This document shows positions 1 through 64,000 of a stretch of DNA of 64,000 nucleotides, piece by piece; position 1 is the stretch's first letter; the number at the start of each line of letters is the position of its first letter. Origin of the DNA: Mycobacterium vicinigordonae (GTDB taxonomy: Bacteria > Actinomycetota > Actinomycetes > Mycobacteriales > Mycobacteriaceae); contig NZ_CP059165.1 of the NCBI RefSeq assembly GCF_013466425.1, positions 372,001 to 436,000 on the forward strand, in the 5' to 3' direction. The notes under the pieces are model-generated. The model was not told where the DNA came from and ran no database searches. It was given only the letters and a program-made list of their open reading frames with translations. The translations under genes were made by a program, and so were the position numbers.

Positions 1-1
1 A

Positions 2-859
2 CGGCACACCGTCAAAGCCGGGCAGTTCGTCAACGTGACCGTCGAGATCGACGGCCGCATGCACTCGCGGTGCTACTCGCCGGCCAACGTCGAGGGCAGC
101 TCGCAGCTAGAGCTGACCATCGGCGTCCACGACGGCGGCCTGGTCTCGACCTACCTGTATGAGCAGGCCCGTCGAGGCATGGTGGTCGGCTTGGACGGCG
201 TCGGAGGTGACTTCGTGTTGCCGGAGCGGCTGCCCCGGCGAATCCTGTTCGTCTCCGGCGGCAGCGGCATCACGCCCGTCATGGCGATGGTGCGCACACT
301 GGTCGCCCAGGGGCACTCGGGCGAAATCGCCTTCGTGCAGTACGCGCGGACCGCTGAGGAAGCCTGCTATCGCGACGAGCTGGCGGCGATGCGCGACGTG
401 CGGGTGCTGCACGGCTACACCCGATCCGGCACCGGCGACCTCGACGGCCACTTCGGGGCAGAGCACCTGGCCGCCGCGATGGACGCACCTGACGCGGTCT
501 TCGTGTGCGGGCCAACCGCTTTGGTCGACGCCGTCAAAGCCCATTGTGAAAACGTGTTCACCGAAAGCTTCACGCCGCCGGTGATCGAAGCACCGGCCAA
601 CCCGACGGGTGGACGGGTGAGCTTCGGGGACAGCAAGGTCGACGTCGAAGATGATGGCCGCTCGATCCTGGAGCAGGCCGAATCGGCGGGGCTGACACCC
701 AAGAACGGCTGCCGGATGGGCATCTGCCACACCTGCACCCGCCGCAAGACATCCGGCACCACCCGCAACCTGATCACCGGTGCTGTGTCCACCCAGCCCG
801 ACGAGAACGTCCAGATCTGCGTCACCGTGCCCGTCGGTGACGTCGAGATCGCCCTCTGA
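2..859 (+). CDS. Ferredoxin reductase with C-terminal 2Fe-2S domain (5' truncated by window)
   Basis: The reading frame is open to the first bases, so the true start lies outside; the first in-frame GTG at 35 is internal to the fold. Visible are the FAD-binding RCYS motif near the beginning, the nucleotide-binding loop GGSGITP, and a C-terminal plant-type 2Fe-2S cluster with cysteines in NGCRMGICHTCT plus a later QIC cysteine. This is the architecture of reductases that pass NADPH electrons to a membrane desaturase or oxygenase. It lies 29 bases upstream of the desaturase gene on the same strand, the same arrangement as the Rv3230c-DesA3 pair known in M. tuberculosis, so it very probably supplies electrons to that desaturase. 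Confidence in family is high; the exact partner is inferred from adjacency. Confidence 0.93.
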   Translation, partial: RHTVKAGQFVNVTVEIDGRMHSRCYSPANVEGSSQLELTIGVHDGGLVSTYLYEQARRGMVVGLDGVGGDFVLPERLPRRILFVSGGSGITPVMAMVRTLVAQGHSGEIAFVQYARTAEEACYRDELAAMRDVRVLHGYTRSGTGDLDGHFGAEHLAAAMDAPDAVFVCGPTALVDAVKAHCENVFTESFTPPVIEAPANPTGGRVSFGDSKVDVEDDGRSILEQAESAGLTPKNGCRMGICHTCTRRKTSGTTRNLITGAVSTQPDENVQICVTVPVGDVEIAL

Positions 860-888
860 CCACCATCGAATCATAGGGAGTAAAAGCC

Positions 889-2001
889 ATGTCACAGAAC
901 AAGATCACTCTCACGAAGGAACAAGCCGACGCGTTCGGCCGCGAACTCGATGCCATCAAGGAACGTGTGATGGCAGACCTCGGCGAGAAGGACGCGGAGT
1001 ACATCCGCAAGGTCATCAAGGCGCAGCGCGCCCTGGAGGTGGGCGGTCGCGCACTGCTCTTCCTGCCGCCGGCCTGGTTGCTGGGCACCGGGATGCTGGG
1101 CATCGCGAAGATCATGGACAACATGGAGATCGGCCACAACATCATGCACGGTCAGTACGACTGGATGCGTGACCCGACGATCTCCGGCGGCGACTTCGAA
1201 TGGGACACCGCCTGCCCGGCCGACCAGTGGCGGCACTCGCACAATTACATGCACCACACCTACACCAACATCGTCGACATGGACCGCGACATCGGTTACG
1301 GCATCCTGCGGATGAGCGAAGATCAGAAATGGAGCCCGTACTTCCTGGGCAACCCGGTTTACGCCTTCCTGCTGATGGTGCTCTTCCAATACGGTGTCGC
1401 GCTGCACGAGCTGGAAACCGAGCGCATCCGCTCCGGCGAGATCCGGCTGCGCGATAAGAAGCAGACGCTGAAAGAGATCTGGGCCAAGACTCGTCGGCAG
1501 ACGCTCAAGGACTACGTCGCGTTCCCGCTGCTGGCCGGCCCATTCGCGCCGTTCGTGTTCACCGGCAACCTGACCGCCAACCTGATGCGCAACGTGTGGT
1601 CGTACATGATCATCTTCTGCGGCCACTTCCCGGACGGCACCCAAGAATTCACCGTGGAGGAGACCAAGAACGAGACCCGCGGCCAGTGGTACTTCCGCCA
1701 GGTGCTCGGCTCGGCGAACCTGACCGGCGGCAGGCTCTTCCACCTGCTGTCGGGCAACCTGTCGCACCAGATCGAGCACCACCTGTTCCCGGACATGCCC
1801 GCCCGCCGGTATGCCGAGATCGCACCCGAGGTGCAGGAGATTTGCGAACGGTACGGAATCCCCTACAACAAGGGGCCGCTGCTGCGGCAGTTCGGGACGG
1901 TTGTCCGCAAGATTGTCCGGCTCAGTGTCCCGGACGCTTGGCTGCCAAACGCCAACGCCAAGAAGTCCGCGAATGTCGAATTGGCACCAGTCGCCGCCTG
2001 A
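889..2001 (+). CDS. desA3: Membrane acyl-CoA desaturase, DesA3 type
   Basis: A 370-residue integral membrane fatty-acid desaturase. The three histidine boxes that bind the di-iron centre are seen: HNIMH around residue 84, HSHNYMHH around residue 116, and HQIEHH near residue 294. The known family member in M. tuberculosis (DesA3) inserts the delta-9 double bond into stearoyl-CoA to make oleate for membrane and storage lipids, using the adjacent reductase as electron donor. Translation starts at ATG 889 behind a gggagtaaa stretch. The gene is directly followed by a strong hairpin, so reductase plus desaturase look like a complete transcription unit. Substrate specificity is inferred from family and neighbour. 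Confidence 0.93.
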   Translation: MSQNKITLTKEQADAFGRELDAIKERVMADLGEKDAEYIRKVIKAQRALEVGGRALLFLPPAWLLGTGMLGIAKIMDNMEIGHNIMHGQYDWMRDPTISGGDFEWDTACPADQWRHSHNYMHHTYTNIVDMDRDIGYGILRMSEDQKWSPYFLGNPVYAFLLMVLFQYGVALHELETERIRSGEIRLRDKKQTLKEIWAKTRRQTLKDYVAFPLLAGPFAPFVFTGNLTANLMRNVWSYMIIFCGHFPDGTQEFTVEETKNETRGQWYFRQVLGSANLTGGRLFHLLSGNLSHQIEHHLFPDMPARRYAEIAPEVQEICERYGIPYNKGPLLRQFGTVVRKIVRLSVPDAWLPNANAKKSANVELAPVAA

Positions 2002-2019
2002 GTAAACCTACTGACCTAC

Positions 2020-2057
2020 AAAGCCCGAGGCCTCGCAATGTCGAAGCCTCGGGCTTT
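2020..2057 (+). terminator. Terminator-like hairpin after the desaturase
   Basis: A perfect 12-base-pair inverted repeat (AAAGCCCGAGGC at 2020-2031 with GCCTCGGGCTTT at 2046-2057) encloses a 14-base loop, 18 bases after the desaturase stop, and is followed by a short T-containing stretch. This is consistent with an intrinsic terminator. It overlaps the longest possible version of the next gene, which is a reason to use the later start at 2068. Confidence 0.8.
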
Positions 2058-2067
2058 GAGGTCTTTA

Positions 2068-2592
2068 ATGTATGGGGTGGAGTGGACCGGCGCGCGCTAT
2101 GCGGACAACCCGACCGTGCAAGCTTCCACGTGGATCGACGCCGATCCACAGCGGGTCTGGGATCTGGTATCCGACATCGAGCTGATGCCGACCCTGAGCA
2201 ATGAGCTACAGCGGGTCGAATGGCTCGACGGAGTGACCGGCCCGCGGGTCGGTGCCCGCTTCGTCGGCTACAACGAACACGACGCATTCGGCAAGTGGAG
2301 TAGCACGTCGCAGATCGTTTCGTGTGATGAACCGCGCGAATTCACCTGGGCGGTAGGCGAACCCACCTACCCCGCGGCAACCTGGCGGTTCCGCCTGACA
2401 CCGCAGGATGGCGGCACCACGCTGTCGTACTGGACGCAGATGGGTCCGGGCCGCTCGGGATTGTCCAATGCCATCGATGCAATGCCGGACAAGGAACAGA
2501 AGATCGTGTTCGTGCGGCTGCGTGAGTTCGAAGCGGCCATCGACAAGACACTGGCGGCGATCAAGAGACTGGCCGAGCACGGGGTGCGCTGA
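2068..2592 (+). CDS. SRPBCC (START/Bet v1-like) family protein
   Basis: A protein of about 174 residues of the polyketide-cyclase/START-like SRPBCC fold, which forms a hydrophobic pocket; the pattern of an N-terminal strand followed by ADPQRVWDLVSDIELMP and a WRF strand then TLSYW is typical. No catalytic residues can be named, so the ligand is unknown. An ATG at 2038 would add ten residues but sits in the loop of the terminator hairpin, so ATG 2068 is preferred. The stop overlaps the start of the following F420 oxidoreductase by one base, meaning the two are translationally coupled and probably act on the same substrate. Confidence 0.85.
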   Translation: MYGVEWTGARYADNPTVQASTWIDADPQRVWDLVSDIELMPTLSNELQRVEWLDGVTGPRVGARFVGYNEHDAFGKWSSTSQIVSCDEPREFTWAVGEPTYPAATWRFRLTPQDGGTTLSYWTQMGPGRSGLSNAIDAMPDKEQKIVFVRLREFEAAIDKTLAAIKRLAEHGVR

Positions 2593-3629
2593 TGCGCACC
2601 GCCACGACGGTCGAGCTGTCGGTTGCGCCCACGCAAACCGTGGAATTCGTGGTCGAGGCCGAGAAGCTGGGCCTGGACGTGTGCTGGGTCGCTGAGGCGT
2701 GGGGGGCCGACGCGCCGTCCGCGCTGGGTTATCTGGCGGCCCGCACCGAACGGATGCTGCTCGGGTCGGGGGTTCTGCAGGTTGGCACTAGGTCGCCGGT
2801 GCTGGTCGCCCAGACTGCGATGACGTTGGCCAACCTGTCGTCCGGACGGTTCCTGCTCGGCCTGGGTGCCTCCGGTCCGCAGGTGATTGAGGGGTTGCAT
2901 GGTGTCTCGTTCGCGCGGCCGCTAGCACGCGTTCGCGAGACCGTCGAGATCATTCGAGAAGTCTTCACGGGCGGAAAAATCTCCTATGTTGGCAAGGAAT
3001 TCCAGATTCCACGCCCAGGCGAGGCGAAGCCGATGCGGTTGTCGACTCGCACCGAGCACCCGATCCCGATCTACCTCGCTGCGTTATCGCCCGCGATGCT
3101 GCGGCTGACCGGGAAGGTCGCCGACGGCTGGCTGGGCACCAGCTTCGTACCCGAGGGCGCCGGGCAGGCCTACTTCGCCCACCTCGACGAAGGTATGGCC
3201 GATGCCGGGCGTACCCGCGCCGACATCGACATCTGCCAGGGCGCCGAAGTCGCGTTCGCCCGCGACGAGGACGAATTGCGCGCCATGGTCGCAGCGCGCA
3301 AGACCGAACTGGCCTTCAGCCTCGGCGGCATGGGGTCGGCCAGCACCAACTACTACAACCAGGCGTATAGCCGGCAGGGCTGGAGCGACGTCGCCGCCCA
3401 GGTGCGGAAACGCTGGCAGGCGGGGGACCGGTCGGGCGCGGCCGCGCTGATCACTGACGAAATGGTGCTGGCAACCACCTTGATTGGGACCGAGGAGATG
3501 GTGGTTGCGCGCCTTGCGGATTGGCGGGACGCCGGGGTCGATACGGTACGGCTGTACCCCGCCGGTGACACGCTGGACGCCAAGCTGAGCACGCTGGCCC
3601 GGGCGATCGAACTGGTCAACGCCGGTTAG
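2592..3629 (+). CDS. LLM-class F420-dependent oxidoreductase
   Basis: A 345-residue luciferase-like monooxygenase-fold protein of the F420-dependent type abundant in mycobacteria. The conserved blocks are AEKLGLDVCWVAE, the GSGVLQVGTRSP strand, LSSGRFLLGLGASGPQ, and IPIYLAAL. Members use the deazaflavin F420 for hydride transfer to unsaturated or quinone-like substrates. The start codon overlaps the stop of the SRPBCC gene (TGATG), so the two genes form a coupled operon. The 3' end overlaps by four bases with the convergent DUF1214 gene. Physiological substrate unknown. Confidence 0.9.
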   Translation: MRTATTVELSVAPTQTVEFVVEAEKLGLDVCWVAEAWGADAPSALGYLAARTERMLLGSGVLQVGTRSPVLVAQTAMTLANLSSGRFLLGLGASGPQVIEGLHGVSFARPLARVRETVEIIREVFTGGKISYVGKEFQIPRPGEAKPMRLSTRTEHPIPIYLAALSPAMLRLTGKVADGWLGTSFVPEGAGQAYFAHLDEGMADAGRTRADIDICQGAEVAFARDEDELRAMVAARKTELAFSLGGMGSASTNYYNQAYSRQGWSDVAAQVRKRWQAGDRSGAAALITDEMVLATTLIGTEEMVVARLADWRDAGVDTVRLYPAGDTLDAKLSTLARAIELVNAG

Positions 3630-4750
3630 CTCACCTCGGTGGGGGCGTCAGCCAGCTTTACCAACTTGACTTCCGGCCGGGCCGGGACATGGTCGGCGAG
3701 AAACCAGCGGAAGGCCAGGTTGCCGCGCGGATAGCCCAGCGTCGTGAGCGAATTCGGGTGTGAAGTCCGCTCTTTGGACAACACGACGGTCACTGAGCCG
3801 TCGCTGTTGGGCACCGCGCTGTGGCAGTTGACCGAGCAGCGGGCGTCGGGGCCCTCCGAGGCGCCGAAGGTGGCCATGAACTGGTTCCAGACCACGAGGT
3901 TCCAGAATCGGCACGCGGGCGGCCGATGGGTGATAACAAGTGCTTCGTCGTTCCCCGGACCATCCTCGAGGACGAAACTGCCGTATGCGTAGCAGGCGTC
4001 GCGCGCCGACCAGCCGAAGTTGGCGTCGGGCACTTGATAGGGATCAGCGAATTCGTTTGCGGCGTAGGCGACTTCGTGACCGAGAGCGTGCTCGTCATCG
4101 GCGCGGGTGCCCACCGCGAGCGGCACGATCGCGAACATGGTGCGCAGCCACGTAGTCACCGCTGCCAGCCGCTGTGCCGTCTCGGCGTCACCGTGCCGGA
4201 TCGGATCGGCGTCGTCGAGCGCCTCGATGTTCCAGGTGACGGGTCGGCCGGTCGACGGGTCGGCCTGATAGTCCCGGGTCATCAGCATGGCCGCGTCGGG
4301 CGTCGCCGGGAACTCGAAGCTGAAGTTGCCGTTGGCGTCGACGTCGAGGTCGGTGTCGCGGACGATCGAGACGACGCGGTCCGACCAAGCGCCGGGCGAA
4401 GGCTCGTTGTAGGCCGTCAACGAAAAGTACACGCTGTCGCCCTTGTTGCCGCTGATCCGGTAGCGCCGCTGCGGATCCACCGGGCAGCAGAAGTAGTAGG
4501 CGTCGGTGTTGTCGCCGCCCCAGCGGCGGTCGCGGCGGAATGGAGTGTTGACCGCGAAGAACTGCGGCCGACCGGGTTCGGTGAACAGGTAGGTGTCTAG
4601 TGCGACGCCCAGCGTGGTGGCCAGCATGCGGTAGCCGTCGGCGATATGGCGGTCGTCGGTGACGGCTTTGTCGCCCTCGAGGAAGCCGCGGTCCAGCTCG
4701 CCGAGGGTAGCGAGCAGCTCTTTCCATGCGGCGGTCGATTCGTGTGTCAT
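3626..4750 (-). CDS. DUF1214 domain-containing protein
   Basis: A 374-residue protein whose central part has the features of DUF1254/DUF1214 proteins (RYRISGNKGDSVYFSLTAYNEP and, near the C-terminus, RTSHPNSLTTLGYPRGNLAFRW). No signal peptide or membrane segment is evident. The biochemical function of the family is not established. Its start overlaps the stop of the upstream TetR gene by four bases (ATGA), so regulator and DUF1214 gene are expected to be one transcript, with the regulator possibly controlling both itself and this gene. Confidence 0.85.
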   Translation of the reverse strand: MTHESTAAWKELLATLGELDRGFLEGDKAVTDDRHIADGYRMLATTLGVALDTYLFTEPGRPQFFAVNTPFRRDRRWGGDNTDAYYFCCPVDPQRRYRISGNKGDSVYFSLTAYNEPSPGAWSDRVVSIVRDTDLDVDANGNFSFEFPATPDAAMLMTRDYQADPSTGRPVTWNIEALDDADPIRHGDAETAQRLAAVTTWLRTMFAIVPLAVGTRADDEHALGHEVAYAANEFADPYQVPDANFGWSARDACYAYGSFVLEDGPGNDEALVITHRPPACRFWNLVVWNQFMATFGASEGPDARCSVNCHSAVPNSDGSVTVVLSKERTSHPNSLTTLGYPRGNLAFRWFLADHVPARPEVKLVKLADAPTEVS

Positions 4751-5322
4751 CCGCTGATTCCTTTCAGGAGCAATGTGGTGGTGCGATCGACCCAGGCGTC
4801 GTCGAGTTCGCTGATACGAGTGAGCAGGGCGATCAACGTCAGACCGGCGATGGCCTCGGCCAATTCGGTGGCCGATACGTCGGCCCGGATTTCGCCGCGT
4901 GCGGCGGCGGTCCGCAGGCGTTCGGCTAGACCCCCGGTAAAGATGCCAGCGAACCGTTCCAACAGCGCTTTGTGCAAGGTCGGGTCGGCGGCCATCTCGG
5001 CGACCAGTCCGGGCAGCGCCGCGCGGGCGGCGGAGGTGGTGAGCACGGCGGTCGTGCGTCGCACCATTTCGCGCAGGTCATCGGGTAGCGACCCGCTGTC
5101 CGGGATTTCAGTGGCGGCGCCGATTGGGAACACCGCCTCGTGCACCAGATGTGCCTTGCTGGGCCAACGACGGTAGATGGCGGGTTTGCTGGTGCCGGCG
5201 CGCTCGGCGATCGCCGAGACCAACAGGCCGGGGTAGCCGGTCGCGGCGAGCAGCTCGACGGTGGCGTTGAGCACCGCGGCGTCGATGCGCGGGTCACGGG
5301 GCCGACCGAGATCTAGAACCAT
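4747..5322 (-). CDS. TetR-family transcriptional regulator
   Basis: About 191 residues starting at ATG 5322 (MVLDLGRPRDPRIDAAVLNA). The N-terminal helix-turn-helix is clear: LLAATGYPGLLVSAIAERAG followed by the recognition helix TSKPAIYRRWPSKAHL. A 51-residue longer reading frame exists, but it runs through the divergent sulfotransferase promoter and start and is unlikely. The gene is coupled to the DUF1214 gene downstream and divergent from the sulfotransferase, so it plausibly represses one or both. The effector is unknown. Confidence 0.9.
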   Translation of the reverse strand: MVLDLGRPRDPRIDAAVLNATVELLAATGYPGLLVSAIAERAGTSKPAIYRRWPSKAHLVHEAVFPIGAATEIPDSGSLPDDLREMVRRTTAVLTTSAARAALPGLVAEMAADPTLHKALLERFAGIFTGGLAERLRTAAARGEIRADVSATELAEAIAGLTLIALLTRISELDDAWVDRTTTLLLKGISG

Positions 5323-5339
5323 TACGAAACTCAGAGTAA
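5322..5339. promoter_or_regulatory. Possible operator between TetR and sulfotransferase genes
   Basis: The 28-base divergent intergenic space contains a short inverted repeat, TTAC at 5322-5325 and GTAA at 5336-5339, separated by ten bases. It overlaps the regulator's start and is a candidate autoregulatory site. The arms are short, so the call is weak. Confidence 0.3.
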
Positions 5340-5350
5340 CATAAGTCGCC

Positions 5351-6586
5351 GTGACCCGTCTTGACGATCTTGAGAAGCCACAGTTCAGTGCGCAGGCGCA
5401 GCCGATCCTGGACATGATGGCCACGATGGCCCCGGACTGTCCGCTTGATTCTGCCGCTCTGCACGCCAGAGCCACCGCGGATACCGGGTTGTCCGACTTC
5501 GGGCCGACCGATTACCGCGAACGCCTCGATGTCTACCTCGCCGCGCTCCACGAGATCGACGGCATGCACGACGCCGGGGTGGTCAACTTCCACGGACAGC
5601 TGCTACAACTGCTCAAGAACCGGCTGCTACTGACCGACCTGAAGAGCCGGCACCCCGAGATAGACGACCTCGAACTGCATTCGCCCGTGGTGATTGCGGG
5701 CCTGCCCCGCACCGGCACGACCCACCTGCATAACCTGCTTGCCGCGCCTCCCACCTTTCGCACCATGCCGTACTGGGAGAGCAACGAGCCGTTCCCCCTT
5801 CCCACTGAAGCCGGCGCAGACGCTGATGCGCCGGATCCGCGGCGCGCCCGTATGGACGTCGCCGTCAGCGTAATCAACCTGTTGATGCCGCATTTCGCGC
5901 TGATGCACGAAATGACCACCGACCACGTCCACGAAGAGATTCAGCTGTTGGCCAACGACTTCTCCACGATGTTGTTCGAGACGCTCGGCCATGTACCCCG
6001 CTGGCGCGACTACTACCAAACTCACGATCAGACACCGCATTACGAGTACCTGGCAAGTCAGCTCAAGGCGATGCAGTTCCTGCGCGGCGGACGGCGTTGG
6101 CTGCTCAAGTCCCCGCAGCATCTCGAACAGGTGCCGGTGCTCGATCGCGTATTCGGCGACAGCATTGTCGTTTTCACCCACCGTGACCCGGTACCGGTGG
6201 CGCTGTCGATGATCGCGATGATCACCTACTCGGCGCGCATGCACCGTTCGCCTGTGCCGGTGCGACAGATCGCCGAATACTGGATCGATCGCCTCGACCG
6301 GATGCTCGCCGCGCTGGTCCGTGACCGCGACACCCTGGGGCACGACCGCTCGATCGACGTCCGGTTCGACGACTTCATGGCCGAAGAACTGGGCGTCGCT
6401 AAGCGGATTTACGCACTTGCCGACGAGCCGTACACCGACGAGGTCCGCAGCGCCGTCGGCGCCTACCTGGCTGGCCACGAGCGGGGCCGGTTGGGCAGCG
6501 TCGAGACCTCCTGCGAAATGTTCGGGTTGGACGAAGGCGAGTTGCGGGAGCGCTTCGCGCCCTACGTCGAACGCTTCCTGACCTGA
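5351..6586 (+). CDS. PAPS-dependent sulfotransferase family protein
   Basis: A 411-residue cytosolic sulfotransferase-fold protein. The 5'-phosphosulfate loop is visible as GLPRTGTTHLHNLL near residue 119, and a 3'-phosphate-binding segment as FTHRDPVPVALSM near residue 276. Mycobacterial members of this large group transfer sulfate from PAPS to lipids, menaquinone derivatives or sugars, but this one cannot be assigned a substrate. It starts at GTG 5351, divergent from a TetR gene, and is followed 18 bases later by an epoxide hydrolase, with which it may be co-transcribed. Length is normal, with no sign of damage. Confidence 0.85.
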   Translation: MTRLDDLEKPQFSAQAQPILDMMATMAPDCPLDSAALHARATADTGLSDFGPTDYRERLDVYLAALHEIDGMHDAGVVNFHGQLLQLLKNRLLLTDLKSRHPEIDDLELHSPVVIAGLPRTGTTHLHNLLAAPPTFRTMPYWESNEPFPLPTEAGADADAPDPRRARMDVAVSVINLLMPHFALMHEMTTDHVHEEIQLLANDFSTMLFETLGHVPRWRDYYQTHDQTPHYEYLASQLKAMQFLRGGRRWLLKSPQHLEQVPVLDRVFGDSIVVFTHRDPVPVALSMIAMITYSARMHRSPVPVRQIAEYWIDRLDRMLAALVRDRDTLGHDRSIDVRFDDFMAEELGVAKRIYALADEPYTDEVRSAVGAYLAGHERGRLGSVETSCEMFGLDEGELRERFAPYVERFLT

Positions 6587-6604
6587 GGACTAGCGTTTGA
6601 AGCC

Positions 6605-7486
6605 ATGATCGCTATGCCCGCAATGGACGGCGTCGAACACCGATATGTGGAACTAGGCGACGTCACCATCCACGTCGCCGCGGCGGGCCCGGTCGACGGG
6701 CCGGCGGTGATGCTGGTGCATGGCTTCCCGGAGAACTGGTGGGAATGGCACAAGCTGATCGGACCCTTGGCCGCCGACGGCTATCGGGTGCTGTGTCCCG
6801 ACCTGCGAGGCTCGGGGTGGAGTTCGGCGCCGCCGTCGAGCTACACCAAGGACGAGATGGCCGACGACCTCGCCCGCGTACTGGACTCGCTGGGCGTCGC
6901 GAAGGTCAAGCTCGTCGCCCACGACTGGGGCGGGCCGGTCGCGTTCATCATGATGCTGCGCCACCCGGAGAAGGTGACGGGCTTCTTCGGCATGAACACC
7001 GCGGCGCCGTTTGTGAAGAACGACCTCGCATCGCTGCGCAACCTGTGGCGATTCTGGTACCAGATCCCGATCTCGCTGCCGGTGATCGGTCCCCGATTGC
7101 TTGGCGATCCGAAGGCCCGGTTCGCCCGAGCCCTGGGTTCGTGGGTCGGCGGGGGATTCAAACTCGCCGACGAAGACATTCGGCTCTACATCGACCGGAT
7201 GCGCCAGCCGGGCCATGCCGAGGCCGGATCGCGGTGGTATCGCTCGTTCCAGACCAAGGAGATGGTGCGCTGGGCGCGCGGCGAGTACGACGACGTCCGC
7301 GTCGAGGTGCCGGTGCGTTGGCTCACCGGTACCCGGGATCCGGTGATCCGTCCGGAGATGGCCGACGTATATGCCGACCACATAAGCGATTTCGAGGCCG
7401 AGCGGGTTGACGGAGTCGGGCACTGGATCGTGCACCAGCGGCCGGATCTGGTGCTCGATCGGGTGCGCGCGTTCCTGCTTCTCTAG
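6605..7486 (+). CDS. ephF: Alpha/beta-hydrolase, epoxide hydrolase EphF type
   Basis: A 293-residue alpha/beta-hydrolase. The oxyanion-hole motif HGFPENWWEW and the nucleophile elbow HDWGG, with Asp as nucleophile, are the signature of epoxide hydrolases; the catalytic His lies in VGHWIVHQ near the C-terminus. It would open epoxides to diols. The following gene order (TetR, CYP138, MsrA, SnoaL, epimerase) is that of Rv0134 ephF onward in M. tuberculosis, which supports the symbol. The ATG at 6605 lies 18 bases after the sulfotransferase stop; a later in-frame ATG at 6614 or 6623 is possible. Confidence 0.85.
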   Translation: MIAMPAMDGVEHRYVELGDVTIHVAAAGPVDGPAVMLVHGFPENWWEWHKLIGPLAADGYRVLCPDLRGSGWSSAPPSSYTKDEMADDLARVLDSLGVAKVKLVAHDWGGPVAFIMMLRHPEKVTGFFGMNTAAPFVKNDLASLRNLWRFWYQIPISLPVIGPRLLGDPKARFARALGSWVGGGFKLADEDIRLYIDRMRQPGHAEAGSRWYRSFQTKEMVRWARGEYDDVRVEVPVRWLTGTRDPVIRPEMADVYADHISDFEAERVDGVGHWIVHQRPDLVLDRVRAFLLL

Positions 7487-7493
7487 GTCCGGC

Positions 7494-7605
7494 CGATGGT
7501 CGTGACCCGCTGCGCTCGGCCTTCGGCCGCGCTTGCGATCACGACGCCGGCTGATGGTCGTGACCCGCTGCGCTCGGCCTTCGGCCGCGCTTGCGATCAC
7601 GACGC
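7494..7605. repeat. Two tandem copies of a 58-bp hairpin element between convergent genes
   Basis: An almost identical 58-base unit occurs twice in a row. Each copy is a long imperfect inverted repeat, with outer arms GTCGTGA/TCACGAC (7499-7505 with 7539-7545, and 7557-7563 with 7597-7603) around a GGCCttcGGCC inner stem. The pair fills the whole space between the convergent epoxide hydrolase and alcohol dehydrogenase genes and touches the latter's stop codon. A bidirectional transcription-termination role, or a small dispersed repeat, is likely. Confidence 0.85.
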
Positions 7606-8654
7606 TAGGGCTGGACCAGGATCCGGATCGGGTTACCCTCTTGGCGCTCCAGCTTCTCGATGCCGGCGCGGATGTCTTGCAGCGGGACGATTTCGCTGAT
7701 CGAACGTGAAATATCAAGGCGCCCGTACGACACCAGCTCCGCGAGGGTCTCGATGTCGACGTTCTGATAGCCGAGATGGCCAAGCACCTGCTTGCGGCTC
7801 AACCCAAACATGGCGGTAGGGCCTACTGTTGGGGACTCGGCGCTCATCCCGACGCCGACAAGCCGGCCGCCGCTGGTCAGAGAATTAAGCGCCTGCTCGA
7901 ACGTCACCTTGAGACCGACGGCATCGAACGCCACATCGAGCAACCGGCCGCCGGTGACCTCTGCGAGCTTGTCGCGCAGTGCGTCGTCGCGAGTGTCGAA
8001 CGCGTAATCCGCACCGAGCTGCAGTGCCCGCTCCAACACCGCAGGGTTGACGTCCAGGGCGATCACCGGCACGGCGCCAACAAGTTTCGCGAGTTGGACG
8101 ATGTGGGTTCCCACACCACCGACCCCCCACACCCCAACCGACTCCCCGACGGCGACCTTGCCGGTGCGCACGACTGCGCCGAACGGTGTGGACACCGCGT
8201 CGGCCAGAATTGCGGCCTGTTCCAGCGGCACGTTGTCCGGGACGCGGGTCAGGCCTGCCGCCTGGGCAAGGGTGTATTCGGCCCAGGCACCGTCATAAGC
8301 GAAGGCCATCAACTGAAGCCGCAGACAGTTGACGACATCGCCGCGACGGCAGTTGGGGCAGTGCTGGCAGGGTCGGCCGGCGGCCACCACCACCCGGTCA
8401 CCCACGGCCCAGCCGGTCACGTCGGGGCCGAGTTCGGCGATGGTTCCGGAGGCTTCGTGCCCCTGGGTGACCACGGGCGCCTGGGCGGGGAAGGTTCCGT
8501 TGATCAGGCTCAGGTCCGAGTGGCAGATGCCGCAGAACGCGACCTTGACCAGGACTTCGCCAGGTCCGGGTCGTGGTATCGGAACATCTTCCAGCACAAC
8601 ACTTTTAGTGTCAGCGTAGAAGCGCTCGGCGCGCATGGTGGACGCCATAGTCAC
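7605..8654 (-). CDS. Zinc-dependent alcohol dehydrogenase
   Basis: A medium-chain dehydrogenase of up to 349 residues. Catalytic-zinc ligands are seen in CGICHSD and GHEASG, and the four-cysteine structural zinc site in CQHCPNCRRGDVVNC. The Rossmann motif GVWGVGGVGTHIVQLA binds the nicotinamide cofactor. It oxidises alcohols or reduces aldehydes; the substrate is not predictable. The GTG at 8654 overlaps the stop of the upstream molbindin gene by four bases; ATGs at 8648 and 8636 are alternatives, the last giving MRAERFYAD, a common beginning for the family. The coupling to a molybdate-binding protein is odd because this enzyme class needs zinc, not molybdenum. Confidence 0.9.
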   Translation of the reverse strand: MTMASTMRAERFYADTKSVVLEDVPIPRPGPGEVLVKVAFCGICHSDLSLINGTFPAQAPVVTQGHEASGTIAELGPDVTGWAVGDRVVVAAGRPCQHCPNCRRGDVVNCLRLQLMAFAYDGAWAEYTLAQAAGLTRVPDNVPLEQAAILADAVSTPFGAVVRTGKVAVGESVGVWGVGGVGTHIVQLAKLVGAVPVIALDVNPAVLERALQLGADYAFDTRDDALRDKLAEVTGGRLLDVAFDAVGLKVTFEQALNSLTSGGRLVGVGMSAESPTVGPTAMFGLSRKQVLGHLGYQNVDIETLAELVSYGRLDISRSISEIVPLQDIRAGIEKLERQEGNPIRILVQP

Positions 8655-8863
8655 TCGACGCCGATCGTCACTTCGGTGGACTTGATGAACACGGTCGCGG
8701 GCTGCCCGACTTGCAGGCCGAGTTCGACCGCCGCGTCCCTGGTGACCGAGGACGTGACGATCTGATCGCCACCGTCGAGACGGACCTTGACGATCGCCAT
8801 CACGCTGCCGAGATCGACCTCGGCGATGATTCCCTTGAGCTGGTTACGAGTGGACAGGCGCAT
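8651..8863 (-). CDS. Molbindin-like TOBE/Mop domain protein
   Basis: A 70-residue single Mop/TOBE domain: MRLSTRNQLKGIIAEVDLG, then VTRDAAVELGLQVGQP and VFIKSTEV. Stand-alone Mop domains of this length (molbindins) assemble into oligomers that store molybdate or other oxyanions in the cytoplasm. The gene is upstream of and coupled to the alcohol dehydrogenase. No molybdenum transporter or molybdoenzyme is in the window, so its connection to local metabolism is unknown. Confidence 0.88.
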   Translation of the reverse strand: MRLSTRNQLKGIIAEVDLGSVMAIVKVRLDGGDQIVTSSVTRDAAVELGLQVGQPATVFIKSTEVTIGVE

Positions 8864-8920
8864 CGTCGAGGCCCTCCGGTGTCGATGATCGGGACTGAAC
8901 GAGCCTAACCCGCGGTGGCC

Positions 8921-9535
8921 TCAATGTCGGGGGCCCAGCAACGCAATCGAGGCGTCGACGGCCGGCTCGACGACTTCGCGGGGCGGCCTGCCGTCCTCGA
9001 CCGCGAGGGCGACGAGTTCGCGCAGACCGCCGACCAGGATCACCGCCAGCGGTTGGGTCAGCGGTGGCAGGTCCGCGCGCTGGAAACCCGGGCTACCGCT
9101 GAGATCGACAAGGAGATTGGTGAGCACTTCCAATCCGTGGCGCTGCACCGGCCGGGCGACCTCGCCGAGGTAGGTGAATTCGCGAATCCAGCTCAGGGTG
9201 ATGGCGGGCCGGGACTCGATGTGGCCGACGTAGCCCTCCACCGCTTGGCGAATCTGCTGGTGCCAGTCTGCCTCGGGATCGACGGCGGCCCGAATGTCCT
9301 GGGCCAGGACGGTGATCTCGACTTGCAGCAGCTCCAGGAAGCACTGTTCCTTGCTGGGGAACTGGTCGTAGAAGGTGCGCTTGGAAGTGCGGGCGTGGCG
9401 GACGATGTCGGCCACGGTGGTGGCACGATATCCGCGCTCACCGATTGAGGCGGCCAGACCATCGAGCAGGCGAAGACGAAACGGTTCGGGCACGGTTTCC
9501 TCGGCCAGGTCAACATTGCCAGCCGCGACGGTCAC
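8921..9535 (-). CDS. TetR-family regulator divergent from CYP138
   Basis: About 204 residues from GTG 9535. The helix-turn-helix is GYRATTVADIVRHA followed by TSKRTFYDQFPSKEQCF. A reading frame extended upstream to 10009 would run antisense through the P450 gene and is rejected. It corresponds in position to Rv0135c. The intergenic space to the P450 holds strong palindromes that it probably binds, repressing the P450 gene and itself. Ligand unknown. Confidence 0.9.
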   Translation of the reverse strand: MTVAAGNVDLAEETVPEPFRLRLLDGLAASIGERGYRATTVADIVRHARTSKRTFYDQFPSKEQCFLELLQVEITVLAQDIRAAVDPEADWHQQIRQAVEGYVGHIESRPAITLSWIREFTYLGEVARPVQRHGLEVLTNLLVDLSGSPGFQRADLPPLTQPLAVILVGGLRELVALAVEDGRPPREVVEPAVDASIALLGPRH

Positions 9536-9561
9536 CGGTGAGTCCCTTCCCTTGTCAGGCC

Positions 9562-9614
9562 TGGTACCACAGAGTACCGTACCTGGAAAGCCCTGTGGTA
9601 CGCCGTGGTACCAC
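9562..9614. promoter_or_regulatory. Palindromic operator cluster between TetR and cyp138
   Basis: Two perfect palindromes with the core TGGTACCA lie 44 bases apart (9562-9569, and GTGGTACCAC at 9605-9614). Further GTACC/GGTAC half-sites lie between them (9572-9583, 9594-9601). The arrangement fits cooperative binding of TetR dimers over the divergent promoters. The second palindrome lies 36 bases before the proposed ATG of the P450. Confidence 0.75.
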
Positions 9615-9649
9615 CGCTGGACTCGGGCAGATTTGGAGCGCAGACACCA

Positions 9650-11002
9650 ATGAGCACCGAAGCTGTAAGCGATGTGACAACCGCCCCACGCGTGGACGAC
9701 GTCCGGTTGCCGCCAGCAGTGCGGGGCCCGAAGCTGTTGCAGGGCATAGGGTTTACTTTCCCCCGCCGCTGGTTCATCGATCGCATGACGCGGCGCCACG
9801 GCCCGGTCTTTATGGTGCGGATTCCGGTGTTCGCAAACGTGGTGGTGGTCGGTGACCCGCAGCTGGCCAAGCAGGTGTTCACCACTAGCCCCGACGAGCT
9901 GGGCAACATCCAGCCCAACCTGAGCCGCCTGTTCGGCTCGGGTTCGGTCTTCGCGCTCGATCGTGACGATCACCGTCGTCGCCGCCGACTGCTGGCGCCG
10001 CCGTTCCACGGTAAGGCGATGAAGAAATACGAAGCCATTATCGAAGAGGAGACGCTGCGCGAGACGGCCAACTGGTCGCAGGGCCAGTTGTTCGAGACGC
10101 TGCCCTCGATGAACCGCATCACCCTCAACGCGATCCTGCGGGCGATCTTCGGGGCCGACGGAGCCGAACTCGACGAGCTACGCCGCATCATCCCGCCTTG
10201 GGTCACCCTGGGCTCGAAGATGGCGCTGATGCCGCAGACCAAACGCAGCTACGGTCGCTTCAGTCCGTGGGGCCGGATGGCCCAGTGGCGCAAGCAGTAC
10301 GACGCCGTCATCGACAAGTTGATCGCCGCCGAACGCACCGACCCGAACTTCGCCGACCGTACCGATGTGCTGGCTCTGATGCTGCGCAGCACCTACGACG
10401 ACGGTATGGTCATGTCCCGCAAGGACATCGGGGACGAGCTACTTACCCTACTGGCCGCTGGTCACGAAACCACCGCGTCGACGTTGGCGTGGGCGTTCGA
10501 GCGGCTGACCCGGCACCCCGAAGTATTGGCGGCGCTGGTCGCGGAGGCCGACGAGGGCGGTAGCGAGCTGCGTCAGGCGACCATCTGGGAAGTCCAGCGG
10601 GTAAGCAACGTGATCGACTTTGCGGCCCGAAATGTCAACATACCGGCGTATCGGCTCGGTGAATGGACTATCCCGCAAGGGTATTCGATCATGACGTGCA
10701 TCTCGCAGATCCATCAGAACCCAGCGGCGTTTCCCGACCCGCAGCGCTTCGACCCGCAGCGCTTTGTCGAGTCCAAGCCTTCGTCATTCGCGTGGATACC
10801 GTTTGGCGGTGGCACCCGCCGCTGTGTGGGCGCGGCCTTCGCCAACATGGAGATGGACGTGGTATTGCGAACGGTATTGCGCGAGTTCACGTTTGAGACT
10901 ACCGATGCGCCGGGCGAGCGCTCCCGCAATCGTGGAGTGGCATTCGTGCCAAGGAAGGGTGGCCGTGTCGTCGTGCACCGGCGGCGCTGTGGTGAAAGAT
11001 GA
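9650..11002 (+). CDS. cyp138: Cytochrome P450, CYP138 family
   Basis: About 450 residues. The oxygen-activation helix LLAAGHETTAST, the conserved E-x-x-R (EVQR) and the heme-thiolate loop FGGGTRRCVGAAF with its axial cysteine are all present, so the enzyme should be an active monooxygenase. Substrate is unknown; the family is an orphan P450 in M. tuberculosis (Rv0136). A GTG at 9605 would extend the N-terminus by 15 residues, but it lies inside an operator palindrome; ATG 9650 is preferred. The divergent TetR gene probably controls it. Confidence 0.9.
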   Translation: MSTEAVSDVTTAPRVDDVRLPPAVRGPKLLQGIGFTFPRRWFIDRMTRRHGPVFMVRIPVFANVVVVGDPQLAKQVFTTSPDELGNIQPNLSRLFGSGSVFALDRDDHRRRRRLLAPPFHGKAMKKYEAIIEEETLRETANWSQGQLFETLPSMNRITLNAILRAIFGADGAELDELRRIIPPWVTLGSKMALMPQTKRSYGRFSPWGRMAQWRKQYDAVIDKLIAAERTDPNFADRTDVLALMLRSTYDDGMVMSRKDIGDELLTLLAAGHETTASTLAWAFERLTRHPEVLAALVAEADEGGSELRQATIWEVQRVSNVIDFAARNVNIPAYRLGEWTIPQGYSIMTCISQIHQNPAAFPDPQRFDPQRFVESKPSSFAWIPFGGGTRRCVGAAFANMEMDVVLRTVLREFTFETTDAPGERSRNRGVAFVPRKGGRVVVHRRRCGER

Positions 11003-11152
11003 AATAGCGCAGGACCGAGCCACGTTGCTCACCCGGATCATCTCCGAGAGTGTCGGCAGGTCATTCGGTGCGATCGAGGAAGCCAAGGCGGTGAACGGCT
11101 GGTGGTCGTACGGCAGTGGCGATGCTCGCCTTTGGCGGTCCTCCGCTACGCG

Positions 11153-11971
11153 CTATCCCGCATCGTGGCCGGCTGACTGGCCATGGCCTGCGGCAGATTT
11201 CGTGGCCAGCTGGGTGGCCGTTGCCTCAACGAGACGGCGTGGATCGCGCCCGTCGACATAGCCGATGAAGGGTGGGTAAAGCCCGTAACCGAGCAGTGCC
11301 TGCACGCGGGTCGGGTACTGGGCGGCGACGGCAGGAGGCACGGCCAGTGTCATCGTCTCGATGGGTCTTATCCACGGTTCGCAGAATTGCGTCGTGATCC
11401 CCAACCGAGTCGTGTCGCTGACGTTGGCACCGCCACGATGGTAAGTGGTGCCCAGAAACACCACCGCTGAGCCTGCGCTCATTTCGATCTTGCGGATCCG
11501 CGAGTCGAACTCATCCGGAGCCTCGCCTCCCCATAGATGGCTGCCCGGCAGGATTTCGGTGGCACCGTTCGTAGCCGTGAAGTCATCGAGCGCCCACACA
11601 GCAGACACGCCGAGGTGTTGGCGCGGGCGGGGCAAGGCGCAATGCCCGTCGTCTGGATGAAGCGCTTGCGCGGTCTCGCCCGGATGCACATTTATCACGA
11701 TGTGCGCCGAGAGCAGGTACGCCGGATGAAGAAGTTGGTCCAGCAACGCCGCCAGGTCGGGATGTGTTGCTAGAACGGCAGTGGACGGTGCCTTGGCGAG
11801 TACCGCATAGACGCGTTGGGACCGTAGACCCTCGAAGTCGTTGCGGCCGAAAGGCGCCGATGCCAGTAACGGTGCCATCTCGTCGCGAATGAGTTCGACT
11901 TCTCGGGCGCTCAGTACGTCGTGAAGCACGACGTAGCCCTGCGAGCGGAGCTGCGCGAGCGAGGAGCTCAT
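11153..11971 (-). CDS. Phytanoyl-CoA dioxygenase (PhyH) family protein
   Basis: About 272 residues of the Fe(II)/2-oxoglutarate dioxygenase fold. The iron-binding H-x-D is LHPDDGHC and the distal histidine is likely in YHRGGAN; an arginine for 2-oxoglutarate binding may be in the SDTTRLGIT segment. PhyH enzymes hydroxylate lipid chains or small molecules. The start at ATG 11971 overlaps the stop of the small membrane protein by four bases, so the two are coupled. In the gene order I recall for M. tuberculosis, this gene, its partner and the TetR beyond are absent between cyp138 and msrA, so they look like an insertion. Confidence 0.82.
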   Translation of the reverse strand: MSSSLAQLRSQGYVVLHDVLSAREVELIRDEMAPLLASAPFGRNDFEGLRSQRVYAVLAKAPSTAVLATHPDLAALLDQLLHPAYLLSAHIVINVHPGETAQALHPDDGHCALPRPRQHLGVSAVWALDDFTATNGATEILPGSHLWGGEAPDEFDSRIRKIEMSAGSAVVFLGTTYHRGGANVSDTTRLGITTQFCEPWIRPIETMTLAVPPAVAAQYPTRVQALLGYGLYPPFIGYVDGRDPRRLVEATATQLATKSAAGHGQSAGHDAG

Positions 11972-12291
11972 TGCAGCCAACGACTCTGCGACGATGCCGT
12001 GAGCGCCGCGCTGGATCGGTTCTGCTCCATCATGAGCGCCGCGAAGCGATACAAGGCCAATAGCGAGATGAACCCGAACATGAAAAAGATGACGCTGTGA
12101 CCGAACACCGCCACCACGAGCGCCAGTGACGTGATCGTCTGCGGGATGACAGGCAAGCCCGCGCCACCGGTCAATATCCCCGAACGCATGGTCATCACGA
12201 CCCAGACGACGCAGGCGACGCCCATCGCCACGTCGATCGGATTCGCCCGGCGCGCTTGACTACTCGTACGGTCGTCGGTGCTCGTGCTCAT
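11968..12291 (-). CDS. Small membrane protein of unknown function
   Basis: A 107-residue protein with a hydrophilic start (MSTSTDDRTSSQARRANPID) and two or three hydrophobic stretches (VAMGVACVVWVVMTM, TITSLALVVAVFGHSVIFFMF, and a following segment). No recognised family. It is the first gene of the two-gene unit with the PhyH-like dioxygenase and diverges from a TetR gene across a perfect operator-like palindrome, so it is probably repressed by that regulator. It could be a membrane anchor or transporter accessory, but this is not shown. Confidence 0.75.
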   Translation of the reverse strand: MSTSTDDRTSSQARRANPIDVAMGVACVVWVVMTMRSGILTGGAGLPVIPQTITSLALVVAVFGHSVIFFMFGFISLLALYRFAALMMEQNRSSAALTASSQSRWLQ

Positions 12292-12354
12292 TCGCCACAG
12301 CCCTTCCGATCATGGATCCACCGTGTGCTAGCAGCCCGTCAGGCGAACATTAGG

Positions 12355-12371
12355 CTAGAATAATATTCTAG
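12355..12371. promoter_or_regulatory. Perfect 17-bp palindrome, likely TetR operator
   Basis: CTAGAATAATATTCTAG is a perfect inverted repeat around one central base, located between the divergent small membrane protein gene and the TetR gene (30 bases before its ATG). Its position and symmetry are those of a TetR operator controlling both directions. Confidence 0.8.
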
Positions 12372-12400
12372 TCAATGGGCGATTCCAGTATTGTTCGGTG

Positions 12401-12994
12401 ATGCCCACCGCCGCGAAGACCGGCGCTCCGCGCCGGCGTGCGATCCTCGATGCAGCGCTGACGATCTTTCTTAAGAACGGGGTGGCGGGTACCACCATCG
12501 AGGCTCTGCACCGTGAATCTGGGGCCAGCGTGGGCAGCATCTACCACTTTTTTGGGAGTAAAGAAGGCGTCGCCGCCGAGCTATACATCGCCACACTCCG
12601 CGACTACTTCGACGCCTATCTTGCTGCCCTGCAGGGCAACTCGAGCGCGCGCGGCGGGATCGAAGGGTCTGTGCGCACTCACCTAGAGTGGGTCGCCTCA
12701 AACGAGATGCGCGCGCGCTATCTGTTTCATTGCCGAGAGTACGAGGTAATCGAGGAGTCTCGGCCGGCGACCTCCGCCCTGAACGAACAGTTCTATAGCG
12801 AGGCCAACGCTTGGCTGCAGCCGCACGTGGAGAGGCGCCGCATTAAATTCCTACCGCCCCGGTTGTGCCAAGCGCTCTGGATGGGACCCAGCGTCGAATA
12901 TGCCAGGCTATGGCTCGCACGGGCGGCGGAGTTCGACATCTACGATGCAGCGCCGGTCCTAGGTACGGCGGCATGGAACGCTCTCAAGGTTTGA
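12401..12994 (+). CDS. TetR-family regulator
   Basis: About 197 residues with the helix-turn-helix FLKNGVAGTTIEALHRESGA followed by SVGSIYHFFGSKEGV. ATG 12401 and the immediately preceding GTG 12398 are both possible starts. It is divergent from the membrane protein/PhyH unit, with a perfect palindrome in the shared promoter region, and so probably represses that unit. The C-terminal effector domain does not suggest a ligand. Confidence 0.9.
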   Translation: MPTAAKTGAPRRRAILDAALTIFLKNGVAGTTIEALHRESGASVGSIYHFFGSKEGVAAELYIATLRDYFDAYLAALQGNSSARGGIEGSVRTHLEWVASNEMRARYLFHCREYEVIEESRPATSALNEQFYSEANAWLQPHVERRRIKFLPPRLCQALWMGPSVEYARLWLARAAEFDIYDAAPVLGTAAWNALKV

Positions 12995-13092
12995 TCCTCT
13001 GCACCCACGGCCATGCCGGTGCTCCAGCCCGTTGGGTGCCCACACCACGCCCGTAAGTACTGGCTGCAGCCTTCCGGGGAGCGGCAAAACCC

Positions 13093-13608
13093 CTACCGGC
13101 TGGCGTCGGCCCGGCGCGGCAGTTTCCAGCCGGGCCGCACGAAATGGCAGGTGTAGCCGTGTGGATAGCGCAGCAGGTAGTCCTGGTGTTCGGGTTCGGC
13201 CTCCCAGAAATCCCCAACCGGGCTGACCTCGGTGACCACCTTGCCCGGCCACAGCCCCGAGGCGTCGACGTCGGCGATGGTGTCCAGCGCGATCCGCTTC
13301 TGCTCCTCGCCGGTGTAGAAGATCGCCGACCGGTAGCTGGGCCCGCGGTCGTTGCCCTGCCTGTCCTTGGTGGTCGGGTCGTGGATCTGGAAGAAGAACT
13401 CCAGTAGAGCGCGGAAGTCGGTGACGCTCGGGTCGAAGATGATCTCGACGGCCTCGGCATGTGTGCCATGGTTGCGGTACGTCGCATTGGGCACGTCGCC
13501 GCCGCTGTAGCCGACGCGCGTGGACACCACGCCGGGCTGCTTGCGGATCAGGTCCTGCATGCCCCAAAAGCAGCCTCCGGCGAGAACTGCGCGTTGTGTG
13601 TTCGTCAT
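13093..13608 (-). CDS. msrA: Peptide methionine-S-sulfoxide reductase MsrA
   Basis: A 171-residue MsrA. The catalytic cysteine is in GGCFWGMQD near the N-terminus, and the conserved [23 protein letters not shown] and [16 protein letters not shown] blocks are present. It repairs oxidised methionine (S-epimer) in proteins with thioredoxin-type reductant. No C-terminal cysteine pair of the usual recycling type is obvious. Position matches Rv0137c. It diverges from the SnoaL/epimerase unit. Confidence 0.95.
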
Positions 13609-13691
13609 GTCGCGTCCCTGCTTTCACGTCAAATCAGTTTCACCCGGGCCCTCCCGATTATCCGGAATCGCGGCCCCTCGACAAACATTGG

Positions 13692-13705
13692 TAGAACATG
13701 TTCTA
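13692..13705. promoter_or_regulatory. KstR-like 14-bp palindrome
   Basis: TAGAACATGTTCTA is a perfect palindrome that fits the published KstR binding pattern TnnAACnnGTTnnA. It ends 8 bases before the proposed GTG of the SnoaL-like gene and overlaps a possible -10 region for a leaderless transcript. KstR controls sterol catabolism genes in actinobacteria, so this gene pair may belong to that regulon. The motif match is direct; the regulator identity is inference. Confidence 0.6.
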
Positions 13706-13713
13706 GTTTTGGC

Positions 13714-14220
13714 GTGAGCAGCCCGAAATTCTCCAAGAGTGAACTGGCGGCAGCCTTCGAGAAATTCGAACAGACCGTTGCCCGCGCCGCCGAAACGCAC
13801 GACTGGGACGCCTGGGTGCAGCACTACACGCCCGACGTCCTGTACATCGAGCACGCGATGGGCACCATGCACGGGCGCGACGAGGTCCGCACCTGGATCG
13901 AGCGGACGATGTCGACCTTCCCCGGCAGCTACATGGTGGAATTCCCATCGCTGTGGTCGGTGATCGACGAGCCCACCGGGCGGGTGATCATGGAACTCGA
14001 CAACCCGATGCGAGACCCCGGTGACGGCAGCGTGATCACCGCGACCAACATCTCGATCATCACCTACGCCGGTGACGGCCTTTGGCGCCGGCAGGAAGAC
14101 ATCTACAACCCGCTGCGCTTCCTGCAGGCCGGACTCAAGTGGTGCGAGAAGGCCCAGGAGTGCGGCAACCTCGACGCCGAGGCCGCCGCCTGGATGAAGC
14201 GCAACGGCGGCGGCCGGTGA
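13714..14220 (+). CDS. SnoaL/NTF2-like protein
   Basis: About 168 residues of the SnoaL-like (NTF2) fold, with TVARAAETHDWDAWVQHYTPD and the GRDEVRTWIERTM helix typical of the family. Such proteins are isomerases, cyclases or small-molecule-binding scaffolds. GTG 13714 is used because it follows the palindromic promoter element and gives the usual length; a much longer frame from 13459 would run antisense through msrA. The stop overlaps the start of the epimerase gene (GTGA), showing translational coupling. Corresponds to Rv0138. Confidence 0.88.
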   Translation: MSSPKFSKSELAAAFEKFEQTVARAAETHDWDAWVQHYTPDVLYIEHAMGTMHGRDEVRTWIERTMSTFPGSYMVEFPSLWSVIDEPTGRVIMELDNPMRDPGDGSVITATNISIITYAGDGLWRRQEDIYNPLRFLQAGLKWCEKAQECGNLDAEAAAWMKRNGGGR

Positions 14221-15251
14221 GCGGCAAACCGAAGCTGGTCATCGGCGCCAACGGATTCTTGGGTTCGCACGTCACGCGCCTGCTCGTGCAGGACGGCCAC
14301 CAGGTGCGCGCGATGGTGCGTCCCACGGCCAATACCCGATCCATCGACGACGTGAACGTGACCCGCTTCCACGGCGACGTCTTCGACACCGCGATCGTGC
14401 GCGAAGCCATGGATGGCGTCGACGACGTGTATTACTGCGTGGTCGACACCCGGGCGTGGCTGCAGGACCCGGCGCCGCTGTTCCGCACCAACGTCGAGGG
14501 GTTGCGCAACGTCCTGAATGTCGCCAAAGACGCTGGGCTGCATCGATTTATCTTCACCAGCAGCTATGCGACGGTCGACCGTCGGCACGGGCACGTGGCG
14601 ACCGAGAAAGACCGGATCCCGCCGCAGCGCCGGGTGAGCCCCTACGTCCAGTCTCGGGTGCAGGCCGAGGACCTGTTGCTGCGCTACGTCGCCGACCACG
14701 GCTTGCCTGCCGTGGCGATGTGCGTCTCCACGACCTACGGCGCCGGTGACTGGGGCAGAACCCCGCACGGCGCGTTCATTGCCGGCGCAGTCTTCGGCAA
14801 GCTGCCGTTCCTGATGCGCGGCATCCAGCTCGAAGTCGTGGGCGTCGACGACGCGGCGCGGGCCATGATCCTGGCCGCCGAACACGGTCGAAACGGCGAA
14901 AAGTACCTGATCTCCGAACGAATGATCCCGTTGAGCGACGTGGTGCGCATCGCGGCGGACGAGGCTGGGGTGCCGCCGCCGCGCCGGGCCATCCCGGTTC
15001 CCGTGCTCTACGCCCTGGGTGCGCTGGGCAGCCTGCGGGCCAAGCTCACCGGCAACGACGCCGAGCTCAGCCTGGAGTCGGTGCGGATGATGCGTGCCGA
15101 AGCCGACGTCGACTCCGGCAAGGCAGTCCGGGAGCTGGGTTGGCAGCCGCGCCCGGTGGAGGAGTCGATTCGCGAGGCCGCGCGCTTCTGGGCGGCCATG
15201 CGCACGGCCGGCAACACCAGCAAGACTGGCGAAGCGAGCCGATTGGAATAA
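14217..15251 (+). CDS. NAD(P)-dependent epimerase/dehydratase
   Basis: About 344 residues of the extended short-chain dehydrogenase type. The Rossmann motif is VIGANGFLGSHVTRLL at the N-terminus, with the YVQSRVQAE segment giving the active-site Tyr-x-x-x position (Y...R rather than the usual Y...K, although the nearby TSSYATVD serine is conserved). This altered lysine position makes the exact chemistry uncertain. Start GTG 14217 overlaps the SnoaL stop. Corresponds to Rv0139. Related 3-beta-hydroxysteroid-type dehydrogenases share this family, which fits with the KstR-like site upstream. Confidence 0.87.
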   Translation: MSGKPKLVIGANGFLGSHVTRLLVQDGHQVRAMVRPTANTRSIDDVNVTRFHGDVFDTAIVREAMDGVDDVYYCVVDTRAWLQDPAPLFRTNVEGLRNVLNVAKDAGLHRFIFTSSYATVDRRHGHVATEKDRIPPQRRVSPYVQSRVQAEDLLLRYVADHGLPAVAMCVSTTYGAGDWGRTPHGAFIAGAVFGKLPFLMRGIQLEVVGVDDAARAMILAAEHGRNGEKYLISERMIPLSDVVRIAADEAGVPPPRRAIPVPVLYALGALGSLRAKLTGNDAELSLESVRMMRAEADVDSGKAVRELGWQPRPVEESIREAARFWAAMRTAGNTSKTGEASRLE

Positions 15252-15261
15252 GCTCGCGACA

Positions 15262-16077
15262 ATGGAACGAGTTCATGTCGATCTCGACGGACCACCCCAG
15301 ACGATGCTGGCGACGCTGTACGCGAAGGCCCTCGACGCCGACGCGCCGAATTCGATCCTGCACGACGAGTTCGCGAAATCCGCTGTCGCACAGATTGATT
15401 ACGACTGGGCCGCGACCTCGATCACCCCGCGGCGAGCTCCGTCGGTAGCCGTTCGCACCGCCCATTTCGACAACTGGACGCGCCAATTCCTGGACGCGCA
15501 CGAGCAGGCCACGGTGCTGCACGTCGGCTGCGGTCTGGACGCCCGCGTATATCGGCTGGACCCCGGACCCGGCGTGCGGTGGTACGACATCGACTATCCC
15601 GACGTGATCGCGCTGCGCGAGCAGGTTTACCCGGCGCGCGACGACTACCGGATGGTGGCGGCCTCGGTCACCGACCCGAGCTGGCTGTCCGAGGTACCGG
15701 CCGACCGCCCCACCCTGTTCCTCGGCGAAGGTCTGACCATGTACCTGACCGAGGACGACGGGCTTGCGTTGCTGCGCCGCGTCGTCGACCGCTTCCAGTC
15801 GGGCGAGCTTCAGTTCGACGCCTTCAACACGCTCGGAATCCGCACCCAGGTCATCAATTCGGTGGTCCGGCGCTCCGGTTCGACACTGCACTGGGCGATC
15901 GACGGGCCGTCAGACATCCTGGGCGCGGTTCCGGGGACCCGCCTACTGGCCTGGGAATCAGTCTTCGACAGCGATACGTTCCACCAAGTGTCGCCAGTGG
16001 TGCGCTGGATCGGCCGGGCGATGGCCATTGTCCCGGCGATGCGGAACATGGCGCAGTACCACCGCTACGCGTTCTGA
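15262..16077 (+). CDS. Class I SAM-dependent methyltransferase (leucine carboxyl methyltransferase-like)
   Basis: About 271 residues from ATG 15262. It resembles the PPM1/leucine-carboxyl-methyltransferase group: ATVLHVGCGLDARVYRLD is the SAM-binding motif I, YDIDYPDVI carries the acidic ribose-binding residue, and LFLGEGLTMYL is the conserved later motif. A longer reading frame from 15094 overlaps the epimerase and is not preferred. It lies 10 bases after the epimerase stop and probably belongs to that operon. Target unknown. Confidence 0.88.
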   Translation: MERVHVDLDGPPQTMLATLYAKALDADAPNSILHDEFAKSAVAQIDYDWAATSITPRRAPSVAVRTAHFDNWTRQFLDAHEQATVLHVGCGLDARVYRLDPGPGVRWYDIDYPDVIALREQVYPARDDYRMVAASVTDPSWLSEVPADRPTLFLGEGLTMYLTEDDGLALLRRVVDRFQSGELQFDAFNTLGIRTQVINSVVRRSGSTLHWAIDGPSDILGAVPGTRLLAWESVFDSDTFHQVSPVVRWIGRAMAIVPAMRNMAQYHRYAF

Positions 16078-16111
16078 CGAAAATGCGCGTTCTGATGAAA
16101 AGAGGTCGATC

Positions 16112-16486
16112 ATGAGCCACCCGGAAATCAAGGAGCCCAGTGCCGGACACCCGATCACCATCGAGCCGACCGCAGACCGGGTTCAGGTCCGCGTCAACGG
16201 CGAACTGATCGCCGATACCACCGCCGCGCTCGGACTGCAGGAGGCCACCTTGCCCCTGGTGCAATACATTCCGCTGGCCGATGTGGCGCGGGACCGGATC
16301 GTGCGCACCGAGACCACCAGTTACTGCCCCTTCAAGGGTGAGGCCAGCTATTACAGCGTCACTACCAGCGCCGGTGAGACCGTGCCGGACGCGATCTGGA
16401 CCTACGAGCAGCCCTATCCGGCGGTCGCGGCGATCGCCGGGCACGTTGCCTTCTACCCGAACAAGGCCGAGATCACGGTCGGTTAG
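16112..16486 (+). CDS. DUF427 domain protein
   Basis: A 124-residue protein with the DUF427 signature: RVQVRVNGELIADT, then TTSYCPFKGEASYYSV, and AGHVAFYPNKAEI near the end. The family is widespread in actinobacteria and of unknown biochemical role. ATG 16112 follows an agagg ribosome-binding site. Just upstream, the segment gcgttctgaNgaaaa is duplicated in tandem (16070-16084 and 16087-16101), spanning the preceding stop codon. Corresponds to Rv0140. Its end overlaps by four bases with the convergent NTF2-like gene. Confidence 0.9.
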   Translation: MSHPEIKEPSAGHPITIEPTADRVQVRVNGELIADTTAALGLQEATLPLVQYIPLADVARDRIVRTETTSYCPFKGEASYYSVTTSAGETVPDAIWTYEQPYPAVAAIAGHVAFYPNKAEITVG

Positions 16487-16869
16487 GGAAACATCCGCGC
16501 GAAGGACTGAGTGTCGCTGTATTCGCGCAGCGAGGTGATCACGCCGTCCTTGGTGTCGAAGATGCAGACGAAGGGGCTCTCGTACTCGTCGCCGATGGAC
16601 CCGACTCCCTCGACCTGGCCCTCGATCACCACGGTCTCGCCCTCGTTGACGCAGCGCAGCAGTTCGATGTTGACCTCGAACAGCTGTTTACGACGGTTGT
16701 TAGCGCGGCGCATCGCATCCTTGTCCATCGTCGTGCGTCCGACGATGCTCCAATAGGTGAAGTCGTCGCTGAGCAGCGCGAACCCTTCATCGAGGTCCCC
16801 GCCCTCACACAGGCTCTGCAGGAACATCCATGCCAGCTCGGCCTGCGGGTCGTCGAAAGGCGTCGTCAC
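16483..16869 (-). CDS. NTF2/SnoaL-like protein
   Basis: A 128-residue NTF2-fold protein: AWMFLQSLCEGGDLDEGFALLSDDFTYWSIVG followed by the GETVVIEGQVEG and YESPFVCIFDTKDGVI strands. Typical of ketosteroid-isomerase-like or SnoaL-like proteins, but no catalytic Asp/Tyr pair can be assigned with confidence. Corresponds to Rv0141c. It is convergent with DUF427 and divergent from the tandem repeat and DNA glycosylase gene. Confidence 0.85.
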   Translation of the reverse strand: MTTPFDDPQAELAWMFLQSLCEGGDLDEGFALLSDDFTYWSIVGRTTMDKDAMRRANNRRKQLFEVNIELLRCVNEGETVVIEGQVEGVGSIGDEYESPFVCIFDTKDGVITSLREYSDTQSFARMFP

Positions 16870-16919
16870 GGCGTCATCACCACGTCATCCTGTAACGGGG
16901 GATGGTTGGCGGTCAATTG

Positions 16920-17010
16920 ACGGCGGTGTCGAACAAAACGGTGGTGTCGAACAGAACGGCGATGTCGAAACATAACGGCGGTGTCGAACATAACGGCGGT
17001 GTCGAACAAG
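16920..17010 (+). repeat. Five-unit 18-bp tandem repeat (VNTR-like)
   Basis: Five consecutive copies of a unit close to acggcggtgtcgaacana: four are 18 bases and the third (16956-16974) is 19 bases because of an extra A. The array lies directly upstream of the DNA glycosylase start, inside the space between divergent genes. Copy number changes in 18-base steps would not shift a reading frame, but the 19-base unit does. This could be a polymorphic locus or a spacing device in the promoter/leader. Confidence 0.9.
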
Positions 17011-17024
17011 GGAGACTCAGAGCG

Positions 17025-17933
17025 GTGATCGCACGTACCGTCACGTTCCCCGGCGCCGGCGGCTTTGGGCACACGCTGGCGCCGCTGCGACGCGGCCGGG
17101 GTGACCCCTGCTTCCGCGCGCTCGTTGACAGCACAATCTGGCGCACCAGCCTGCTGCCGTCCGGGCCCGTCTCGGCGCGCATCAGCAGGGTCTCCCCCGA
17201 CAGCGCCCACTGCCAAGCGTGGGGAGACGGAGCGGCCGAATTCGTCGACTTGTTGCCCGCAATGCTGGGCGCACACGACGACGCGTCAGATTTTGCGCCG
17301 CAGCACCCGACGGTTGCCGCGGCGCGCCGCAAGGTGCCGTCCTTGCGACTGGGCCGCACCGGGCAGGTGCTCGAAGCGCTGATCCCGGCCGTCATCGAGC
17401 AGCGCGTGCCGGGCGCAGATGCCTTCCGCTCCTGGCGGGTGTTGGTCACCAAATACGGCACAACCGCACCCGGCCCGGCGCCGGATGGGATGCGGGTGCC
17501 GCCGTCGGCCGCGGGGTGGCGGCGCATTCCGTCCTGGGAGTTCCATCTCGCCAACGTCGATCCCGGGCGGGCACAGACGGTGGTGGGCTGTGCGCGGCGG
17601 GCGTCATCCCTGGAACGGTTGGCCTCGATGCCGCCAGCTCGGGCGCGCATGGCGCTGACGTCGCTGCCGGGTGTCGGAGTATGGACGGCGGCCGAGACGG
17701 CGCAACGGGCCTTCGGCGACGCCGACGCATTGTCCGTCGGCGACTATCATATCTCGAAGATGATCGGTTGGACGTTGCTCGGATACCCGATCGACGACGC
17801 GGAAATGGTCGAATTGCTCGAACCGATGCGTCCGCACCGACATCGGGTGGTGCGGGTGCTCGAAGCCAGTGGTCTGGCCTACGAACCGCGGCGCGGTCCG
17901 CGGCTGCCGGTACAGCACATCAACCGGATGTGA
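17025..17933 (+). CDS. DNA-3-methyladenine glycosylase-like (HhH-GPD) protein
   Basis: About 302 residues. The C-terminal half shows the helix-hairpin-helix region LTSLPGVGVWTAAETAQRAFGDADALSVGDYH with the catalytic Asp (VGD) expected of the AlkA/HhH-GPD family, which excises alkylated bases. The N-terminal part is less conserved. The start is uncertain: the frame is open upstream through the tandem repeat to 16902, but GTG 17025 gives a length close to the M. tuberculosis counterpart Rv0142 and avoids the repeat. Confidence 0.82.
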   Translation: MIARTVTFPGAGGFGHTLAPLRRGRGDPCFRALVDSTIWRTSLLPSGPVSARISRVSPDSAHCQAWGDGAAEFVDLLPAMLGAHDDASDFAPQHPTVAAARRKVPSLRLGRTGQVLEALIPAVIEQRVPGADAFRSWRVLVTKYGTTAPGPAPDGMRVPPSAAGWRRIPSWEFHLANVDPGRAQTVVGCARRASSLERLASMPPARARMALTSLPGVGVWTAAETAQRAFGDADALSVGDYHISKMIGWTLLGYPIDDAEMVELLEPMRPHRHRVVRVLEASGLAYEPRRGPRLPVQHINRM

Positions 17934-18000
17934 GTGGTTAGCGCTGCGGCCTTCGGGTACCCGCCTTGGAGGACGACAAGCGACTTTCAAGGGGAAACCG

Positions 18001-18552
18001 ATGACGCAGTTCACGATTCCGGGACTGACCGACAAGCAGGGCGCGCGCCTTGCCGAGATACTGCAGCGCCAGCTGAGTACCTACAACGATTTGCACTTGA
18101 CGCTCAAGCACATTCACTGGAATGTGGTGGGTCCCAACTTCATCGGCGTACACGAGATGATCGACCCGCAGGTGGACGCGGTACGCAAGTTCGCCGACGA
18201 TGTAGCCGAACGCATTGCGGCACTGGGTGCTTCACCGAAAGGGACGCCAAGCGCGATCCTCGAGGACCGCGATTGGGACGACTACTCGGTGGATCGCGAC
18301 ACCGTCCAAGCCCACCTGGCTGCACTGGACTTGGTCTACAACGGGGTGATCGAGGACATTCGCAAGGCCATCAACGAGACCGACGAACTCGACCAGGTCA
18401 CTCAGGACCTCTTGATCGGGCAGGCCGGCCACCTGGAAAAGTTCCAGTGGTTCGTTCGTGCGCACCTGGAGAGTTCCGGCGGAAAGCTGGACCACGCGGG
18501 AGTGACCACGGAAAAGGCGGCCGCGAAGTCGGCACGTCGCAAGGCGGGATGA
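18001..18552 (+). CDS. dps: Dps family DNA-protecting ferritin-like protein
   Basis: A 183-residue Dps. The inter-subunit ferroxidase residues are visible in TLKHIHWNVVGPNFIGVHEMIDPQ and the following DDVAERIAALG. The C-terminal tail TTEKAAAKSARRKAG is rich in lysine and arginine, like the DNA-binding tail of mycobacterial Dps1. It stores iron and shields DNA under starvation or oxidative stress. It starts at ATG 18001 behind an aagggga ribosome-binding site. It is not part of the Rv0134-Rv0152 order I recall, so it is an insertion between the glycosylase and CLC genes. Confidence 0.93.
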   Translation: MTQFTIPGLTDKQGARLAEILQRQLSTYNDLHLTLKHIHWNVVGPNFIGVHEMIDPQVDAVRKFADDVAERIAALGASPKGTPSAILEDRDWDDYSVDRDTVQAHLAALDLVYNGVIEDIRKAINETDELDQVTQDLLIGQAGHLEKFQWFVRAHLESSGGKLDHAGVTTEKAAAKSARRKAG

Positions 18553-18575
18553 CGCACCCTCGACGCGTCATTTCA

Positions 18576-19994
18576 CTACTCGTTTGATCTGCGCTTGCGT
18601 TCCGCCACGGCGACTTCACGATTCAAGCGTTGCGCCTCGTAAATGGTGACGTTAGTGCGTGAGATCAATAGTGAGGCTATTCCCACCGCAAGGATTGCTC
18701 CGGGCACCACGGAGAACGAGCCCGTCATTTCCGCAACCATGATCATGATCGCCAGCGGGGCGCGCGCGACGCTGCCGAAACACGCCATCATGCCGACCAC
18801 GACGAAGATCCCCGGCTGTTCGGGAACCCCAGGGAGTCGGGCCAATTCGCCGATGCGCCACACTGCCGCGCCGAGAAAGGCTCCGATCACGATGCCGGGC
18901 CCGAACAAGCCGCCGGAACCGCCGCTTCCGATGGACAGGCAGGTCGCGACGATCTTGGCGACCGGCAATAAAAGGATGATCCAGAGCGGGATGGCCAGCA
19001 GCGAAGAACGGTCGGCGGCCAGCTGCGCCCAGCCGTAGCCGCTGCCCAGAATCTGCGGCACTGCCAGGCCCAGCAACCCGACCAGCAGGCCTCCCACCGT
19101 GGGTTTCACCACGGGTCCGCCCGGCAGCCGGCGCACCAGCGCCACTGCGGCGTGGAATGCGCGCGCGTACAGGTAGCCGACAGCTGCCGCGACCACTCCG
19201 ATCACCACGAACCACAGCAGTGGCCAGGCACGCTCGAAGCGGTACTCGGCGTCGATGTAGCCGAAGAGCGGATCGAAGCCCAAAAAGGCGCCGAGCACCG
19301 CGTAGGCCGTTCCGGATGCGATGAACCCGGGCAGCAGCGTGCGGTTGTCGAAGTCGTCGCGATAGATGATCGATCCGGCGAGTACTGCCCCGCCGAGGGG
19401 CGCGGCGAAGATGGCGCCGATACCCGCGCCGATACCGAGTGCCACGGCGACGCGGCCGTCGTCGTCGGACAGATTCAGTCGTCGGGTCAGCAGCGAGGCG
19501 AAGCCGGCGGAAATCTGCGCGGTGGGCCCCTCCCGTCCGGCTGAGCCTCCCGAACCGATGGTCAGAGCACTGGCGATCATCTTCACCAGCACTGCCCGGC
19601 CCCGGATAGCCCGCGGGTTGATGTGCACCGCCTCAATGGCCTCGTCGGTGCCGTGCCCGGTGGCCTCCGGGGCGAATCTGGCGACGATTAGCGCGGACAG
19701 CAGGGCCCCGCCCGTCGTCACCAGCGGTATGGCCCAAGCGCGGGCAAACCGCGCCGACCCGTGGCTGCCGCCTTCACCACGGGGGGTGGGAACGTCGTAG
19801 TCGGCCAGGTAGCCGAGCAGGAACGCCCCGGTGTATTTCAGCGCTTGGTAGAAGACGACCGCGGCCAGACCGGAAATGACGCCGATCGTGGTACCCAGCA
19901 ACAGCCATTTGGGCAGATAGCTCGCCTTTTGGATCGAGGCGCCGAACCGTCCGCCAGCGGATTCGGGAGGTGCCTCATCCTGAGGGTCCGACAT
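18576..19994 (-). CDS. CLC-type chloride channel/transporter
   Basis: A 472-residue membrane protein with about ten or more hydrophobic segments. The ion-pathway motifs of the CLC family are present: GSGGSAGREGPTAQI, with its gating glutamate, and GSGGSGGLFGP. Whether it is a channel or a chloride/proton exchanger cannot be told with certainty. The N-terminus is cytoplasmic (MSDPQDEAPPESAGG). Corresponds to Rv0143c. It is convergent with dps and divergent from the pirin gene. Confidence 0.93.
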   Translation of the reverse strand: MSDPQDEAPPESAGGRFGASIQKASYLPKWLLLGTTIGVISGLAAVVFYQALKYTGAFLLGYLADYDVPTPRGEGGSHGSARFARAWAIPLVTTGGALLSALIVARFAPEATGHGTDEAIEAVHINPRAIRGRAVLVKMIASALTIGSGGSAGREGPTAQISAGFASLLTRRLNLSDDDGRVAVALGIGAGIGAIFAAPLGGAVLAGSIIYRDDFDNRTLLPGFIASGTAYAVLGAFLGFDPLFGYIDAEYRFERAWPLLWFVVIGVVAAAVGYLYARAFHAAVALVRRLPGGPVVKPTVGGLLVGLLGLAVPQILGSGYGWAQLAADRSSLLAIPLWIILLLPVAKIVATCLSIGSGGSGGLFGPGIVIGAFLGAAVWRIGELARLPGVPEQPGIFVVVGMMACFGSVARAPLAIMIMVAEMTGSFSVVPGAILAVGIASLLISRTNVTIYEAQRLNREVAVAERKRRSNE

Positions 19995-20106
19995 GGTCGG
20001 CAGGTTAACAGCGCCATGAAAGTGCGCAGCCCCGTGTGCCCGCCCGAGGAATAAACGGACTGTGGTCCGGTTATATGGGACAACTTCGAAAAATCAGGAG
20101 GTAACA

Positions 20107-21078
20107 ATGCCGGCTATAACCGCGGACACATTGACCCTGCCCCGGGTGGCCCCGGCCGGACCAGCAGACACCGAGCGGCCGGTCCAGTCGGTCACGACAG
20201 GTCCCCGCGGCTACGAGGGGTTGGGATTCCCGGTGGTCCGGGCCTTCGCCGGGGTCAGCGCCGCCGCACTAGACCCGTTCGTGCACATGGATCAGATGGG
20301 TGAGGTGGACTACGAACCGGGCGAGCCACGAGGCACCGACTGGCATCCGCACCGCGGCTTCGAGACGGTGACGTACATGATCGACGGGACCTTCGCCCAC
20401 CAGGACTCGCACGGCGGCGGTGGGCTCATCGCCAACGGCGCAACCCAGTGGATGACCGCCGGGTCGGGCGTATTGCACATCGAAACCCCGCCAGCCGAGA
20501 TGGTGCACAGCGGCGGCGTGTTCCACGGCATCCAGCTCTGGGTGAACCTGCCGAAGCGAGACAAGTTCGCCCCGCCGCGCTACCAGGCCATCGAAGGCAC
20601 TGACACCGAGCTGCTAGCGTCCGAGGACGGCGGCGCCCTCATCCGCATCATCGCGGGGGAGATCGACGACAACGCCGGTCCTGGCGTCACTCACACCCCG
20701 ATCACGATGGCCCACGCGACAGTAGAAAGCGGTGCCCGCTTGAATATCCCGTGGCGCCGGGACTTCAACGCCTTGGTCTACGTGCTGTCCGGGGAAGGTG
20801 CGGTCGGCCCCGTCGGACACCCGATCAAGCAAGGACAACTAGCCGTCCTCGGGCCGGGCGACCGGATCACCGTGTCGGCGAGAGCGGGGCGGCGAACCCC
20901 CTTGGACGTGTTGATCCTGGGAGGGCAGCCGATCCGCGAGCCGGTCTTCCACTACGGACCGTTCGTAATGAACTCCAAGGCCGAGGTGATCGAGGCGCTC
21001 GAGGACTATCAGGCGGGCAAATTCGGCAGTATCCCCCCGAACGCTCTAATGCCGCACCGTGGCGATGGCACACTCTAG
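20107..21078 (+). CDS. Pirin family protein
   Basis: A 323-residue bicupin of the pirin family. The N-terminal cupin has the metal-binding residues in WHPHRGFETVTYMIDG and later HIETPP, followed by a pirin C-terminal cupin (LVYVLSGEG). Pirins are nuclear regulators in eukaryotes and quercetinase-like or redox-sensing proteins in bacteria; the role here is unknown. ATG 20107 has a very good ribosome-binding site (aggagg) five bases upstream. The TetR gene starts two bases after the stop. Confidence 0.9.
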   Translation: MPAITADTLTLPRVAPAGPADTERPVQSVTTGPRGYEGLGFPVVRAFAGVSAAALDPFVHMDQMGEVDYEPGEPRGTDWHPHRGFETVTYMIDGTFAHQDSHGGGGLIANGATQWMTAGSGVLHIETPPAEMVHSGGVFHGIQLWVNLPKRDKFAPPRYQAIEGTDTELLASEDGGALIRIIAGEIDDNAGPGVTHTPITMAHATVESGARLNIPWRRDFNALVYVLSGEGAVGPVGHPIKQGQLAVLGPGDRITVSARAGRRTPLDVLILGGQPIREPVFHYGPFVMNSKAEVIEALEDYQAGKFGSIPPNALMPHRGDGTL

Positions 21079-21080
21079 GA

Positions 21081-21716
21081 ATGCCACAAACGGCAAGTCG
21101 CGGGCCTGGGCGACCCCCCGCCGCAAAAGCTGACGAGACGCGTAAGCGCATTGTGAATGCCGCGCGTCAGGTGTTCAGCGAACGTGGCTACGAGGGTGCG
21201 ACGTTCCAGGCCATTGCGATGCATGCCGATCTGACCCGGCCGGCGATCAACCACTACTTCGCCAGCAAACGGGTGTTGTACACCGAAGTGGCCGACCGCA
21301 CCCTCGAACTGGTAGTCAGCGCCGGAATTGAACGCGCTCGCGGAGAGTCGACTCTGATCGGCCGGCTTGCCTCGTTCATCACCGTCGCGATGGAGGCGGA
21401 CGCACAGCATCCTCGCACCGCCGCGTTCATGGCCACCGCCGTGCTGGAGTCGCAGCGGCATCCCGAGCTGAGCAACGCCGACAACGACGCCGTGCGCACC
21501 ACTCGAGAATTTTTGTGTTGGGCGGTCTCAGAGGCGGTCGCGAGCGGGGAGCTCGCGCCCGGCGTCGACGTCACTGCGGTTAGCGAGTCGCTGCTGCTGG
21601 TGCTGTGTGGAGTGGGGTTCTACGCGGGCTTCGTTGGCAGCTATCAGGAGGTCGAGAACATCCTCGGGACGTTGCGGCAGATGGTTGCCGGCGGGCTTTG
21701 GACGTCCACGGCCTGA
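21081..21716 (+). CDS. TetR-family regulator
   Basis: A 211-residue regulator starting at ATG 21081, two bases after the pirin stop, so the two are probably one transcript. The helix-turn-helix is GYEGATFQAIAMHADLTRPAINHYFASK. It corresponds to Rv0144, which precedes the two methyltransferases. An inverted repeat between this gene and the first methyltransferase may be its operator. Confidence 0.9.
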   Translation: MPQTASRGPGRPPAAKADETRKRIVNAARQVFSERGYEGATFQAIAMHADLTRPAINHYFASKRVLYTEVADRTLELVVSAGIERARGESTLIGRLASFITVAMEADAQHPRTAAFMATAVLESQRHPELSNADNDAVRTTREFLCWAVSEAVASGELAPGVDVTAVSESLLLVLCGVGFYAGFVGSYQEVENILGTLRQMVAGGLWTSTA

Positions 21717-21766
21717 GGCGCGCTGATCTGGAACGCGGTGAGCTGCCGCACAAACCGTATAGGTTG

Positions 21767-21780
21767 CCTAACTTATTAGG
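21767..21780. promoter_or_regulatory. Inverted repeat before the methyltransferase pair
   Basis: CCTAA (21767-21771) and TTAGG (21776-21780) form an inverted repeat with a 4-base spacer, 15 bases before the methyltransferase ATG, in an AT-rich stretch. It is a candidate operator for the TetR encoded immediately upstream. Confidence 0.5.
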
Positions 21781-21795
21781 TATCATGGCCGAGTC

Positions 21796-23699
<1,904 letters not shown>

Positions 23700-23817
23700 T
23701 TCTTCTTTCCCTTGCCGTCCTATTGCCGGCAAAGCCGGGTGGCTAGGATCGCGTCTATCACCCAATAGGCGACCGCGCAGAGCACCACTGCGGGCACCTC
23801 GGGAAGGAAGGACAACG

Positions 23818-25251
23818 ATGACCACCGAATCCCCGCCCGCCCCCACGCAGACCACGGCTGCCCCCGAAGCAAGCACCATCCCTGAGACTGTTGCCCGGCT
23901 ACGCAAGACTTTCGCATCCGGCCGCACCCGCAGCTACGAGTGGCGCAAGCAGCAGTTGCTGGCCCTGGCCAGGCTGGTGGAGGAGAACGAGCCCGCCATC
24001 GCCGCCGCGCTGGAAGAGGACCTGGACCGCAACCACGTCGAGGCGTTCATCGCCGACATCGCCACCACCGCGGGCGAGGCCAAGTACGCCGCCAAGAAGC
24101 TGAAGAAGTGGATGCGGCGCAAGTATCTGCTGCTGGAGGCGCCGCAGCTGCCCGGCCGCGGCTGGGTGGAGTACGAGCCCTACGGCACCGTGCTGATCAT
24201 CGGCGCGTGGAACTACCCGTTCTACCTGACGCTGGGTCCGGCGGTCGGCGCGCTGGCCGCCGGCAACGCCGTCATCCTCAAGCCGTCGGAGATCGCCGCG
24301 GCGTCGTCGCGGCTGATGGCCGAGTTGGTGCCAAAGTACTTGGACCGCGACGCGGTCGCGGTGGTCGAGGGCGACGGCATGGTGAGCCAGGAGCTGATCG
24401 CCCAGGGGCTCGACCGGGTGATGTTCACCGGTGGTACCGAGATAGGTCGCAAGGTGTATGAGGGGGCGGCGCCGCACCTGACACCGGTGACGCTGGAGCT
24501 CGGCGGCAAGAGCCCCGTGGTGGTGGCCGCCGACGGCGACATCGACGTGGCGGCCAAGCGAATCGCCTGGCTGAAGATCCTCAACGCCGGTCAGACCTGC
24601 GTGGCACCCGACTACGTGCTAGCCGACGCGTCCATCCGTGATGAGCTGGTCGACAAGATCGGCGCTGCCCTCACCAAGTTCCGGTCCCAGGAAAACCAGG
24701 CCGGCATGCGCATCGTCAACCAACGCCAGTTCGACCGGTTGAGTGGCTACATCGCCAAAGCCGAAGCCGACGGCAGCGCCAAGGTCGCCGTCGGCGGCAA
24801 GTGCGACGCGGACAGCTTGCGCATTCAGCCGACCGTGGTCGTCGATCCCGCCGCCGACGGACCACTCATGCAGAACGAGATCTTCGGACCGTTGCTGCCG
24901 GTGCTCACCGTGAAGAACTTCGACGAGGCCATCGAATTCATCAACGCTCGGCCAAAGCCGCTGTCGGCGTACCTATTCACCAAGTCGAAGGACATTCGGG
25001 AGCGATTCATCAAGGAAGTGCCGGCTGGCGGCATGCTGATCAACCACATCGCATTCCAGGTGTCGACGGCCAAGTTGCCGTTCGGCGGCGTGGGTGCGTC
25101 CGGAATGGGCGCCTACCACGGCAAATGGGGATTCGACGAGTTCAGTCACCGCAAGTCGGTGCTGACCAAGCCGACGCGTCCCGACTTTTCCAAGATGATC
25201 TACCCGCCCTATACCGAGCGCGCCTTCAAGCTCGCGCGAAAACTGTTCTGA
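23818..25251 (+). CDS. Aldehyde dehydrogenase
   Basis: A 477-residue NAD(P)-dependent aldehyde dehydrogenase. The catalytic cysteine is in NAGQTCVAPDYVL, the general-base glutamate in LELGGKSPVVV, and the cofactor-binding GTEIG lies before it; the PFGGVGASGMG C-terminal motif is intact. The class 3-like length and the VEYEPYGTVLIIGAWNYP segment suggest fatty-aldehyde oxidation. It has a strong aaggaagga ribosome-binding site and heads the aldehyde dehydrogenase/SDR/quinone-oxidoreductase series. Corresponds to Rv0147. Confidence 0.94.
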   Translation: MTTESPPAPTQTTAAPEASTIPETVARLRKTFASGRTRSYEWRKQQLLALARLVEENEPAIAAALEEDLDRNHVEAFIADIATTAGEAKYAAKKLKKWMRRKYLLLEAPQLPGRGWVEYEPYGTVLIIGAWNYPFYLTLGPAVGALAAGNAVILKPSEIAAASSRLMAELVPKYLDRDAVAVVEGDGMVSQELIAQGLDRVMFTGGTEIGRKVYEGAAPHLTPVTLELGGKSPVVVAADGDIDVAAKRIAWLKILNAGQTCVAPDYVLADASIRDELVDKIGAALTKFRSQENQAGMRIVNQRQFDRLSGYIAKAEADGSAKVAVGGKCDADSLRIQPTVVVDPAADGPLMQNEIFGPLLPVLTVKNFDEAIEFINARPKPLSAYLFTKSKDIRERFIKEVPAGGMLINHIAFQVSTAKLPFGGVGASGMGAYHGKWGFDEFSHRKSVLTKPTRPDFSKMIYPPYTERAFKLARKLF

Positions 25252-25290
25252 CTCAATCGATATCGCCAAGCGCTTAAAGAAAGGAAACTT

Positions 25291-26151
25291 ATGCCCGGAG
25301 TGCAGGACCGCGTCGTCGTAGTAACCGGAGCCGGCGGGGGATTGGGCCGTGAATACGCCCTGACCCTCGCTCGTGAGGGCGCCAGCGTCGTCGTCAACGA
25401 TCTCGGCGGCGCACGTGACGGCACCGGCGCCGGTTCGGCGATGGCGGACCATGTCGTCGCCGAGATTCGGGACGGCGGTGGACGTGCGGTTGCTAACTAC
25501 GACAGTGTCGCCGAGGCCGAGGGCGCGGCCAACATCATCAAGACCGCGCTCGACGAGTTCGGCGCGGTGCACGGTGTGGTGAGCAACGCGGGCATTCTGC
25601 GCGACGGCACCTTCCACAAGATGACGTCGGAGAACTGGGACGCAGTGCTCAAGGTGCACCTGTACGGCGGGTACAACGTGATCCGCGCGGCCTGGCCGCA
25701 TTTCCGCGAGCAGAGCTACGGCCGCGTGGTCGTGGCAACTTCCACCAGCGGACTATTCGGCAACTTCGGCCAAACCAATTACGGTGCAGCCAAATTGGGG
25801 CTGGTGGGCCTGATCAACACCTTGGCGCTGGAAGGCGCCAAGTACAACATCCACTCCAACGCGGTCGCCCCGATCGCCGCCACCCGCATGACCGAGGACA
25901 TCATGCCCAAGGAGGTGCTGGAGAAGCTGACGCCCGAGTTCGTCGCGCCGGTGGTCGCCTATCTGTGCACCGAGGAGAACGCCGACAACGGCTCGGTATT
26001 CGTGGTCGGTGGCGGCAAAGTTCAGCGTGTTGCGCTGTTCGGCAACGAGGGCGCCAACTTCGACAAGCCGCCCACCGTGCAGGACGTGGCGGAGCACTGG
26101 GGCGAGATCACCGACCTGTCGGCGGCGACAAAAGCTGGCTTCAAGCTGTAA
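25291..26151 (+). CDS. Short-chain dehydrogenase (hydroxyacyl-CoA dehydrogenase-like)
   Basis: A 286-residue classical SDR. The cofactor motif is VTGAGGGLGREYALTLA, NAG occurs as VSNAGILRD, and the catalytic Ser-Tyr-Lys are in TSTSG and TNYGAAKLG. The extended first turn (VVNDLGGARDGTGAG) is that of the dehydrogenase domain of peroxisomal multifunctional enzyme type 2, suggesting (3R)-hydroxyacyl-CoA or steroid substrates. Same length as Rv0148 (from memory). It starts at ATG 25291 after a gaaaggaa ribosome-binding site. Confidence 0.92.
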   Translation: MPGVQDRVVVVTGAGGGLGREYALTLAREGASVVVNDLGGARDGTGAGSAMADHVVAEIRDGGGRAVANYDSVAEAEGAANIIKTALDEFGAVHGVVSNAGILRDGTFHKMTSENWDAVLKVHLYGGYNVIRAAWPHFREQSYGRVVVATSTSGLFGNFGQTNYGAAKLGLVGLINTLALEGAKYNIHSNAVAPIAATRMTEDIMPKEVLEKLTPEFVAPVVAYLCTEENADNGSVFVVGGGKVQRVALFGNEGANFDKPPTVQDVAEHWGEITDLSAATKAGFKL

Positions 26152-26159
26152 CCAATTCA

Positions 26160-27128
26160 GTGAAAGCCTGTGTGGTTCAGGAGCTTCGCGGCCCGTCCGG
26201 CATTGTCTACACCGATATCGACGACGTAGGAGATGGTGGCGGCAACATCGTTATCGAGGTGCGCGCCGCCGGCGTGTGCTTTCCCGATCTGCTCTTGACC
26301 AAAGGCAAATACCAACTCAAGTTGCAGCCGCCGTTTGTGCCCGGCATGGAGACCGCCGGAGTGGTGCGTTCGGCCCCGGTGGAATCTGGTTTTCGTGTGG
26401 GCGAACGAGTTTCGGCATTCGGCGTGCTCGGCTGTTATGCCGAGCAGGTGGCGGTGCCGGCCTCCAATGTGATCCGCAGCCCCGATGAACTCGACGACGC
26501 CGAAGCGGTGTCGTTGTTGGTGAACTACAACACCATGTATTTCGCGCTGTCCCGCCGGGCGGTGATGCGGCCGGGTCAGACGGTACTGGTACTTGGCGCC
26601 TCCGGCGGGGTGGGCACCGCGGGCGTACAGATCGCCAAGGCGTTGGGGGCCAGCCAGGTGATCGGTGTGGTGCACCGCGACGCCGCGATCGACTACGTCA
26701 AGGCGCTGGGTGCCGACCATGTGGTGCGCGTGGCGCGGGGCTGGGTCGAGCGGGTGCTCGAGCAGACCAACGGCCGGGGGGTGGACATTGTCGTCGACCC
26801 GGTCGGTGGGCGGGCCTTCGACGACGCGATCGATGTGCTGGCCATCGACGGCAAGCTGCTGGTGGTCGGATTCGCCGCCGGAAGCATTCCCACGCTGACC
26901 GTCAACCGGCTGCTGTTGCGTAACGTCGGCGTGCTGGGTGTCGCGTGGGGTGAGTATCTGAACACGGTGCCCGGCTCGGCGGTGCTGTTCTCCTCCGGTC
27001 TCAACCAGCTGGTCACGCTCGGATTGAAACCTCCTCCACCGCAACGTTATCCGCTGTCCGAGGCGCGCGCCGCACTGCAGAGTCTGGACCAGGGTGGCGT
27101 TCTGGGCAAGGTGGTGCTGGAGCCCTAG
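26160..27128 (+). CDS. Zinc-lacking NADPH:quinone oxidoreductase (MDR family)
   Basis: About 322 residues starting at GTG 26160, eight bases after the SDR stop. It belongs to the medium-chain family without zinc ligands. The cofactor motif is VLVLGASGGVGTAGVQIAKALGA, and the substrate region GVCFPDLLLTKGKYQ is typical of QorA-like enzymes. It probably reduces quinones or enoyl compounds with NADPH. The operon position suggests a shared pathway with the preceding aldehyde dehydrogenase and SDR. Corresponds to Rv0149. Confidence 0.9.
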   Translation: MKACVVQELRGPSGIVYTDIDDVGDGGGNIVIEVRAAGVCFPDLLLTKGKYQLKLQPPFVPGMETAGVVRSAPVESGFRVGERVSAFGVLGCYAEQVAVPASNVIRSPDELDDAEAVSLLVNYNTMYFALSRRAVMRPGQTVLVLGASGGVGTAGVQIAKALGASQVIGVVHRDAAIDYVKALGADHVVRVARGWVERVLEQTNGRGVDIVVDPVGGRAFDDAIDVLAIDGKLLVVGFAAGSIPTLTVNRLLLRNVGVLGVAWGEYLNTVPGSAVLFSSGLNQLVTLGLKPPPPQRYPLSEARAALQSLDQGGVLGKVVLEP

Positions 27129-27146
27129 GGTGGATTTCCGCGATGA

Positions 27147-27551
27147 TGTCGCTGGCCGCGTGTTGGAAGACCCGCACCTCGAATTGTTACATACACCCGG
27201 CCGACTGAGACCGAAAACACCGTTAAATCCACCGTTCTCACCGAAGGTACACCGGTGATCACCCGCTTGGCGGTCACTGCCAACGCTGGCTTCTTTAACG
27301 CTGCGTTGGTCGAACTCACTACTGGCTTCACCGCCACCAACCCCCAACTGCCCAAGTTATCGGGGTCGGTGTAGGACGGCTTCGAAGAAGGCGGCATCGT
27401 CAATTCCGGCTACTACAAACCCGGTACATGGCTAAGCAGCGGCGAGTCATTGGCATATGCCCGCTGGGCTTCAACACATGACAGTGATTTCCGTTGTAGT
27501 GCAGTAGATTACGTCCGCCTATGTGTACACGACGACGATTGGCAAGGTTGA
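27147..27551 (+). pseudogene. Possible decayed reading frame with one in-frame stop
   Basis: One frame is open for 75 codons, hits a TAG at 27372-27374, and stays open for 58 more codons to a TGA at 27549-27551. The translation has a protein-like composition (for example TYTRPTETENTVKSTVLTEG before the stop and SGYYKPGTWLSSGESLAYAR after it) but no start codon with a ribosome-binding site. It is not recognised. The rest of the space to the PE_PGRS gene at 27817 shows nothing clear. On the minus strand a 92-codon frame (27125-27403) occupies the position of Rv0150c and could be the annotated gene instead. Confidence 0.35.
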
Positions 27552-27816
27552 CAGGCCGGCCACGTTTACTGGACCGCCGACACAACAACTGGCCTAACCC
27601 CAGCCAGACCGAGCGCGCAGCTTCACGGGCTACCCCACCCATGCCGAAGTTTTCCAGCCCCCTTTCCCGCCAGCGGTCGCCCGTGTCTACGGGAGGATTA
27701 GAACAACGTCCTACGAATGCGTTTCGCGATTCGCCACGGCAGCCGAATGCAGCACGTAATCTTGCTCCTCATCGGATGATTCAGATTTCCCGCAAGTGTG
27801 ATGAGGAGAACCAGCC

Positions 27817-29997
27817 GTGTCGCATCTTGTTGCCGCACCGGACGTGATCGCGACCGCTACCAGGCAGTTGTCGGGAATAGGATCTGCAATCGGCCACGCT
27901 AACGCGGCAGCAGGTCCAGCGCTGCAGATTGTGGCCGCGGCGCAAGATGAAGTGTCAACAGCGATCGCGACATTGTTCAGCAACCACGGGCAGCAGTACA
28001 CGGGGTTGAGCGCACAGCTGGAACGGTTTCATGACGACTTCGTGCAGGCTTTAGGTGGCGGCGGATTCAGGTATGAGGCCGCCGAGGCCGCCAACGTCTC
28101 GCTGCAGACGTTGGAGCGGGACGTGCTGACGGCGATCAATGCGCCGACCAATACGTTGCTAGGGCGTCCCTTGATCGGCAACGGCGCGAATGGGGCCGCA
28201 GGGACGGGACAAGCCGGCGGGGCCGGTGGCCTGCTGTGGGGTAACGGCGGTAATGGCGGGTCAGGTGCGCCGGGGCAGGCCGGTGGTGCGGGCGGTGACG
28301 CAGGCCTGTTCGGCGAGGGTGGCATCGGCGGGCGCGGCGGTAATGCGGTCACCCCCGGTGGGGCCGGTGGGGCCGGCGGGGCCGGTGGGGCCGGCGGGTG
28401 GTTCGGCGGCAGTGGCGGGGCCGGCGGCGCGGGCGGTGACGGTTTGGCCGCCGGTTCCGCGGGTCTGGCCGGCGGGGCCGGCGGGGCTGGTGGGGCCGGC
28501 GGGCCAAACCGGGCCCTCGTCGGTTTTTCCGGCGGGGCCGGGGGGAATGGGGGCAACGGTGACACCGGTAGCGATGGGGCCACCGGCCTCTCGGGCGGCG
28601 GAACCGGCGCCGTCGGGATGAACGGCGGGAACGGGGGTGCCGGCGGCCGTGGCGGCGCGAACTCCGGGTGGTTCGGCCTTGGCTCGCTGTTCGGCACCGG
28701 CGGGGACGGCGGCCACGGAGGCTCCGGGGGCCTCGGCGGACACGGCGGGGACGGCGGATTGGCCGTGTCGAGTGTCGGGGGCGCCGGCGGTCATGGGGGA
28801 GCCGGCGGTAATGCCGGCGACGGCGGCGCCGCGGGATCGGCGGGACCGCTCGGGCTGAACAGCGCACACGCGGGGGCTGCCGGTGTCGGCGGCAAGGGCG
28901 GCGCAGGCGGCAACGGTGCCCAAGGCGCCAACCAAACTACTAACAGCGGCGGCTGGAATGGAGGCGCGGGTGGGGCCGGCGGCAACGGCGGTAGCGCCGG
29001 TTACGGCGGAATCCATGGCAGCGGTGGGGATGGCGGTAAGGGCGGCTCCGGCGGAAACGGTGATACGGGAGGCGATGCTGGTGCCGGGGGCACCGGGGGC
29101 GATGTGGGCATCGGCGCGGGCACCGGTGGAGTCGGCGGTACGGGCGGAAGGGGAGGCAATGGCGGAGAGGGGGACTGGGGCTACTTCGGTGGAGGGCAGG
29201 GCGGCAACGGGGGACGCGGCGGCGTCGGCGGCGCCGGAGGCGGCACCCCTGATGGAGGAATCAACGGCAACGGCGGCAACGGTGGTGCCGGCGGCGCCGC
29301 AGGCCGCGGTGGTGACGACTCGATCCTTTACACATCTACCGATGCTGCCGTCGGCGGCGGCGGCGGGGGCGGTGGCGCGGGCGGCAACGGCGGAAACGCC
29401 GGCACCGGCACCGGCAGCGGCGGCACCGGCGGCACCGGCGGCCACGGGGGCGCCGGCGGGGCCGGCGGCGAAGCAACCACAACGGCTGCTGTCGACATCC
29501 TCGTGGCCAAAGGCATGGGTGGTTCTGGCGGGCAAGGCGGAGTCGGTGGCGGCCCATCAGGCGCCACCGGCGGACTGGGCGGCGGCGGCGGTGGTGGCGG
29601 CGCCGGTGGCGTCGCCATACAGCGTCTGGGTGAAGGCGGTGGCGGTGGCGGGGGCGGCGCGTCCAGCGTGACCGACGGGGCTGGGTATGGCGGTGCCGGT
29701 GGTGATGCCTACAGCTACGCCCAGCCCAATGTGGGTAGCGGCGGAAACGGTGGTGCCGGTGGGGCGGGCACCGGTGGCGGCGGTGGTGGCGGCGCCTACG
29801 CCGACAACTCAGCTAGTGGTAACGGCGGCCAGGGTAGCGGCGGCGCTGCGGGTGGTGCCGGCGGCGCGGGCGCCGATGGCCGCACGAATGCTGGCGGCTA
29901 CGGTGGCACCCCGGGCGCCGGAACCAATGGTGGCGGACACGGCGGCACAAGCGCAGATTTCATCCACGGCAACGGCAGCGAAGGCCAAGCCAGTTGA
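27817..29997 (+). CDS. PE_PGRS family protein
   Basis: A 726-residue protein. Residues 1-95 form a PE domain ([20 protein letters not shown]) ending with the YEAAE sequence that fits the type VII export signal YxxxD/E. A short linker ([12 protein letters not shown]) leads to about 590 residues of Gly-Gly-x repeats, the PGRS domain. No C-terminal folded domain is present. It is presumably exported by ESX-5 to the cell surface; function unknown. GTG 27817 follows a gaggag ribosome-binding site at a good distance. It is inserted between the Rv0149 and PE1 counterparts. G+C and repeat content are extreme, and the antisense frames are artefacts. Confidence 0.92.
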
Positions 29998-30426
29998 TGG
30001 CCGACGCCACTCGGCCGCCTGCCGACGGTGTGAACCCGACCGAACGCTCTGGATAGTCGTCTATCGGGATCGGATACCCGCTGGCGCCCATCACCAAGGT
30101 GAGAATGCTTGCCACCGGGGGAGCCCCGGAGTCGGCAAGCAGCGACTTGATTGCTACGAGAATCGGATCCCAACCGCATTCGACGCGGCGTTGGCGACTT
30201 CGGTCTGGAGGTAGGCCAGCCGGCAGACAGTGCCCGGCTGAAACCTCTTCGGTGGCCGCGAGCCTTGCCGTGGGGACGCGACCGAGGTCACCTTGCCGAT
30301 CGGCCAACCGGGATGTCCTCGAGACTGGCCGCCGACGCGGCAATCACACCTGCCTGCACCGCCAGGAATGGCATGGGCCCGATTCTCTACATCGAAAACG
30401 GGGGTGGACGAAATTAAGGCAGCGGA
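29998..30426. other. Intergenic region with no convincing gene
   Basis: The 429 bases between the PE_PGRS stop and the convergent PE gene hold only weak frames. A minus-strand frame (29960-30343) contains a protein-like stretch (LTLVMGASGYPIPIDDYPE) but overlaps the PGRS 3' end and lacks a start signal; it may be a relic of a PE/PPE-type gene. No terminator hairpin was clear. Confidence 0.4.
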
Positions 30427-32286
30427 TCACCCGCCGGTGAGGTCGCCGATCACCGACTCGACCGTATCGAGCGTCACGATGGTCTGGAACCCGCCGGCGA
30501 GCGTCAACAGTGCGACGTTCGCAGCGATCGGATTGCCGATCGCGTTGACCAGACCCATCGGGTCGCCGTTGACGGCCTGCTGGACGCCGTCCAGGAAGAG
30601 GTTGAAGTCGTACGACGGCAGCGTGGTCGCGATGGTGTTGGCGATGTCCGCGGTCGGCAGCAGCAGCGCGTAACCGTCGGCGGTCGCTTTGGTGATCGAG
30701 TTGACGATGTTGGTGTTTGCCGATCTGAGCGCGTCGATGAAGCTGTTCACCGGCGAGCCGGTGGCGCCCGGCAGCGTGAACGGCAGGCCGGCACCGCCTC
30801 CCACACCAGCCGGCAGTAGGTCGGTGAGCGACGGCAAGGAGGTCGGGACCATCGCTTGGATGTCGCCGACGAACGCACCCCAGCCCTGGCCGGCCAGGGC
30901 GACCTGGTCGCCGATGAAGTTCTGCGGAATCGGCGGGATCAGGCCGAACGGGGTCCACACGTCGGCGTAGGAAGTCGAGTATCCGTAGTGAGGGTCGCCG
31001 TAACCCCAGTTCACCAGGTAAGTCAGATTCGGTTCGACCAAGTCCGCCAACGCATTTCCGATCACCGGGATGGCGCGGATCGGCTGCACGAGGGGCAGAT
31101 GGTCATAGGTGATCATGTAGTAGTGGTCGAGACCGTTGGCAGCCGTTGTCGGGGACACCGGCAACTCGACCATCTTGTAGCCGGGGGCGAGCTGTCCCGT
31201 GGTGGGATTGATGATGTTCGGGTACGTGCCGTGGACGCTCTGGATGCCCAGGAATGCGTTGAGGTCGGCCAGGAAGTTGATCGGGTAGCGCGGGAAGTCG
31301 GTGTAGCCGTCGTACTGCAGCGAGAACATGTTGACCGGGTACCCGGAGTTGGCCGGAGTCGGGCCGTAGAAGTCCAGGCCCAGTGCCGGCAGGCTAAGGC
31401 CGGGAAAACGGGACAGCAGACCGCCGTTGGGGGCCATCGGGTTGCCCAGCAAGGTGAAACTGAGATCGCCTGTGTGCGGGCTACCCGCGGCGATCAGATT
31501 GCGCAACTCGATCGATGACAGGACGGCGCTCTGGGAGTAGCCCAGCACCGAGACCTTCTGCCCGGCGGTGATCAACCCGGTGGGACTGAAGAGTGCGTTG
31601 TGCAGTGCCGTGACACCGGTGGCTACCGACTGGTTGAGCGGTAGGTCCTTGATGTGGGTGAGCGGATACAACCCCTCGGGGGTGTTCAGCGGTATTGATA
31701 GCGGGTTGGTCACGTGAAACTGAATCCAGGGTCGGACACTTGCCATGTACGCGAGCGAAGGTATCGGCGTCCCGCTGCCGGACATGATCAGGGCTACGTC
31801 GTAGACGGTGGGCACCGACGTTCCAACGGGCATGGTGACCGGAGTCCCCCCGGACGCGGTCGCTGCCGGTCCCCCCAGCAGCGACTGCAGCGGGGCCAGC
31901 ACCGACTGAATGGGCGCGAGCAGCGGTTGCAGCGGAGCGAGTACCGGCGCGAACAGCGCCTCGATCGGTGAGGCGCTCGCCAGCGCGCCTGACAACACCG
32001 CCGCGTTGGCCACCTCGGCTTCGGCGTAGGCGCCACTGGCCGCGGCCAGTGCGCGGTTGAATTCGTCGTGGAATGCCACCGCTTGGCCGACGACGTTCTG
32101 GTATTCCAGGCCGAACGTGCGGAAGAGCTGGGCTGCGGCCTCGGACACTTCGTCGGCCGCGGCAGCGGCAAAGCCGGTCGTCTGGCCCGCGGCGGTGTCA
32201 GTCGCCTGGGCGAGCGCGGCGCGGATGCCAGCCAGGTCCTGGGCGGCGGCGGCCATCACATCCGGTTGTGTCGCTAGGTATGACAT
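30427..32286 (-). CDS. PE1: PE protein with PE-PPE (serine hydrolase) domain, PE1-like
   Basis: A 619-residue protein. The N-terminal PE domain (MSYLATQPDVMAAAAQDLAG, about residues 1-95) ends with YAEAE, matching the ESX secretion motif. After a linker rich in LAPLQ-type repeats comes a PE-PPE alpha/beta-hydrolase domain whose nucleophile serine is in VLGYSQSAVLSS; HYYMITYDHLPL and GYGDPHYGYST are conserved later blocks. Related PE-PPE enzymes are esterases or acyltransferases of trehalose lipids. It corresponds by order to Rv0151c. It is downstream of its paralogue and of the mmpS-mmpL genes on the same strand, so it may act on an exported lipid. Confidence 0.88.
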   Translation of the reverse strand: MSYLATQPDVMAAAAQDLAGIRAALAQATDTAAGQTTGFAAAAADEVSEAAAQLFRTFGLEYQNVVGQAVAFHDEFNRALAAASGAYAEAEVANAAVLSGALASASPIEALFAPVLAPLQPLLAPIQSVLAPLQSLLGGPAATASGGTPVTMPVGTSVPTVYDVALIMSGSGTPIPSLAYMASVRPWIQFHVTNPLSIPLNTPEGLYPLTHIKDLPLNQSVATGVTALHNALFSPTGLITAGQKVSVLGYSQSAVLSSIELRNLIAAGSPHTGDLSFTLLGNPMAPNGGLLSRFPGLSLPALGLDFYGPTPANSGYPVNMFSLQYDGYTDFPRYPINFLADLNAFLGIQSVHGTYPNIINPTTGQLAPGYKMVELPVSPTTAANGLDHYYMITYDHLPLVQPIRAIPVIGNALADLVEPNLTYLVNWGYGDPHYGYSTSYADVWTPFGLIPPIPQNFIGDQVALAGQGWGAFVGDIQAMVPTSLPSLTDLLPAGVGGGAGLPFTLPGATGSPVNSFIDALRSANTNIVNSITKATADGYALLLPTADIANTIATTLPSYDFNLFLDGVQQAVNGDPMGLVNAIGNPIAANVALLTLAGGFQTIVTLDTVESVIGDLTGG

Positions 32287-32493
32287 CGGCGAATTCCCTT
32301 CACGGCCAAGATATTCCGGTCACAAGCCGAGGTTGGAGCAGACCGCGTGACCCGGTGCTGAAGGTCGTCGGGCGGCCCGCTGATCTCTGGCTAGGAGCAA
32401 GACTAAAGCGGTCTGGTCAATCTCATAGTGGTTTTGCCGTCTAAACATCTGCCGAAGTTCGGTGCCCGCGCGATCGCCGTGGAATCGTGGCCA

Positions 32494-34125
32494 CTAGAAG
32501 CTGAGGCTCTGCAGGTCCTGAGCGATTTCGGCGGCCGCCTCGACGACCGAGATGAACTCGATCATGCCGCCCAGCGCCACCAGTCCAGTGGTGGCGGCGA
32601 GCGGAAGTTGGATCGCCTCGACGAGGTTGCCCTGCGCGAGCTGGCTCAGGAAAAGGGTCGCGTCGTAGGCGGGCAGGGTGGTGGCGAAGGCGGTGGCCAG
32701 ATCCGCTGTCGGCAGCAGCACGGAGTAGCCGGTCGACACCACTGACGCCAGTGTGTTGGCGATGTTCATTGGAGTTGCCGGCACTGGCGGCGGTGCCGCG
32801 GGTACGTACTGCTGGATCAGGGGCGGGAAGGCGAACGGGGTCACCACGGGCGGTGTGCTGAGTGCGACCGGCACCGCCGCTGCGAAGTCGCTGATACCCT
32901 GCTGAGTGCCCGCGATCAGCGCATTGGCGATGACTTCGGGGGGCACGTTGGGGAAGAGTCCGAACGGGGTGGCCACATTGGCCGGGCTGGTGGAGTAGCC
33001 GTAATTCGGGTCGCCGTAGCCGAGGTTGACGATCACTTTCAGATCCGGTTGCACCAGTGCGGCCAGGGGCTGGCCGATAACGGGGATGGCGCGCACCGGG
33101 TCCAGCAGCGGCAGATCCGGATGCCTGATCATGTACCACTGGTTGTTGGTGGTGCCCTCGGTCGGCAACAGCGTGGCCGAGGCGATCTGCGAGGGCGTCA
33201 GGTCGACGTAGGTGGTGTGCACGGTGAGGATGCCGAACACGGCATTGAGGTCGGACACGAAGTTCAATGGGTAGCGCGGGAAGTCGGCGAACCCGTCGTA
33301 TTCGATGGTGTAGGTCGTCGTCTGATAAGGGCCGTCCGGGGTGGCTCCGTAGAACGGCAGGCCGATGGTCGAGATGTTCAACCCCGGGATGCGGGCCAGG
33401 ATGCCGCCGTTGGGGTTCATCTCGTTGCCGGTGAGGATGAAGTTGATCATGCTGGGGTCCGGCATGTTCGGACCCAGGGAGATGTAGTGCTGCATCAGCA
33501 GCGACGAGATGATGGCGCTCTGTGAGTAGCCGAAGACGGTGACGTGGTTTCCAGCCGCGAGCTGCTGTGAAACGGCCCCGTTGAGAATCTGCAAACCTTC
33601 CTGCACCGAGGTTGCCAGGGGCAGCGATCTGACGCCGGTGATCGGGTAGAGCTGCTCGGGGGTGAACAACGGGGAGACGGGGATTCCCGGCGGCAGGAAC
33701 AGTCGCGTGATCGCATCGACGTAACCGGGAGTCGGGGCAGGCATTCCGGTGCCGCCCATCACGATTGCCGTGCTCAGTCCCGACGGCGCTCCGACTGTTG
33801 GGGTGGGCAGACCGGCGGTCGCGGTCTGCACCAATTGCGCCGTGTTGAGCGCCTCGGCGTCGGCGTAGTTGCCGACGGTGGCGGTCAACCGCTGAACGAA
33901 TGCGTCGTACAGCGACCCGATCCGCGTGTTGAGGGCCTGGAATTCCTGGCCGTATGCGCCGAAGAAGTTGGCGATCGTCGCTGACACTTCGTCGGCGGCG
34001 GCGGTCATCACTTTGGTTGTCGGGCCGGCCGCGGATGCGGCGGCATCACCGAGTGCCGAACCGATCCCCGCGAGTTCGGTTGCCGCAGCTGCTAATACGG
34101 GCGGCTGCGTGAATACGTACGACAC
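32494..34125 (-). CDS. PE2: PE protein with PE-PPE (serine hydrolase) domain, PE2-like
   Basis: A 543-residue paralogue of the next gene. The PE domain (MSYVFTQPPVLAAAATELAG) ends in YADAE, the ESX-type export motif. The hydrolase domain has its serine in VFGYSQSAIISS, with MIRHPDLPLLDPVRAIPVIG and NLGYGDPNYGYST conserved in both copies. The linker is much shorter than in the neighbour. It corresponds to Rv0152c. The conserved order ends at this gene; the mmpL genes 125 bases upstream begin the glycolipid region. A role in remodelling or final acylation of a surface lipid is plausible but not shown. Confidence 0.88.
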   Translation of the reverse strand: MSYVFTQPPVLAAAATELAGIGSALGDAAASAAGPTTKVMTAAADEVSATIANFFGAYGQEFQALNTRIGSLYDAFVQRLTATVGNYADAEALNTAQLVQTATAGLPTPTVGAPSGLSTAIVMGGTGMPAPTPGYVDAITRLFLPPGIPVSPLFTPEQLYPITGVRSLPLATSVQEGLQILNGAVSQQLAAGNHVTVFGYSQSAIISSLLMQHYISLGPNMPDPSMINFILTGNEMNPNGGILARIPGLNISTIGLPFYGATPDGPYQTTTYTIEYDGFADFPRYPLNFVSDLNAVFGILTVHTTYVDLTPSQIASATLLPTEGTTNNQWYMIRHPDLPLLDPVRAIPVIGQPLAALVQPDLKVIVNLGYGDPNYGYSTSPANVATPFGLFPNVPPEVIANALIAGTQQGISDFAAAVPVALSTPPVVTPFAFPPLIQQYVPAAPPPVPATPMNIANTLASVVSTGYSVLLPTADLATAFATTLPAYDATLFLSQLAQGNLVEAIQLPLAATTGLVALGGMIEFISVVEAAAEIAQDLQSLSF

Positions 34126-34250
34126 TCGAAATCCCTTCTAGAATCCGGTTTGAGTCTCCCGTCTCGCCGGTATCCGTTGAGGGTAAAGCGATTCCGCTGC
34201 GCTGTCCGGCCTTTGGGCCGACCTCCCATGAATTGCGCAGGCTTACTGCC

Positions 34251-37160
34251 TCAGCTGGACAGCTTCGGGATTTCGGCCGTCACCGCTTCGTCGTCTCTTT
34301 GCCCGAGTAGTAGGGATCGAACCAACGGCCGCGGCCCGGCGGACCGCAACAATTGACTTGCCGGACGGGGGCGTACCACTTGGGGCCACCAGAACCAACG
34401 TCCGAGCAGCGCCGCAATGGACGGGGTCATGAAGGAGCGCACGATCAATGTGTCGAATAGCAGGCCCAGGCCTATGGTGGTGCCCACCTGAGCAATGATG
34501 CGCAGGTCGCTGATTGCCATCGACATCATGGTCAGCGCGAAAACCATGCCCGCATTTGTCACCACTTTGCCGGTGCCGCCCATTGCCCGGATTATGCCGG
34601 TATGCAGACCCGCGGATATTTCCTCTTTGATGCGGGATACCAGCAGCAGGTTGTAATCGGACCCGACCGCCAAAAGGATGATCACCGACATCGGCAGCAC
34701 CATCCAGTGCAACTTGATATCAAGGATGTACTGCCAGATCAATACCGATAAGCCGAACGATGCTCCCAATGAAAGAGCCACCGTCCCCACGATGACGAGC
34801 GCAGCAATCATGCTCCGGGTGATGATGAGCATGATCACGAAAATGAGGCACAGCGCGCCAATTCCGGCGATGGCAAGGTCATATTTGGCGCCGTCGCGGA
34901 AGTCTTTGAATGTCGACGCGGTGCCGGCGACGTAGATTTTTGAGTTTTCCAGGGGCGTTGTCTTGAGAGCTTCCTCCGCCGCGGCGCGTAGCTGCTCGAC
35001 CCGTGCGATCCCCTCGGGTGTCGCCGGGTCGCCCTTGTAGGAGATGAAGAATCGTGCGGCTTTACCGTCGGGGGAAATGAAGGCACCCATGGCCCGTTGG
35101 AAATCCGCGTTATCGAATACTTCTGGAGGTAGGTAGAACGAGTCGTCGTTCTTCGCTTCGTCGTAGGCCTGGCCCATCGCGGTGGCCGCATCTGTCGACT
35201 CGTCCATCTGGCTAAGCACCCCGGCCATTGTGCTGTGCGTGGCCAGCAACATCTTTCGCATGTATTCCATGGTGTCGATGATCGGCAACAACTGCTGAGA
35301 CACCTGGGGCAGCAGTACATCGGTTGTGTTCAGGTCGACCAGCACTTCCTGGAATTTGTCGCTTTCGGCGTCGATGGCGTCCACCGCATCGAATATCGCC
35401 CTCAAGGAAGCGCAAATCGGGATTGCCTGACAATGCTTGTCCCAGTAGAAATAGCTCCGGATCGGGCGGAAAAAGTCCTCGAAATCGGAAATGTGGTCCT
35501 TCAGCTCAGCGACGATTGCGTACATTTCCTTGGTGTTTTCGATCGACGCGTGAGTGATACTGTTCAGCTCCAGCTGCAACTTGTACATCCGCTTGGTCTG
35601 CGCGATCTGCGAGCTCATCAAGTCGGCCTGCTTAAGCATGTCGTCAATGCGGACTTTGACATATTTCATCATCTGCAGCTGTGCCGCATTCTGCATGCTG
35701 ATCAGGAAAGGTATCGAGGTGTGCTGAATGGGTGTGCCCTCGGGACGCGTCACAGCCTGCACCCGCGAGACCCCGTGCACCCGGAAGAGCCGTTTAGCCA
35801 ACTTGTGCAATACCAGGAAGTCTGCCGGATTGCGCATGTCGTGATCGGTTTCGATCAGCAGAATCTCGGGCATCATGCGCGACTGTGAAAAATGCCGGTC
35901 CGCCGCCGCGTATCCGGTGTTCGCGGGAATATTCTGCGGGATATAAAGGCGATCGTTGTAGCTGGTTTCGTATCCGGGCAACGTCACGAGTCCGATGATC
36001 GCGATCGCAATTGTCGCGACGAGGATGGGCGCCGGCCAGCGGACGATCGCCGTGCCCACCCGGCGCCAGCGTCGAACGCCGATGCGGCGCTTCGGATCCA
36101 CGAGTTTGAATCGGGATCCGACGGCCAGAACGGCGGGAATCAGGGTCAGCGCGACTGCCACGGCGACGAACATGCCGACGGCGCAGGGCGCTCCCATCGA
36201 ATTGAATATGGGCATCCTGGTGATGCTGAGGCAAAGGATTGCCCCGGCGATCGTCAAACCAGAAGCCAGGACGACCGGCGCGACTCCCCGGTAGGTCGTG
36301 TAGTAGGCGGTTTCCGGATCCTCACCGGTTTGGCGTGCCTCCTGATAGCGACCGAAAAAGAAGATCGCGTAGTCGGTTCCGACCGCAATACCGAGGGCCA
36401 CCAAGAGATTGATGGAAAATGTGGAAAGCGAAAGAATGTCGCGGTGCGCGAGAAGCGCGACCACCCCTCGGGACGTGCCCACCGCGATGCCGACGGTGAT
36501 CAACAGCAGAATCACGGTGACGACCGAGCGGTATACGAGAAGCAGCATCACGAAAATAATCGCGACGCTCAACGCGGTGATTTTCAGAATGGACTTGTCA
36601 CCGCTGTGCACCATATCCGCCACGAGCGCGGCCGGGCCGGTGACGTAGACACTTACACCGTCGGGGGGATGAGTCCGGTTGACGATGCTGCGGACCGCGG
36701 CCACCGACTCGTGCCCCAGAGTCGTGCCCTGATTACCGGCCAGATTCAACTGCACATATGCGGCCTTGTTGTCGGCGCTTTGCGCCCCTGAAGCGGTGAC
36801 TCGATCGCCCCACAGATCCTGCACGTGCTGGACATGCTTGGGGTCATCCCGCAACCGTCGAATCAAGTCGTCGTAGTAGTCGTGCGCGTCGTCGCCGAGA
36901 GGTTGACGGCCCTCTAACACGATCATCGCGTAACTGTCCGAGTCGGACTCTTTGAAGTCTTTGCCCATCCGCACCATGGCCTCGACCGACGGTGCGTCCC
37001 GGGGACTGAGCTGGACCGAGTGTGCCTGGCCGGCCTCCTCGAGCGAGGGGATTGCCAAATTGACGAACAGTGCCAGTGCCACCCAGGCGAGGATGATCGG
37101 CACGGAGAATTTGCGGATCGCGCGGGCCAGCAACGGAACCTGGCGACTTTCGGTGCTCAT
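34251..37160 (-). CDS. MmpL family RND lipid transporter (second copy)
   Basis: A 969-residue RND-superfamily transporter. There are N-terminal hydrophobic segments ([18 protein letters not shown]), two large periplasmic loops, and two transmembrane bundles. The proton-relay Asp-Tyr pairs appear in [19 protein letters not shown] and [16 protein letters not shown]. MmpL proteins move lipids across the inner membrane; with MmpS and a tandem partner this resembles the MmpS4-MmpL4a-MmpL4b set used for glycopeptidolipids. It starts at ATG 37160, 25 bases after the stop of the upstream mmpL. It is a tandem duplicate of the next gene (shared GPRPLVR C-terminal motif). Confidence 0.92.
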
Positions 37161-37174
37161 GCTGTCTTCAGCTG
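37156..37174. repeat. Copy of the mmpS/mmpL junction at the mmpL/mmpL junction
   Basis: The sequence around the start codon of the second mmpL (37156-37174) matches 18 of 19 positions at 40064-40082, where the mmpS stop overlaps the first mmpL start. The first mmpL does not read through it: it stops at 37186, in another frame. The repeat therefore looks like a leftover of mmpS coding sequence carried along when mmpL was duplicated. Confidence 0.75.
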
Positions 37175-37185
37175 GGAATCCGCCA

Positions 37186-40068
37186 CTACCGTGGCTGCCT
37201 CAGTAGCGCCCGCACCAGTGGGCGCGGTCCCTCCGGCCGGAGCAGGAAGCTGGCTGGCCGGGGCCGGACCTGTAGTGGCCACCAGAACCATCGTCCAAGT
37301 GCTGCGGCGACGGCCGGTGTCATGAACGCCCGGACGACCAACGTGTCGAAGATCAGACCCATGCCGATCGTGGAGCCCAGTTGCCCGATGATGCGCAGGT
37401 CGCTCACCAACATCGACATCATGGTGAACGCGAATACCAGGCCGGCATTTGTCACGACCTTGCCGGTGCCCCCCATGGCGCGAATTATTCCGGTCTTTAT
37501 CCCTGCGGGTAACTCCTCTTTCATGCGGGATACCAACAGCAAATTGTAGTCGGAACCCACCGCCAACAAGACGATCACCGACATCGCGAGTACCACCCAA
37601 TGGATCGGCATGCCGATCAAATATTGCCAAACCAGTACCGACAAGCCGAAGGATGCGCCGAGCGACAGCAGAACGGTTCCCACAATGACCAAAGCGGCAA
37701 TAAACGCGCGCGTCATGAGCAGCATGATGACGAAGATCAGGCATAGTGCCGCAACGCCGGCGATCAAGAGATCGTATTTCGACCCGTCGACGAGGTCTTT
37801 CGTCATCGTCGCAGTACCGGTGAGATATACCGCCGCGGACTCCAACGGTGTCCCCTTGAGGGATTCCTCCGCCGCGGTTCTGATGGCATCGACGCGGGCC
37901 GTGCCGTCGGGTGAGGCGGGGTCTTCCCGCAGCGAAATAAGCATTCGCGCGGCTTTGCCGTCCGGCGACATGAATACGTCCAGGACGCGTTTGAAGTCTT
38001 TGTTCTTAAAGGCCTCCGGCGGGATGAAGAAAGAATCGTCGTCCTTTGCCGCGTCGAACGCTTTACCCATTGCCGTCGTGTTGCCGTTGTTGTTCTGGTC
38101 CATTAAACCCAGAGTTCCGGACATGGTGCTGTGCATGGCCAGCATCATGGTGCGCATACTCTGCATGGTCGCGATCATTTCCGGGAATTGGGTGAGCAGT
38201 TGCGGTAGCAGCACGTCGAGGCGATCGAGATCGGCGACGAGCAACTGCAACTTGTCGTCGATCTGGTCAACGCCGTCTATGGAATCGAAAATAGATCGCA
38301 GTGCCCAGCAGATCGGAATGTCAAAGCAATGCTTTTCCCAGTAGAAATACGCACGGATAGGTCTGAAGAAATCCTCGAAATCGGCGATCCGGTTGCGCAG
38401 CTGTTCGGTGAGGTCCTGTATGTCATGGGTATTGCCGACCATGTTGTGGGTGGTGGCGACGAGCTGTTGTAGCAGTTCGTACATGTGCTGCATGATCCCG
38501 ATGGTTTTCGTCAGCTCGTCGGCCTGCTTGAGCAGGTCGTCCATGCGGGCGCGCTGGAACACCATGCTCTGCATCTGGCCGGCCTGCGCCATGCTGAGCA
38601 TGAAGGGGATCGATGTGTGCGCGATAGGAGTGCCTTCGGGCCGGGTTATCGACTGCACCCTAGACACGCCCGGCACGGCCAAAACGCCCTTCGCCAATCG
38701 GTTCAGTACCAGGAAGTCGGCCGAATTCCGCATATCGTGGTCGGCTTCCACCAACACCATTTCGGGCGTCATCATTCGTGACTGCGGAAAATGTCGCTGC
38801 GCGGCCTCATAGCCGACTTCACCGGGAAATCCCTTGGGCAGGTAAAGCATGTCGTTGTAGCTGGGTTTGTACCCCGGCAGGGTCAACAGACCGACGAGTG
38901 CCACCGCGACCGTCGTGACAAGAATCGGCCCGGGCCACCGGACGATGGCGGTTCCGATGCGCCGCCATCCATACGATTTGACTTTGCGCTTGGGCTCGAA
39001 CAGGCGGACTCGACTTCCGGCGGCAAGAACAGCCGGAACGAGCGTGAGCGCGACCGCTACCGCGACGAGCACACCCACCGCGCAGGGTATGCCGATGGGT
39101 TGAAAGAACGGGAGCCGAGTAAAGCTCAGACAGAACAGCGCACCGGCGATGGTGGCTCCCGAGGCCAAGACAACCTTCGCCACCCCGTGGTAGGTCGTGA
39201 AGAAAGCTTGTTCCTTATCCTCGCCGGCCTGACGCGCTTCCTGGTAGCGGCCGACGAAGAAAATCCCGTAGTCCGTTCCGGCCGCGATCCCGATCGTGAC
39301 CAGCAAGTTGATCGCGTAGGTGGTCAAGCCGATGATCCCGTGATCGCCGAGCAACGCGACAATTCCCCGGGCAATCTGCAATTCGATCCCGACCAGCACC
39401 AGCAAGATGAGTACGGTGGCCACCGACCGGTAGACGAGCAGCAACGTTCCGAAGATCACCGCCAAGCTGACCAGGGTAATGAGCGCAACGGTTTTGTTGC
39501 CACTGCCGCTCATGTCCGAAACGATTGCCGCCGGGCCGGTGACATACGCTTTGACACCCGCTGGTTCCGGAGTCTTCGCGACGATGCTGCGGATCACCTC
39601 AACCGACGCGTTTGCCTCGGTTGACCCAGGCCTGCCGGCGAGGTTCAGCTGCACATAGACCGCTTTGCCGTCCGGGCTTTGCGCGGCCGCCGCCGTCAGT
39701 GGATCACCCCAGAAATTCTGGATGTGCTTCACATGCGGGTTTGACTCGAATTGATGAATCAGTTGGTCGTAATACCGATGAGCGTCGTCGCCGAGGGAGT
39801 GCTGGCCCTCCAAAACGACCATCGCCACGCTGTCGGAAGTGGATTCGTGGAAAGCCGCGCTCATGCGCTTGATGGCTTTGAACGAAGGAGCATCCTCCGG
39901 GCTCAGCGATACAGAATGCTCCTGCTCGACCTTTTCTAGCGGGGGAACACCGATGGAGACGATGACAGCTATGCCCAGCCAGGCCAGGATGATGGGCACC
40001 GCAAATCGGTGAATCGTTCGGGCCGCGAAGGGGCGGGACCGTTGGTCGTCCATCTGACCCCCACTCAT
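37186..40068 (-). CDS. MmpL family RND lipid transporter (first copy)
   Basis: A 960-residue MmpL paralogue of the following gene. Asp-Tyr pairs are in [19 protein letters not shown] and [17 protein letters not shown] cysteine-containing loop ([15 protein letters not shown]) in the second periplasmic domain is shared with the tandem copy. Its start overlaps the mmpS stop by four bases (ATGA), so MmpS and MmpL are made together, as in known mmpS4-mmpL4 operons. It ends abruptly ([14 protein letters not shown]), 14 or so residues shorter than its sister's C-terminal tail. It is expected to export the lipid made by the adjacent PKS and PapA genes. Confidence 0.92.
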
Positions 40069-40493
40069 GCTGACTTCAGCTGACAGAAGGTGAAAGCCTC
40101 GACCTCATGCGTCGTCTTCTCCGCTTTGACCACACCGTCCACCAGGATGCGGCAGCCGATGCTGTCGGTGTTGCCCTGCGCTATAACACTCCCGGCGGAC
40201 GTGGTCTGGGTGATGGGGAAATCCAGGGTCCACGGTAACGGCACCGCTTTGGCGTGCTGCGGATCGCCATTGCCGTCGAAGTAGCTGATCTCGGCCACAG
40301 TTCCGGGTGGTCCGAAGACTTCGTACGTAATGTGCTTGGGGTTGTACGGTTTCGCATCGTCGATTCGGGTGTCGGCGTACGTAACTCGCTTTTCATTGCC
40401 GAATACGCGGTGGAGTCGCAAGACGGTGGCTCCGCCGGCGGTGAGGACAATCAGTATGACGATCGGAATCCATATCCGCCTCAATACTCTCAA
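40065..40493 (-). CDS. MmpS family membrane-anchored accessory protein
   Basis: A 142-residue MmpS: a short cytoplasmic start, one transmembrane helix ([19 protein letters not shown]), and a periplasmic beta domain with the conserved [24 protein letters not shown] and two cysteines (IGCRIL and FTFCQL) likely forming a disulfide. It assists MmpL-dependent lipid export. The only in-frame start near the helix is TTG 40493, with a GAAGGGG ribosome-binding site upstream. The stop overlaps the mmpL start. The 275 bases upstream to papA hold no gene and probably a promoter. Confidence 0.92.
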
Positions 40494-40768
40494 AATCCCG
40501 AAACCCCTTCGCCCGCGTCAAACCCGCGTCGCATAACCCCGTCGAAGCATGCAACGACATATCATCCGCGACCCGCAGTTTGGCAACGCATCGTATGCGA
40601 CAGCGACCGCACACGATGTGCGGCGATCAACTCAAGCGACTCCATGGGCACGCGACCGACCTTGATGAGTAAACCATCTCTCGTCTGGTTCGTGGTGACC
40701 GCTACCCAAGATGATTTCTTACCGTGGCTTTTCGCTGATCCGGCATTGTACGAAGTCGGCTGGATAAG

Positions 40769-42193
40769 CTAATCGATCACGCCAGTCAGACCGAACTCCG
40801 CGATTGTTTCCGCAGCAAGTTCGCGCAATGCGGCCTTGGTGTTCTTAGCTCCCGGTTGGTAGGCGCCGACGCTGATAAAGATCTTGCCGTTGATGCGCCC
40901 GGAAAGAACGATCATCCGCCCGCCGATTTGATCAAGGAACTGCCGTGATTCGTGCTGGCCGGTCCCGCGTGCGTTTTCAAACTCGGCGACGGTGCCGTCC
41001 GGGCAGCCGATTATCGACGGGAGATCGCCGAGATAAGAACAAAACACCGGCTGATCGGGGTCTGCGGGCATCCTCGCCACGAGTCGCTTCAGGCTCCGCT
41101 TCGGGGCGAAGGAAGATAACCACAACATTGCCTTTGCAGGATCCGGCGTTTCCTTCAACGCTTTCAGCGTCTGCTTTATCGCTGCCCGGACTTCCCGCAG
41201 GTTCGTTGTCAACGCTGCCGGATCGACGCTGACACGTGCGTACGAGAGCGCCATCGCACGGGTGTCGTCTTCGGTCCGGTCGCTGATCGGAACCTGCAGG
41301 GTGACAACGCCGTCATCGGGGCGCCGACGCCCGATGCGCTCACCCAGTTTCGCGGCCAGTGCCGCGGCCAGAGTGTGACTCGCTCCGCCGAGCACCTCGG
41401 CGCGGGCGTCCCACTCGTCCAGGTCGATGTAGATCGAGATAGCCGGCACAAGCACCACGTCGTCGCCCGCGCGGCCACTGCCCGCGCCGCGGACCGCGAC
41501 AGGACGTGCGGCCGCTGGTCGCGGATTACTGCGCCGTTCACGGGCCTGTTTGCGGGCCAATTTGGCTCCCGTGGCAAGCGCCCGGGCGACCTCAGGAAGG
41601 TCCTTGGCTGTCAGCCGCGCATCTTCAACCAGCCCTCGCCATCTGGTACGAGACAACGGCGGCGGATACCCGAGATCACGTGTCTTGCCCAACGCCGCTT
41701 CGATTATCACGATGGCCAGGCCCAGACCGTCGATCAGATTATGGGACAGCACCAAGCTCACCCCGGTCGAGCCGTCGGTGAACGGCGCGACGCCGAGGTG
41801 CCACCCCGGTCCCGATTCCGGATCGACGGGCAATTGTGAGCGCTCGTCGAGCCAGTCGCTGACTTCACCACGTGGCCGGGCGCGCGCAGCGATGTCAAGG
41901 GTGGACGGAATTCGGTCTTCGACCCAGTGATGCCGGGCGAACGGCAACGCGGGGCGTTCGATACGTCGTCCCAGCAGCCCCTGACCGAGATCATGGTGGA
42001 AGCGCCGCACGGTATCGAGGTCGACTGGGTGCTCGTAGATCCAGCAGACCTGTATGACCACGCTCATGCCGGCGGCGTAATGCTCAGCCAGTAAGGCCTG
42101 GTCCGCGGGCGCGAGCCGATTATCCGGCCGTCCAGCGCGCTCGGATCTGCGGATTCTCAAGGACTCTCGCGCGCGACCTATCCGCCCTGCCAC
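40769..42193 (-). CDS. Condensation-fold acyltransferase (PapA/WS-DGAT superfamily)
   Basis: A 474-residue protein of the CoA-dependent acyltransferase fold. The catalytic HxxxDG motif is HNLIDG at residues 151-156, and the C-terminal half has the GDLPSIIGCPDG and NGKIFISVGAYQPG segments typical of mycobacterial diacyltransferases. PapA proteins transfer polyketide acyl chains from a Mas-type synthase to sugars or diols; its position 51 bases downstream of such a synthase supports this role. It starts at GTG 42193. A triacylglycerol/wax-ester synthase function is an alternative, but those usually carry two histidines (HHxxxDG). Confidence 0.85.
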   Translation of the reverse strand: MAGRIGRARESLRIRRSERAGRPDNRLAPADQALLAEHYAAGMSVVIQVCWIYEHPVDLDTVRRFHHDLGQGLLGRRIERPALPFARHHWVEDRIPSTLDIAARARPRGEVSDWLDERSQLPVDPESGPGWHLGVAPFTDGSTGVSLVLSHNLIDGLGLAIVIIEAALGKTRDLGYPPPLSRTRWRGLVEDARLTAKDLPEVARALATGAKLARKQARERRSNPRPAAARPVAVRGAGSGRAGDDVVLVPAISIYIDLDEWDARAEVLGGASHTLAAALAAKLGERIGRRRPDDGVVTLQVPISDRTEDDTRAMALSYARVSVDPAALTTNLREVRAAIKQTLKALKETPDPAKAMLWLSSFAPKRSLKRLVARMPADPDQPVFCSYLGDLPSIIGCPDGTVAEFENARGTGQHESRQFLDQIGGRMIVLSGRINGKIFISVGAYQPGAKNTKAALRELAAETIAEFGLTGVID

Positions 42194-42244
42194 TTAATTA
42201 GCCTCCTCGGCGCTTGTTGCTTGTGATGGGTTCACCCCGGCGTG

Positions 42245-45200
42245 TCATGACGGTGCCGGGGTTTGATCAGCGGCCAGCACATCAGCCAGATGCCGCGCTA
42301 ACATCCGCGCGGTGTTGTGGGTGGCGATGGCCTTGGGAGTGATGCGTATTCCGGTTTCTGCTTCGATGCGACTGCGTAGTTCGAGGTTTCCGAGCGAATC
42401 GAGTCCGTGATCCGGGAATGCGTGGTCGGGATCGATACTGCGGCGCAGGATGACGCTGGCCTGTTCGCTCACCAGGCGTCGAAGCCGTGCCGGCCACTCA
42501 TCTCGGGCCAGCGCAAGCAACTCGGCACGCACCGCGCTGGTGTTGTGCCGCTGTGATCCGCCAGCCGCCTCGAACGCCTCGGCGAACGGACTGCGCGCGA
42601 CGAGGGAGTCGAAGATCGGTGTTCCCGCCGTGTGGATGTAGCCGGTGTAGGCGCGGTCGTACCGCAGCAGGGTCTCGAAGGTGTACGCACCCTCCTCGGG
42701 GGCGATCATCGTGGTGCGGCCTTCCTCCAGCGATGCGGCGCGCCCGATCTCGGCCCACGCTCCCCACGCAATCGTGGTGGCGGGCAGGCCCTGCGACCGG
42801 CGCCAGTGGGTGAAGGCATCCAGCCAACTGTTTGCGGCTGCGTACGCCCCCTGGCCGGGAGAGCCGAGCAACGCGGCCGCCGACGAGAAGAGGCAGAACC
42901 AGTCCAGCGACTGCTCGGATTTGGCCTGCCCCAACGCCTGGTGCAGGTGCCAGGCGCCGCAGACTTTGGCCACCCAGTCTCGTTCGATGAGATCGTCCGT
43001 CATCGTGCTGAGGGTGGCGTCCTCCACCACCGCCGCAGCGTGCAGAACCCCGCGCACCGGCAGTCCGGTGGCGGTCGCGGCGGCAATCACACTCACGGCG
43101 GTCGCGGCCTCAGCGATGTCGCCACACTCCACATGGACCTGTGCCCCGGTTTCCGCACGGATCTTCGCAATAGCCTGCGCAACTTCGGGTTTGGGTTGCG
43201 AACGGCTGGTCAGGACGATCCGGCCGCATCCCGCCGCAGCCATCTTCCCGGCCAGGAACAGCCCCAATCCGCCGAGGCCGCCGGTGACGACGTATGCGCC
43301 ATCTCGCCGGAAGACTCTGGCCTGCTCCGGCGGCACCACCACCGTGCCGTGTCCGCTGTGCGCAATGTCGAGCACCAGTTTGCCGGTGTGCTCGGCCGCA
43401 CTCATCACCCGAATGGCAGTGGCCGCCTCGGTCAGCGGGTAATGCGTGCTTTCGGGTCCAGGCAATTCGCCGTCGGCCACGAGCCGGTACACGTGCCGCA
43501 ACACCTCACCCATCCGCTCGGGGTCAGTGTCGACCAGCAGGGCCATGTCGACGTAGTGGAAGGTGAGGTTGCGACGGAATGGGTACAGCCCCAGGCGAGT
43601 GTTGCCGTAAACGTCGCGCTTGCCGATCTCCACGAAGCGTCCGTTGCAGGACAGCAGCTCCAATCCGGCGCGTTGCGCCGCACCGGTGAGCGAGTTGAGC
43701 ACGATGTCGACACCGCCGCCGTTGGTGTCTTTGCGGATCTGTTCGGCGAACTCGGTGCTGCGGGAGTCGTACACATATTTGATTCCCATGTCGCGCAGCA
43801 ATCCTCGGCGCACCGCGCTGCCCGCCGTGGCGAAGATCTGTGCCCCCGCGGCTCGAGCGATCGCGATCGCGGCCTGCCCGACGCCGCCGGTGGCGGAATG
43901 AATCAGGACCCGCTCGCCGGCTCTGATGCCGGCGAGGTCGTGCAGGCTGTACCAGGCGGTGGCGTGCGCGCTAGTTGTCGCGGCCGCCACTTGGTCGGTC
44001 AGCCCGTCCGGGAGTGTGACAGCGACGCGCTCGTCGCAGGTGATGTAGGTTGCCCAGCAACCGTTTTTGCACAACCCCCCCACGTGGTCGCCGACGCGGT
44101 GGGCGGTGACTCCCGGCCCGACAGCGGTCACCACTCCGGCGAAATCGATACCGAGTCCAGGAGCGCGCCCGTCGACCGTGGGGTATTGACCGAAAGCGAC
44201 GAAAACATCGGCGAAATTGATGCTGGACGCGGTGACGGCAACCTCGATCTGACCTGGGCCGGGTGGAATACGTTCGGCGGCAACGATTTCGAGTGTCGCC
44301 AGGTCACCAGGCGAGCGAATCACCATGCGCATGCCGTCGCACGCGTGGTCCACCAGGGCGGTCCGCCGCTCGTTCGGGCGCAGCGGCGCGCGTCGCAGTC
44401 GGGCGACGTACCACTGGTCGCCCCGCCAGGCTGTTTCGTCCTCTGCCGAACCGGAGAGCAGTTCGAGGGCCAGCTTTTCGGGGTCGCAGTCCTCACTCAC
44501 ATCGATCTGGGTGGGGCGCAGTTCGGGATGTTCGGTGCCTGCGACCCGCAACAGACCACGCAGTCCCGCCTGGTCCAGGTTGCCGCGGTCAGTGGCCGAA
44601 ACGGCCTGGGCCGCGCGGGTCAGCACGTAGAGCCGCGGCGGCTCCCCCGGCAATTCGGTCAACTCGCGGATGATCCGCGCCAAGTGCGCGACATGCTCGC
44701 GCGCCCGCGTCAAACCTGCTGCGTCAGGATGGTCACACGGGGGCGGGAACACGACCACCAAGCCTCTGGCTGCGCTCACCCGGCTTCCGAGCTCCCCCGC
44801 GACGCGACTGCGCTGCTCCACGTATTCCGGCCAGGCTAGCTTATCGCTCTGTGCGCCAAGGGCTTTCAGTGACTCGGCTAGCCGGGTTGAAAGCAGGTCC
44901 TCGGTATCGGAAGGGCAGATCAACAGCCATCTGCCGGGGTGGGCATCGGCGCAGACAGGTGATTGCGCCGGCTGCCATTCCACCGAGAGGAGACGTTCGT
45001 TGAGAGCACGCTCGAGTTCGCTTTCCGCAACGGCACTGCTGCCCAATCGCAACCCGCGCATGATCAGCACGGGCGCCCCGGACTCGTCGAGCACATCGAG
45101 GTCGGCCTCAATGCCAGAGGCATCCCGGCGCGTCAGCCGAGCCAAGCAGTACCGCGGCTGGCTGCTCGGGTCGCAGATGCGTAGCCGTCGGACACTGAGA

Positions 45201-48200
45201 GGCAACAGCAGATCGTCACCGCCATGGTTGACGGCAGGGTGTGCGGCGACGGACTGCAAACAGACGTCGAGCAACGCCGGGTGGATGCGGTAGGCGGCCC
45301 GCTGCGCACGAATCGGTCCAGGCAGCGCGATCTCGGCCAGCACGGTGGACGCGTCGTCGGCGGTGTGCGCTGCGATCAGACCGGCGAAGGCCAGACCCAG
45401 CTGAACTCCACGCGCGCTGAACCGCTCTCGAAGTTCTGCCCCGTCGATGCGGGTCGGATGTGCGGCGAAGAGGGCGGCCGTGTCCTGCAGTTGCGGCGGT
45501 GGATCGTCGTCGGCGACGTGCAGGCGGGCGACGGCACGACGCGTGCGCTCGCCTTGATGATCGGTCATCACCTCGAAGTCGACGGCACCGCTTGCGTCAA
45601 TCGAGGCAACGGCGCTGAGGGGGGTTTGCTCGTCCAGTAGCAGCATCTGCTCGAAGCGAATATCGCGGACTTCGGATTTCTCTCCGAGCACAGCGCACGC
45701 GGCCGCCAGCGCCATCTCGCAGTAGGCAGCTCCGGGGAGAGTGGGCACGGCATGCACCTGATGGTCGCCCAACCAAGGCAGAGTCGCGGTGCCGACTTCA
45801 CCCTGCCAAGCGTGGCGCTCGGGGTCCTCGGGCAGGCGGACATGTTCACCCAGCAGCGGGTGCACGACGACGGTCCGCCTACCGAGCGCCTGCTGGTTGG
45901 GGCCGGCCGGGCGAACCCGATGCCGACGATGGGTCCAACTGGGCAGTGGCGCTTCGACCAGCTGTCCCGCCGGGTACAGCGTCGCGAAATCCACCGCGGC
46001 CCCGGCGCAGAACAGATTCGCGAGGAACTCGTGCAGTCCGTGCGGCAGCTGCTGGTCACGCCACAGGGAGGCAATTGCCTGGGCCTCGACGCCCGCGGCC
46101 TGGGCGGTCTGTTCGACCGCGCGGGTCAACAGCGGATGAGGGGAGAGTTCGGCAAAGACACGATGGCCGTCCTCCAGCGCGGCCTGGACCGCGTCGGCGA
46201 ACCGGACCGGTTTGCGCAGGTTGTCCACCCAGTAGCGGCCATCCAGACGCGGTCGCCCCCGAGCGTCGTCCAGGGTCGCCGAGTAGAACGGTATCGAGGC
46301 CGGCTGCGGGGTGAGTTCGGCCAGCACTTCGGCCAACTCGGCCAGGATGGGCTCAACCTGGGGAGAATGCGACGCTACGTCGACCGCCACCTCGCGGGCC
46401 ATGACGTCGCGCCTCTCCCACATGTCAATCAGGTCGTGAACCGACGTGGCGCTACCGCCGATGACTGTCGAATCGGGGGAGGCGATTACCGACACCACCA
46501 CGTCCGAAAGGTTGCGGGTGGTCAGTTCCGCGTCCACGCGCTGCGCGGACAGTTCCACCGACGCCATCGCCCCCGAACCGGCGATGGTGCTCAACAACCG
46601 TGAGCGGCGGCAGACCACGCGTACGCCGTCTTCGAGGGACAGCGCACCCGCGACGACCGCTGCCGCGACTTCACCGAGGGAGTGCCCGATCACGGCTGCA
46701 GGCACGACCCCGTGGGAGCGCATAGCTGCGGCCAGCGCCACCTGCAGGGTGAACAGGGTCGGCTGGACTCGGTCGATTCCGGTGACTGTCGTCGGCGCCG
46801 ACATCGCCTCGGTCACCGAGAAGGCCGACTCTTCGGCGATCAACGGTTCCGCCGCGGCCACGGTTGCGGCGAATACTGGTTCGGCAGCCAGCAATTCCGC
46901 GCCCATCGCAGCCCACTGCGAACCCTGCCCGGAAAACACCCAGACGGGTCCCCGGTCGTCCTGACCCACCGCAGCTGGGTGCGGCAGGTCCGTCTCGGCG
47001 ACTTCGAGCAAGCGCTCGGTGAGCTCCTTCGCGGTCGCGGCGACTACCGCCGCACGCACCGGACGGTGCCCGCGTCGGCGCGCCAGGGTGTAGGCGAGAT
47101 CGGATGGCACCAGCTGATCCGCGCAACCGCGCACCCACTCCGCGAGGCGGCCCGCAGTGCGGCGCAACTCTTGGGGCGAGGTGGCGGACAGCGCGAACAG
47201 CGAAGGACCCCCGTGCCCAGCCGATTGGCGGTGCCGGTGCGCGCTGTCCGGGGCTTGTTCGAGTACCGCGTGCACGTTCGTTCCGCTCAGGCCGTATGAC
47301 GACACCGCGGCGCGCCGCCGTTGTTGACCGGGACGCGTCGGCCACGGGGTGGCCTCCGTCGGCACGAACAGCCCCGTCTCGATCTCGGCGAGTTTGTCGG
47401 GAAAGCGGGTGAAGTGCAGCGACGGTGGAACGACACCGTGCTGCAGCGCGAGAGTTGCTTTGATCAGTCCCAGGGTGCCGGCCGCAGCCTCGGTGTGGCC
47501 GAAGTTGCTCTTGGCCGACCCCAGCGCACACGGCTCGCCGTTTAAGCCGTATACCTGGGCGAGGCTGCCGAATTCGATCGGGTCGCCGACGCGGGTGCCG
47601 GTGCCGTGCGCCTCCACCATGCCGACTGTCGCGCCGTCCACGCCCGCGGCCGCCAGCGCTGCCCGGTACGCGCTGGCCTGGGCGTCCAACGATGGTCGCG
47701 AGATGGTCTTGGTGCGGCCATCGTGGTTGGCGGCGGTCCCGCGCACCACCGCAAGGATGCGGTCGCCATCTCGCACGGCGTCCGGAAGGCGTTTGAGCAA
47801 GACCACGGCACAACCCTCGGATCGCACGAAGCCGTCCGCCGCGGCGTCGAATGAGTGGCAGTGGCCGGTCCGGGAGTACATGCCCAGCGCAGACCCGGCC
47901 GCATTCATGATCCCGGACAGCAGGGTGTTCACGCCGCCGGCCAGGGCCAGGTCGCTCTCGCCCTCGTGCAGGCTGCGACAGGCCAGGTGCAGGGTAAGCA
48001 AACCGGTCGAACACGCGGTGTCCAGCGTCATTGCCGGACCGTGCACGCCCAACCAGTACGCAATGCGCCCGGAGGCCATGCTGGCCGTGTTGCCGGGGTA
48101 TGCGTAGGCTTCGTGGATGAGGCCGGCCTCATAGGTCAGCACGACGTGGTCGTCGTGGACGATTCCCATGAAAACGCCGGTCTTGGACCCGAACAGCGAA

Positions 48201-48544
48201 CGCGGATCCACGCCGGCGTGCTCGATGGCCTCCCAGGAGGTCTCCATCAGCAACCGGTGATTCGGGTCCATGAAAGTCGCCTCCTGCGTTCGGAGGCCGA
48301 AAAACGGAGCGTCGAAACCCCAAATATCGTCGAGGAATCCGCCGTACCGCGTCACCGACTTACCCGGCACGCCCGGCTCGGGATCGTAGAATTCGTCGAC
48401 ATCCCAATGGTCGGCCGGAATTTCGGTGATCAAGTCTTCGCCGCGCACCAGCGCGTCCCACAACTTATCCGGCGAATCGATGCCACCCGGGAGCCGGCAA
48501 CCCATCCCTATCAATGCAACTGGAGTCACGGTTGCTTCGCTCAT
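42245..48544 (-). CDS. Mas-type iterative polyketide synthase (KS-AT-DH-ER-KR-ACP)
   Basis: A 2099-residue complete reducing synthase. KS: Cys178 in DTACSTGLL, His313 (EAHGTGT) and His350 ([10 protein letters not shown]). AT: GQGSQW near 540, Ser622 in GHSLGE, and the specificity segment VASHSPQ near 723, closer to the methylmalonyl than the malonyl type. [23 protein letters not shown] near 910-930. [50 protein letters not shown] near the C-terminus. Length and order equal mycocerosic-acid synthase, Pks2 and Pks5, which make methyl-branched fatty acyl chains by repeated elongation of a primer with methylmalonyl-CoA. No FadD acyl-AMP ligase is adjacent, which is unusual. Confidence 0.95.
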
Positions 48545-48980
48545 TACCGACCCTTTCCGGCCGCCGCCCTACCAGATATGGGCGAATTTCGGACGATGCG
48601 GATTAATGAACGGGTCATTCCGCCGGCGTCGAATCAACTGACCAGACGGGAGCCTAACCGCTCCCGTTGAAGAATGGTAGAAGTCGGATGGGTTGCAGTG
48701 AGCGCCGCTTTATTCGTCTGCGCGGCACCCACACCGATTGTTTTCGGGTGCGATTTTGCGGTGTCGAACGCGAGGTGCCCGATGCCCCATTCGGCTTGGA
48801 TAACAACGCAACCGGACGCGATTCTATGAGGAAATCTCGAATCATTCTGAACTGCAAAGGGTTTCACTCCGGCCGGGAAGATTGAATTCAAATTCCGTCC
48901 CGAACTGTTCAAGCAACAACCGCTGCCGATACCGGAGGTGTTTAGGCTGTCCGCCGGTGCGATGATTCATCATTGCTTGC
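48545..48980. other. Divergent promoter region of the PKS and a methyltransferase
   Basis: These 436 bases separate the synthase start from a divergent methyltransferase gene. The region is clearly richer in A and T than its surroundings (for example near 48820-48900). Minus-strand frames within 48634-48912 overlap and lack support. It likely contains both promoters; no clear operator repeat was found. Confidence 0.5.
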
Positions 48981-49742
48981 ATGGACAGCAGAATCCACGA
49001 CGTCGCGAGCATGCCCCGGGGCGGACCGAACGCCTCGTGGCTGGACCGCCGGTTGCAGACTGACCGGCTGGAATATCTAGACCGCGATGACGTCGACGAC
49101 CGCAAGGACAAGGTCGTGCGCGCACTTGACCGCGCCGGCGGACGCCGGTGGATTGGGGTGCACGAGAAATGTGCCCGCTTGGCAATGCGCGAAGTCGCGG
49201 GAATTGAGTCGCCGAGGATTCTCGAGCTCGGAGCGGGGTTGGGTGGACTGTCGCGCAAGCTGCTGGAGAAACACCCCAGTGTGCAGGTGACGATCACCGA
49301 CATCGATCCCGCGTTCGTTGCCACCGTTGCCGCCGGCGATCTCGGCGCCAACCCGCGTGCCACCGTCCGGCAGATGGACGCCACTGAGATCGACGCCCAG
49401 GAGGGCGATTACGACCTCGCCGTGTTTGCGTTGTCGCTACACCACTTGCCGCCCGAACAAGCCTCCCGAGTCTTTGCGGCAGGAACCAGGGCGGCAAAGA
49501 AGTTGTTGATCGTCGACCTGCCCAGGCCACCCGCGATCTTGCACGTTGCGTTGCTGGCGCTGGCACTGCCGGGCGCGGTACTGCTGCCGTTGCAGCACGA
49601 CGGCTTCATCAGTTCGTTGCGCGCCTACAGCCCATCGGCGCTTCGCGCGCTGGCGTACCACGCAGACCCGGCGATCGAGGTGGAGTTCCGGTCCGGTCGA
49701 GGATTGGGCCCGACGGTTGCGGTCGCCAGCCGCACGCGGTGA
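48981..49742 (+). CDS. Class I SAM-dependent methyltransferase
   Basis: A 253-residue enzyme. Motif I is ILELGAGLGGLSRKLLEK, the acidic ribose-binding residue is in ITDIDPAF, and LSLHHLPPEQASRVFAAG is the conserved post-motif; near 180-200 there is a hydrophobic stretch (LHVALLALALPGAVLLPL). The pattern resembles small-molecule C- or O-methyltransferases of the UbiE type. It lies head-to-head with the PKS and tail-to-tail with the ECF transporter genes, a lone plus-strand gene. It could modify the polyketide or a sugar, but the target is unknown. Confidence 0.87.
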   Translation: MDSRIHDVASMPRGGPNASWLDRRLQTDRLEYLDRDDVDDRKDKVVRALDRAGGRRWIGVHEKCARLAMREVAGIESPRILELGAGLGGLSRKLLEKHPSVQVTITDIDPAFVATVAAGDLGANPRATVRQMDATEIDAQEGDYDLAVFALSLHHLPPEQASRVFAAGTRAAKKLLIVDLPRPPAILHVALLALALPGAVLLPLQHDGFISSLRAYSPSALRALAYHADPAIEVEFRSGRGLGPTVAVASRTR

Positions 49743-49757
49743 AGGAGCCCTGCGCTG

Positions 49758-50594
49758 CTAGTGGTGCAGTAGGGTCTCGGCCGCCACGGCGAGACCTCCG
49801 GCCGCGGCCGCGACGCCAAGGGTCACCCAGTCGGCGAGCCCGGGGCGCGCCGGAGCGGCCGACAGCTGACCGGTGCCGCCGCGCGCGGTGATGGCGTTGC
49901 CCATCTCATCGGCGCGTCGAAGAGTCATCGCCACGGCCGCCGCGATGAGGTCGATGACATCTCGAGCCTGCTGCCGGCGCCCGGCCCGACCGTCCGGCTG
50001 CAATTGCCGGGTACGCAGCCGATGGGCTGCGTAAAGCACCTGAAACTCCTCGATCAGCATCGGGAAGGCGCGCAACCCGAGCGCTACGGTGACTGCCCAT
50101 TCCTCGATCGGCAGCCGTAGCAGCTTGAGCGGGCGCGCCAACGTGGTCAACGCGGGCACGACTTCGGCAACGTTGGTTGTCCAGGACAGCATGGCCGCAA
50201 GCCCGAACAGGCAGACGGCCAGAGCGACCGCCCGAACGTAATGCGATGCACCGCCAAGGCCAATTTCGACACCGCCCACCGAGATCACCGGACTTCCGCC
50301 GGACAGCGAAGCAAAGGTGAAGCCAAGTGCGAAAAGGATCCACAACCGACGCGGCCAGGACGGTAGCGCGCCGCGTGGAATATGGGCGATCCGAGCCGCG
50401 GTCAGCACCAGTGCCCAACCCAGTACGATCGTTACCCATCCCGGGAAGAACCACAGCAGCACCGAGAAACCCAGCACGACAAGCAGTTTGGTGCCCGCCC
50501 ACAGTTCGTGAATGCGGGAGGTTCCGGGCACCGGAGCAAGCAGCATGACTCGGCGAGACGAGCGACGGTTCGAGCTACGCGCATTCGAGGTCAT
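49758..50594 (-). CDS. ECF transporter transmembrane subunit (EcfT)
   Basis: About 278 residues with five or so hydrophobic helices ([18 protein letters not shown] and others) and the cytoplasmic coupling-helix motif [11 protein letters not shown] characteristic of CbiQ/EcfT. It anchors the ATPases and couples them to a substrate-binding S component. The start at ATG 50594 overlaps the stop of the ATPase gene by four bases; a longer frame upstream to 51110 runs through that gene and is wrong. The pair corresponds to Rv2325c-Rv2326c in M. tuberculosis. Confidence 0.88.
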
Positions 50595-52648
50595 GACGCA
50601 CGTCCTGCGGGAGTCGACACGGTGGTCAGTACGCCGTCCTGCAGGCGCAGGATGCGGCCGCAAGCCTCCGCCAACCCGACGGAGCTGTGCGAGATCGCCA
50701 CCACGATCAGGCCGCGATCCTGGCGCAGCTCCGCCAGCAACTGAACGAGACTGCACTGACTCTCGGCGTCCAAGCCAGCCAGCGGCTCGTCGAGTATCAG
50801 CGCACGCGGCGAACACGCCAGCAGCCCAGCGAGCACCACCCGGCGCATTTGTCCCCCACTGAGCTCGTCGATGCGCCGCTTGGCCAGCGTGGAGCTCAGC
50901 CCGACAGATTCCAGCGCTACGGCGACCCGTTCTTCGTCTTGGGCCGAAAAGCCTGCTGCCGAAGCAACTTCCGAGCCGACATGGCTCCGCATCAGCTGCA
51001 GCCGGGCCGCCTGAAACGACAGCGCCACCGCGCCGACATGCTCGTAGGTAGGTTCGCCGTCGATGAGGCAGGTGCCCGTGGTCGGGACCGTCAACCCGGC
51101 CATGATCCACGCGAGTGTCGACTTACCCGAGCCGTTGCCGCCCTGGATCAACACCCCATCTCCCTGCGCTAGCGTCAGATTGACATCGCGAAGCGCGGTC
51201 TTGGCCCAGGGCGTACCGCTGCCGTACTCGTGACCGACCCCCGTCAGTTCGATGACCGGCAGGCTCGACTTGGCATCAATCGCGGGCGTGCGCGTCCGCA
51301 GGGGCCTAATCACAGCGGTGTCAGCCGCTGGATCGCCGAGACGAATTACCCGGTCGGCCTGGGCGGCCGCGGCATCATCATGGGTAATGTGCACCAAGGC
51401 AGTCCGGTGTCGCTTGGTGAGGCCCGACAGGACGTCCAGCAGTGCGTCCCGACCAGCGTGGTCGATCATCGCGGTGACCTCGTCGGCGATCAGCAGCGCC
51501 GGCTCGCGGGCCAGCGCCGCCGCCAGCGCAAGGCGCTGCAATTCCCCGCCGGACAAGCTTCCGGTCTCGTGCTCGGTGAGCCCCTCGAGCCCGACCTCCT
51601 TGAGTAATCGGGGTATGTCGACGTCGAGACCCGGGGGCAGCCCCCACACCACGTCGTCGATGACCCGGCTACCCAGGACCTGACTTTGCGCGTGCTGCTG
51701 GATGAGGGCGGTGCCGCCCAACTGACCCAGACCCACCAGGCCCCGGCGGTGCACCGCGCCCGACGTCGGCGTCCGCCCGGCCAAGATCAGCGTCAAAGTG
51801 GTCTTCCCGGAGCCGTTGCCGCCGGTGATCGCGACATGTTCGCCGGCCCGGAGGTCCAGGCTGATCTCGTGCAGTGCGTCTTCCTCGGTACCCGGATAGC
51901 GAAACCGAACGCTATTTAGCTGCACTGGAACCGGCGCGATCGCCGCGTCGTCGGCGTCGCTGTCGGCGACGGCTGGCGAGATATCCGGCGCATCCAGTTG
52001 GTACACCACCGGAATGATGTCGCGAATCCGCTCCAACAACCTGGACAGCACGGACCACGCCACAAAACACGAAAATACGAACGCCAGAACGAGGTAGCCG
52101 AGTAGTAGCAGCGGCCAGTAGTGCAATCCCACGGCCAGGTACCGCGGTAACGCATTCGCGGCACCATCGAGGTGTACGCGAGTCAGGAATGCGGCAACGC
52201 CTTCCGTCGTGGCGGTGATAACCCGGAACACCAATTGCCGCAGTCGGGTCGACACCGCAAAGATGCCGACCCACCCGGCGGCGACGATCACACCGACGAT
52301 CGACGACAGGAAAAGCAGTGTGGGTGTGCCGCGGCCCTTGCGTTTGACGAATCCGGTCAGTCCGCCGACCGCGGCGCAATTCAGGATCGCAAGAACACCG
52401 CCCAGCCCGGTGATCAAAAATGTGATCACGGCGGCCGCCACGGTCGCGGCGACCACCACGCGGAGCCGGTGGCGGAATGCCAGCAGCCCTGGCAGAACGA
52501 CGCCCAATACCCCTAGCGACTGCGTGAAAGGGATGACTACAGCGATGATGACGATTACCGCGGAGAGGGCCCCGATCACCGCGGCGTGCGCCAGTTCGTT
52601 CGGCCGAAGCGCTCTTTCCCCATGACCAGAAAGGCGAAGGGCGCTCAT
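50591..52648 (-). CDS. ECF transporter: membrane domain fused to two ATPase domains
   Basis: A 685-residue fusion. Residues 1-200 are hydrophobic with about five or six helices (DUF2232/S-component-like, [20 protein letters not shown]). Then come two ABC ATPases: Walker [15 protein letters not shown], signature [12 protein letters not shown], Walker B ALLIADEV; and Walker [15 protein letters not shown], signature [14 protein letters not shown], Walker [11 protein letters not shown]. The first Walker B ends in V-T-A rather than D-E-P, suggesting unequal sites. With the coupled EcfT it would import a micronutrient or small molecule. Normally not next to glycolipid genes. Confidence 0.9.
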
Positions 52649-52743
52649 TGCGGGGATTCTGCCAAACGCTGTTCAGGAATGTTCGGAGAACCCCCTTTCA
52701 CCCGTCAGATTGTCCGCACCGGGTGAGGTGTTCGCGCCCGGAA

Positions 52744-53553
52744 TCAGGATGGTCTGCGCTGCTGGTCCGACGATAGTCGGCGCAGGTATCCATCTGGTGC
52801 CGCGGTTATCTGCAACTTGCGTGTGATTTCGTGGTCGATTTCAAACTCCGAATGCGTTTTCAAAAATTCCCAGACCGCCGTCTTCGGGTTGTTTCCACGA
52901 CTCCACGGCCGATCGGGAAACATGTCTGCCGGTAAGTCCTCGATGATGGTGTCGAATACCACGCAGTAGCTATTTGGCGTTACCAGGGTAGCGTAGGCCG
53001 ACAATTCAGCCAGCACATGCTCGTGGGTGTGATTGCTGTCGAGCAGAACCAGCGTAGCGCCACGATTTTGTGCGGCATGGCGCACCTGCTGAATTATTTC
53101 CGGATCCAGACTCGATCCTTCAATCATAGTTATATAACGAAAAAGCGGATGGGCTTCTATCGCGGTTCGGTTGTGCGAGCGAATATCGATATCAACGCCG
53201 ATTACACGCCGCTTGGGAGTGTGAACATTGATGGGCGTATCGTTGACGATGGCATCACACATGTCGAGCAGTGCGAGCATGGAAGCGCTGAGTATCAATG
53301 ATCCGCCGTGCGCGATTCCCGTCTCGACGATTACATTCGGCTTGATCTCCCAAATCAGTTCCTGCAGGTAGACCATGTCTTGCGGGTATTGAATGATTGG
53401 CCGGCCGAGCCACTCAAAGTTGTAGGAATACAGGTGGGTGGCGCTGCGACTGATCCATTCGGATGTCAGGTGGGCGAGTTCTCGATCGTCAGCCAGTGCT
53501 CTGACATTCTCGACCACGCTCTGCTGGTGCGGTGTCCGAGCTGGTTTCGCCAC
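52744..53553 (-). CDS. CmcI/rhamnosyl O-methyltransferase family protein
   Basis: A 269-residue protein of the cephalosporin-hydroxylase (CmcI) family. NVIVETGIAHGGSLILSASML is the SAM-binding motif, VIGVDIDIR follows, and VLLDSNHTHEHVLAEL carries the conserved metal/catalytic Asp and His residues. Family members in mycobacteria (Rmt-type) O-methylate rhamnose of glycopeptidolipids and related glycolipids. It starts at GTG 53553. It begins the minus-strand run of sugar-modification genes; the local G+C is low (25 of 60 bases at 53101-53160). Confidence 0.85.
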   Translation of the reverse strand: MAKPARTPHQQSVVENVRALADDRELAHLTSEWISRSATHLYSYNFEWLGRPIIQYPQDMVYLQELIWEIKPNVIVETGIAHGGSLILSASMLALLDMCDAIVNDTPINVHTPKRRVIGVDIDIRSHNRTAIEAHPLFRYITMIEGSSLDPEIIQQVRHAAQNRGATLVLLDSNHTHEHVLAELSAYATLVTPNSYCVVFDTIIEDLPADMFPDRPWSRGNNPKTAVWEFLKTHSEFEIDHEITRKLQITAAPDGYLRRLSSDQQRRPS

Positions 53554-53764
53554 GTGCCAGTGCCTCCTACGGGTGTAGCGAATTTCTCAAGAAAAATTGA
53601 GGCGAGTGCGCTCCTGCGCCGATCCGGGAGAGGCATGCCTGTTTCCGGGGACGGTGGGTCACGATGTTATCACCGGCTATCGTCGGCATCGACTGCCTCG
53701 GCGGTCTTTCTCCGCCGAAGGTCAAACAATTGCTCGACCAACGCGTTCGAATAAAGGCTGGCTC

Positions 53765-54598
53765 TCAGGACTTGGTATTGGTCGCCGGCTTGGGAACTGG
53801 CTTGATAAGCAAGCCCTGGCCCGTCGGCATCGAACACACCGCCAAACCGCGGGCCAGCGCGAACCCGTCCATCGCGTGCTTTTGTTCCTCGTAACCCAGA
53901 TACGCATAGTCGTCGAGCAGCACAGGAGAGCCCGGAGAAAGGCGCTCCCACAGGTGTTCCAGTGCGGCAATCTCAGGTGCTGCGCAGTTCATGTCCAGGT
54001 GCAGATAAGCAATTTGGGGTGTCGATATCTCACTCAGCGTGTCGGGAACGACGCCCTCGATAATTCGTGCACGCGGCCATTGAGCGAAATTAGCGCGAAC
54101 GGAATCGGATCCCGTGACATAGAAGCCGCTTTGCAGATTGTCTTCGCTCTTTTGCAGTGCGCCGGATTCGCGTTCACGGTCGGATATGAATCGCTCGTCC
54201 AGGCCGGTGAAAGTGTCCAGTAGATAAAAATCACGATCCATTGAATTCCAGTCAAAGTATTCCATGATCGCGCTGCTCAGAAAGCCTCTGTTTACACCGC
54301 ACTCGACAAAGTCCCCGTCGTGTTGCAGCGCAACCGCCGCCACCCACAGACCCACATGGACACGCCAGTGCCACCGATAGGTATCGACACCGCCAATCGC
54401 CTCAACGCCGCGGTTGTACGCGGCAATGAATTTCGGATCCTGCATGAAGGTGTGCGAATGTACGCTGATTAGACCATCCTGAATATATGCATTCGGCGCC
54501 ACCCGACGCAAGAACGCATTCATTCCCGTCTCGACTGCTTTGCTGCCGGCCTGAAAGATATTTGCCGTGCGAAAACGGTCTCGAAGGGTAGTGGCCAT
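53765..54598 (-). CDS. TylF/MycF-type sugar O-methyltransferase
   Basis: About 277 residues. SAM-binding is DFVECGVNRGFLSSAIM, and metal-binding acidic residues are in LHLDMNCAAPEIAALEHLW and SPVLLDDYAYLGYE, the pattern of macrocin O-methyltransferase and MycF, which methylate deoxysugar hydroxyls. M. avium GPL clusters also carry such genes. ATG 54598 (MATTLRDRFRTANIF) is preferred over the GTG-like start 36 bases upstream. It should methylate a sugar of the glycolipid made here. Confidence 0.87.
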   Translation of the reverse strand: MATTLRDRFRTANIFQAGSKAVETGMNAFLRRVAPNAYIQDGLISVHSHTFMQDPKFIAAYNRGVEAIGGVDTYRWHWRVHVGLWVAAVALQHDGDFVECGVNRGFLSSAIMEYFDWNSMDRDFYLLDTFTGLDERFISDRERESGALQKSEDNLQSGFYVTGSDSVRANFAQWPRARIIEGVVPDTLSEISTPQIAYLHLDMNCAAPEIAALEHLWERLSPGSPVLLDDYAYLGYEEQKHAMDGFALARGLAVCSMPTGQGLLIKPVPKPATNTKS

Positions 54599-54750
54599 GG
54601 GCCCCGATCGTAGCATGCAATTCACGTGCACCACGATTACGTCTGATACAACCTTAATCGCCGGCTAAAGTGACGCAGGCTTCGCGCCCGGAAATATATG
54701 AGTAATATGTGTGTTTTTTATATGCGATTCAAAACACCGCACGCAGCGAC

Positions 54751-55302
54751 TTAGACCGCGACACCGCTGAACTCGGCATCGAGCAGTGGATGGATCTGGT
54801 CCCGAGGCGAGACATTCCGCGGCGGCAAGGGCCAGGGGATGGCCAGACGCGGATCGTCATGCCGCAGCCCCCCTTCGGCGGGCGGATGGTAGGGCGTGGT
54901 GACGAGGTACTGCAATTCGCTGTCGGCTGCTAACGCCTGGAAGCCGTGGGCAAACCCCTCTGGGATCACCAGCATTTGATTATCGTCTTCGGCCAATTCC
55001 TCTGCGTGCCATCTCAGGAACGTCGGCGAGCCGCAGCGCAGGTCCACCGCCACGTCCCAGACCCGGCCACGCGTGCAGCGGACCATCTTCATTTCTGCGT
55101 GCGGCGGCCGTTGGAAGTGCAAGCCGCGCACGGTTCCCGCAGCGTACGTTTTGGATTGGTTGATCTGGGTGATTGCGCGGCCACCCAATAGGGACTGCAG
55201 TTCCTGGGCGCAGAATTGCCTGACAAATGTGCCGCGAGCATCGCGGTGCGGTACTAACTGCACCACTTTTATATCGGCCAGCGGCGTATTCAGGATTCTC
55301 AC
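54751..55302 (-). CDS. dTDP-4-dehydrorhamnose 3,5-epimerase-like (RmlC/RfbC)
   Basis: A 183-residue cupin epimerase. Conserved parts: PHRDARGTFVRQF, NQSKTYAAGTVRGLHFQ with the catalytic His at 62, GRVWDVAVDLRCGSPTF and the C-terminal IPEGFAHGFQALA. It interconverts 4-keto-6-deoxy sugar nucleotides at C3/C5. Because the next gene makes CDP-glucose rather than dTDP-glucose, it could act on a CDP-sugar. It lies 97 bases from rfbF on the same strand. Confidence 0.87.
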   Translation of the reverse strand: MRILNTPLADIKVVQLVPHRDARGTFVRQFCAQELQSLLGGRAITQINQSKTYAAGTVRGLHFQRPPHAEMKMVRCTRGRVWDVAVDLRCGSPTFLRWHAEELAEDDNQMLVIPEGFAHGFQALAADSELQYLVTTPYHPPAEGGLRHDDPRLAIPWPLPPRNVSPRDQIHPLLDAEFSGVAV

Positions 55303-55399
55303 GCCGCGCCCCGCGCCCGTGCCGCATCAACAGGTTCGCAGCCCGCGGGTATTTTTGCCGTCGACATGGTGCCGGTCCTCGGCACCCGCGGTCGCCGGT

Positions 55400-56173
55400 T
55401 CAGTGCCAGCATTTCCACGGCGCTTTGCCGCTGGCCCACAGTTCTTCGAGAATGTTCTTGTCCCGCAGCGTGTCCATGGCCTGCCAGAATCCGGAATGCT
55501 CGAATGCCATCATCTGCCCCTCAGCGGCCAGGCGAGCCAGGGGGGAACCTTCCCACGCGGTTTGGTCGCCGTCGATGTGATCGAGTACCGCTGGAGACAG
55601 AACGAAAAATCCACCGTTGATGAGACCACCGTCGCCCGGTGGCTTTTCGACAAAACGCGTGACCCGGCCGCCGTCGCACTCGATGGCGCCGTAACGCCCC
55701 GGCGGTCGCACACCTGCAACCGTGGCATGACGCCCATGCTGACGGTGGAAGTCGATGCTTGCGGAGATGTCCAGATCGCTGAGCCCGTCGCCGTATGTGA
55801 AGCAGAAGGCCTCATCATTCTGGATGAAATTCGCGACCCGCTTGAGGCGCCCGCCGGTGAGGGTGTCTTCCCCGGTATCAACCAAGGTCACCCGCCACGG
55901 CTCCGCATGGTGCCGATGCACTTCCATGGTGTTCGCGGACATATCGAACGTTACGTCCGACATGTGCAGGAAATAGTTGGCGAAGTATTCCTTGATGACG
56001 TAGCCCTTATAGCCGCAACAGACGATGAATTCATCGATGCCGTGGTGGGAATAGAGTTTCATGATATGCCACAAGATCGGCCGCCCACCGATTTCTACCA
56101 TCGGTTTGGGCCGGATGACGGTCTCCTCGCTGAGCCGGGCACCTATGCCGCCGGCCAACAACACGGCTTTCAT
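55400..56173 (-). CDS. rfbF: Glucose-1-phosphate cytidylyltransferase
   Basis: A 257-residue nucleotidyltransferase with the family fingerprint: MKAVLLAGGIGARLSEET, IRPKPMVEIGGRPILWHIMK, FCFTYGDGLSDLD, and the C-terminal HSGFWQAMDTLRDKNILEEL and GKAPWKCW. It makes CDP-glucose from CTP and glucose 1-phosphate, the first step to 3,6-dideoxyhexoses and branched sugars such as caryophyllose. CDP-glucose 4,6-dehydratase, the usual next enzyme, is not in the window. Its start overlaps the stop of the DUF4422-like gene by four bases. Confidence 0.93.
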   Translation of the reverse strand: MKAVLLAGGIGARLSEETVIRPKPMVEIGGRPILWHIMKLYSHHGIDEFIVCCGYKGYVIKEYFANYFLHMSDVTFDMSANTMEVHRHHAEPWRVTLVDTGEDTLTGGRLKRVANFIQNDEAFCFTYGDGLSDLDISASIDFHRQHGRHATVAGVRPPGRYGAIECDGGRVTRFVEKPPGDGGLINGGFFVLSPAVLDHIDGDQTAWEGSPLARLAAEGQMMAFEHSGFWQAMDTLRDKNILEELWASGKAPWKCWH

Positions 56174-57018
56174 ATACTCGACCCCCGGCCAAGCCGGCTT
56201 CTCGACCGCTCCGACAATCCCGCAGAGTAACCCGAGTCATCGGTCACCACCGTGGTCATGTACCCAAACACACCACCCGGAATTTCGTTCGCGTACTTCT
56301 CCTTGAGATGGCGGATGAGTAGATAGGATCCGAGCCGCTCTCCGAGGAAGCCAACGGCTCTTACCTGGTACCGGTTGTACTTCTTGACGCGATCGCCATG
56401 TCGGATGAGAAATTGCCTGCCGACCAGCTCGATTTTGGACCACGTGCGTTTGAGCCATGATTTCGGGTATATGCCCAATTCAATTCCACAGGGAATAAAA
56501 TGTTCTGCCGCCAAGAACTCCGCCGCGGAATCCGCGTCGAGCACGCCAGTTTCTATCGCCAGGGATGCGTAGTCGAGAATGTCTCTGCGGTGATGAACCA
56601 AGCCGTAGTGGCCAACTACCGTCTTCTTGATGTGGAGGGGCTGGGCCACCAAAAACTCGAGGTTGTCGACGGGGGTGAATGCTGCCAAGTCCGCTGTTGC
56701 CGTCGTGTCCCCAAGGCGGAGCTCGCGCATGGTCGGATAAATCCTTGACTCAGTTCCTAACCGCACCGGCAGGACTCTCTTACGGTACGAAGAGACCTCA
56801 ATGAGGTCTGCGTCGGCCGAGAATTTTTCAATGACTATCGGCAACACATGTGTTCCAGCGGCACCGAATGCAATTGGTCTGGCTTCGTGCCAGAATCGAT
56901 CCAGCTGCTTTACATGAAATTCAGAGTCCTGGTCGAAATCCCCGAGTGCGATCCACTGCCCATACCAACCCTCAGGTAGGAGTGGCATCGCATGGGTGAC
57001 GCAGTACCTGTGAATCAC
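56170..57018 (-). CDS. Polysaccharide-biosynthesis protein, DUF4422-like
   Basis: About 282 residues. The N-terminus IHRYCVTHAMPLLPEGWYGQ, an HHRRD motif (YGLVHHRRDILDYASLAIE) and the closing NRYQVRAVGFLGERLGSYLL resemble DUF4422 proteins, which are found in capsule and O-antigen clusters and thought to be glycosyltransferases. Similarity is by eye, so the family is not certain. GTG 57018 is preferred because it places the conserved start at the N-terminus; ATG 57036 is possible. It is coupled to rfbF. Confidence 0.65.
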   Translation of the reverse strand: MIHRYCVTHAMPLLPEGWYGQWIALGDFDQDSEFHVKQLDRFWHEARPIAFGAAGTHVLPIVIEKFSADADLIEVSSYRKRVLPVRLGTESRIYPTMRELRLGDTTATADLAAFTPVDNLEFLVAQPLHIKKTVVGHYGLVHHRRDILDYASLAIETGVLDADSAAEFLAAEHFIPCGIELGIYPKSWLKRTWSKIELVGRQFLIRHGDRVKKYNRYQVRAVGFLGERLGSYLLIRHLKEKYANEIPGGVFGYMTTVVTDDSGYSAGLSERSRSRLGRGSSI

Positions 57019-57036
57019 GCCGCGCGAGCTCCGCAT

Positions 57037-57444
57037 GACTGGCTGGTATTCCTGAGCTCACCGTCGATTGTGAGCCGCTCTTGGATATCAGGAAGTCCTT
57101 GGTAGGGGCTCGGACACTGTCTTCCGGCAGTGATTTTCACTAGCTGCCTACAACCGTCCAAAAGGCCCCGCCGCCATAGCCTTCGACGGGCAAATCACGG
57201 TGGTATCGCCTGCCATGCGGCTAACTCTAACCTATGGCAATTGTGTCTACGCAAGAACCTGAAGTTTGGTGCGGCCGGAGTTGCATTGTGCTGCAGGGGT
57301 TGAACGTTTGCCGATGTTGCGGAGGTTCACGCTAGTGCGATGACTGACATTTCACGGGTTTCAGTGGTCCGCCACTGCGGTATGCGGCTGTGCCGTCCTT
57401 CCAGCAGACATCGCCGTACGGGGCGAGCAGTGCGGCCCGCATCA
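57037..57444. other. Intergenic stretch, possible relic at the 3' end
   Basis: These 408 bases separate the DUF4422-like gene from the next methyltransferase. Near 57355-57444 the minus strand can be read as LLAPYGDVCWKDGTAAYRSG, which looks protein-like but has no start or continuation and is not recognised. Otherwise nothing is seen; the upstream gene's promoter is presumably here. Confidence 0.35.
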
Positions 57445-58167
57445 TCAGGACGTCAGGCGTTGCGGCCGTCTCCCAGCAGCGTAACGCGCGATGACTAAAT
57501 GACCTGTGCCGAATTCAGTAGTGTCGCGCGCGAATTGGTAGTGACCACGCAAGACGTCGATCAAAGCTCGGGCCATGTCGATAAACGAAAAACTGTTGTA
57601 GAGTGTCCAGAAGTCGCAATAAACGTCTTCAATCAGATAGACGCCATCCGGGCTCAGCGAGTGCGGAAAAAGGCACCGGAAATTATTCACCAGACGGGAG
57701 CTCGACTGGCTGTCGGCGTCGATAATGGCGGTGAACGGCCCAAATTCTGTAGCCACGTCCCGCAAGAATGAAATGTCCCGAGCTCCACCCATTCGGACAC
57801 GCGTGCCGCTCTCATCCAGAATCTTCAGGAATTTTGAGTCAAAATCGATACCGATGACGAGTGAGCCGGGGTCAAGATAGTCTTTCCATTCTTGTTGAGA
57901 GTCCCAGTAGAAGCTGCCGATCTCGAGTAATCGTATCGGTCTCGAGCGATCAATTTCCGACTCATACAGCCCCAGGTGTTGCGATAGTCTGTGAACCCGC
58001 GGTGCTCGTTCGGCTGTGTCAGCCGTCGCTGGATCCAGCTCCGTTTCGACCGTCGTGATGATCGAAGCGTTCTCCTGTCCTAGAGATTTCAGCAGCCTTG
58101 CTCGGACGCGGTTACGGTTGCGACTGGCGCTGGGCGAAAATTTCGCGACAAACCTTGGGACGAACAT
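57445..58167 (-). CDS. Sugar O-methyltransferase-like protein with altered active site
   Basis: About 240 residues, similar in layout to MycE/ElmM-type rhamnose O-methyltransferases: RLLEIGSFYWDSQQEWKDYLD (residues 79-99), GSLVIGIDFDS, and SPDGVYLIEDVYCDFW, with Glu180-Asp181 as metal ligands. The usual DDGSHxxxH is replaced by D150-A-D-S-Q-S-S-S-R, removing both histidines, including the catalytic base position in relatives. It may be inactive, structural or mechanistically different. It is flanked by long spacers on both sides. Confidence 0.7.
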   Translation of the reverse strand: MFVPRFVAKFSPSASRNRNRVRARLLKSLGQENASIITTVETELDPATADTAERAPRVHRLSQHLGLYESEIDRSRPIRLLEIGSFYWDSQQEWKDYLDPGSLVIGIDFDSKFLKILDESGTRVRMGGARDISFLRDVATEFGPFTAIIDADSQSSSRLVNNFRCLFPHSLSPDGVYLIEDVYCDFWTLYNSFSFIDMARALIDVLRGHYQFARDTTEFGTGHLVIARYAAGRRPQRLTS

Positions 58168-58887
58168 CAGACCGCCGATCGTGGAGCACAGAACGCTGTC
58201 GTGTCGCGCGCCAACACGTTGTGCAGACTATGAACGCCTTCGGTCCGCAAGTCCTGGTGAGAATTGGTTCTGCTGTGGCCGAGGCCCGCAATATCGCGGC
58301 CCTCCGACCTCCCGCGACCCAGGCCTACTGGATTGTCATGCTGCACGAATGAATTCATCTGATTCGCCCGTATCGGGCGGGGGTCGCCCGAGTCTTGGAT
58401 GAGGTAGTCGAGACATATCGGCGATGCATGTTCTTCGTCGCCATGGGCCCCCTTTCGGGCCGTCGAGCCCCTCCAATGCTGGGGGCGATGGGTTTGTAAC
58501 AGTGGCTGCCGCTACAACCAAGGGATCGTAGTCTTCGAGAGGCGCCGTTATGCCGGGCAGGCTCGGTTCGGCGGCTGATTCTTTATCGGGCACCGGGCAA
58601 CCGATATTCGTGTGGTTGTGGGCCTCGGTGGTGTGCGTGCCGTCGAATCTCACGACGGCGTGCCGACCCGGCCGGTGCAGAGCCTGTGAAACTGGCCTGA
58701 TTTACCATCCCGCGCAGTCGCCCACTGGCTTAGCAGGGGTGACCACCACATATAGTGCCGCTATGAGCCATAACAGACGCACTATTGCCAAGTGCGCCGC
58801 GACGGGTTTTTTCCGCCGCGAGCTGAGGTGGCGAATCGGCCCAATATCCGGTATCGCAATAATGCTGAAATCTGCACCGAGCGCGCA
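58168..58887. other. Intergenic region between methyltransferase and sulfotransferase genes
   Basis: About 720 bases with several short overlapping frames on both strands (58098-58402, 58336-58653, 58550-58897), none with a convincing start or recognisable domain. The two flanking genes diverge, so promoters for both are expected here. A frame at 58762-58897 (MSHNRRTIAKCAATG) was considered but is unsupported. Confidence 0.45.
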
Positions 58888-59877
58888 GTGGTGCTGAAAG
58901 CCACTGCCAAGGAGAACGGCCCGGAAACCCACCGGACTGTCCTGTTCGTATTGGGTGTGAACCGGTCGGGAACGTCAGCGCTAACACGGGTTCTCTCCTT
59001 GTGCGGTGCTGCGCTGCCGACCGGACTTGTGGGCGCCAACGCAGGCAATCCGCGTGGCTACTGGGAGCCTTTCGAATCGCATCGGGTCAATTACACGATC
59101 TTGAGGCGACACGGCTCGGAATGGTTCGACCCCACGATGCGCTTGCAGGAGAAAGGCGCATTTGAGCCCGCCGAGAGGGCTGCGTACATCACCGAGATCG
59201 AGGCGTACCTGAGGACGTTGCCGGTGGCGCCGGTGGTGGTGCTCAAGGACCTGAATATCACGGCACTGTCCGAATTGTGGTTCGAGGCAGCGCGTCTGGC
59301 CGGACTGAATGTTGCTGTAGTGATCGCGGTGCGCCACCCGCAGGAGGTCGCCGCGTCACTGGCAGCGTTGAATCGAACATCGCCGGAACTCGCCAGTGCG
59401 TTGTGGTTGAAAGGTAACCTGCTGGCCGAGAGAACCACCCGGACAATGCCACGCGTATTCGTCGATTACTCGTGTCTGCTTGAGAATTGGCGCCGGGAGG
59501 TAAAGCGGATTTCAACTGCGCTCCAGCTCGACCTGGATTCGCGGGACGCGGAGGCGATCGAGGGTTTTCTCGAACCGAGTCTGCACCGGCAGCGTCAACG
59601 AGAGGGCGGCGGCCCAGTGGCGGAGCCGTTCGGCACCGACTGGGTCTCCGTGGTTCACCAAGCGGTGTCCGCGGCAGCGCTCGACGAATCCTGGGAGCAG
59701 GATTCGCTGGATGGGGTCTTCGAGGCGTATGTGGCAGGGGAACGTGGCTTCCGGATTGCGTTGCAAAATTTTCACCGTTTTCATCGGCTAAATCGTCTGC
59801 TCTTCCGACCTTCTCTGGTGAAGCTGGTGGTCAAGGTGAAAGCAATCGCGCACCGACGCAAGGGGCCTTGGGCCTGA
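58888..59877 (+). CDS. Sulfotransferase-family protein (first paralogue)
   Basis: About 329 residues. The 5'-phosphosulfate loop is LFVLGVNRSGTSALTRVL at residues 19-36, and the 3'-phosphate segment is VIAVRHPQEVAASLAAL. The usual KDPR motif is KDLN here. GTG 58888 is chosen because it gives an N-terminus equal in length to the paralogue at 60930; an earlier GTG-type start at 58792 cannot be excluded. It would sulfate a lipid or sugar, plausibly the glycolipid of this locus. It is separated from its paralogue by the GAP gene on the other strand. Confidence 0.82.
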   Translation: MVLKATAKENGPETHRTVLFVLGVNRSGTSALTRVLSLCGAALPTGLVGANAGNPRGYWEPFESHRVNYTILRRHGSEWFDPTMRLQEKGAFEPAERAAYITEIEAYLRTLPVAPVVVLKDLNITALSELWFEAARLAGLNVAVVIAVRHPQEVAASLAALNRTSPELASALWLKGNLLAERTTRTMPRVFVDYSCLLENWRREVKRISTALQLDLDSRDAEAIEGFLEPSLHRQRQREGGGPVAEPFGTDWVSVVHQAVSAAALDESWEQDSLDGVFEAYVAGERGFRIALQNFHRFHRLNRLLFRPSLVKLVVKVKAIAHRRKGPWA

Positions 59878-59942
59878 CGCGAAATGGCCGCGGCGGCAAG
59901 ATTATTGATGCCGCGACGACGGCTGAGCTTCGCCGGCAGCAC

Positions 59943-60746
59943 TCAGATGAGTCCCAATCCGTGACCCAGCTGAAAGAATCCGACCAATGAGAAAATACCT
60001 ATCAGGACTTGGCGCCGGTTGGCCGCCGCCCAGTCGTGCAGCGGCCGCAGCACGGCGAGGGTTTTGTCCGGCACGATCAGGTAACTGACGAGTGCAATTT
60101 CGACAACCGCAAACATCCCGAAGACAAAGGCAACGGCAGCGACGACCTGCACGCCGAACGCAGCCCCTGAGCCCATGATGGTCGTGTCGACGAATAACAC
60201 CAGAATTGGCGGCGGGAACCCGCAGAGGCCGAATACGAATGCGACCCATAACGCTCCGTCATCCCAGGCGTTTTGTAGACGGCCGACTAGCCGCCGAAAC
60301 GCCGACCCACCCTCGTTCGCGGTATCTTGTGCACGGCCAAATGGCGATGACAATTGCGTCGACTCATCGGCGTCCATGACCAGCACCGATGAGTTGCCAT
60401 CGGATGTCGCCAGCTGCGCCCGCTGGTGGGCGACCAAGCGCACCGTGATGAGCGTGGCAATCGACAGGGCAAGCACGCCCATCCCTATCTGAAAGTATCG
60501 CGCGCCGGCGCTCGTGCCCGCCGAAGCCGGATCGCCCAGATAGGGAAACGCGGGTGTCGACCGCAGCACAATAAGGGGAATAACCATCCCGGCGATATTC
60601 ACGATCATGCTGCCCAGCCAGTAGGCCAGCAAATTTTGCACCGGCCGTGGTCGCGAGATCATCAAAACGATGACAGCGAGCAGCACTGGATTAATCGTGA
60701 ACAGAAACGCCAGACCCAACAGTGAACCCCACACGGCCAGCGACAC
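59943..60746 (-). CDS. GAP-family integral membrane protein (glycolipid export)
   Basis: A 267-residue membrane protein with about six helices: the opening SLLGLAFLFTINPVLLAVIVLMIS with a conserved NP, then LLAYWLGSMIVNIAGMVIPLIV, and after a charged loop (AQLATSDGNSSVLVMD) further helices with FGLCGFPPPILVLFVDTTIM. This matches the GAP/Sap proteins, required in mycobacteria for surface display of glycopeptidolipids and helpers of sulfolipid transport (relatives Rv1517 and Rv3821). GTG 60746 start. Its presence strongly supports surface glycolipid export here. Confidence 0.85.
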   Translation of the reverse strand: MSLAVWGSLLGLAFLFTINPVLLAVIVLMISRPRPVQNLLAYWLGSMIVNIAGMVIPLIVLRSTPAFPYLGDPASAGTSAGARYFQIGMGVLALSIATLITVRLVAHQRAQLATSDGNSSVLVMDADESTQLSSPFGRAQDTANEGGSAFRRLVGRLQNAWDDGALWVAFVFGLCGFPPPILVLFVDTTIMGSGAAFGVQVVAAVAFVFGMFAVVEIALVSYLIVPDKTLAVLRPLHDWAAANRRQVLIGIFSLVGFFQLGHGLGLI

Positions 60747-60929
60747 TACTTTGTTACTTGCCGTCCGTCAGCCATCAGTGCCGCTTGCCATTGAAGTCAC
60801 AGCAAGCATCCTTTGTTTCGGGACCGGTAACTCGGCGGAGGGCTATGACGTAAATCCGGGACTGGCGAGAGGTGAATGCGGTGATTTTCAGCTCGCCCCG
60901 AATACCAACCGGTGGGCTACTGTGCCGTT

Positions 60930-61952
60930 ATGTGTCCCCGCCGAGGCGCCATCGTCGCGGAACGCCGGACGCGCCCGGTTGCCTTGTTCGTCCTGGGCGG
61001 GGCTCGTTCCGGATCCGCTGCCGTCGCGCGCCTCCTCGCCCGCTGTGGGGCAGCCCTGCCCGCCATGCCGGGCGACGCTCGAACTGACGATATGACTGGC
61101 GGTCGCCAGCTCCGCACACCCCGCATCATCAACGACAAGATCCTGCGCCGGCATGGCAGCAGCGGGGTCGACCCGACCTTGCGTCTTCAGGACGAAAGCA
61201 CGTTTGACGTAGAGGAGCGGGAGGCCTGCGTCGCGGAGATGAAGGGGTTTCTTGCCGGCGCCAGTAACGCGCCCTTCGTGGTCATCAACGATCCGCGGGT
61301 TTCGCAGCTCTTCGGACTGTGGTCCGAGGCGGCGGCCGCCGCCGGATTCGACGTCGCCGTCGTCATCGTCGTGCGGCACCCGAGCGAGGTCGTGACTTCG
61401 GTGGCCGTTGGCGGTGCCGCCTTGCCGGAACTCTCGAGTGCCCTTTGGCTGAAAGCAAATCTGCTGGCCGAGATTGAGACGCGCGGAATGGTGCGCGTAT
61501 TCGTGGACTATGCCAACCTTCTGCAGGACTGGCGTAGAGAATTAGAAAGGATTTCGGTGGCGCTCGGGGTCGAACTCGACACCGGAGACGAGGCGGCAAT
61601 CGAACGCTCTCTCAAATCAAATCCGGATCGCCAGCGGGATTGTGGCTCAGTGGCGGATCTCGCGGGCGCGAACTGGATTTCACAGGTACACGAAGAGTTG
61701 TTCTTGGCGGCGCGGGATGAGCCCTGGGATCAGTCCGTCCTCGATCATGTTTTCGCGGCCTACCAGGCCAGCGAACGCAGTTTCCGACCCGTATTCGCAA
61801 TCTTTGAGTATCTCGACAAGATGAACCCGCACGTTCGCCCGTCGGTCATGAAGATGATCGATCGGGCTCGAGTCACCGCGAACCGGCGCCGCATAACCGG
61901 ATCGTCGCCCCTACGTGCCGGCCTACCGGGGTGGCCCCTCCGACGGCATTGA
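60930..61952 (+). CDS. Sulfotransferase-like protein (second, diverged paralogue)
   Basis: About 340 residues. It aligns with the 58888 gene over its length, for example ILRRHGSSGVDPTLRLQDE versus ILRRHGSEWFDPTMRLQEK and the VRHPSEVVTS segment. At the phosphosulfate loop it reads GARSGSAAVARLL (residues 24-36) instead of RSGTSALTRVL, and the KDPR-type motif is NDPR, so the lysine is missing. It may be inactive or have a different substrate. ATG 60930 is preferred to GTG 60912. Confidence 0.78.
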   Translation: MCPRRGAIVAERRTRPVALFVLGGARSGSAAVARLLARCGAALPAMPGDARTDDMTGGRQLRTPRIINDKILRRHGSSGVDPTLRLQDESTFDVEEREACVAEMKGFLAGASNAPFVVINDPRVSQLFGLWSEAAAAAGFDVAVVIVVRHPSEVVTSVAVGGAALPELSSALWLKANLLAEIETRGMVRVFVDYANLLQDWRRELERISVALGVELDTGDEAAIERSLKSNPDRQRDCGSVADLAGANWISQVHEELFLAARDEPWDQSVLDHVFAAYQASERSFRPVFAIFEYLDKMNPHVRPSVMKMIDRARVTANRRRITGSSPLRAGLPGWPLRRH

Positions 61953-62200
61953 AGAAATGCCGCGCGCAACGGATCGACACCCGCGCCGCACGAAGCCGGC
62001 TCGACTCGCGCTTCCGACAAGGTCGGTTATGTGATGAAATTACCAGCGCACTAAAAACTCACTTCGATCGCAAACATTGGAATTCGAGTCAATAGCAACA
62101 GAGATGTCGGAATATGCTGCCGGGCGGTTGAGCGGCCCTGAAGTTCTCGCTTTGATTTCGCAGCATATTCACAGGAAGTGAAAGGCAAGAGGTCGCCACG

Positions 62201-63481
62201 ATGAAATTTGTGCTGGCATTCTATGGGACTCGCGGAGATGTCGAGCCCGGTGTTGCCGTCGGTCGCGAGTTAGCCCGCCGTGGCCACGACGTTGCGATGG
62301 TGGTCTCTCCGGACCTGGTCGGCTTCGCCGAGCAGGCGGGACTCAAAGCCGTTGCCTGCGGGCCGGATGTGCGGACCTGGCAAGACATCAACCGCGATTT
62401 CTGGGCACGCTTCTTGCGCAAGTTCTGGAAGAACTTCTGGCGAGTTGGTGAGCTGCGGGAGCTGTTGCGCGATGACTGGCGATTCTTGAAACAGTGCTGG
62501 CAAGACATCGGTTCGACGCTGCGAACCCTGGCGCAGGGCGCCGACCTGCTGTTCACCGGTGTGCTCGGCGAGGAGGCGGCCGGCAATGTCGCTGAGTATT
62601 ACGGCATGCCGTTGGCCACCCTGCATGTGTGGCCGATACGCGCCAACGGTCAACTCGTTCCGGGCTTGCCAGCGCCGCTTGGGCGCTCCTTGATGAAAGT
62701 GTCCGAATGGTTGGGTTGGCCCATGTTAAAACGGCTGGAGGATCCGCAGCGTCGTGAACTGGGCCTACCGAAGGCCACCGAGCCCTCGCCGTGGCGCATC
62801 GCCAAGCGCGGATCGCTGGAGATCCAGGCCTTCGATGACATCTGCTTTCCCGGGTTAGCCGCCGAGTGGGCGCAGTGGGACGGCCAACGGCCCTTTGTCG
62901 GCGCGTTGACCATGGATTTGCGCACGGATTCTGATGACGAAGTCATGTCGTGGATAGCCGCCGGAAGCCCCCCGATCTGCTTCGGATTCGGCAGCATGCC
63001 AGTCGATTCCGCCGGTGAGACGCTCGCCATGATCAGCGCGGCATGTGCGGAGTTGGGCGAGCGGGCGTTGGTGTGTGCGGGCGCGAGCGACTTCACTGGG
63101 GTGCCCGTATTCGACAACGTCAAGGTGGTGGACACGATGAATTACTCGACCGTCTTTCCCGCCTGCCGCGCAGTCGTACACCACGGTGGTGCGGGCACCA
63201 CGGCCGCCAGCTTGCGCGCGGGCGTGCCCACGCTGGTTCTGGCGACCGATCTCGACCAGACGCTTTGGGGTGCTCGGGTCAAGCAACTGAAAGTTGGTAC
63301 CGCGCGGCGCTTTTCAGCCACCACGCAAAAATCCTTGGTCGCCGATCTGCGCACTATCCTAGAGCCGCAATACGCAGCGCGAGCGCGCGATGTCTCCACC
63401 CGCATGAGCACGCCGGCGCAAAGCGTGGCCGCTGCCGCAGACCGTCTGGAAGATTTCGTCCGTCTCAAGCGCGTTGGCTGA
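62201..63481 (+). CDS. Family-1 (UGT-like) glycosyltransferase
   Basis: A 426-residue GT-B fold glycosyltransferase. N-terminal KFVLAFYGTRGDVEPGVAVGRELARRGH and the C-terminal donor-binding VHHGGAGTTAASLRAGVPTLVLAT with DLDQTLWGARVKQL are the hallmarks of the group containing mycobacterial glycopeptidolipid and phenolic glycolipid glycosyltransferases (Rv1524/Rv1526c-like). It would add a sugar, perhaps rhamnose or 6-deoxytalose, to the lipid. It starts at ATG 62201 after aagagg. The 248 bases upstream are AT-rich and gene-free, so a new promoter is likely. Confidence 0.92.
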   Translation: MKFVLAFYGTRGDVEPGVAVGRELARRGHDVAMVVSPDLVGFAEQAGLKAVACGPDVRTWQDINRDFWARFLRKFWKNFWRVGELRELLRDDWRFLKQCWQDIGSTLRTLAQGADLLFTGVLGEEAAGNVAEYYGMPLATLHVWPIRANGQLVPGLPAPLGRSLMKVSEWLGWPMLKRLEDPQRRELGLPKATEPSPWRIAKRGSLEIQAFDDICFPGLAAEWAQWDGQRPFVGALTMDLRTDSDDEVMSWIAAGSPPICFGFGSMPVDSAGETLAMISAACAELGERALVCAGASDFTGVPVFDNVKVVDTMNYSTVFPACRAVVHHGGAGTTAASLRAGVPTLVLATDLDQTLWGARVKQLKVGTARRFSATTQKSLVADLRTILEPQYAARARDVSTRMSTPAQSVAAAADRLEDFVRLKRVG

Positions 63482-63533
63482 CGCCCAATGTCCAGCCACG
63501 CAGGACGTCCCTGATCGGCAGGTCAACACAACC

Positions 63534-64000
63534 ATGAAAATCGCGCTGGCAAGTTACGGCACGCGCGGCGACATCGAGCCATGCGTCGCCGTCGCGCGTG
63601 AACTACTGCGCCGCGGGCATGAGTTGCGGATGGCTGTCCCACCCGACCTGATCGGTTTCGTCGAGGCTGCCGGGCTCTCCGCTGTCGCCTACGGCCCGGA
63701 TTTGCAGGCGGTTCTGGACGCGCACCGCAATTTCTGGACGCACTTCTTCCGCAACTTCTGGAAAGTGCGGGAATTGATCAAGCTGCGGCGCGAAGCCGTG
63801 CAACCCTTCCTGCAGAGCTGGAAGGACATCATCGCCACCCTGACCACCCTGGCCGACGGCGCCGATCTGCTTTTCACCGGCGTGAATTTCGAGGACGCCG
63901 CCGGCAACGTCGCCGAGTACTACGACATTCCGTTGGCCACGCTGCACCTTTTTCCGTTGCGGGCCAACGGCCAGTTCGTGCCGTTCCTGCCACCGCGTGC
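63534..64000 (+). CDS. Second family-1 glycosyltransferase (3' truncated by window)
   Basis: Starts at ATG 63534 and runs past the window end. The N-terminus KIALASYGTRGDIEPCVAVARELLRRGH and the later LFTGVNFEDAAGNVAEYYDIPLATLHLF are closely parallel to the preceding gene, so the two are tandem duplicates that probably add different sugars. At least 155 residues are visible, all matching the acceptor-binding half. The donor domain lies outside. Confidence 0.9.
   Translation, partial: MKIALASYGTRGDIEPCVAVARELLRRGHELRMAVPPDLIGFVEAAGLSAVAYGPDLQAVLDAHRNFWTHFFRNFWKVRELIKLRREAVQPFLQSWKDIIATLTTLADGADLLFTGVNFEDAAGNVAEYYDIPLATLHLFPLRANGQFVPFLPPR

Follow-up and report, generated by a model that had tools for sequence, protein, structure and literature searches.

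What does a locus of Mycobacterium vicinigordonae make that brings together a polyketide synthase (PKS), MmpL exporters, sugar enzymes and sulfotransferases? The window, the whole 64,000-nucleotide stretch that was analysed (positions 372,001 to 436,000 of contig NZ_CP059165.1), belongs to a genome assembled as one 6.27-Mb contig (G000). From its letters, a sequence-only reading had proposed a methyl-branched acyl glycolipid, a combination of genes that it did not recognise. Our comparisons favor another answer: the locus is probably a GL8P-type ("second GPL-like") island in shortened form, and its product would be a lipopeptide that bears sugar and acyl groups and, probably, sulfate. According to a 2025 study, conservation of GL8P is limited to the M. 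abscessus complex and a small number of related species; a GL8P-deficient mutant was attenuated, and patients' anti-GL8P antibodies were proposed as a marker (PMC11978893).

An island inserted between two flanking genes

The locus occupies an island of ~58.2 kb, from window position 34126 to G000:464354 (window position 92354 if extended), with a PE-PPE gene at its left border and a tyrosine-phosphatase gene at its right (Table 1); its portion within the window is 34126..64000. In five relatives (G006, G007, G010, G015 and G017) the second PE-PPE gene lies ~70–140 bp from the phosphatase gene, which places a 58-kb insertion between them and both PE-PPE genes in the flank. The two hydrolases, previously counted among the enzymes of the locus, are thereby ruled out as such. 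No match to the pair was found in the stretches examined from 15 relatives; judging by M. tuberculosis gene order, we take it to resemble PE1/PE2 (Rv0151c/Rv0152c). The nearest sampled relative, G006 (rpoB tree, support 100/100), is without the island at that site. GC3 ranges from 0.61 to 0.80 in the 23 island genes; the 11 flank genes lie between 0.80 and 0.90, apart from one PE_PGRS gene (0.72). Near the left junction, the sequence upstream of PE-PPE is common to relatives, as judged by eye; no repeats were found within 501 bp around this junction, and both junctions were read by eye. Only short matches in four Streptomyces plasmid records were returned for window positions 30427–48544, and a plasmid relative was not retained. 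As part of the favored explanation taken whole, the island was likely gained horizontally, and the window holds its 5′ half.

Table 1. Genes of the island and its flanks. Positions are those of the window, or of the contig where preceded by G000.
Feature	Position	Strand	Basis
PE+PE-PPE proteins (two), left flank	30427-32286; 32494-34125	-	Pfam PF00934+PF08237
MmpL (two)	34251-37160; 37186-40068	-	PF03176 752, 726 bits; orthologues 59-67%
MmpS, TTG start	40065-40493	-	PF05423 192 bits; orthologues 54-63% beside MmpL in relatives
PapA-like condensation-superfamily acyltransferase	40769-42193	-	HxxxDG motif (HNLIDG)
Mas/Pks2-type PKS, KS-AT-DH-ER-KR-ACP	42245-48544	-	NF041183
Class I SAM methyltransferase	48981-49742	+	PF13649; 74-79% in 14/14 orthologous loci
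ECF-type transporter: CbiQ (probably 49758-50594), double-ABC protein (50591-52648)	49758-52648	-	
RMNT (rhamnosyl-O-methyltransferase/CmcI family)	52744-53553	-	PF04989 310.7 bits
TylF-type sugar O-methyltransferase	53765-54634	-	PF05711
RmlC-like 3,5-epimerase	54751-55302	-	PF00908
RfbG (CDP-glucose 4,6-dehydratase) scar	55303-55420	-	Alignment with G276, G304
RfbF glucose-1-phosphate cytidylyltransferase	55400-56173	-	TIGR02623 (G1P_cyt_trans) 457 bits, cut-off 300
DUF4422/GT111-like glycosyltransferase, probable	56170-57036	-	Weak Pfam and fold lead
Sugar O-methyltransferase, macrolide-type relative	57445-58167	-	Family profile vs PDB
Sulfotransferase 1	58792-59877	+	PF13469, PAPS motifs, fold
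Gap/SfLAP membrane protein	59943-60746	-	PF11139 175.5 bits
Sulfotransferase 2	60912-61952	+	PF13469 weak; loop less conserved
GT28/EryCIII-like glycosyltransferase 1	62201-63481	+	68-80% matches in 14 loci
GT28/EryCIII-like glycosyltransferase 2	63474-64802 (to G000:436802), cut by window end at 64000	+	65-78% in relatives
P450	G000:436825-438246	-	Beyond window; 70-76% matches in relatives
MbtH	G000:438710-439003	+	PF03621 97 bits
NRPS, six modules, 8,211 aa	G000:439000-463635	+	
ICMT/PEMT-type methyltransferase	G000:463645-464316	-	
Tyrosine-phosphatase gene, right flank	G000:464352-465329	-	

The grouping of these genes into a single surface-glycolipid-type locus, equipped with exporters, an acyltransferase, a PKS, sugar-tailoring enzymes and sulfotransferases, was supported by a gene-by-gene comparison, in which the core genes occur together in 14 orthologous loci. 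Such loci are common: acyltransferase orthologues of 68–76% identity are carried by 29 other genomes of the 396 in the genus. The gene list of the sequence-only reading was largely correct and held for the two PE+PE-PPE proteins, both MmpL proteins, MmpS, the PKS, RMNT, TylF, the RmlC-like protein, RfbF, Gap/SfLAP, the two sulfotransferases and a GT28-type glycosyltransferase; it had omitted the methyltransferase at 48981–49742 and the ECF-type transporter, which also occurs in the G304 and G217 loci and whose double-ABC protein has a second copy (64%) at G000:4056169. As for the PapA-like acyltransferase, its HxxxDG motif is present, and WS_DGAT matches were weak, confined to 4 of 16 family members and absent from the window protein; its family gave no match among PDB sequences.

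A single six-module synthetase

The P450, MbtH and a single nonribosomal peptide synthetase (NRPS) begin just past the window end. The extension beyond 64 kb, proposed as a place to look for NRPS, FadD and CDP-glucose dehydratase genes, yielded the first of these; the scanned ORFs of the island showed neither FadD nor a thioesterase, and RfbG survives at the locus as a scar. The backbone accordingly reads as that of a nonribosomal lipopeptide, where a methyl-branched acyl glycolipid had been suggested. A form of that glycolipid without a peptide, of the lipooligosaccharide, sulfolipid-1 or trehalose polyphleate type, draws on the PKS, which passes the curated cut-off of NCBIfam Pks2_ls1_myc (NF041183; 3282 vs 2400 bits), and on PapA-like, Gap/SfLAP and MmpL families that also serve those pathways. 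We consider it very improbable, given the NRPS, MbtH and P450 within the same island and the lack of FadD among its scanned ORFs; moreover, in the stretches examined, the PKS is present in 4 of the 14 orthologous loci and was not found in the other 10, while NRPS-side genes persist. A stand-alone PKS glycolipid locus was likewise rejected.

The NRPS consists of modules 1–5 and an NRPS2-like end, where relatives have a pair of synthetases (N1 and N2) in an octapeptide layout. Epimerase domains follow modules 1, 3 and 6. By its motifs the protein ends C-T, and in its last 3,198 aa Pfam recognised only C, A (with A C-terminal) and PP domains. The A-domain specificity letters of modules 1–5 are nearly the same as in N1 of G116, G267, G143, G276 and G256; among the readable letters (two of A3 and one of A5 being left out), M. 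chelonae-type G116 and M. franklinii G267 agree with G000 except for G/A in A5 and, in G267, F/Y in A1. The T6-E, tail C and tail T segments are 71–73%, 65–71% and 59–70% identical to the N2 end, against 66–68%, 64–67% and 58–61% for N1-type segments; among the nine best rows, N2 is mostly the better match. The last epimerase domain resembles that of module 8 in the relatives' N2.

Could the shortening be an assembly collapse of a true two-NRPS, eight-module layout, with an octapeptide and extra tailoring as its product? Exact internal repeats of 539 bp and 268 bp link the C-terminal subdomains of A2, A5 and A6, the join between A5 and the last module is where a collapse would fall, and C6 fails to separate N1 from N2, being nearly equal to C8 of G276 N2 and C6 of G256 N1. 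We judge this unlikely: a single contig of 6.27 Mb suggests long reads, repeated 60-mers number 711 of 24,585, and the longest exact repeat is below 600 bp. No second NRPS for this locus was found in the one-contig genome, whose sole other multidomain condensation-domain genes form a cluster at 4.14 Mb. The favored reading thus keeps a six-module NRPS, for which a lipohexapeptide is predicted from one assembly with a 539-bp internal repeat.

In the proposed route, a starter C domain would N-acylate D-allo-Thr, and modules 2–5 would lengthen the peptide by four residues (Ala, D-Phe, Ile and Tyr, as predicted from position). The final NRPS2-type Thr/epimerase module would then add D-allo-Thr, completing a lipohexapeptide in place of the relatives' octapeptide. 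Both GT28-type enzymes may glycosylate a threonine hydroxyl, and the PapA-like enzyme may O-acylate the sugar; the chain is probably methyl-branched and supplied by the Pks2/Mas-type PKS. The glycan would be modified or lengthened by three sugar methyltransferases, the DUF4422-like glycosyltransferase and the RfbF/RmlC-like pair, sulfate would be added by the sulfotransferases, and MmpS/MmpL/MmpL with Gap would move the product outward.

Candidate sugar tailoring and sulfation

Of the three sugar O-methyltransferases first proposed, RMNT and TylF were recognised by Pfam; the third (57445–58167) had no Pfam match alone and was identified by its family profile, which matched PDB 3ssm (E 1.1e-14) and the demethylmacrocin O-methyltransferase 8ia9 (2.5e-14), presumably MycE and TylE. 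RMNT scores 74.6 with the NCBIfam rhamnosyl O-methyltransferase model, far below the cut-off of 400. A close TylF orthologue (76%) occurs in G276 only among the 14 loci, and the RmlC-like protein falls under the rmlC equivalog cut-off (TIGR01221; 146.9 vs 155.75). Two glycosyltransferases had also been listed: the first stands, the second is cut by the window end, and a third is probably encoded at 56170–57036, a DUF4422/GT111-like enzyme. Here DUF4422 was matched in 5 of 8 family members (E up to 1, best 0.005), the best Foldseek match, WbbM (E 0.022), is a lead from a poor model (pLDDT 54), and the family gave no match to PDB sequences.

CDP-sugar chemistry, proposed in the earlier reading, is in doubt because RfbG is deleted at the locus and its best match elsewhere in the genome has 50% identity. 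Relative to G276 and G304, ~975 bp are missing, the gene start and probably the last codons remaining; given this deletion, the CDP-sugar branch may be dead. RfbF copies of at least 81% identity occur in 32 other genomes, besides a 73-residue fragment in G295; 6 of these lie in this locus type, and RfbF was dismissed as its marker. In G131, G146, G153 and G162 it lies near other lipopeptide NRPSs. Judged by title, none of the open-licence papers listed for glucose-1-phosphate cytidylyltransferase in mycobacteria dealt with this subject. The deletion, the lost modules, fast-evolving genes and the long G000 branch in the locus tree (0.287) would also fit a decaying, non-functional island. This we regard as quite improbable, slightly more so than a collapsed assembly, since all 23 island genes have intact open frames and the shortened NRPS keeps its frame through 8,211 codons.

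PAPS-dependent sulfotransferases carry a 5′-PSB loop and a 3′-phosphate motif. In the alignment, an RSGTS loop and RxPxEVxxS are conserved in sulfotransferase 1, and the loop is altered in sulfotransferase 2, whose best matches are the second copies in G092 and G256. PF13469 was matched by all 18 family members at E up to 0.01 (best 1.9e-6), both window proteins scoring below the Pfam cut-off (24.1 and 22.8 vs 27). The modelled fold of sulfotransferase 1 matched TPST1 (8e-6) and M. tuberculosis STF1 (1.2e-4) in Foldseek with low TM-scores, and no PDB chain was matched by sequence at E up to 0.1. Together, motifs and predicted fold point to membership in the PAPS-dependent family, so that sulfation of the product is a plausible step.

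The published GL8P formula, C90H150N8O24, is without sulfur (PMC11978893), which leaves sulfation of such lipids a prediction. The product may be an unsulfated glycolipopeptide, with sulfotransferases that work on a different substrate or are relics; the altered loop of sulfotransferase 2 and the sub-cut-off scores of both proteins would fit this. We hold this to be the less likely case, though the most serious of the alternatives: sulfotransferase 1 retains the PAPS motifs, and wherever a close acyltransferase occurs (29 genomes of 29), its orthologue lies no more than 20 kb away on that contig. Sulfotransferases of this family are also present outside the locus type, in 152 of 396 genomes at E up to 1e-85. 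Among sequences with a species name, close homologues of the G116 protein come from M. chelonae, M. saopaulense, M. immunogenum and M. franklinii, and a 143-sequence homologue cluster (P0008) could contain the M. abscessus sulfotransferase. Open-licence literature yielded no paper on a sulfated glycopeptidolipid; among the papers listed, none dealt with this locus for sulfate with NRPS (by title) or for M. abscessus sulfotransferase (by title and abstract start), and, by title, none of those listed on lipohexapeptides concerned a mycobacterial surface lipid.

Relatives and known systems

The 6+2 NRPS layout occurs in M. franklinii, M. holsaticum, M. burgundiense, a Mycolicibacterium sp. and M. 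chelonae-type genomes. In a seven-protein tree, the loci of M. holsaticum (G256) and G092 are sister to that of G000, with which they share the PKS, acyltransferase, RfbF, RMNT, DUF4422-like and 57445-type proteins and two sulfotransferases. They differ in keeping an RfbG-like ORF and, by eye, an extra C-methyltransferase-like/oxidoreductase-like pair, and in having neither RmlC-like protein nor close TylF match, both present in G000; G256 also has two NRPSs instead of one. The island suggests that surface molecules of mycobacteria can change through lost NRPS modules and exchanged sugar modules. More tentatively, and with rather less than even confidence, we propose that the island makes a surface lipid not described before: a lipohexapeptide that is sulfated and glycosylated, its O-acyl chain methyl-branched and its glycan O-methylated at several positions. 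It would have come about when two modules were lost and the two GL8P synthetases fused, and sulfation would be widespread but overlooked in GL8P-type lipids of both rapid- and slow-growing mycobacteria.

Lipooligosaccharide loci combine pks5/fadD/papA with sugar genes on a trehalose core, and the NRPS core argues against such a locus here. The sulfolipid-1 locus holds the trehalose sulfotransferase Stf0 with Pks2, PapA1/A2, MmpL8 and Sap, and a pks-papA3-mmpL10-fadD23-PE block is linked to trehalose polyphleates. With these, our island shares a Pks2/Mas-type PKS, a PapA-like protein, MmpL and SfLAP; it differs in its NRPS core, in a sulfotransferase family without a sequence match in the PDB and in showing no FadD among the ORFs scanned, and its PE-PPE genes are flank.

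The classical glycopeptidolipid (GPL) synthetases Mps1/Mps2 end in a terminal reductase. Ours has six modules ending C-T, with no reductase domain seen, and the GPL pair makes a tripeptide-aminoalcohol (PMC1885439). The mps1/mps2 locus includes the pks-papA3-mmpL10-fadD23-pe block and has mmpS4-mmpL4a-mmpL4b, gap, mbtH, glycosyltransferases and sugar methyltransferases, all of which recur here as MmpS-MmpL-MmpL, Gap, MbtH and the two enzyme classes (PMC1885439).

The closest system is the second GPL-like locus of M. abscessus, MAB_4689c–MAB_4705c, which makes the glycosylated lipooctapeptide GL8P, a rhamnosylated acyl-octapeptide, with MmpS (4705c), MmpL (4704c/4703c), a glycosyltransferase (4695c), P450 (4693), MbtH (4692c) and NRPS 4691c/4690c (PMC11978893). 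Its epimerase domains lie in modules 1, 3, 6 and 8, and the main text names no sulfotransferase (PMC11978893). Our island shares MmpS-MmpL-MmpL, glycosyltransferases, P450, MbtH and a lipopeptide NRPS with epimerases at 1, 3 and 6; MbtH and P450 lie beside the NRPS, MmpS-MmpL-MmpL lies at the opposite end, and the residue specificities of modules 1–5 are of the GL8P type, as matched through the M. chelonae-type (G116) and M. franklinii (G267) orthologues and the literature gene order. A characterised locus with the same gene set, which the sequence-only reading had named as refuting its proposal, thus largely exists for the core, judged by the gene order in the literature. Where GL8P has 6+2 modules, a single six-module NRPS stands here; since the genome has no second such NRPS, the locus is filed as a GL8P-type variant, not a GL8P producer. 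Orthologous loci extend beyond the published GL8P range, and bring with them a sulfotransferase for which the published structure has no role (PMC11978893). The literature gene order of the GL8P locus does not account for what is added here: the Pks2/Mas-type PKS, an ECF transporter, a CDP-sugar/O-methylation module (RfbF/RmlC-like proteins and three sugar O-methyltransferases), two sulfotransferases and the NRPS shape. The combination of genes is thus familiar in part.

Island boundaries and origin

The genome of M. vicinigordonae is a single mycobacterial contig of 6.27 Mb (G000). The surface-lipid locus proposed by the sequence-only reading is real, and Pfam and NCBIfam scans bore out most entries of its gene list, with some corrections. 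Its boundaries were wrong: the core lies beyond the window end and the PE-PPE genes are flank. Extension past 64 kb, which that reading had called for, recovered an NRPS, together with a P450, an MbtH gene and the rest of the second glycosyltransferase.

The PE-PPE gene at 32494-34125 and a phosphatase gene are separated by 58.2 kb in M. vicinigordonae, versus ~70–140 bp in G006, G007, G010, G015 and G017. This comparison covered 24 same-genus genomes other than G000; G023 carries both genes at non-adjacent positions, and for the other 18 the matches listed contained no pair of this kind (no PE-PPE match at threshold, or a lower-identity one elsewhere). Because these genes are neighbors in relatives without the island, the two PE-PPE genes, previously counted as locus members, belong to the flank; they occur in 0/15 stretches fetched from compared genomes. 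A PE_PGRS protein is encoded next to the PE-PPE pair (window 27817-29997, +), and window positions 28001-30000 have a GC content of 75% and a GC skew of 0.25. The right flank runs phosphatase, acyl-CoA dehydrogenase, PNT subunits, TetR and PE-PPE, an order that we take to resemble Rv0153c-Rv0159c of M. tuberculosis. A third PE-PPE protein is encoded ~6 kb beyond the right island end (L004:16324-17751, −).

GC3 was 0.61–0.80 across 23 island genes and 0.80–0.90 for 10 of 11 measured flank genes (exception: the PE_PGRS gene, 0.72). An rpoB tree of 20 genomes placed M. vicinigordonae as sister to G006 (100/100), which has no island at this insertion site. A seven-protein locus tree (FastTree, support 1.0) gave G256 and G092 as its sisters, with M. 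vicinigordonae on a long branch. We read the island as horizontally gained.

Related loci in the genus

Genus-wide searches (396 genomes each) used RfbF, the NRPS starter, the acyltransferase and the sulfotransferase as queries. The acyltransferase was found at 68–76% identity in 29 other genomes. A sulfotransferase lies on the same contig in 29/29, at 0.9–19.3 kb (start coordinates), as does the NRPS start in at least 25/29 among the matches listed, 11–29 kb off, G118 being split over contigs and the listing not extending to G201, G324 and G361. A sulfotransferase (E up to 1e-85) is present in 152/396 genomes; the family is therefore not exclusive to this locus type and must act in others as well. 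RfbF is not specific to it either: copies at ≥81% identity occur in 32 other genomes, and in 6 of these the copy lies in such a locus.

Gene-by-gene comparison used fetched stretches of 15 genomes; G162 holds a different locus and was excluded from the counts (n = 14). The P450 count is incomplete because the G118 contig ends. MmpL/MmpS counts are limited, the stretches of G118, G159 and G255 stopping within or before these genes; the G116 stretch has a single MmpL. Named genomes are M. franklinii (G267), M. houstonense (G255), M. peregrinum (G021), M. frederiksbergense (G305), M. kyorinense (G118), Mycolicibacterium sp. CBMA 247 (G143), M. saopaulense (G074), M. holsaticum (G256) and M. burgundiense (G304). 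We term G116 M. chelonae-type, since its sulfotransferase is matched by proteins of M. chelonae (96%) and M. immunogenum (84%). Nocardia genomes (stretches L146, L152, L154, L163, L169, L172) encode 63–65% relatives of methyltransferase 48981. The double-ABC transporter gene of the locus also occurs in two related loci, and a second one, 64% identical, lies at G000:C1:4056169-4058172.

Genes of the island and their occurrence in related loci
Feature	Position	Strand	Remark	Loci
Acyltransferase	window 40769-42193	−	PapA-like	14/14
PKS	window 42245-48544	−	count in fetched stretches	4/14
Methyltransferase 48981	window 48981-49742			14/14
RMNT (methyltransferase)	window 52744-53553			6/14
56170-type gene				6/14
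57445-type gene				6/14
Sulfotransferase	window 58792-59877 (first), 60912-61952 (second)	+, +		14/14
RfbF				6/14
RmlC-like				3/14
Gap				12/14
ECF transporter				2/14
Close TylF				1/14
Second glycosyltransferase	completed beyond window end
P450	beyond window		between second glycosyltransferase and MbtH gene	13/14
MbtH	beyond window		PF03621
NRPS	G000:439000-463635		8,211 aa; open frame 8,214 codons
ICMT-type methyltransferase	3' of NRPS		then ordinary chromosome genes

An apparently shortened NRPS

Motif reading of the M. vicinigordonae NRPS gives C-A-T-E-C-A-T-C-A-T-E-C-A-T-C-A-T-C-A-T-E-C-T. Six relatives (G116, G267, G143, G276, G256, G304) have a six-module N1 (8,108–8,168 codons, open frames) and a two-module N2 (2,687–2,803) beginning with an A domain; some epimerase domains, such as those following module 6 or, in G304, module 3, escaped the simple motif pattern, as did one C domain in G116 and G267. 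Where the specificity letters of modules 1–5 could be read, they are the same in all seven, except G/A in A5 and F/Y in A1 (G267); two letters of A3 were unread in all, and A5 was unread in G304 and one letter short in G116 and G267. The relatives' module 6 (DFWTLG...) is missing from M. vicinigordonae, whose last A domain is of Thr type. Its last T-E shares 71–73% with N2 ends versus 66–68% with other segments (nine best rows). Ranges touch or overlap for the tail C (N2 65–71%, N1 64–67%) and the tail T (59–70% with N2 versus 58–61%); C6 is ambiguous between N1 and N2. From these alignments, the gene looks like N1 modules 1–5 fused to N2's final module and tail.

No second NRPS of this kind was found in the genome, where other condensation-family matches comprise one cluster at 4.14 Mb and three ORFs of 485–571 aa; we infer from size and layout that the cluster is mycobactin-like. 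Within the NRPS gene, the C-terminal subdomains of A2 and A5 share a 539-bp exact repeat (G000:445822-446361 and 456610-457149), and A2 and A6 share one of 268 bp. Such repeats could have given rise to either a real recombination or a collapse in assembly; they themselves may reflect recent gene conversion or an assembly effect. The NRPS end of M. kyorinense E861 (G118:C171:1-12264, L096) has specificities Thr, Phe-type and Thr, unlike the common N2, and is perhaps another backbone variant.

Tailoring and comparison with the GL8P locus

The acyltransferase is kept where the PKS was not found, and the glycosylated lipooctapeptide of M. abscessus (GL8P) carries an O-acyl group on rhamnose; we infer that the acyltransferase would form this ester, fed in M. 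vicinigordonae by the PKS, whose score exceeds the cut-off of the NCBIfam Pks2 model. RfbF, RmlC-like, a DUF4422-like glycosyltransferase and three O-methyltransferases suggest an extra methylated sugar. The CDP-sugar chemistry expected earlier is in doubt: RfbF and the RmlC-like gene are present, but the RfbG gene sitting between them in G276 and G304 is deleted, with the beginning and probably the final codons left behind. A 50% match at 2.707 Mb might or might not substitute for it. Sugar modules of three other loci (G256:C1:3890312-3892589, G092:C8:106642-108838, G118:C171:28847-31071) contain CEVCG-type C-methyltransferase-like and small oxidoreductase-like genes, named by eye, a pair that suggests a branched sugar there.

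PF13469 was matched by 18/18 aligned sulfotransferases, both window proteins falling below its cut-off. In the alignment, the first sulfotransferase retains the PAPS loop and the 3'-phosphate motif, and the second retains them partly. An AlphaFold model (pLDDT 74) gave fold matches to sulfotransferases, including M. tuberculosis STF1, at TM-scores of only ~0.3–0.5. A sulfated product is thus a reasoned prediction from sequence and model; the sulfur-free published formula of GL8P, C90H150N8O24 (PMC11978893), counts against it. The terms sulfotransferase, papA and P450 are absent from the main text of that source.

The sequence-only reading did not recognise the gene combination from the described GPL, LOS, SL-1 or TPP loci; the gene order agrees with that given in the literature for the second GPL-like locus of M. 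abscessus (MAB_4689c-MAB_4705c). There, MmpS/MmpL/MmpL are 4705c-4703c, the glycosyltransferase 4695c, P450 4693 and MbtH 4692c (PMC11925935, PMC8526041, PMC12455991). According to PMC11978893, MAB_4690c/4691c are bimodular and hexamodular NRPSs with epimerases at 1, 3, 6 and 8, GL8P has the core T-A-F-I-Y-L-T-T with an N-terminal stearyl, and Thr-8 bears acylated rhamnose and 2-O-methylrhamnose. The same paper reports that conservation of the second locus is restricted to the M. abscessus complex plus a few relatives, with NRPS composition varying elsewhere; in our sample, M. holsaticum, M. burgundiense and a Mycolicibacterium genome likewise have six plus two modules, and their specificity letters agree. 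The chief points are the shortening of the NRPS, the presence of a sulfotransferase near the acyltransferase in each of the 29 genomes counted, and an apparent island gain followed by module loss. The island is best read as a variant form of an already known GL8P-type locus, with one shortened NRPS in place of the 2+6 modules of the M. abscessus synthetases (PMC11978893).
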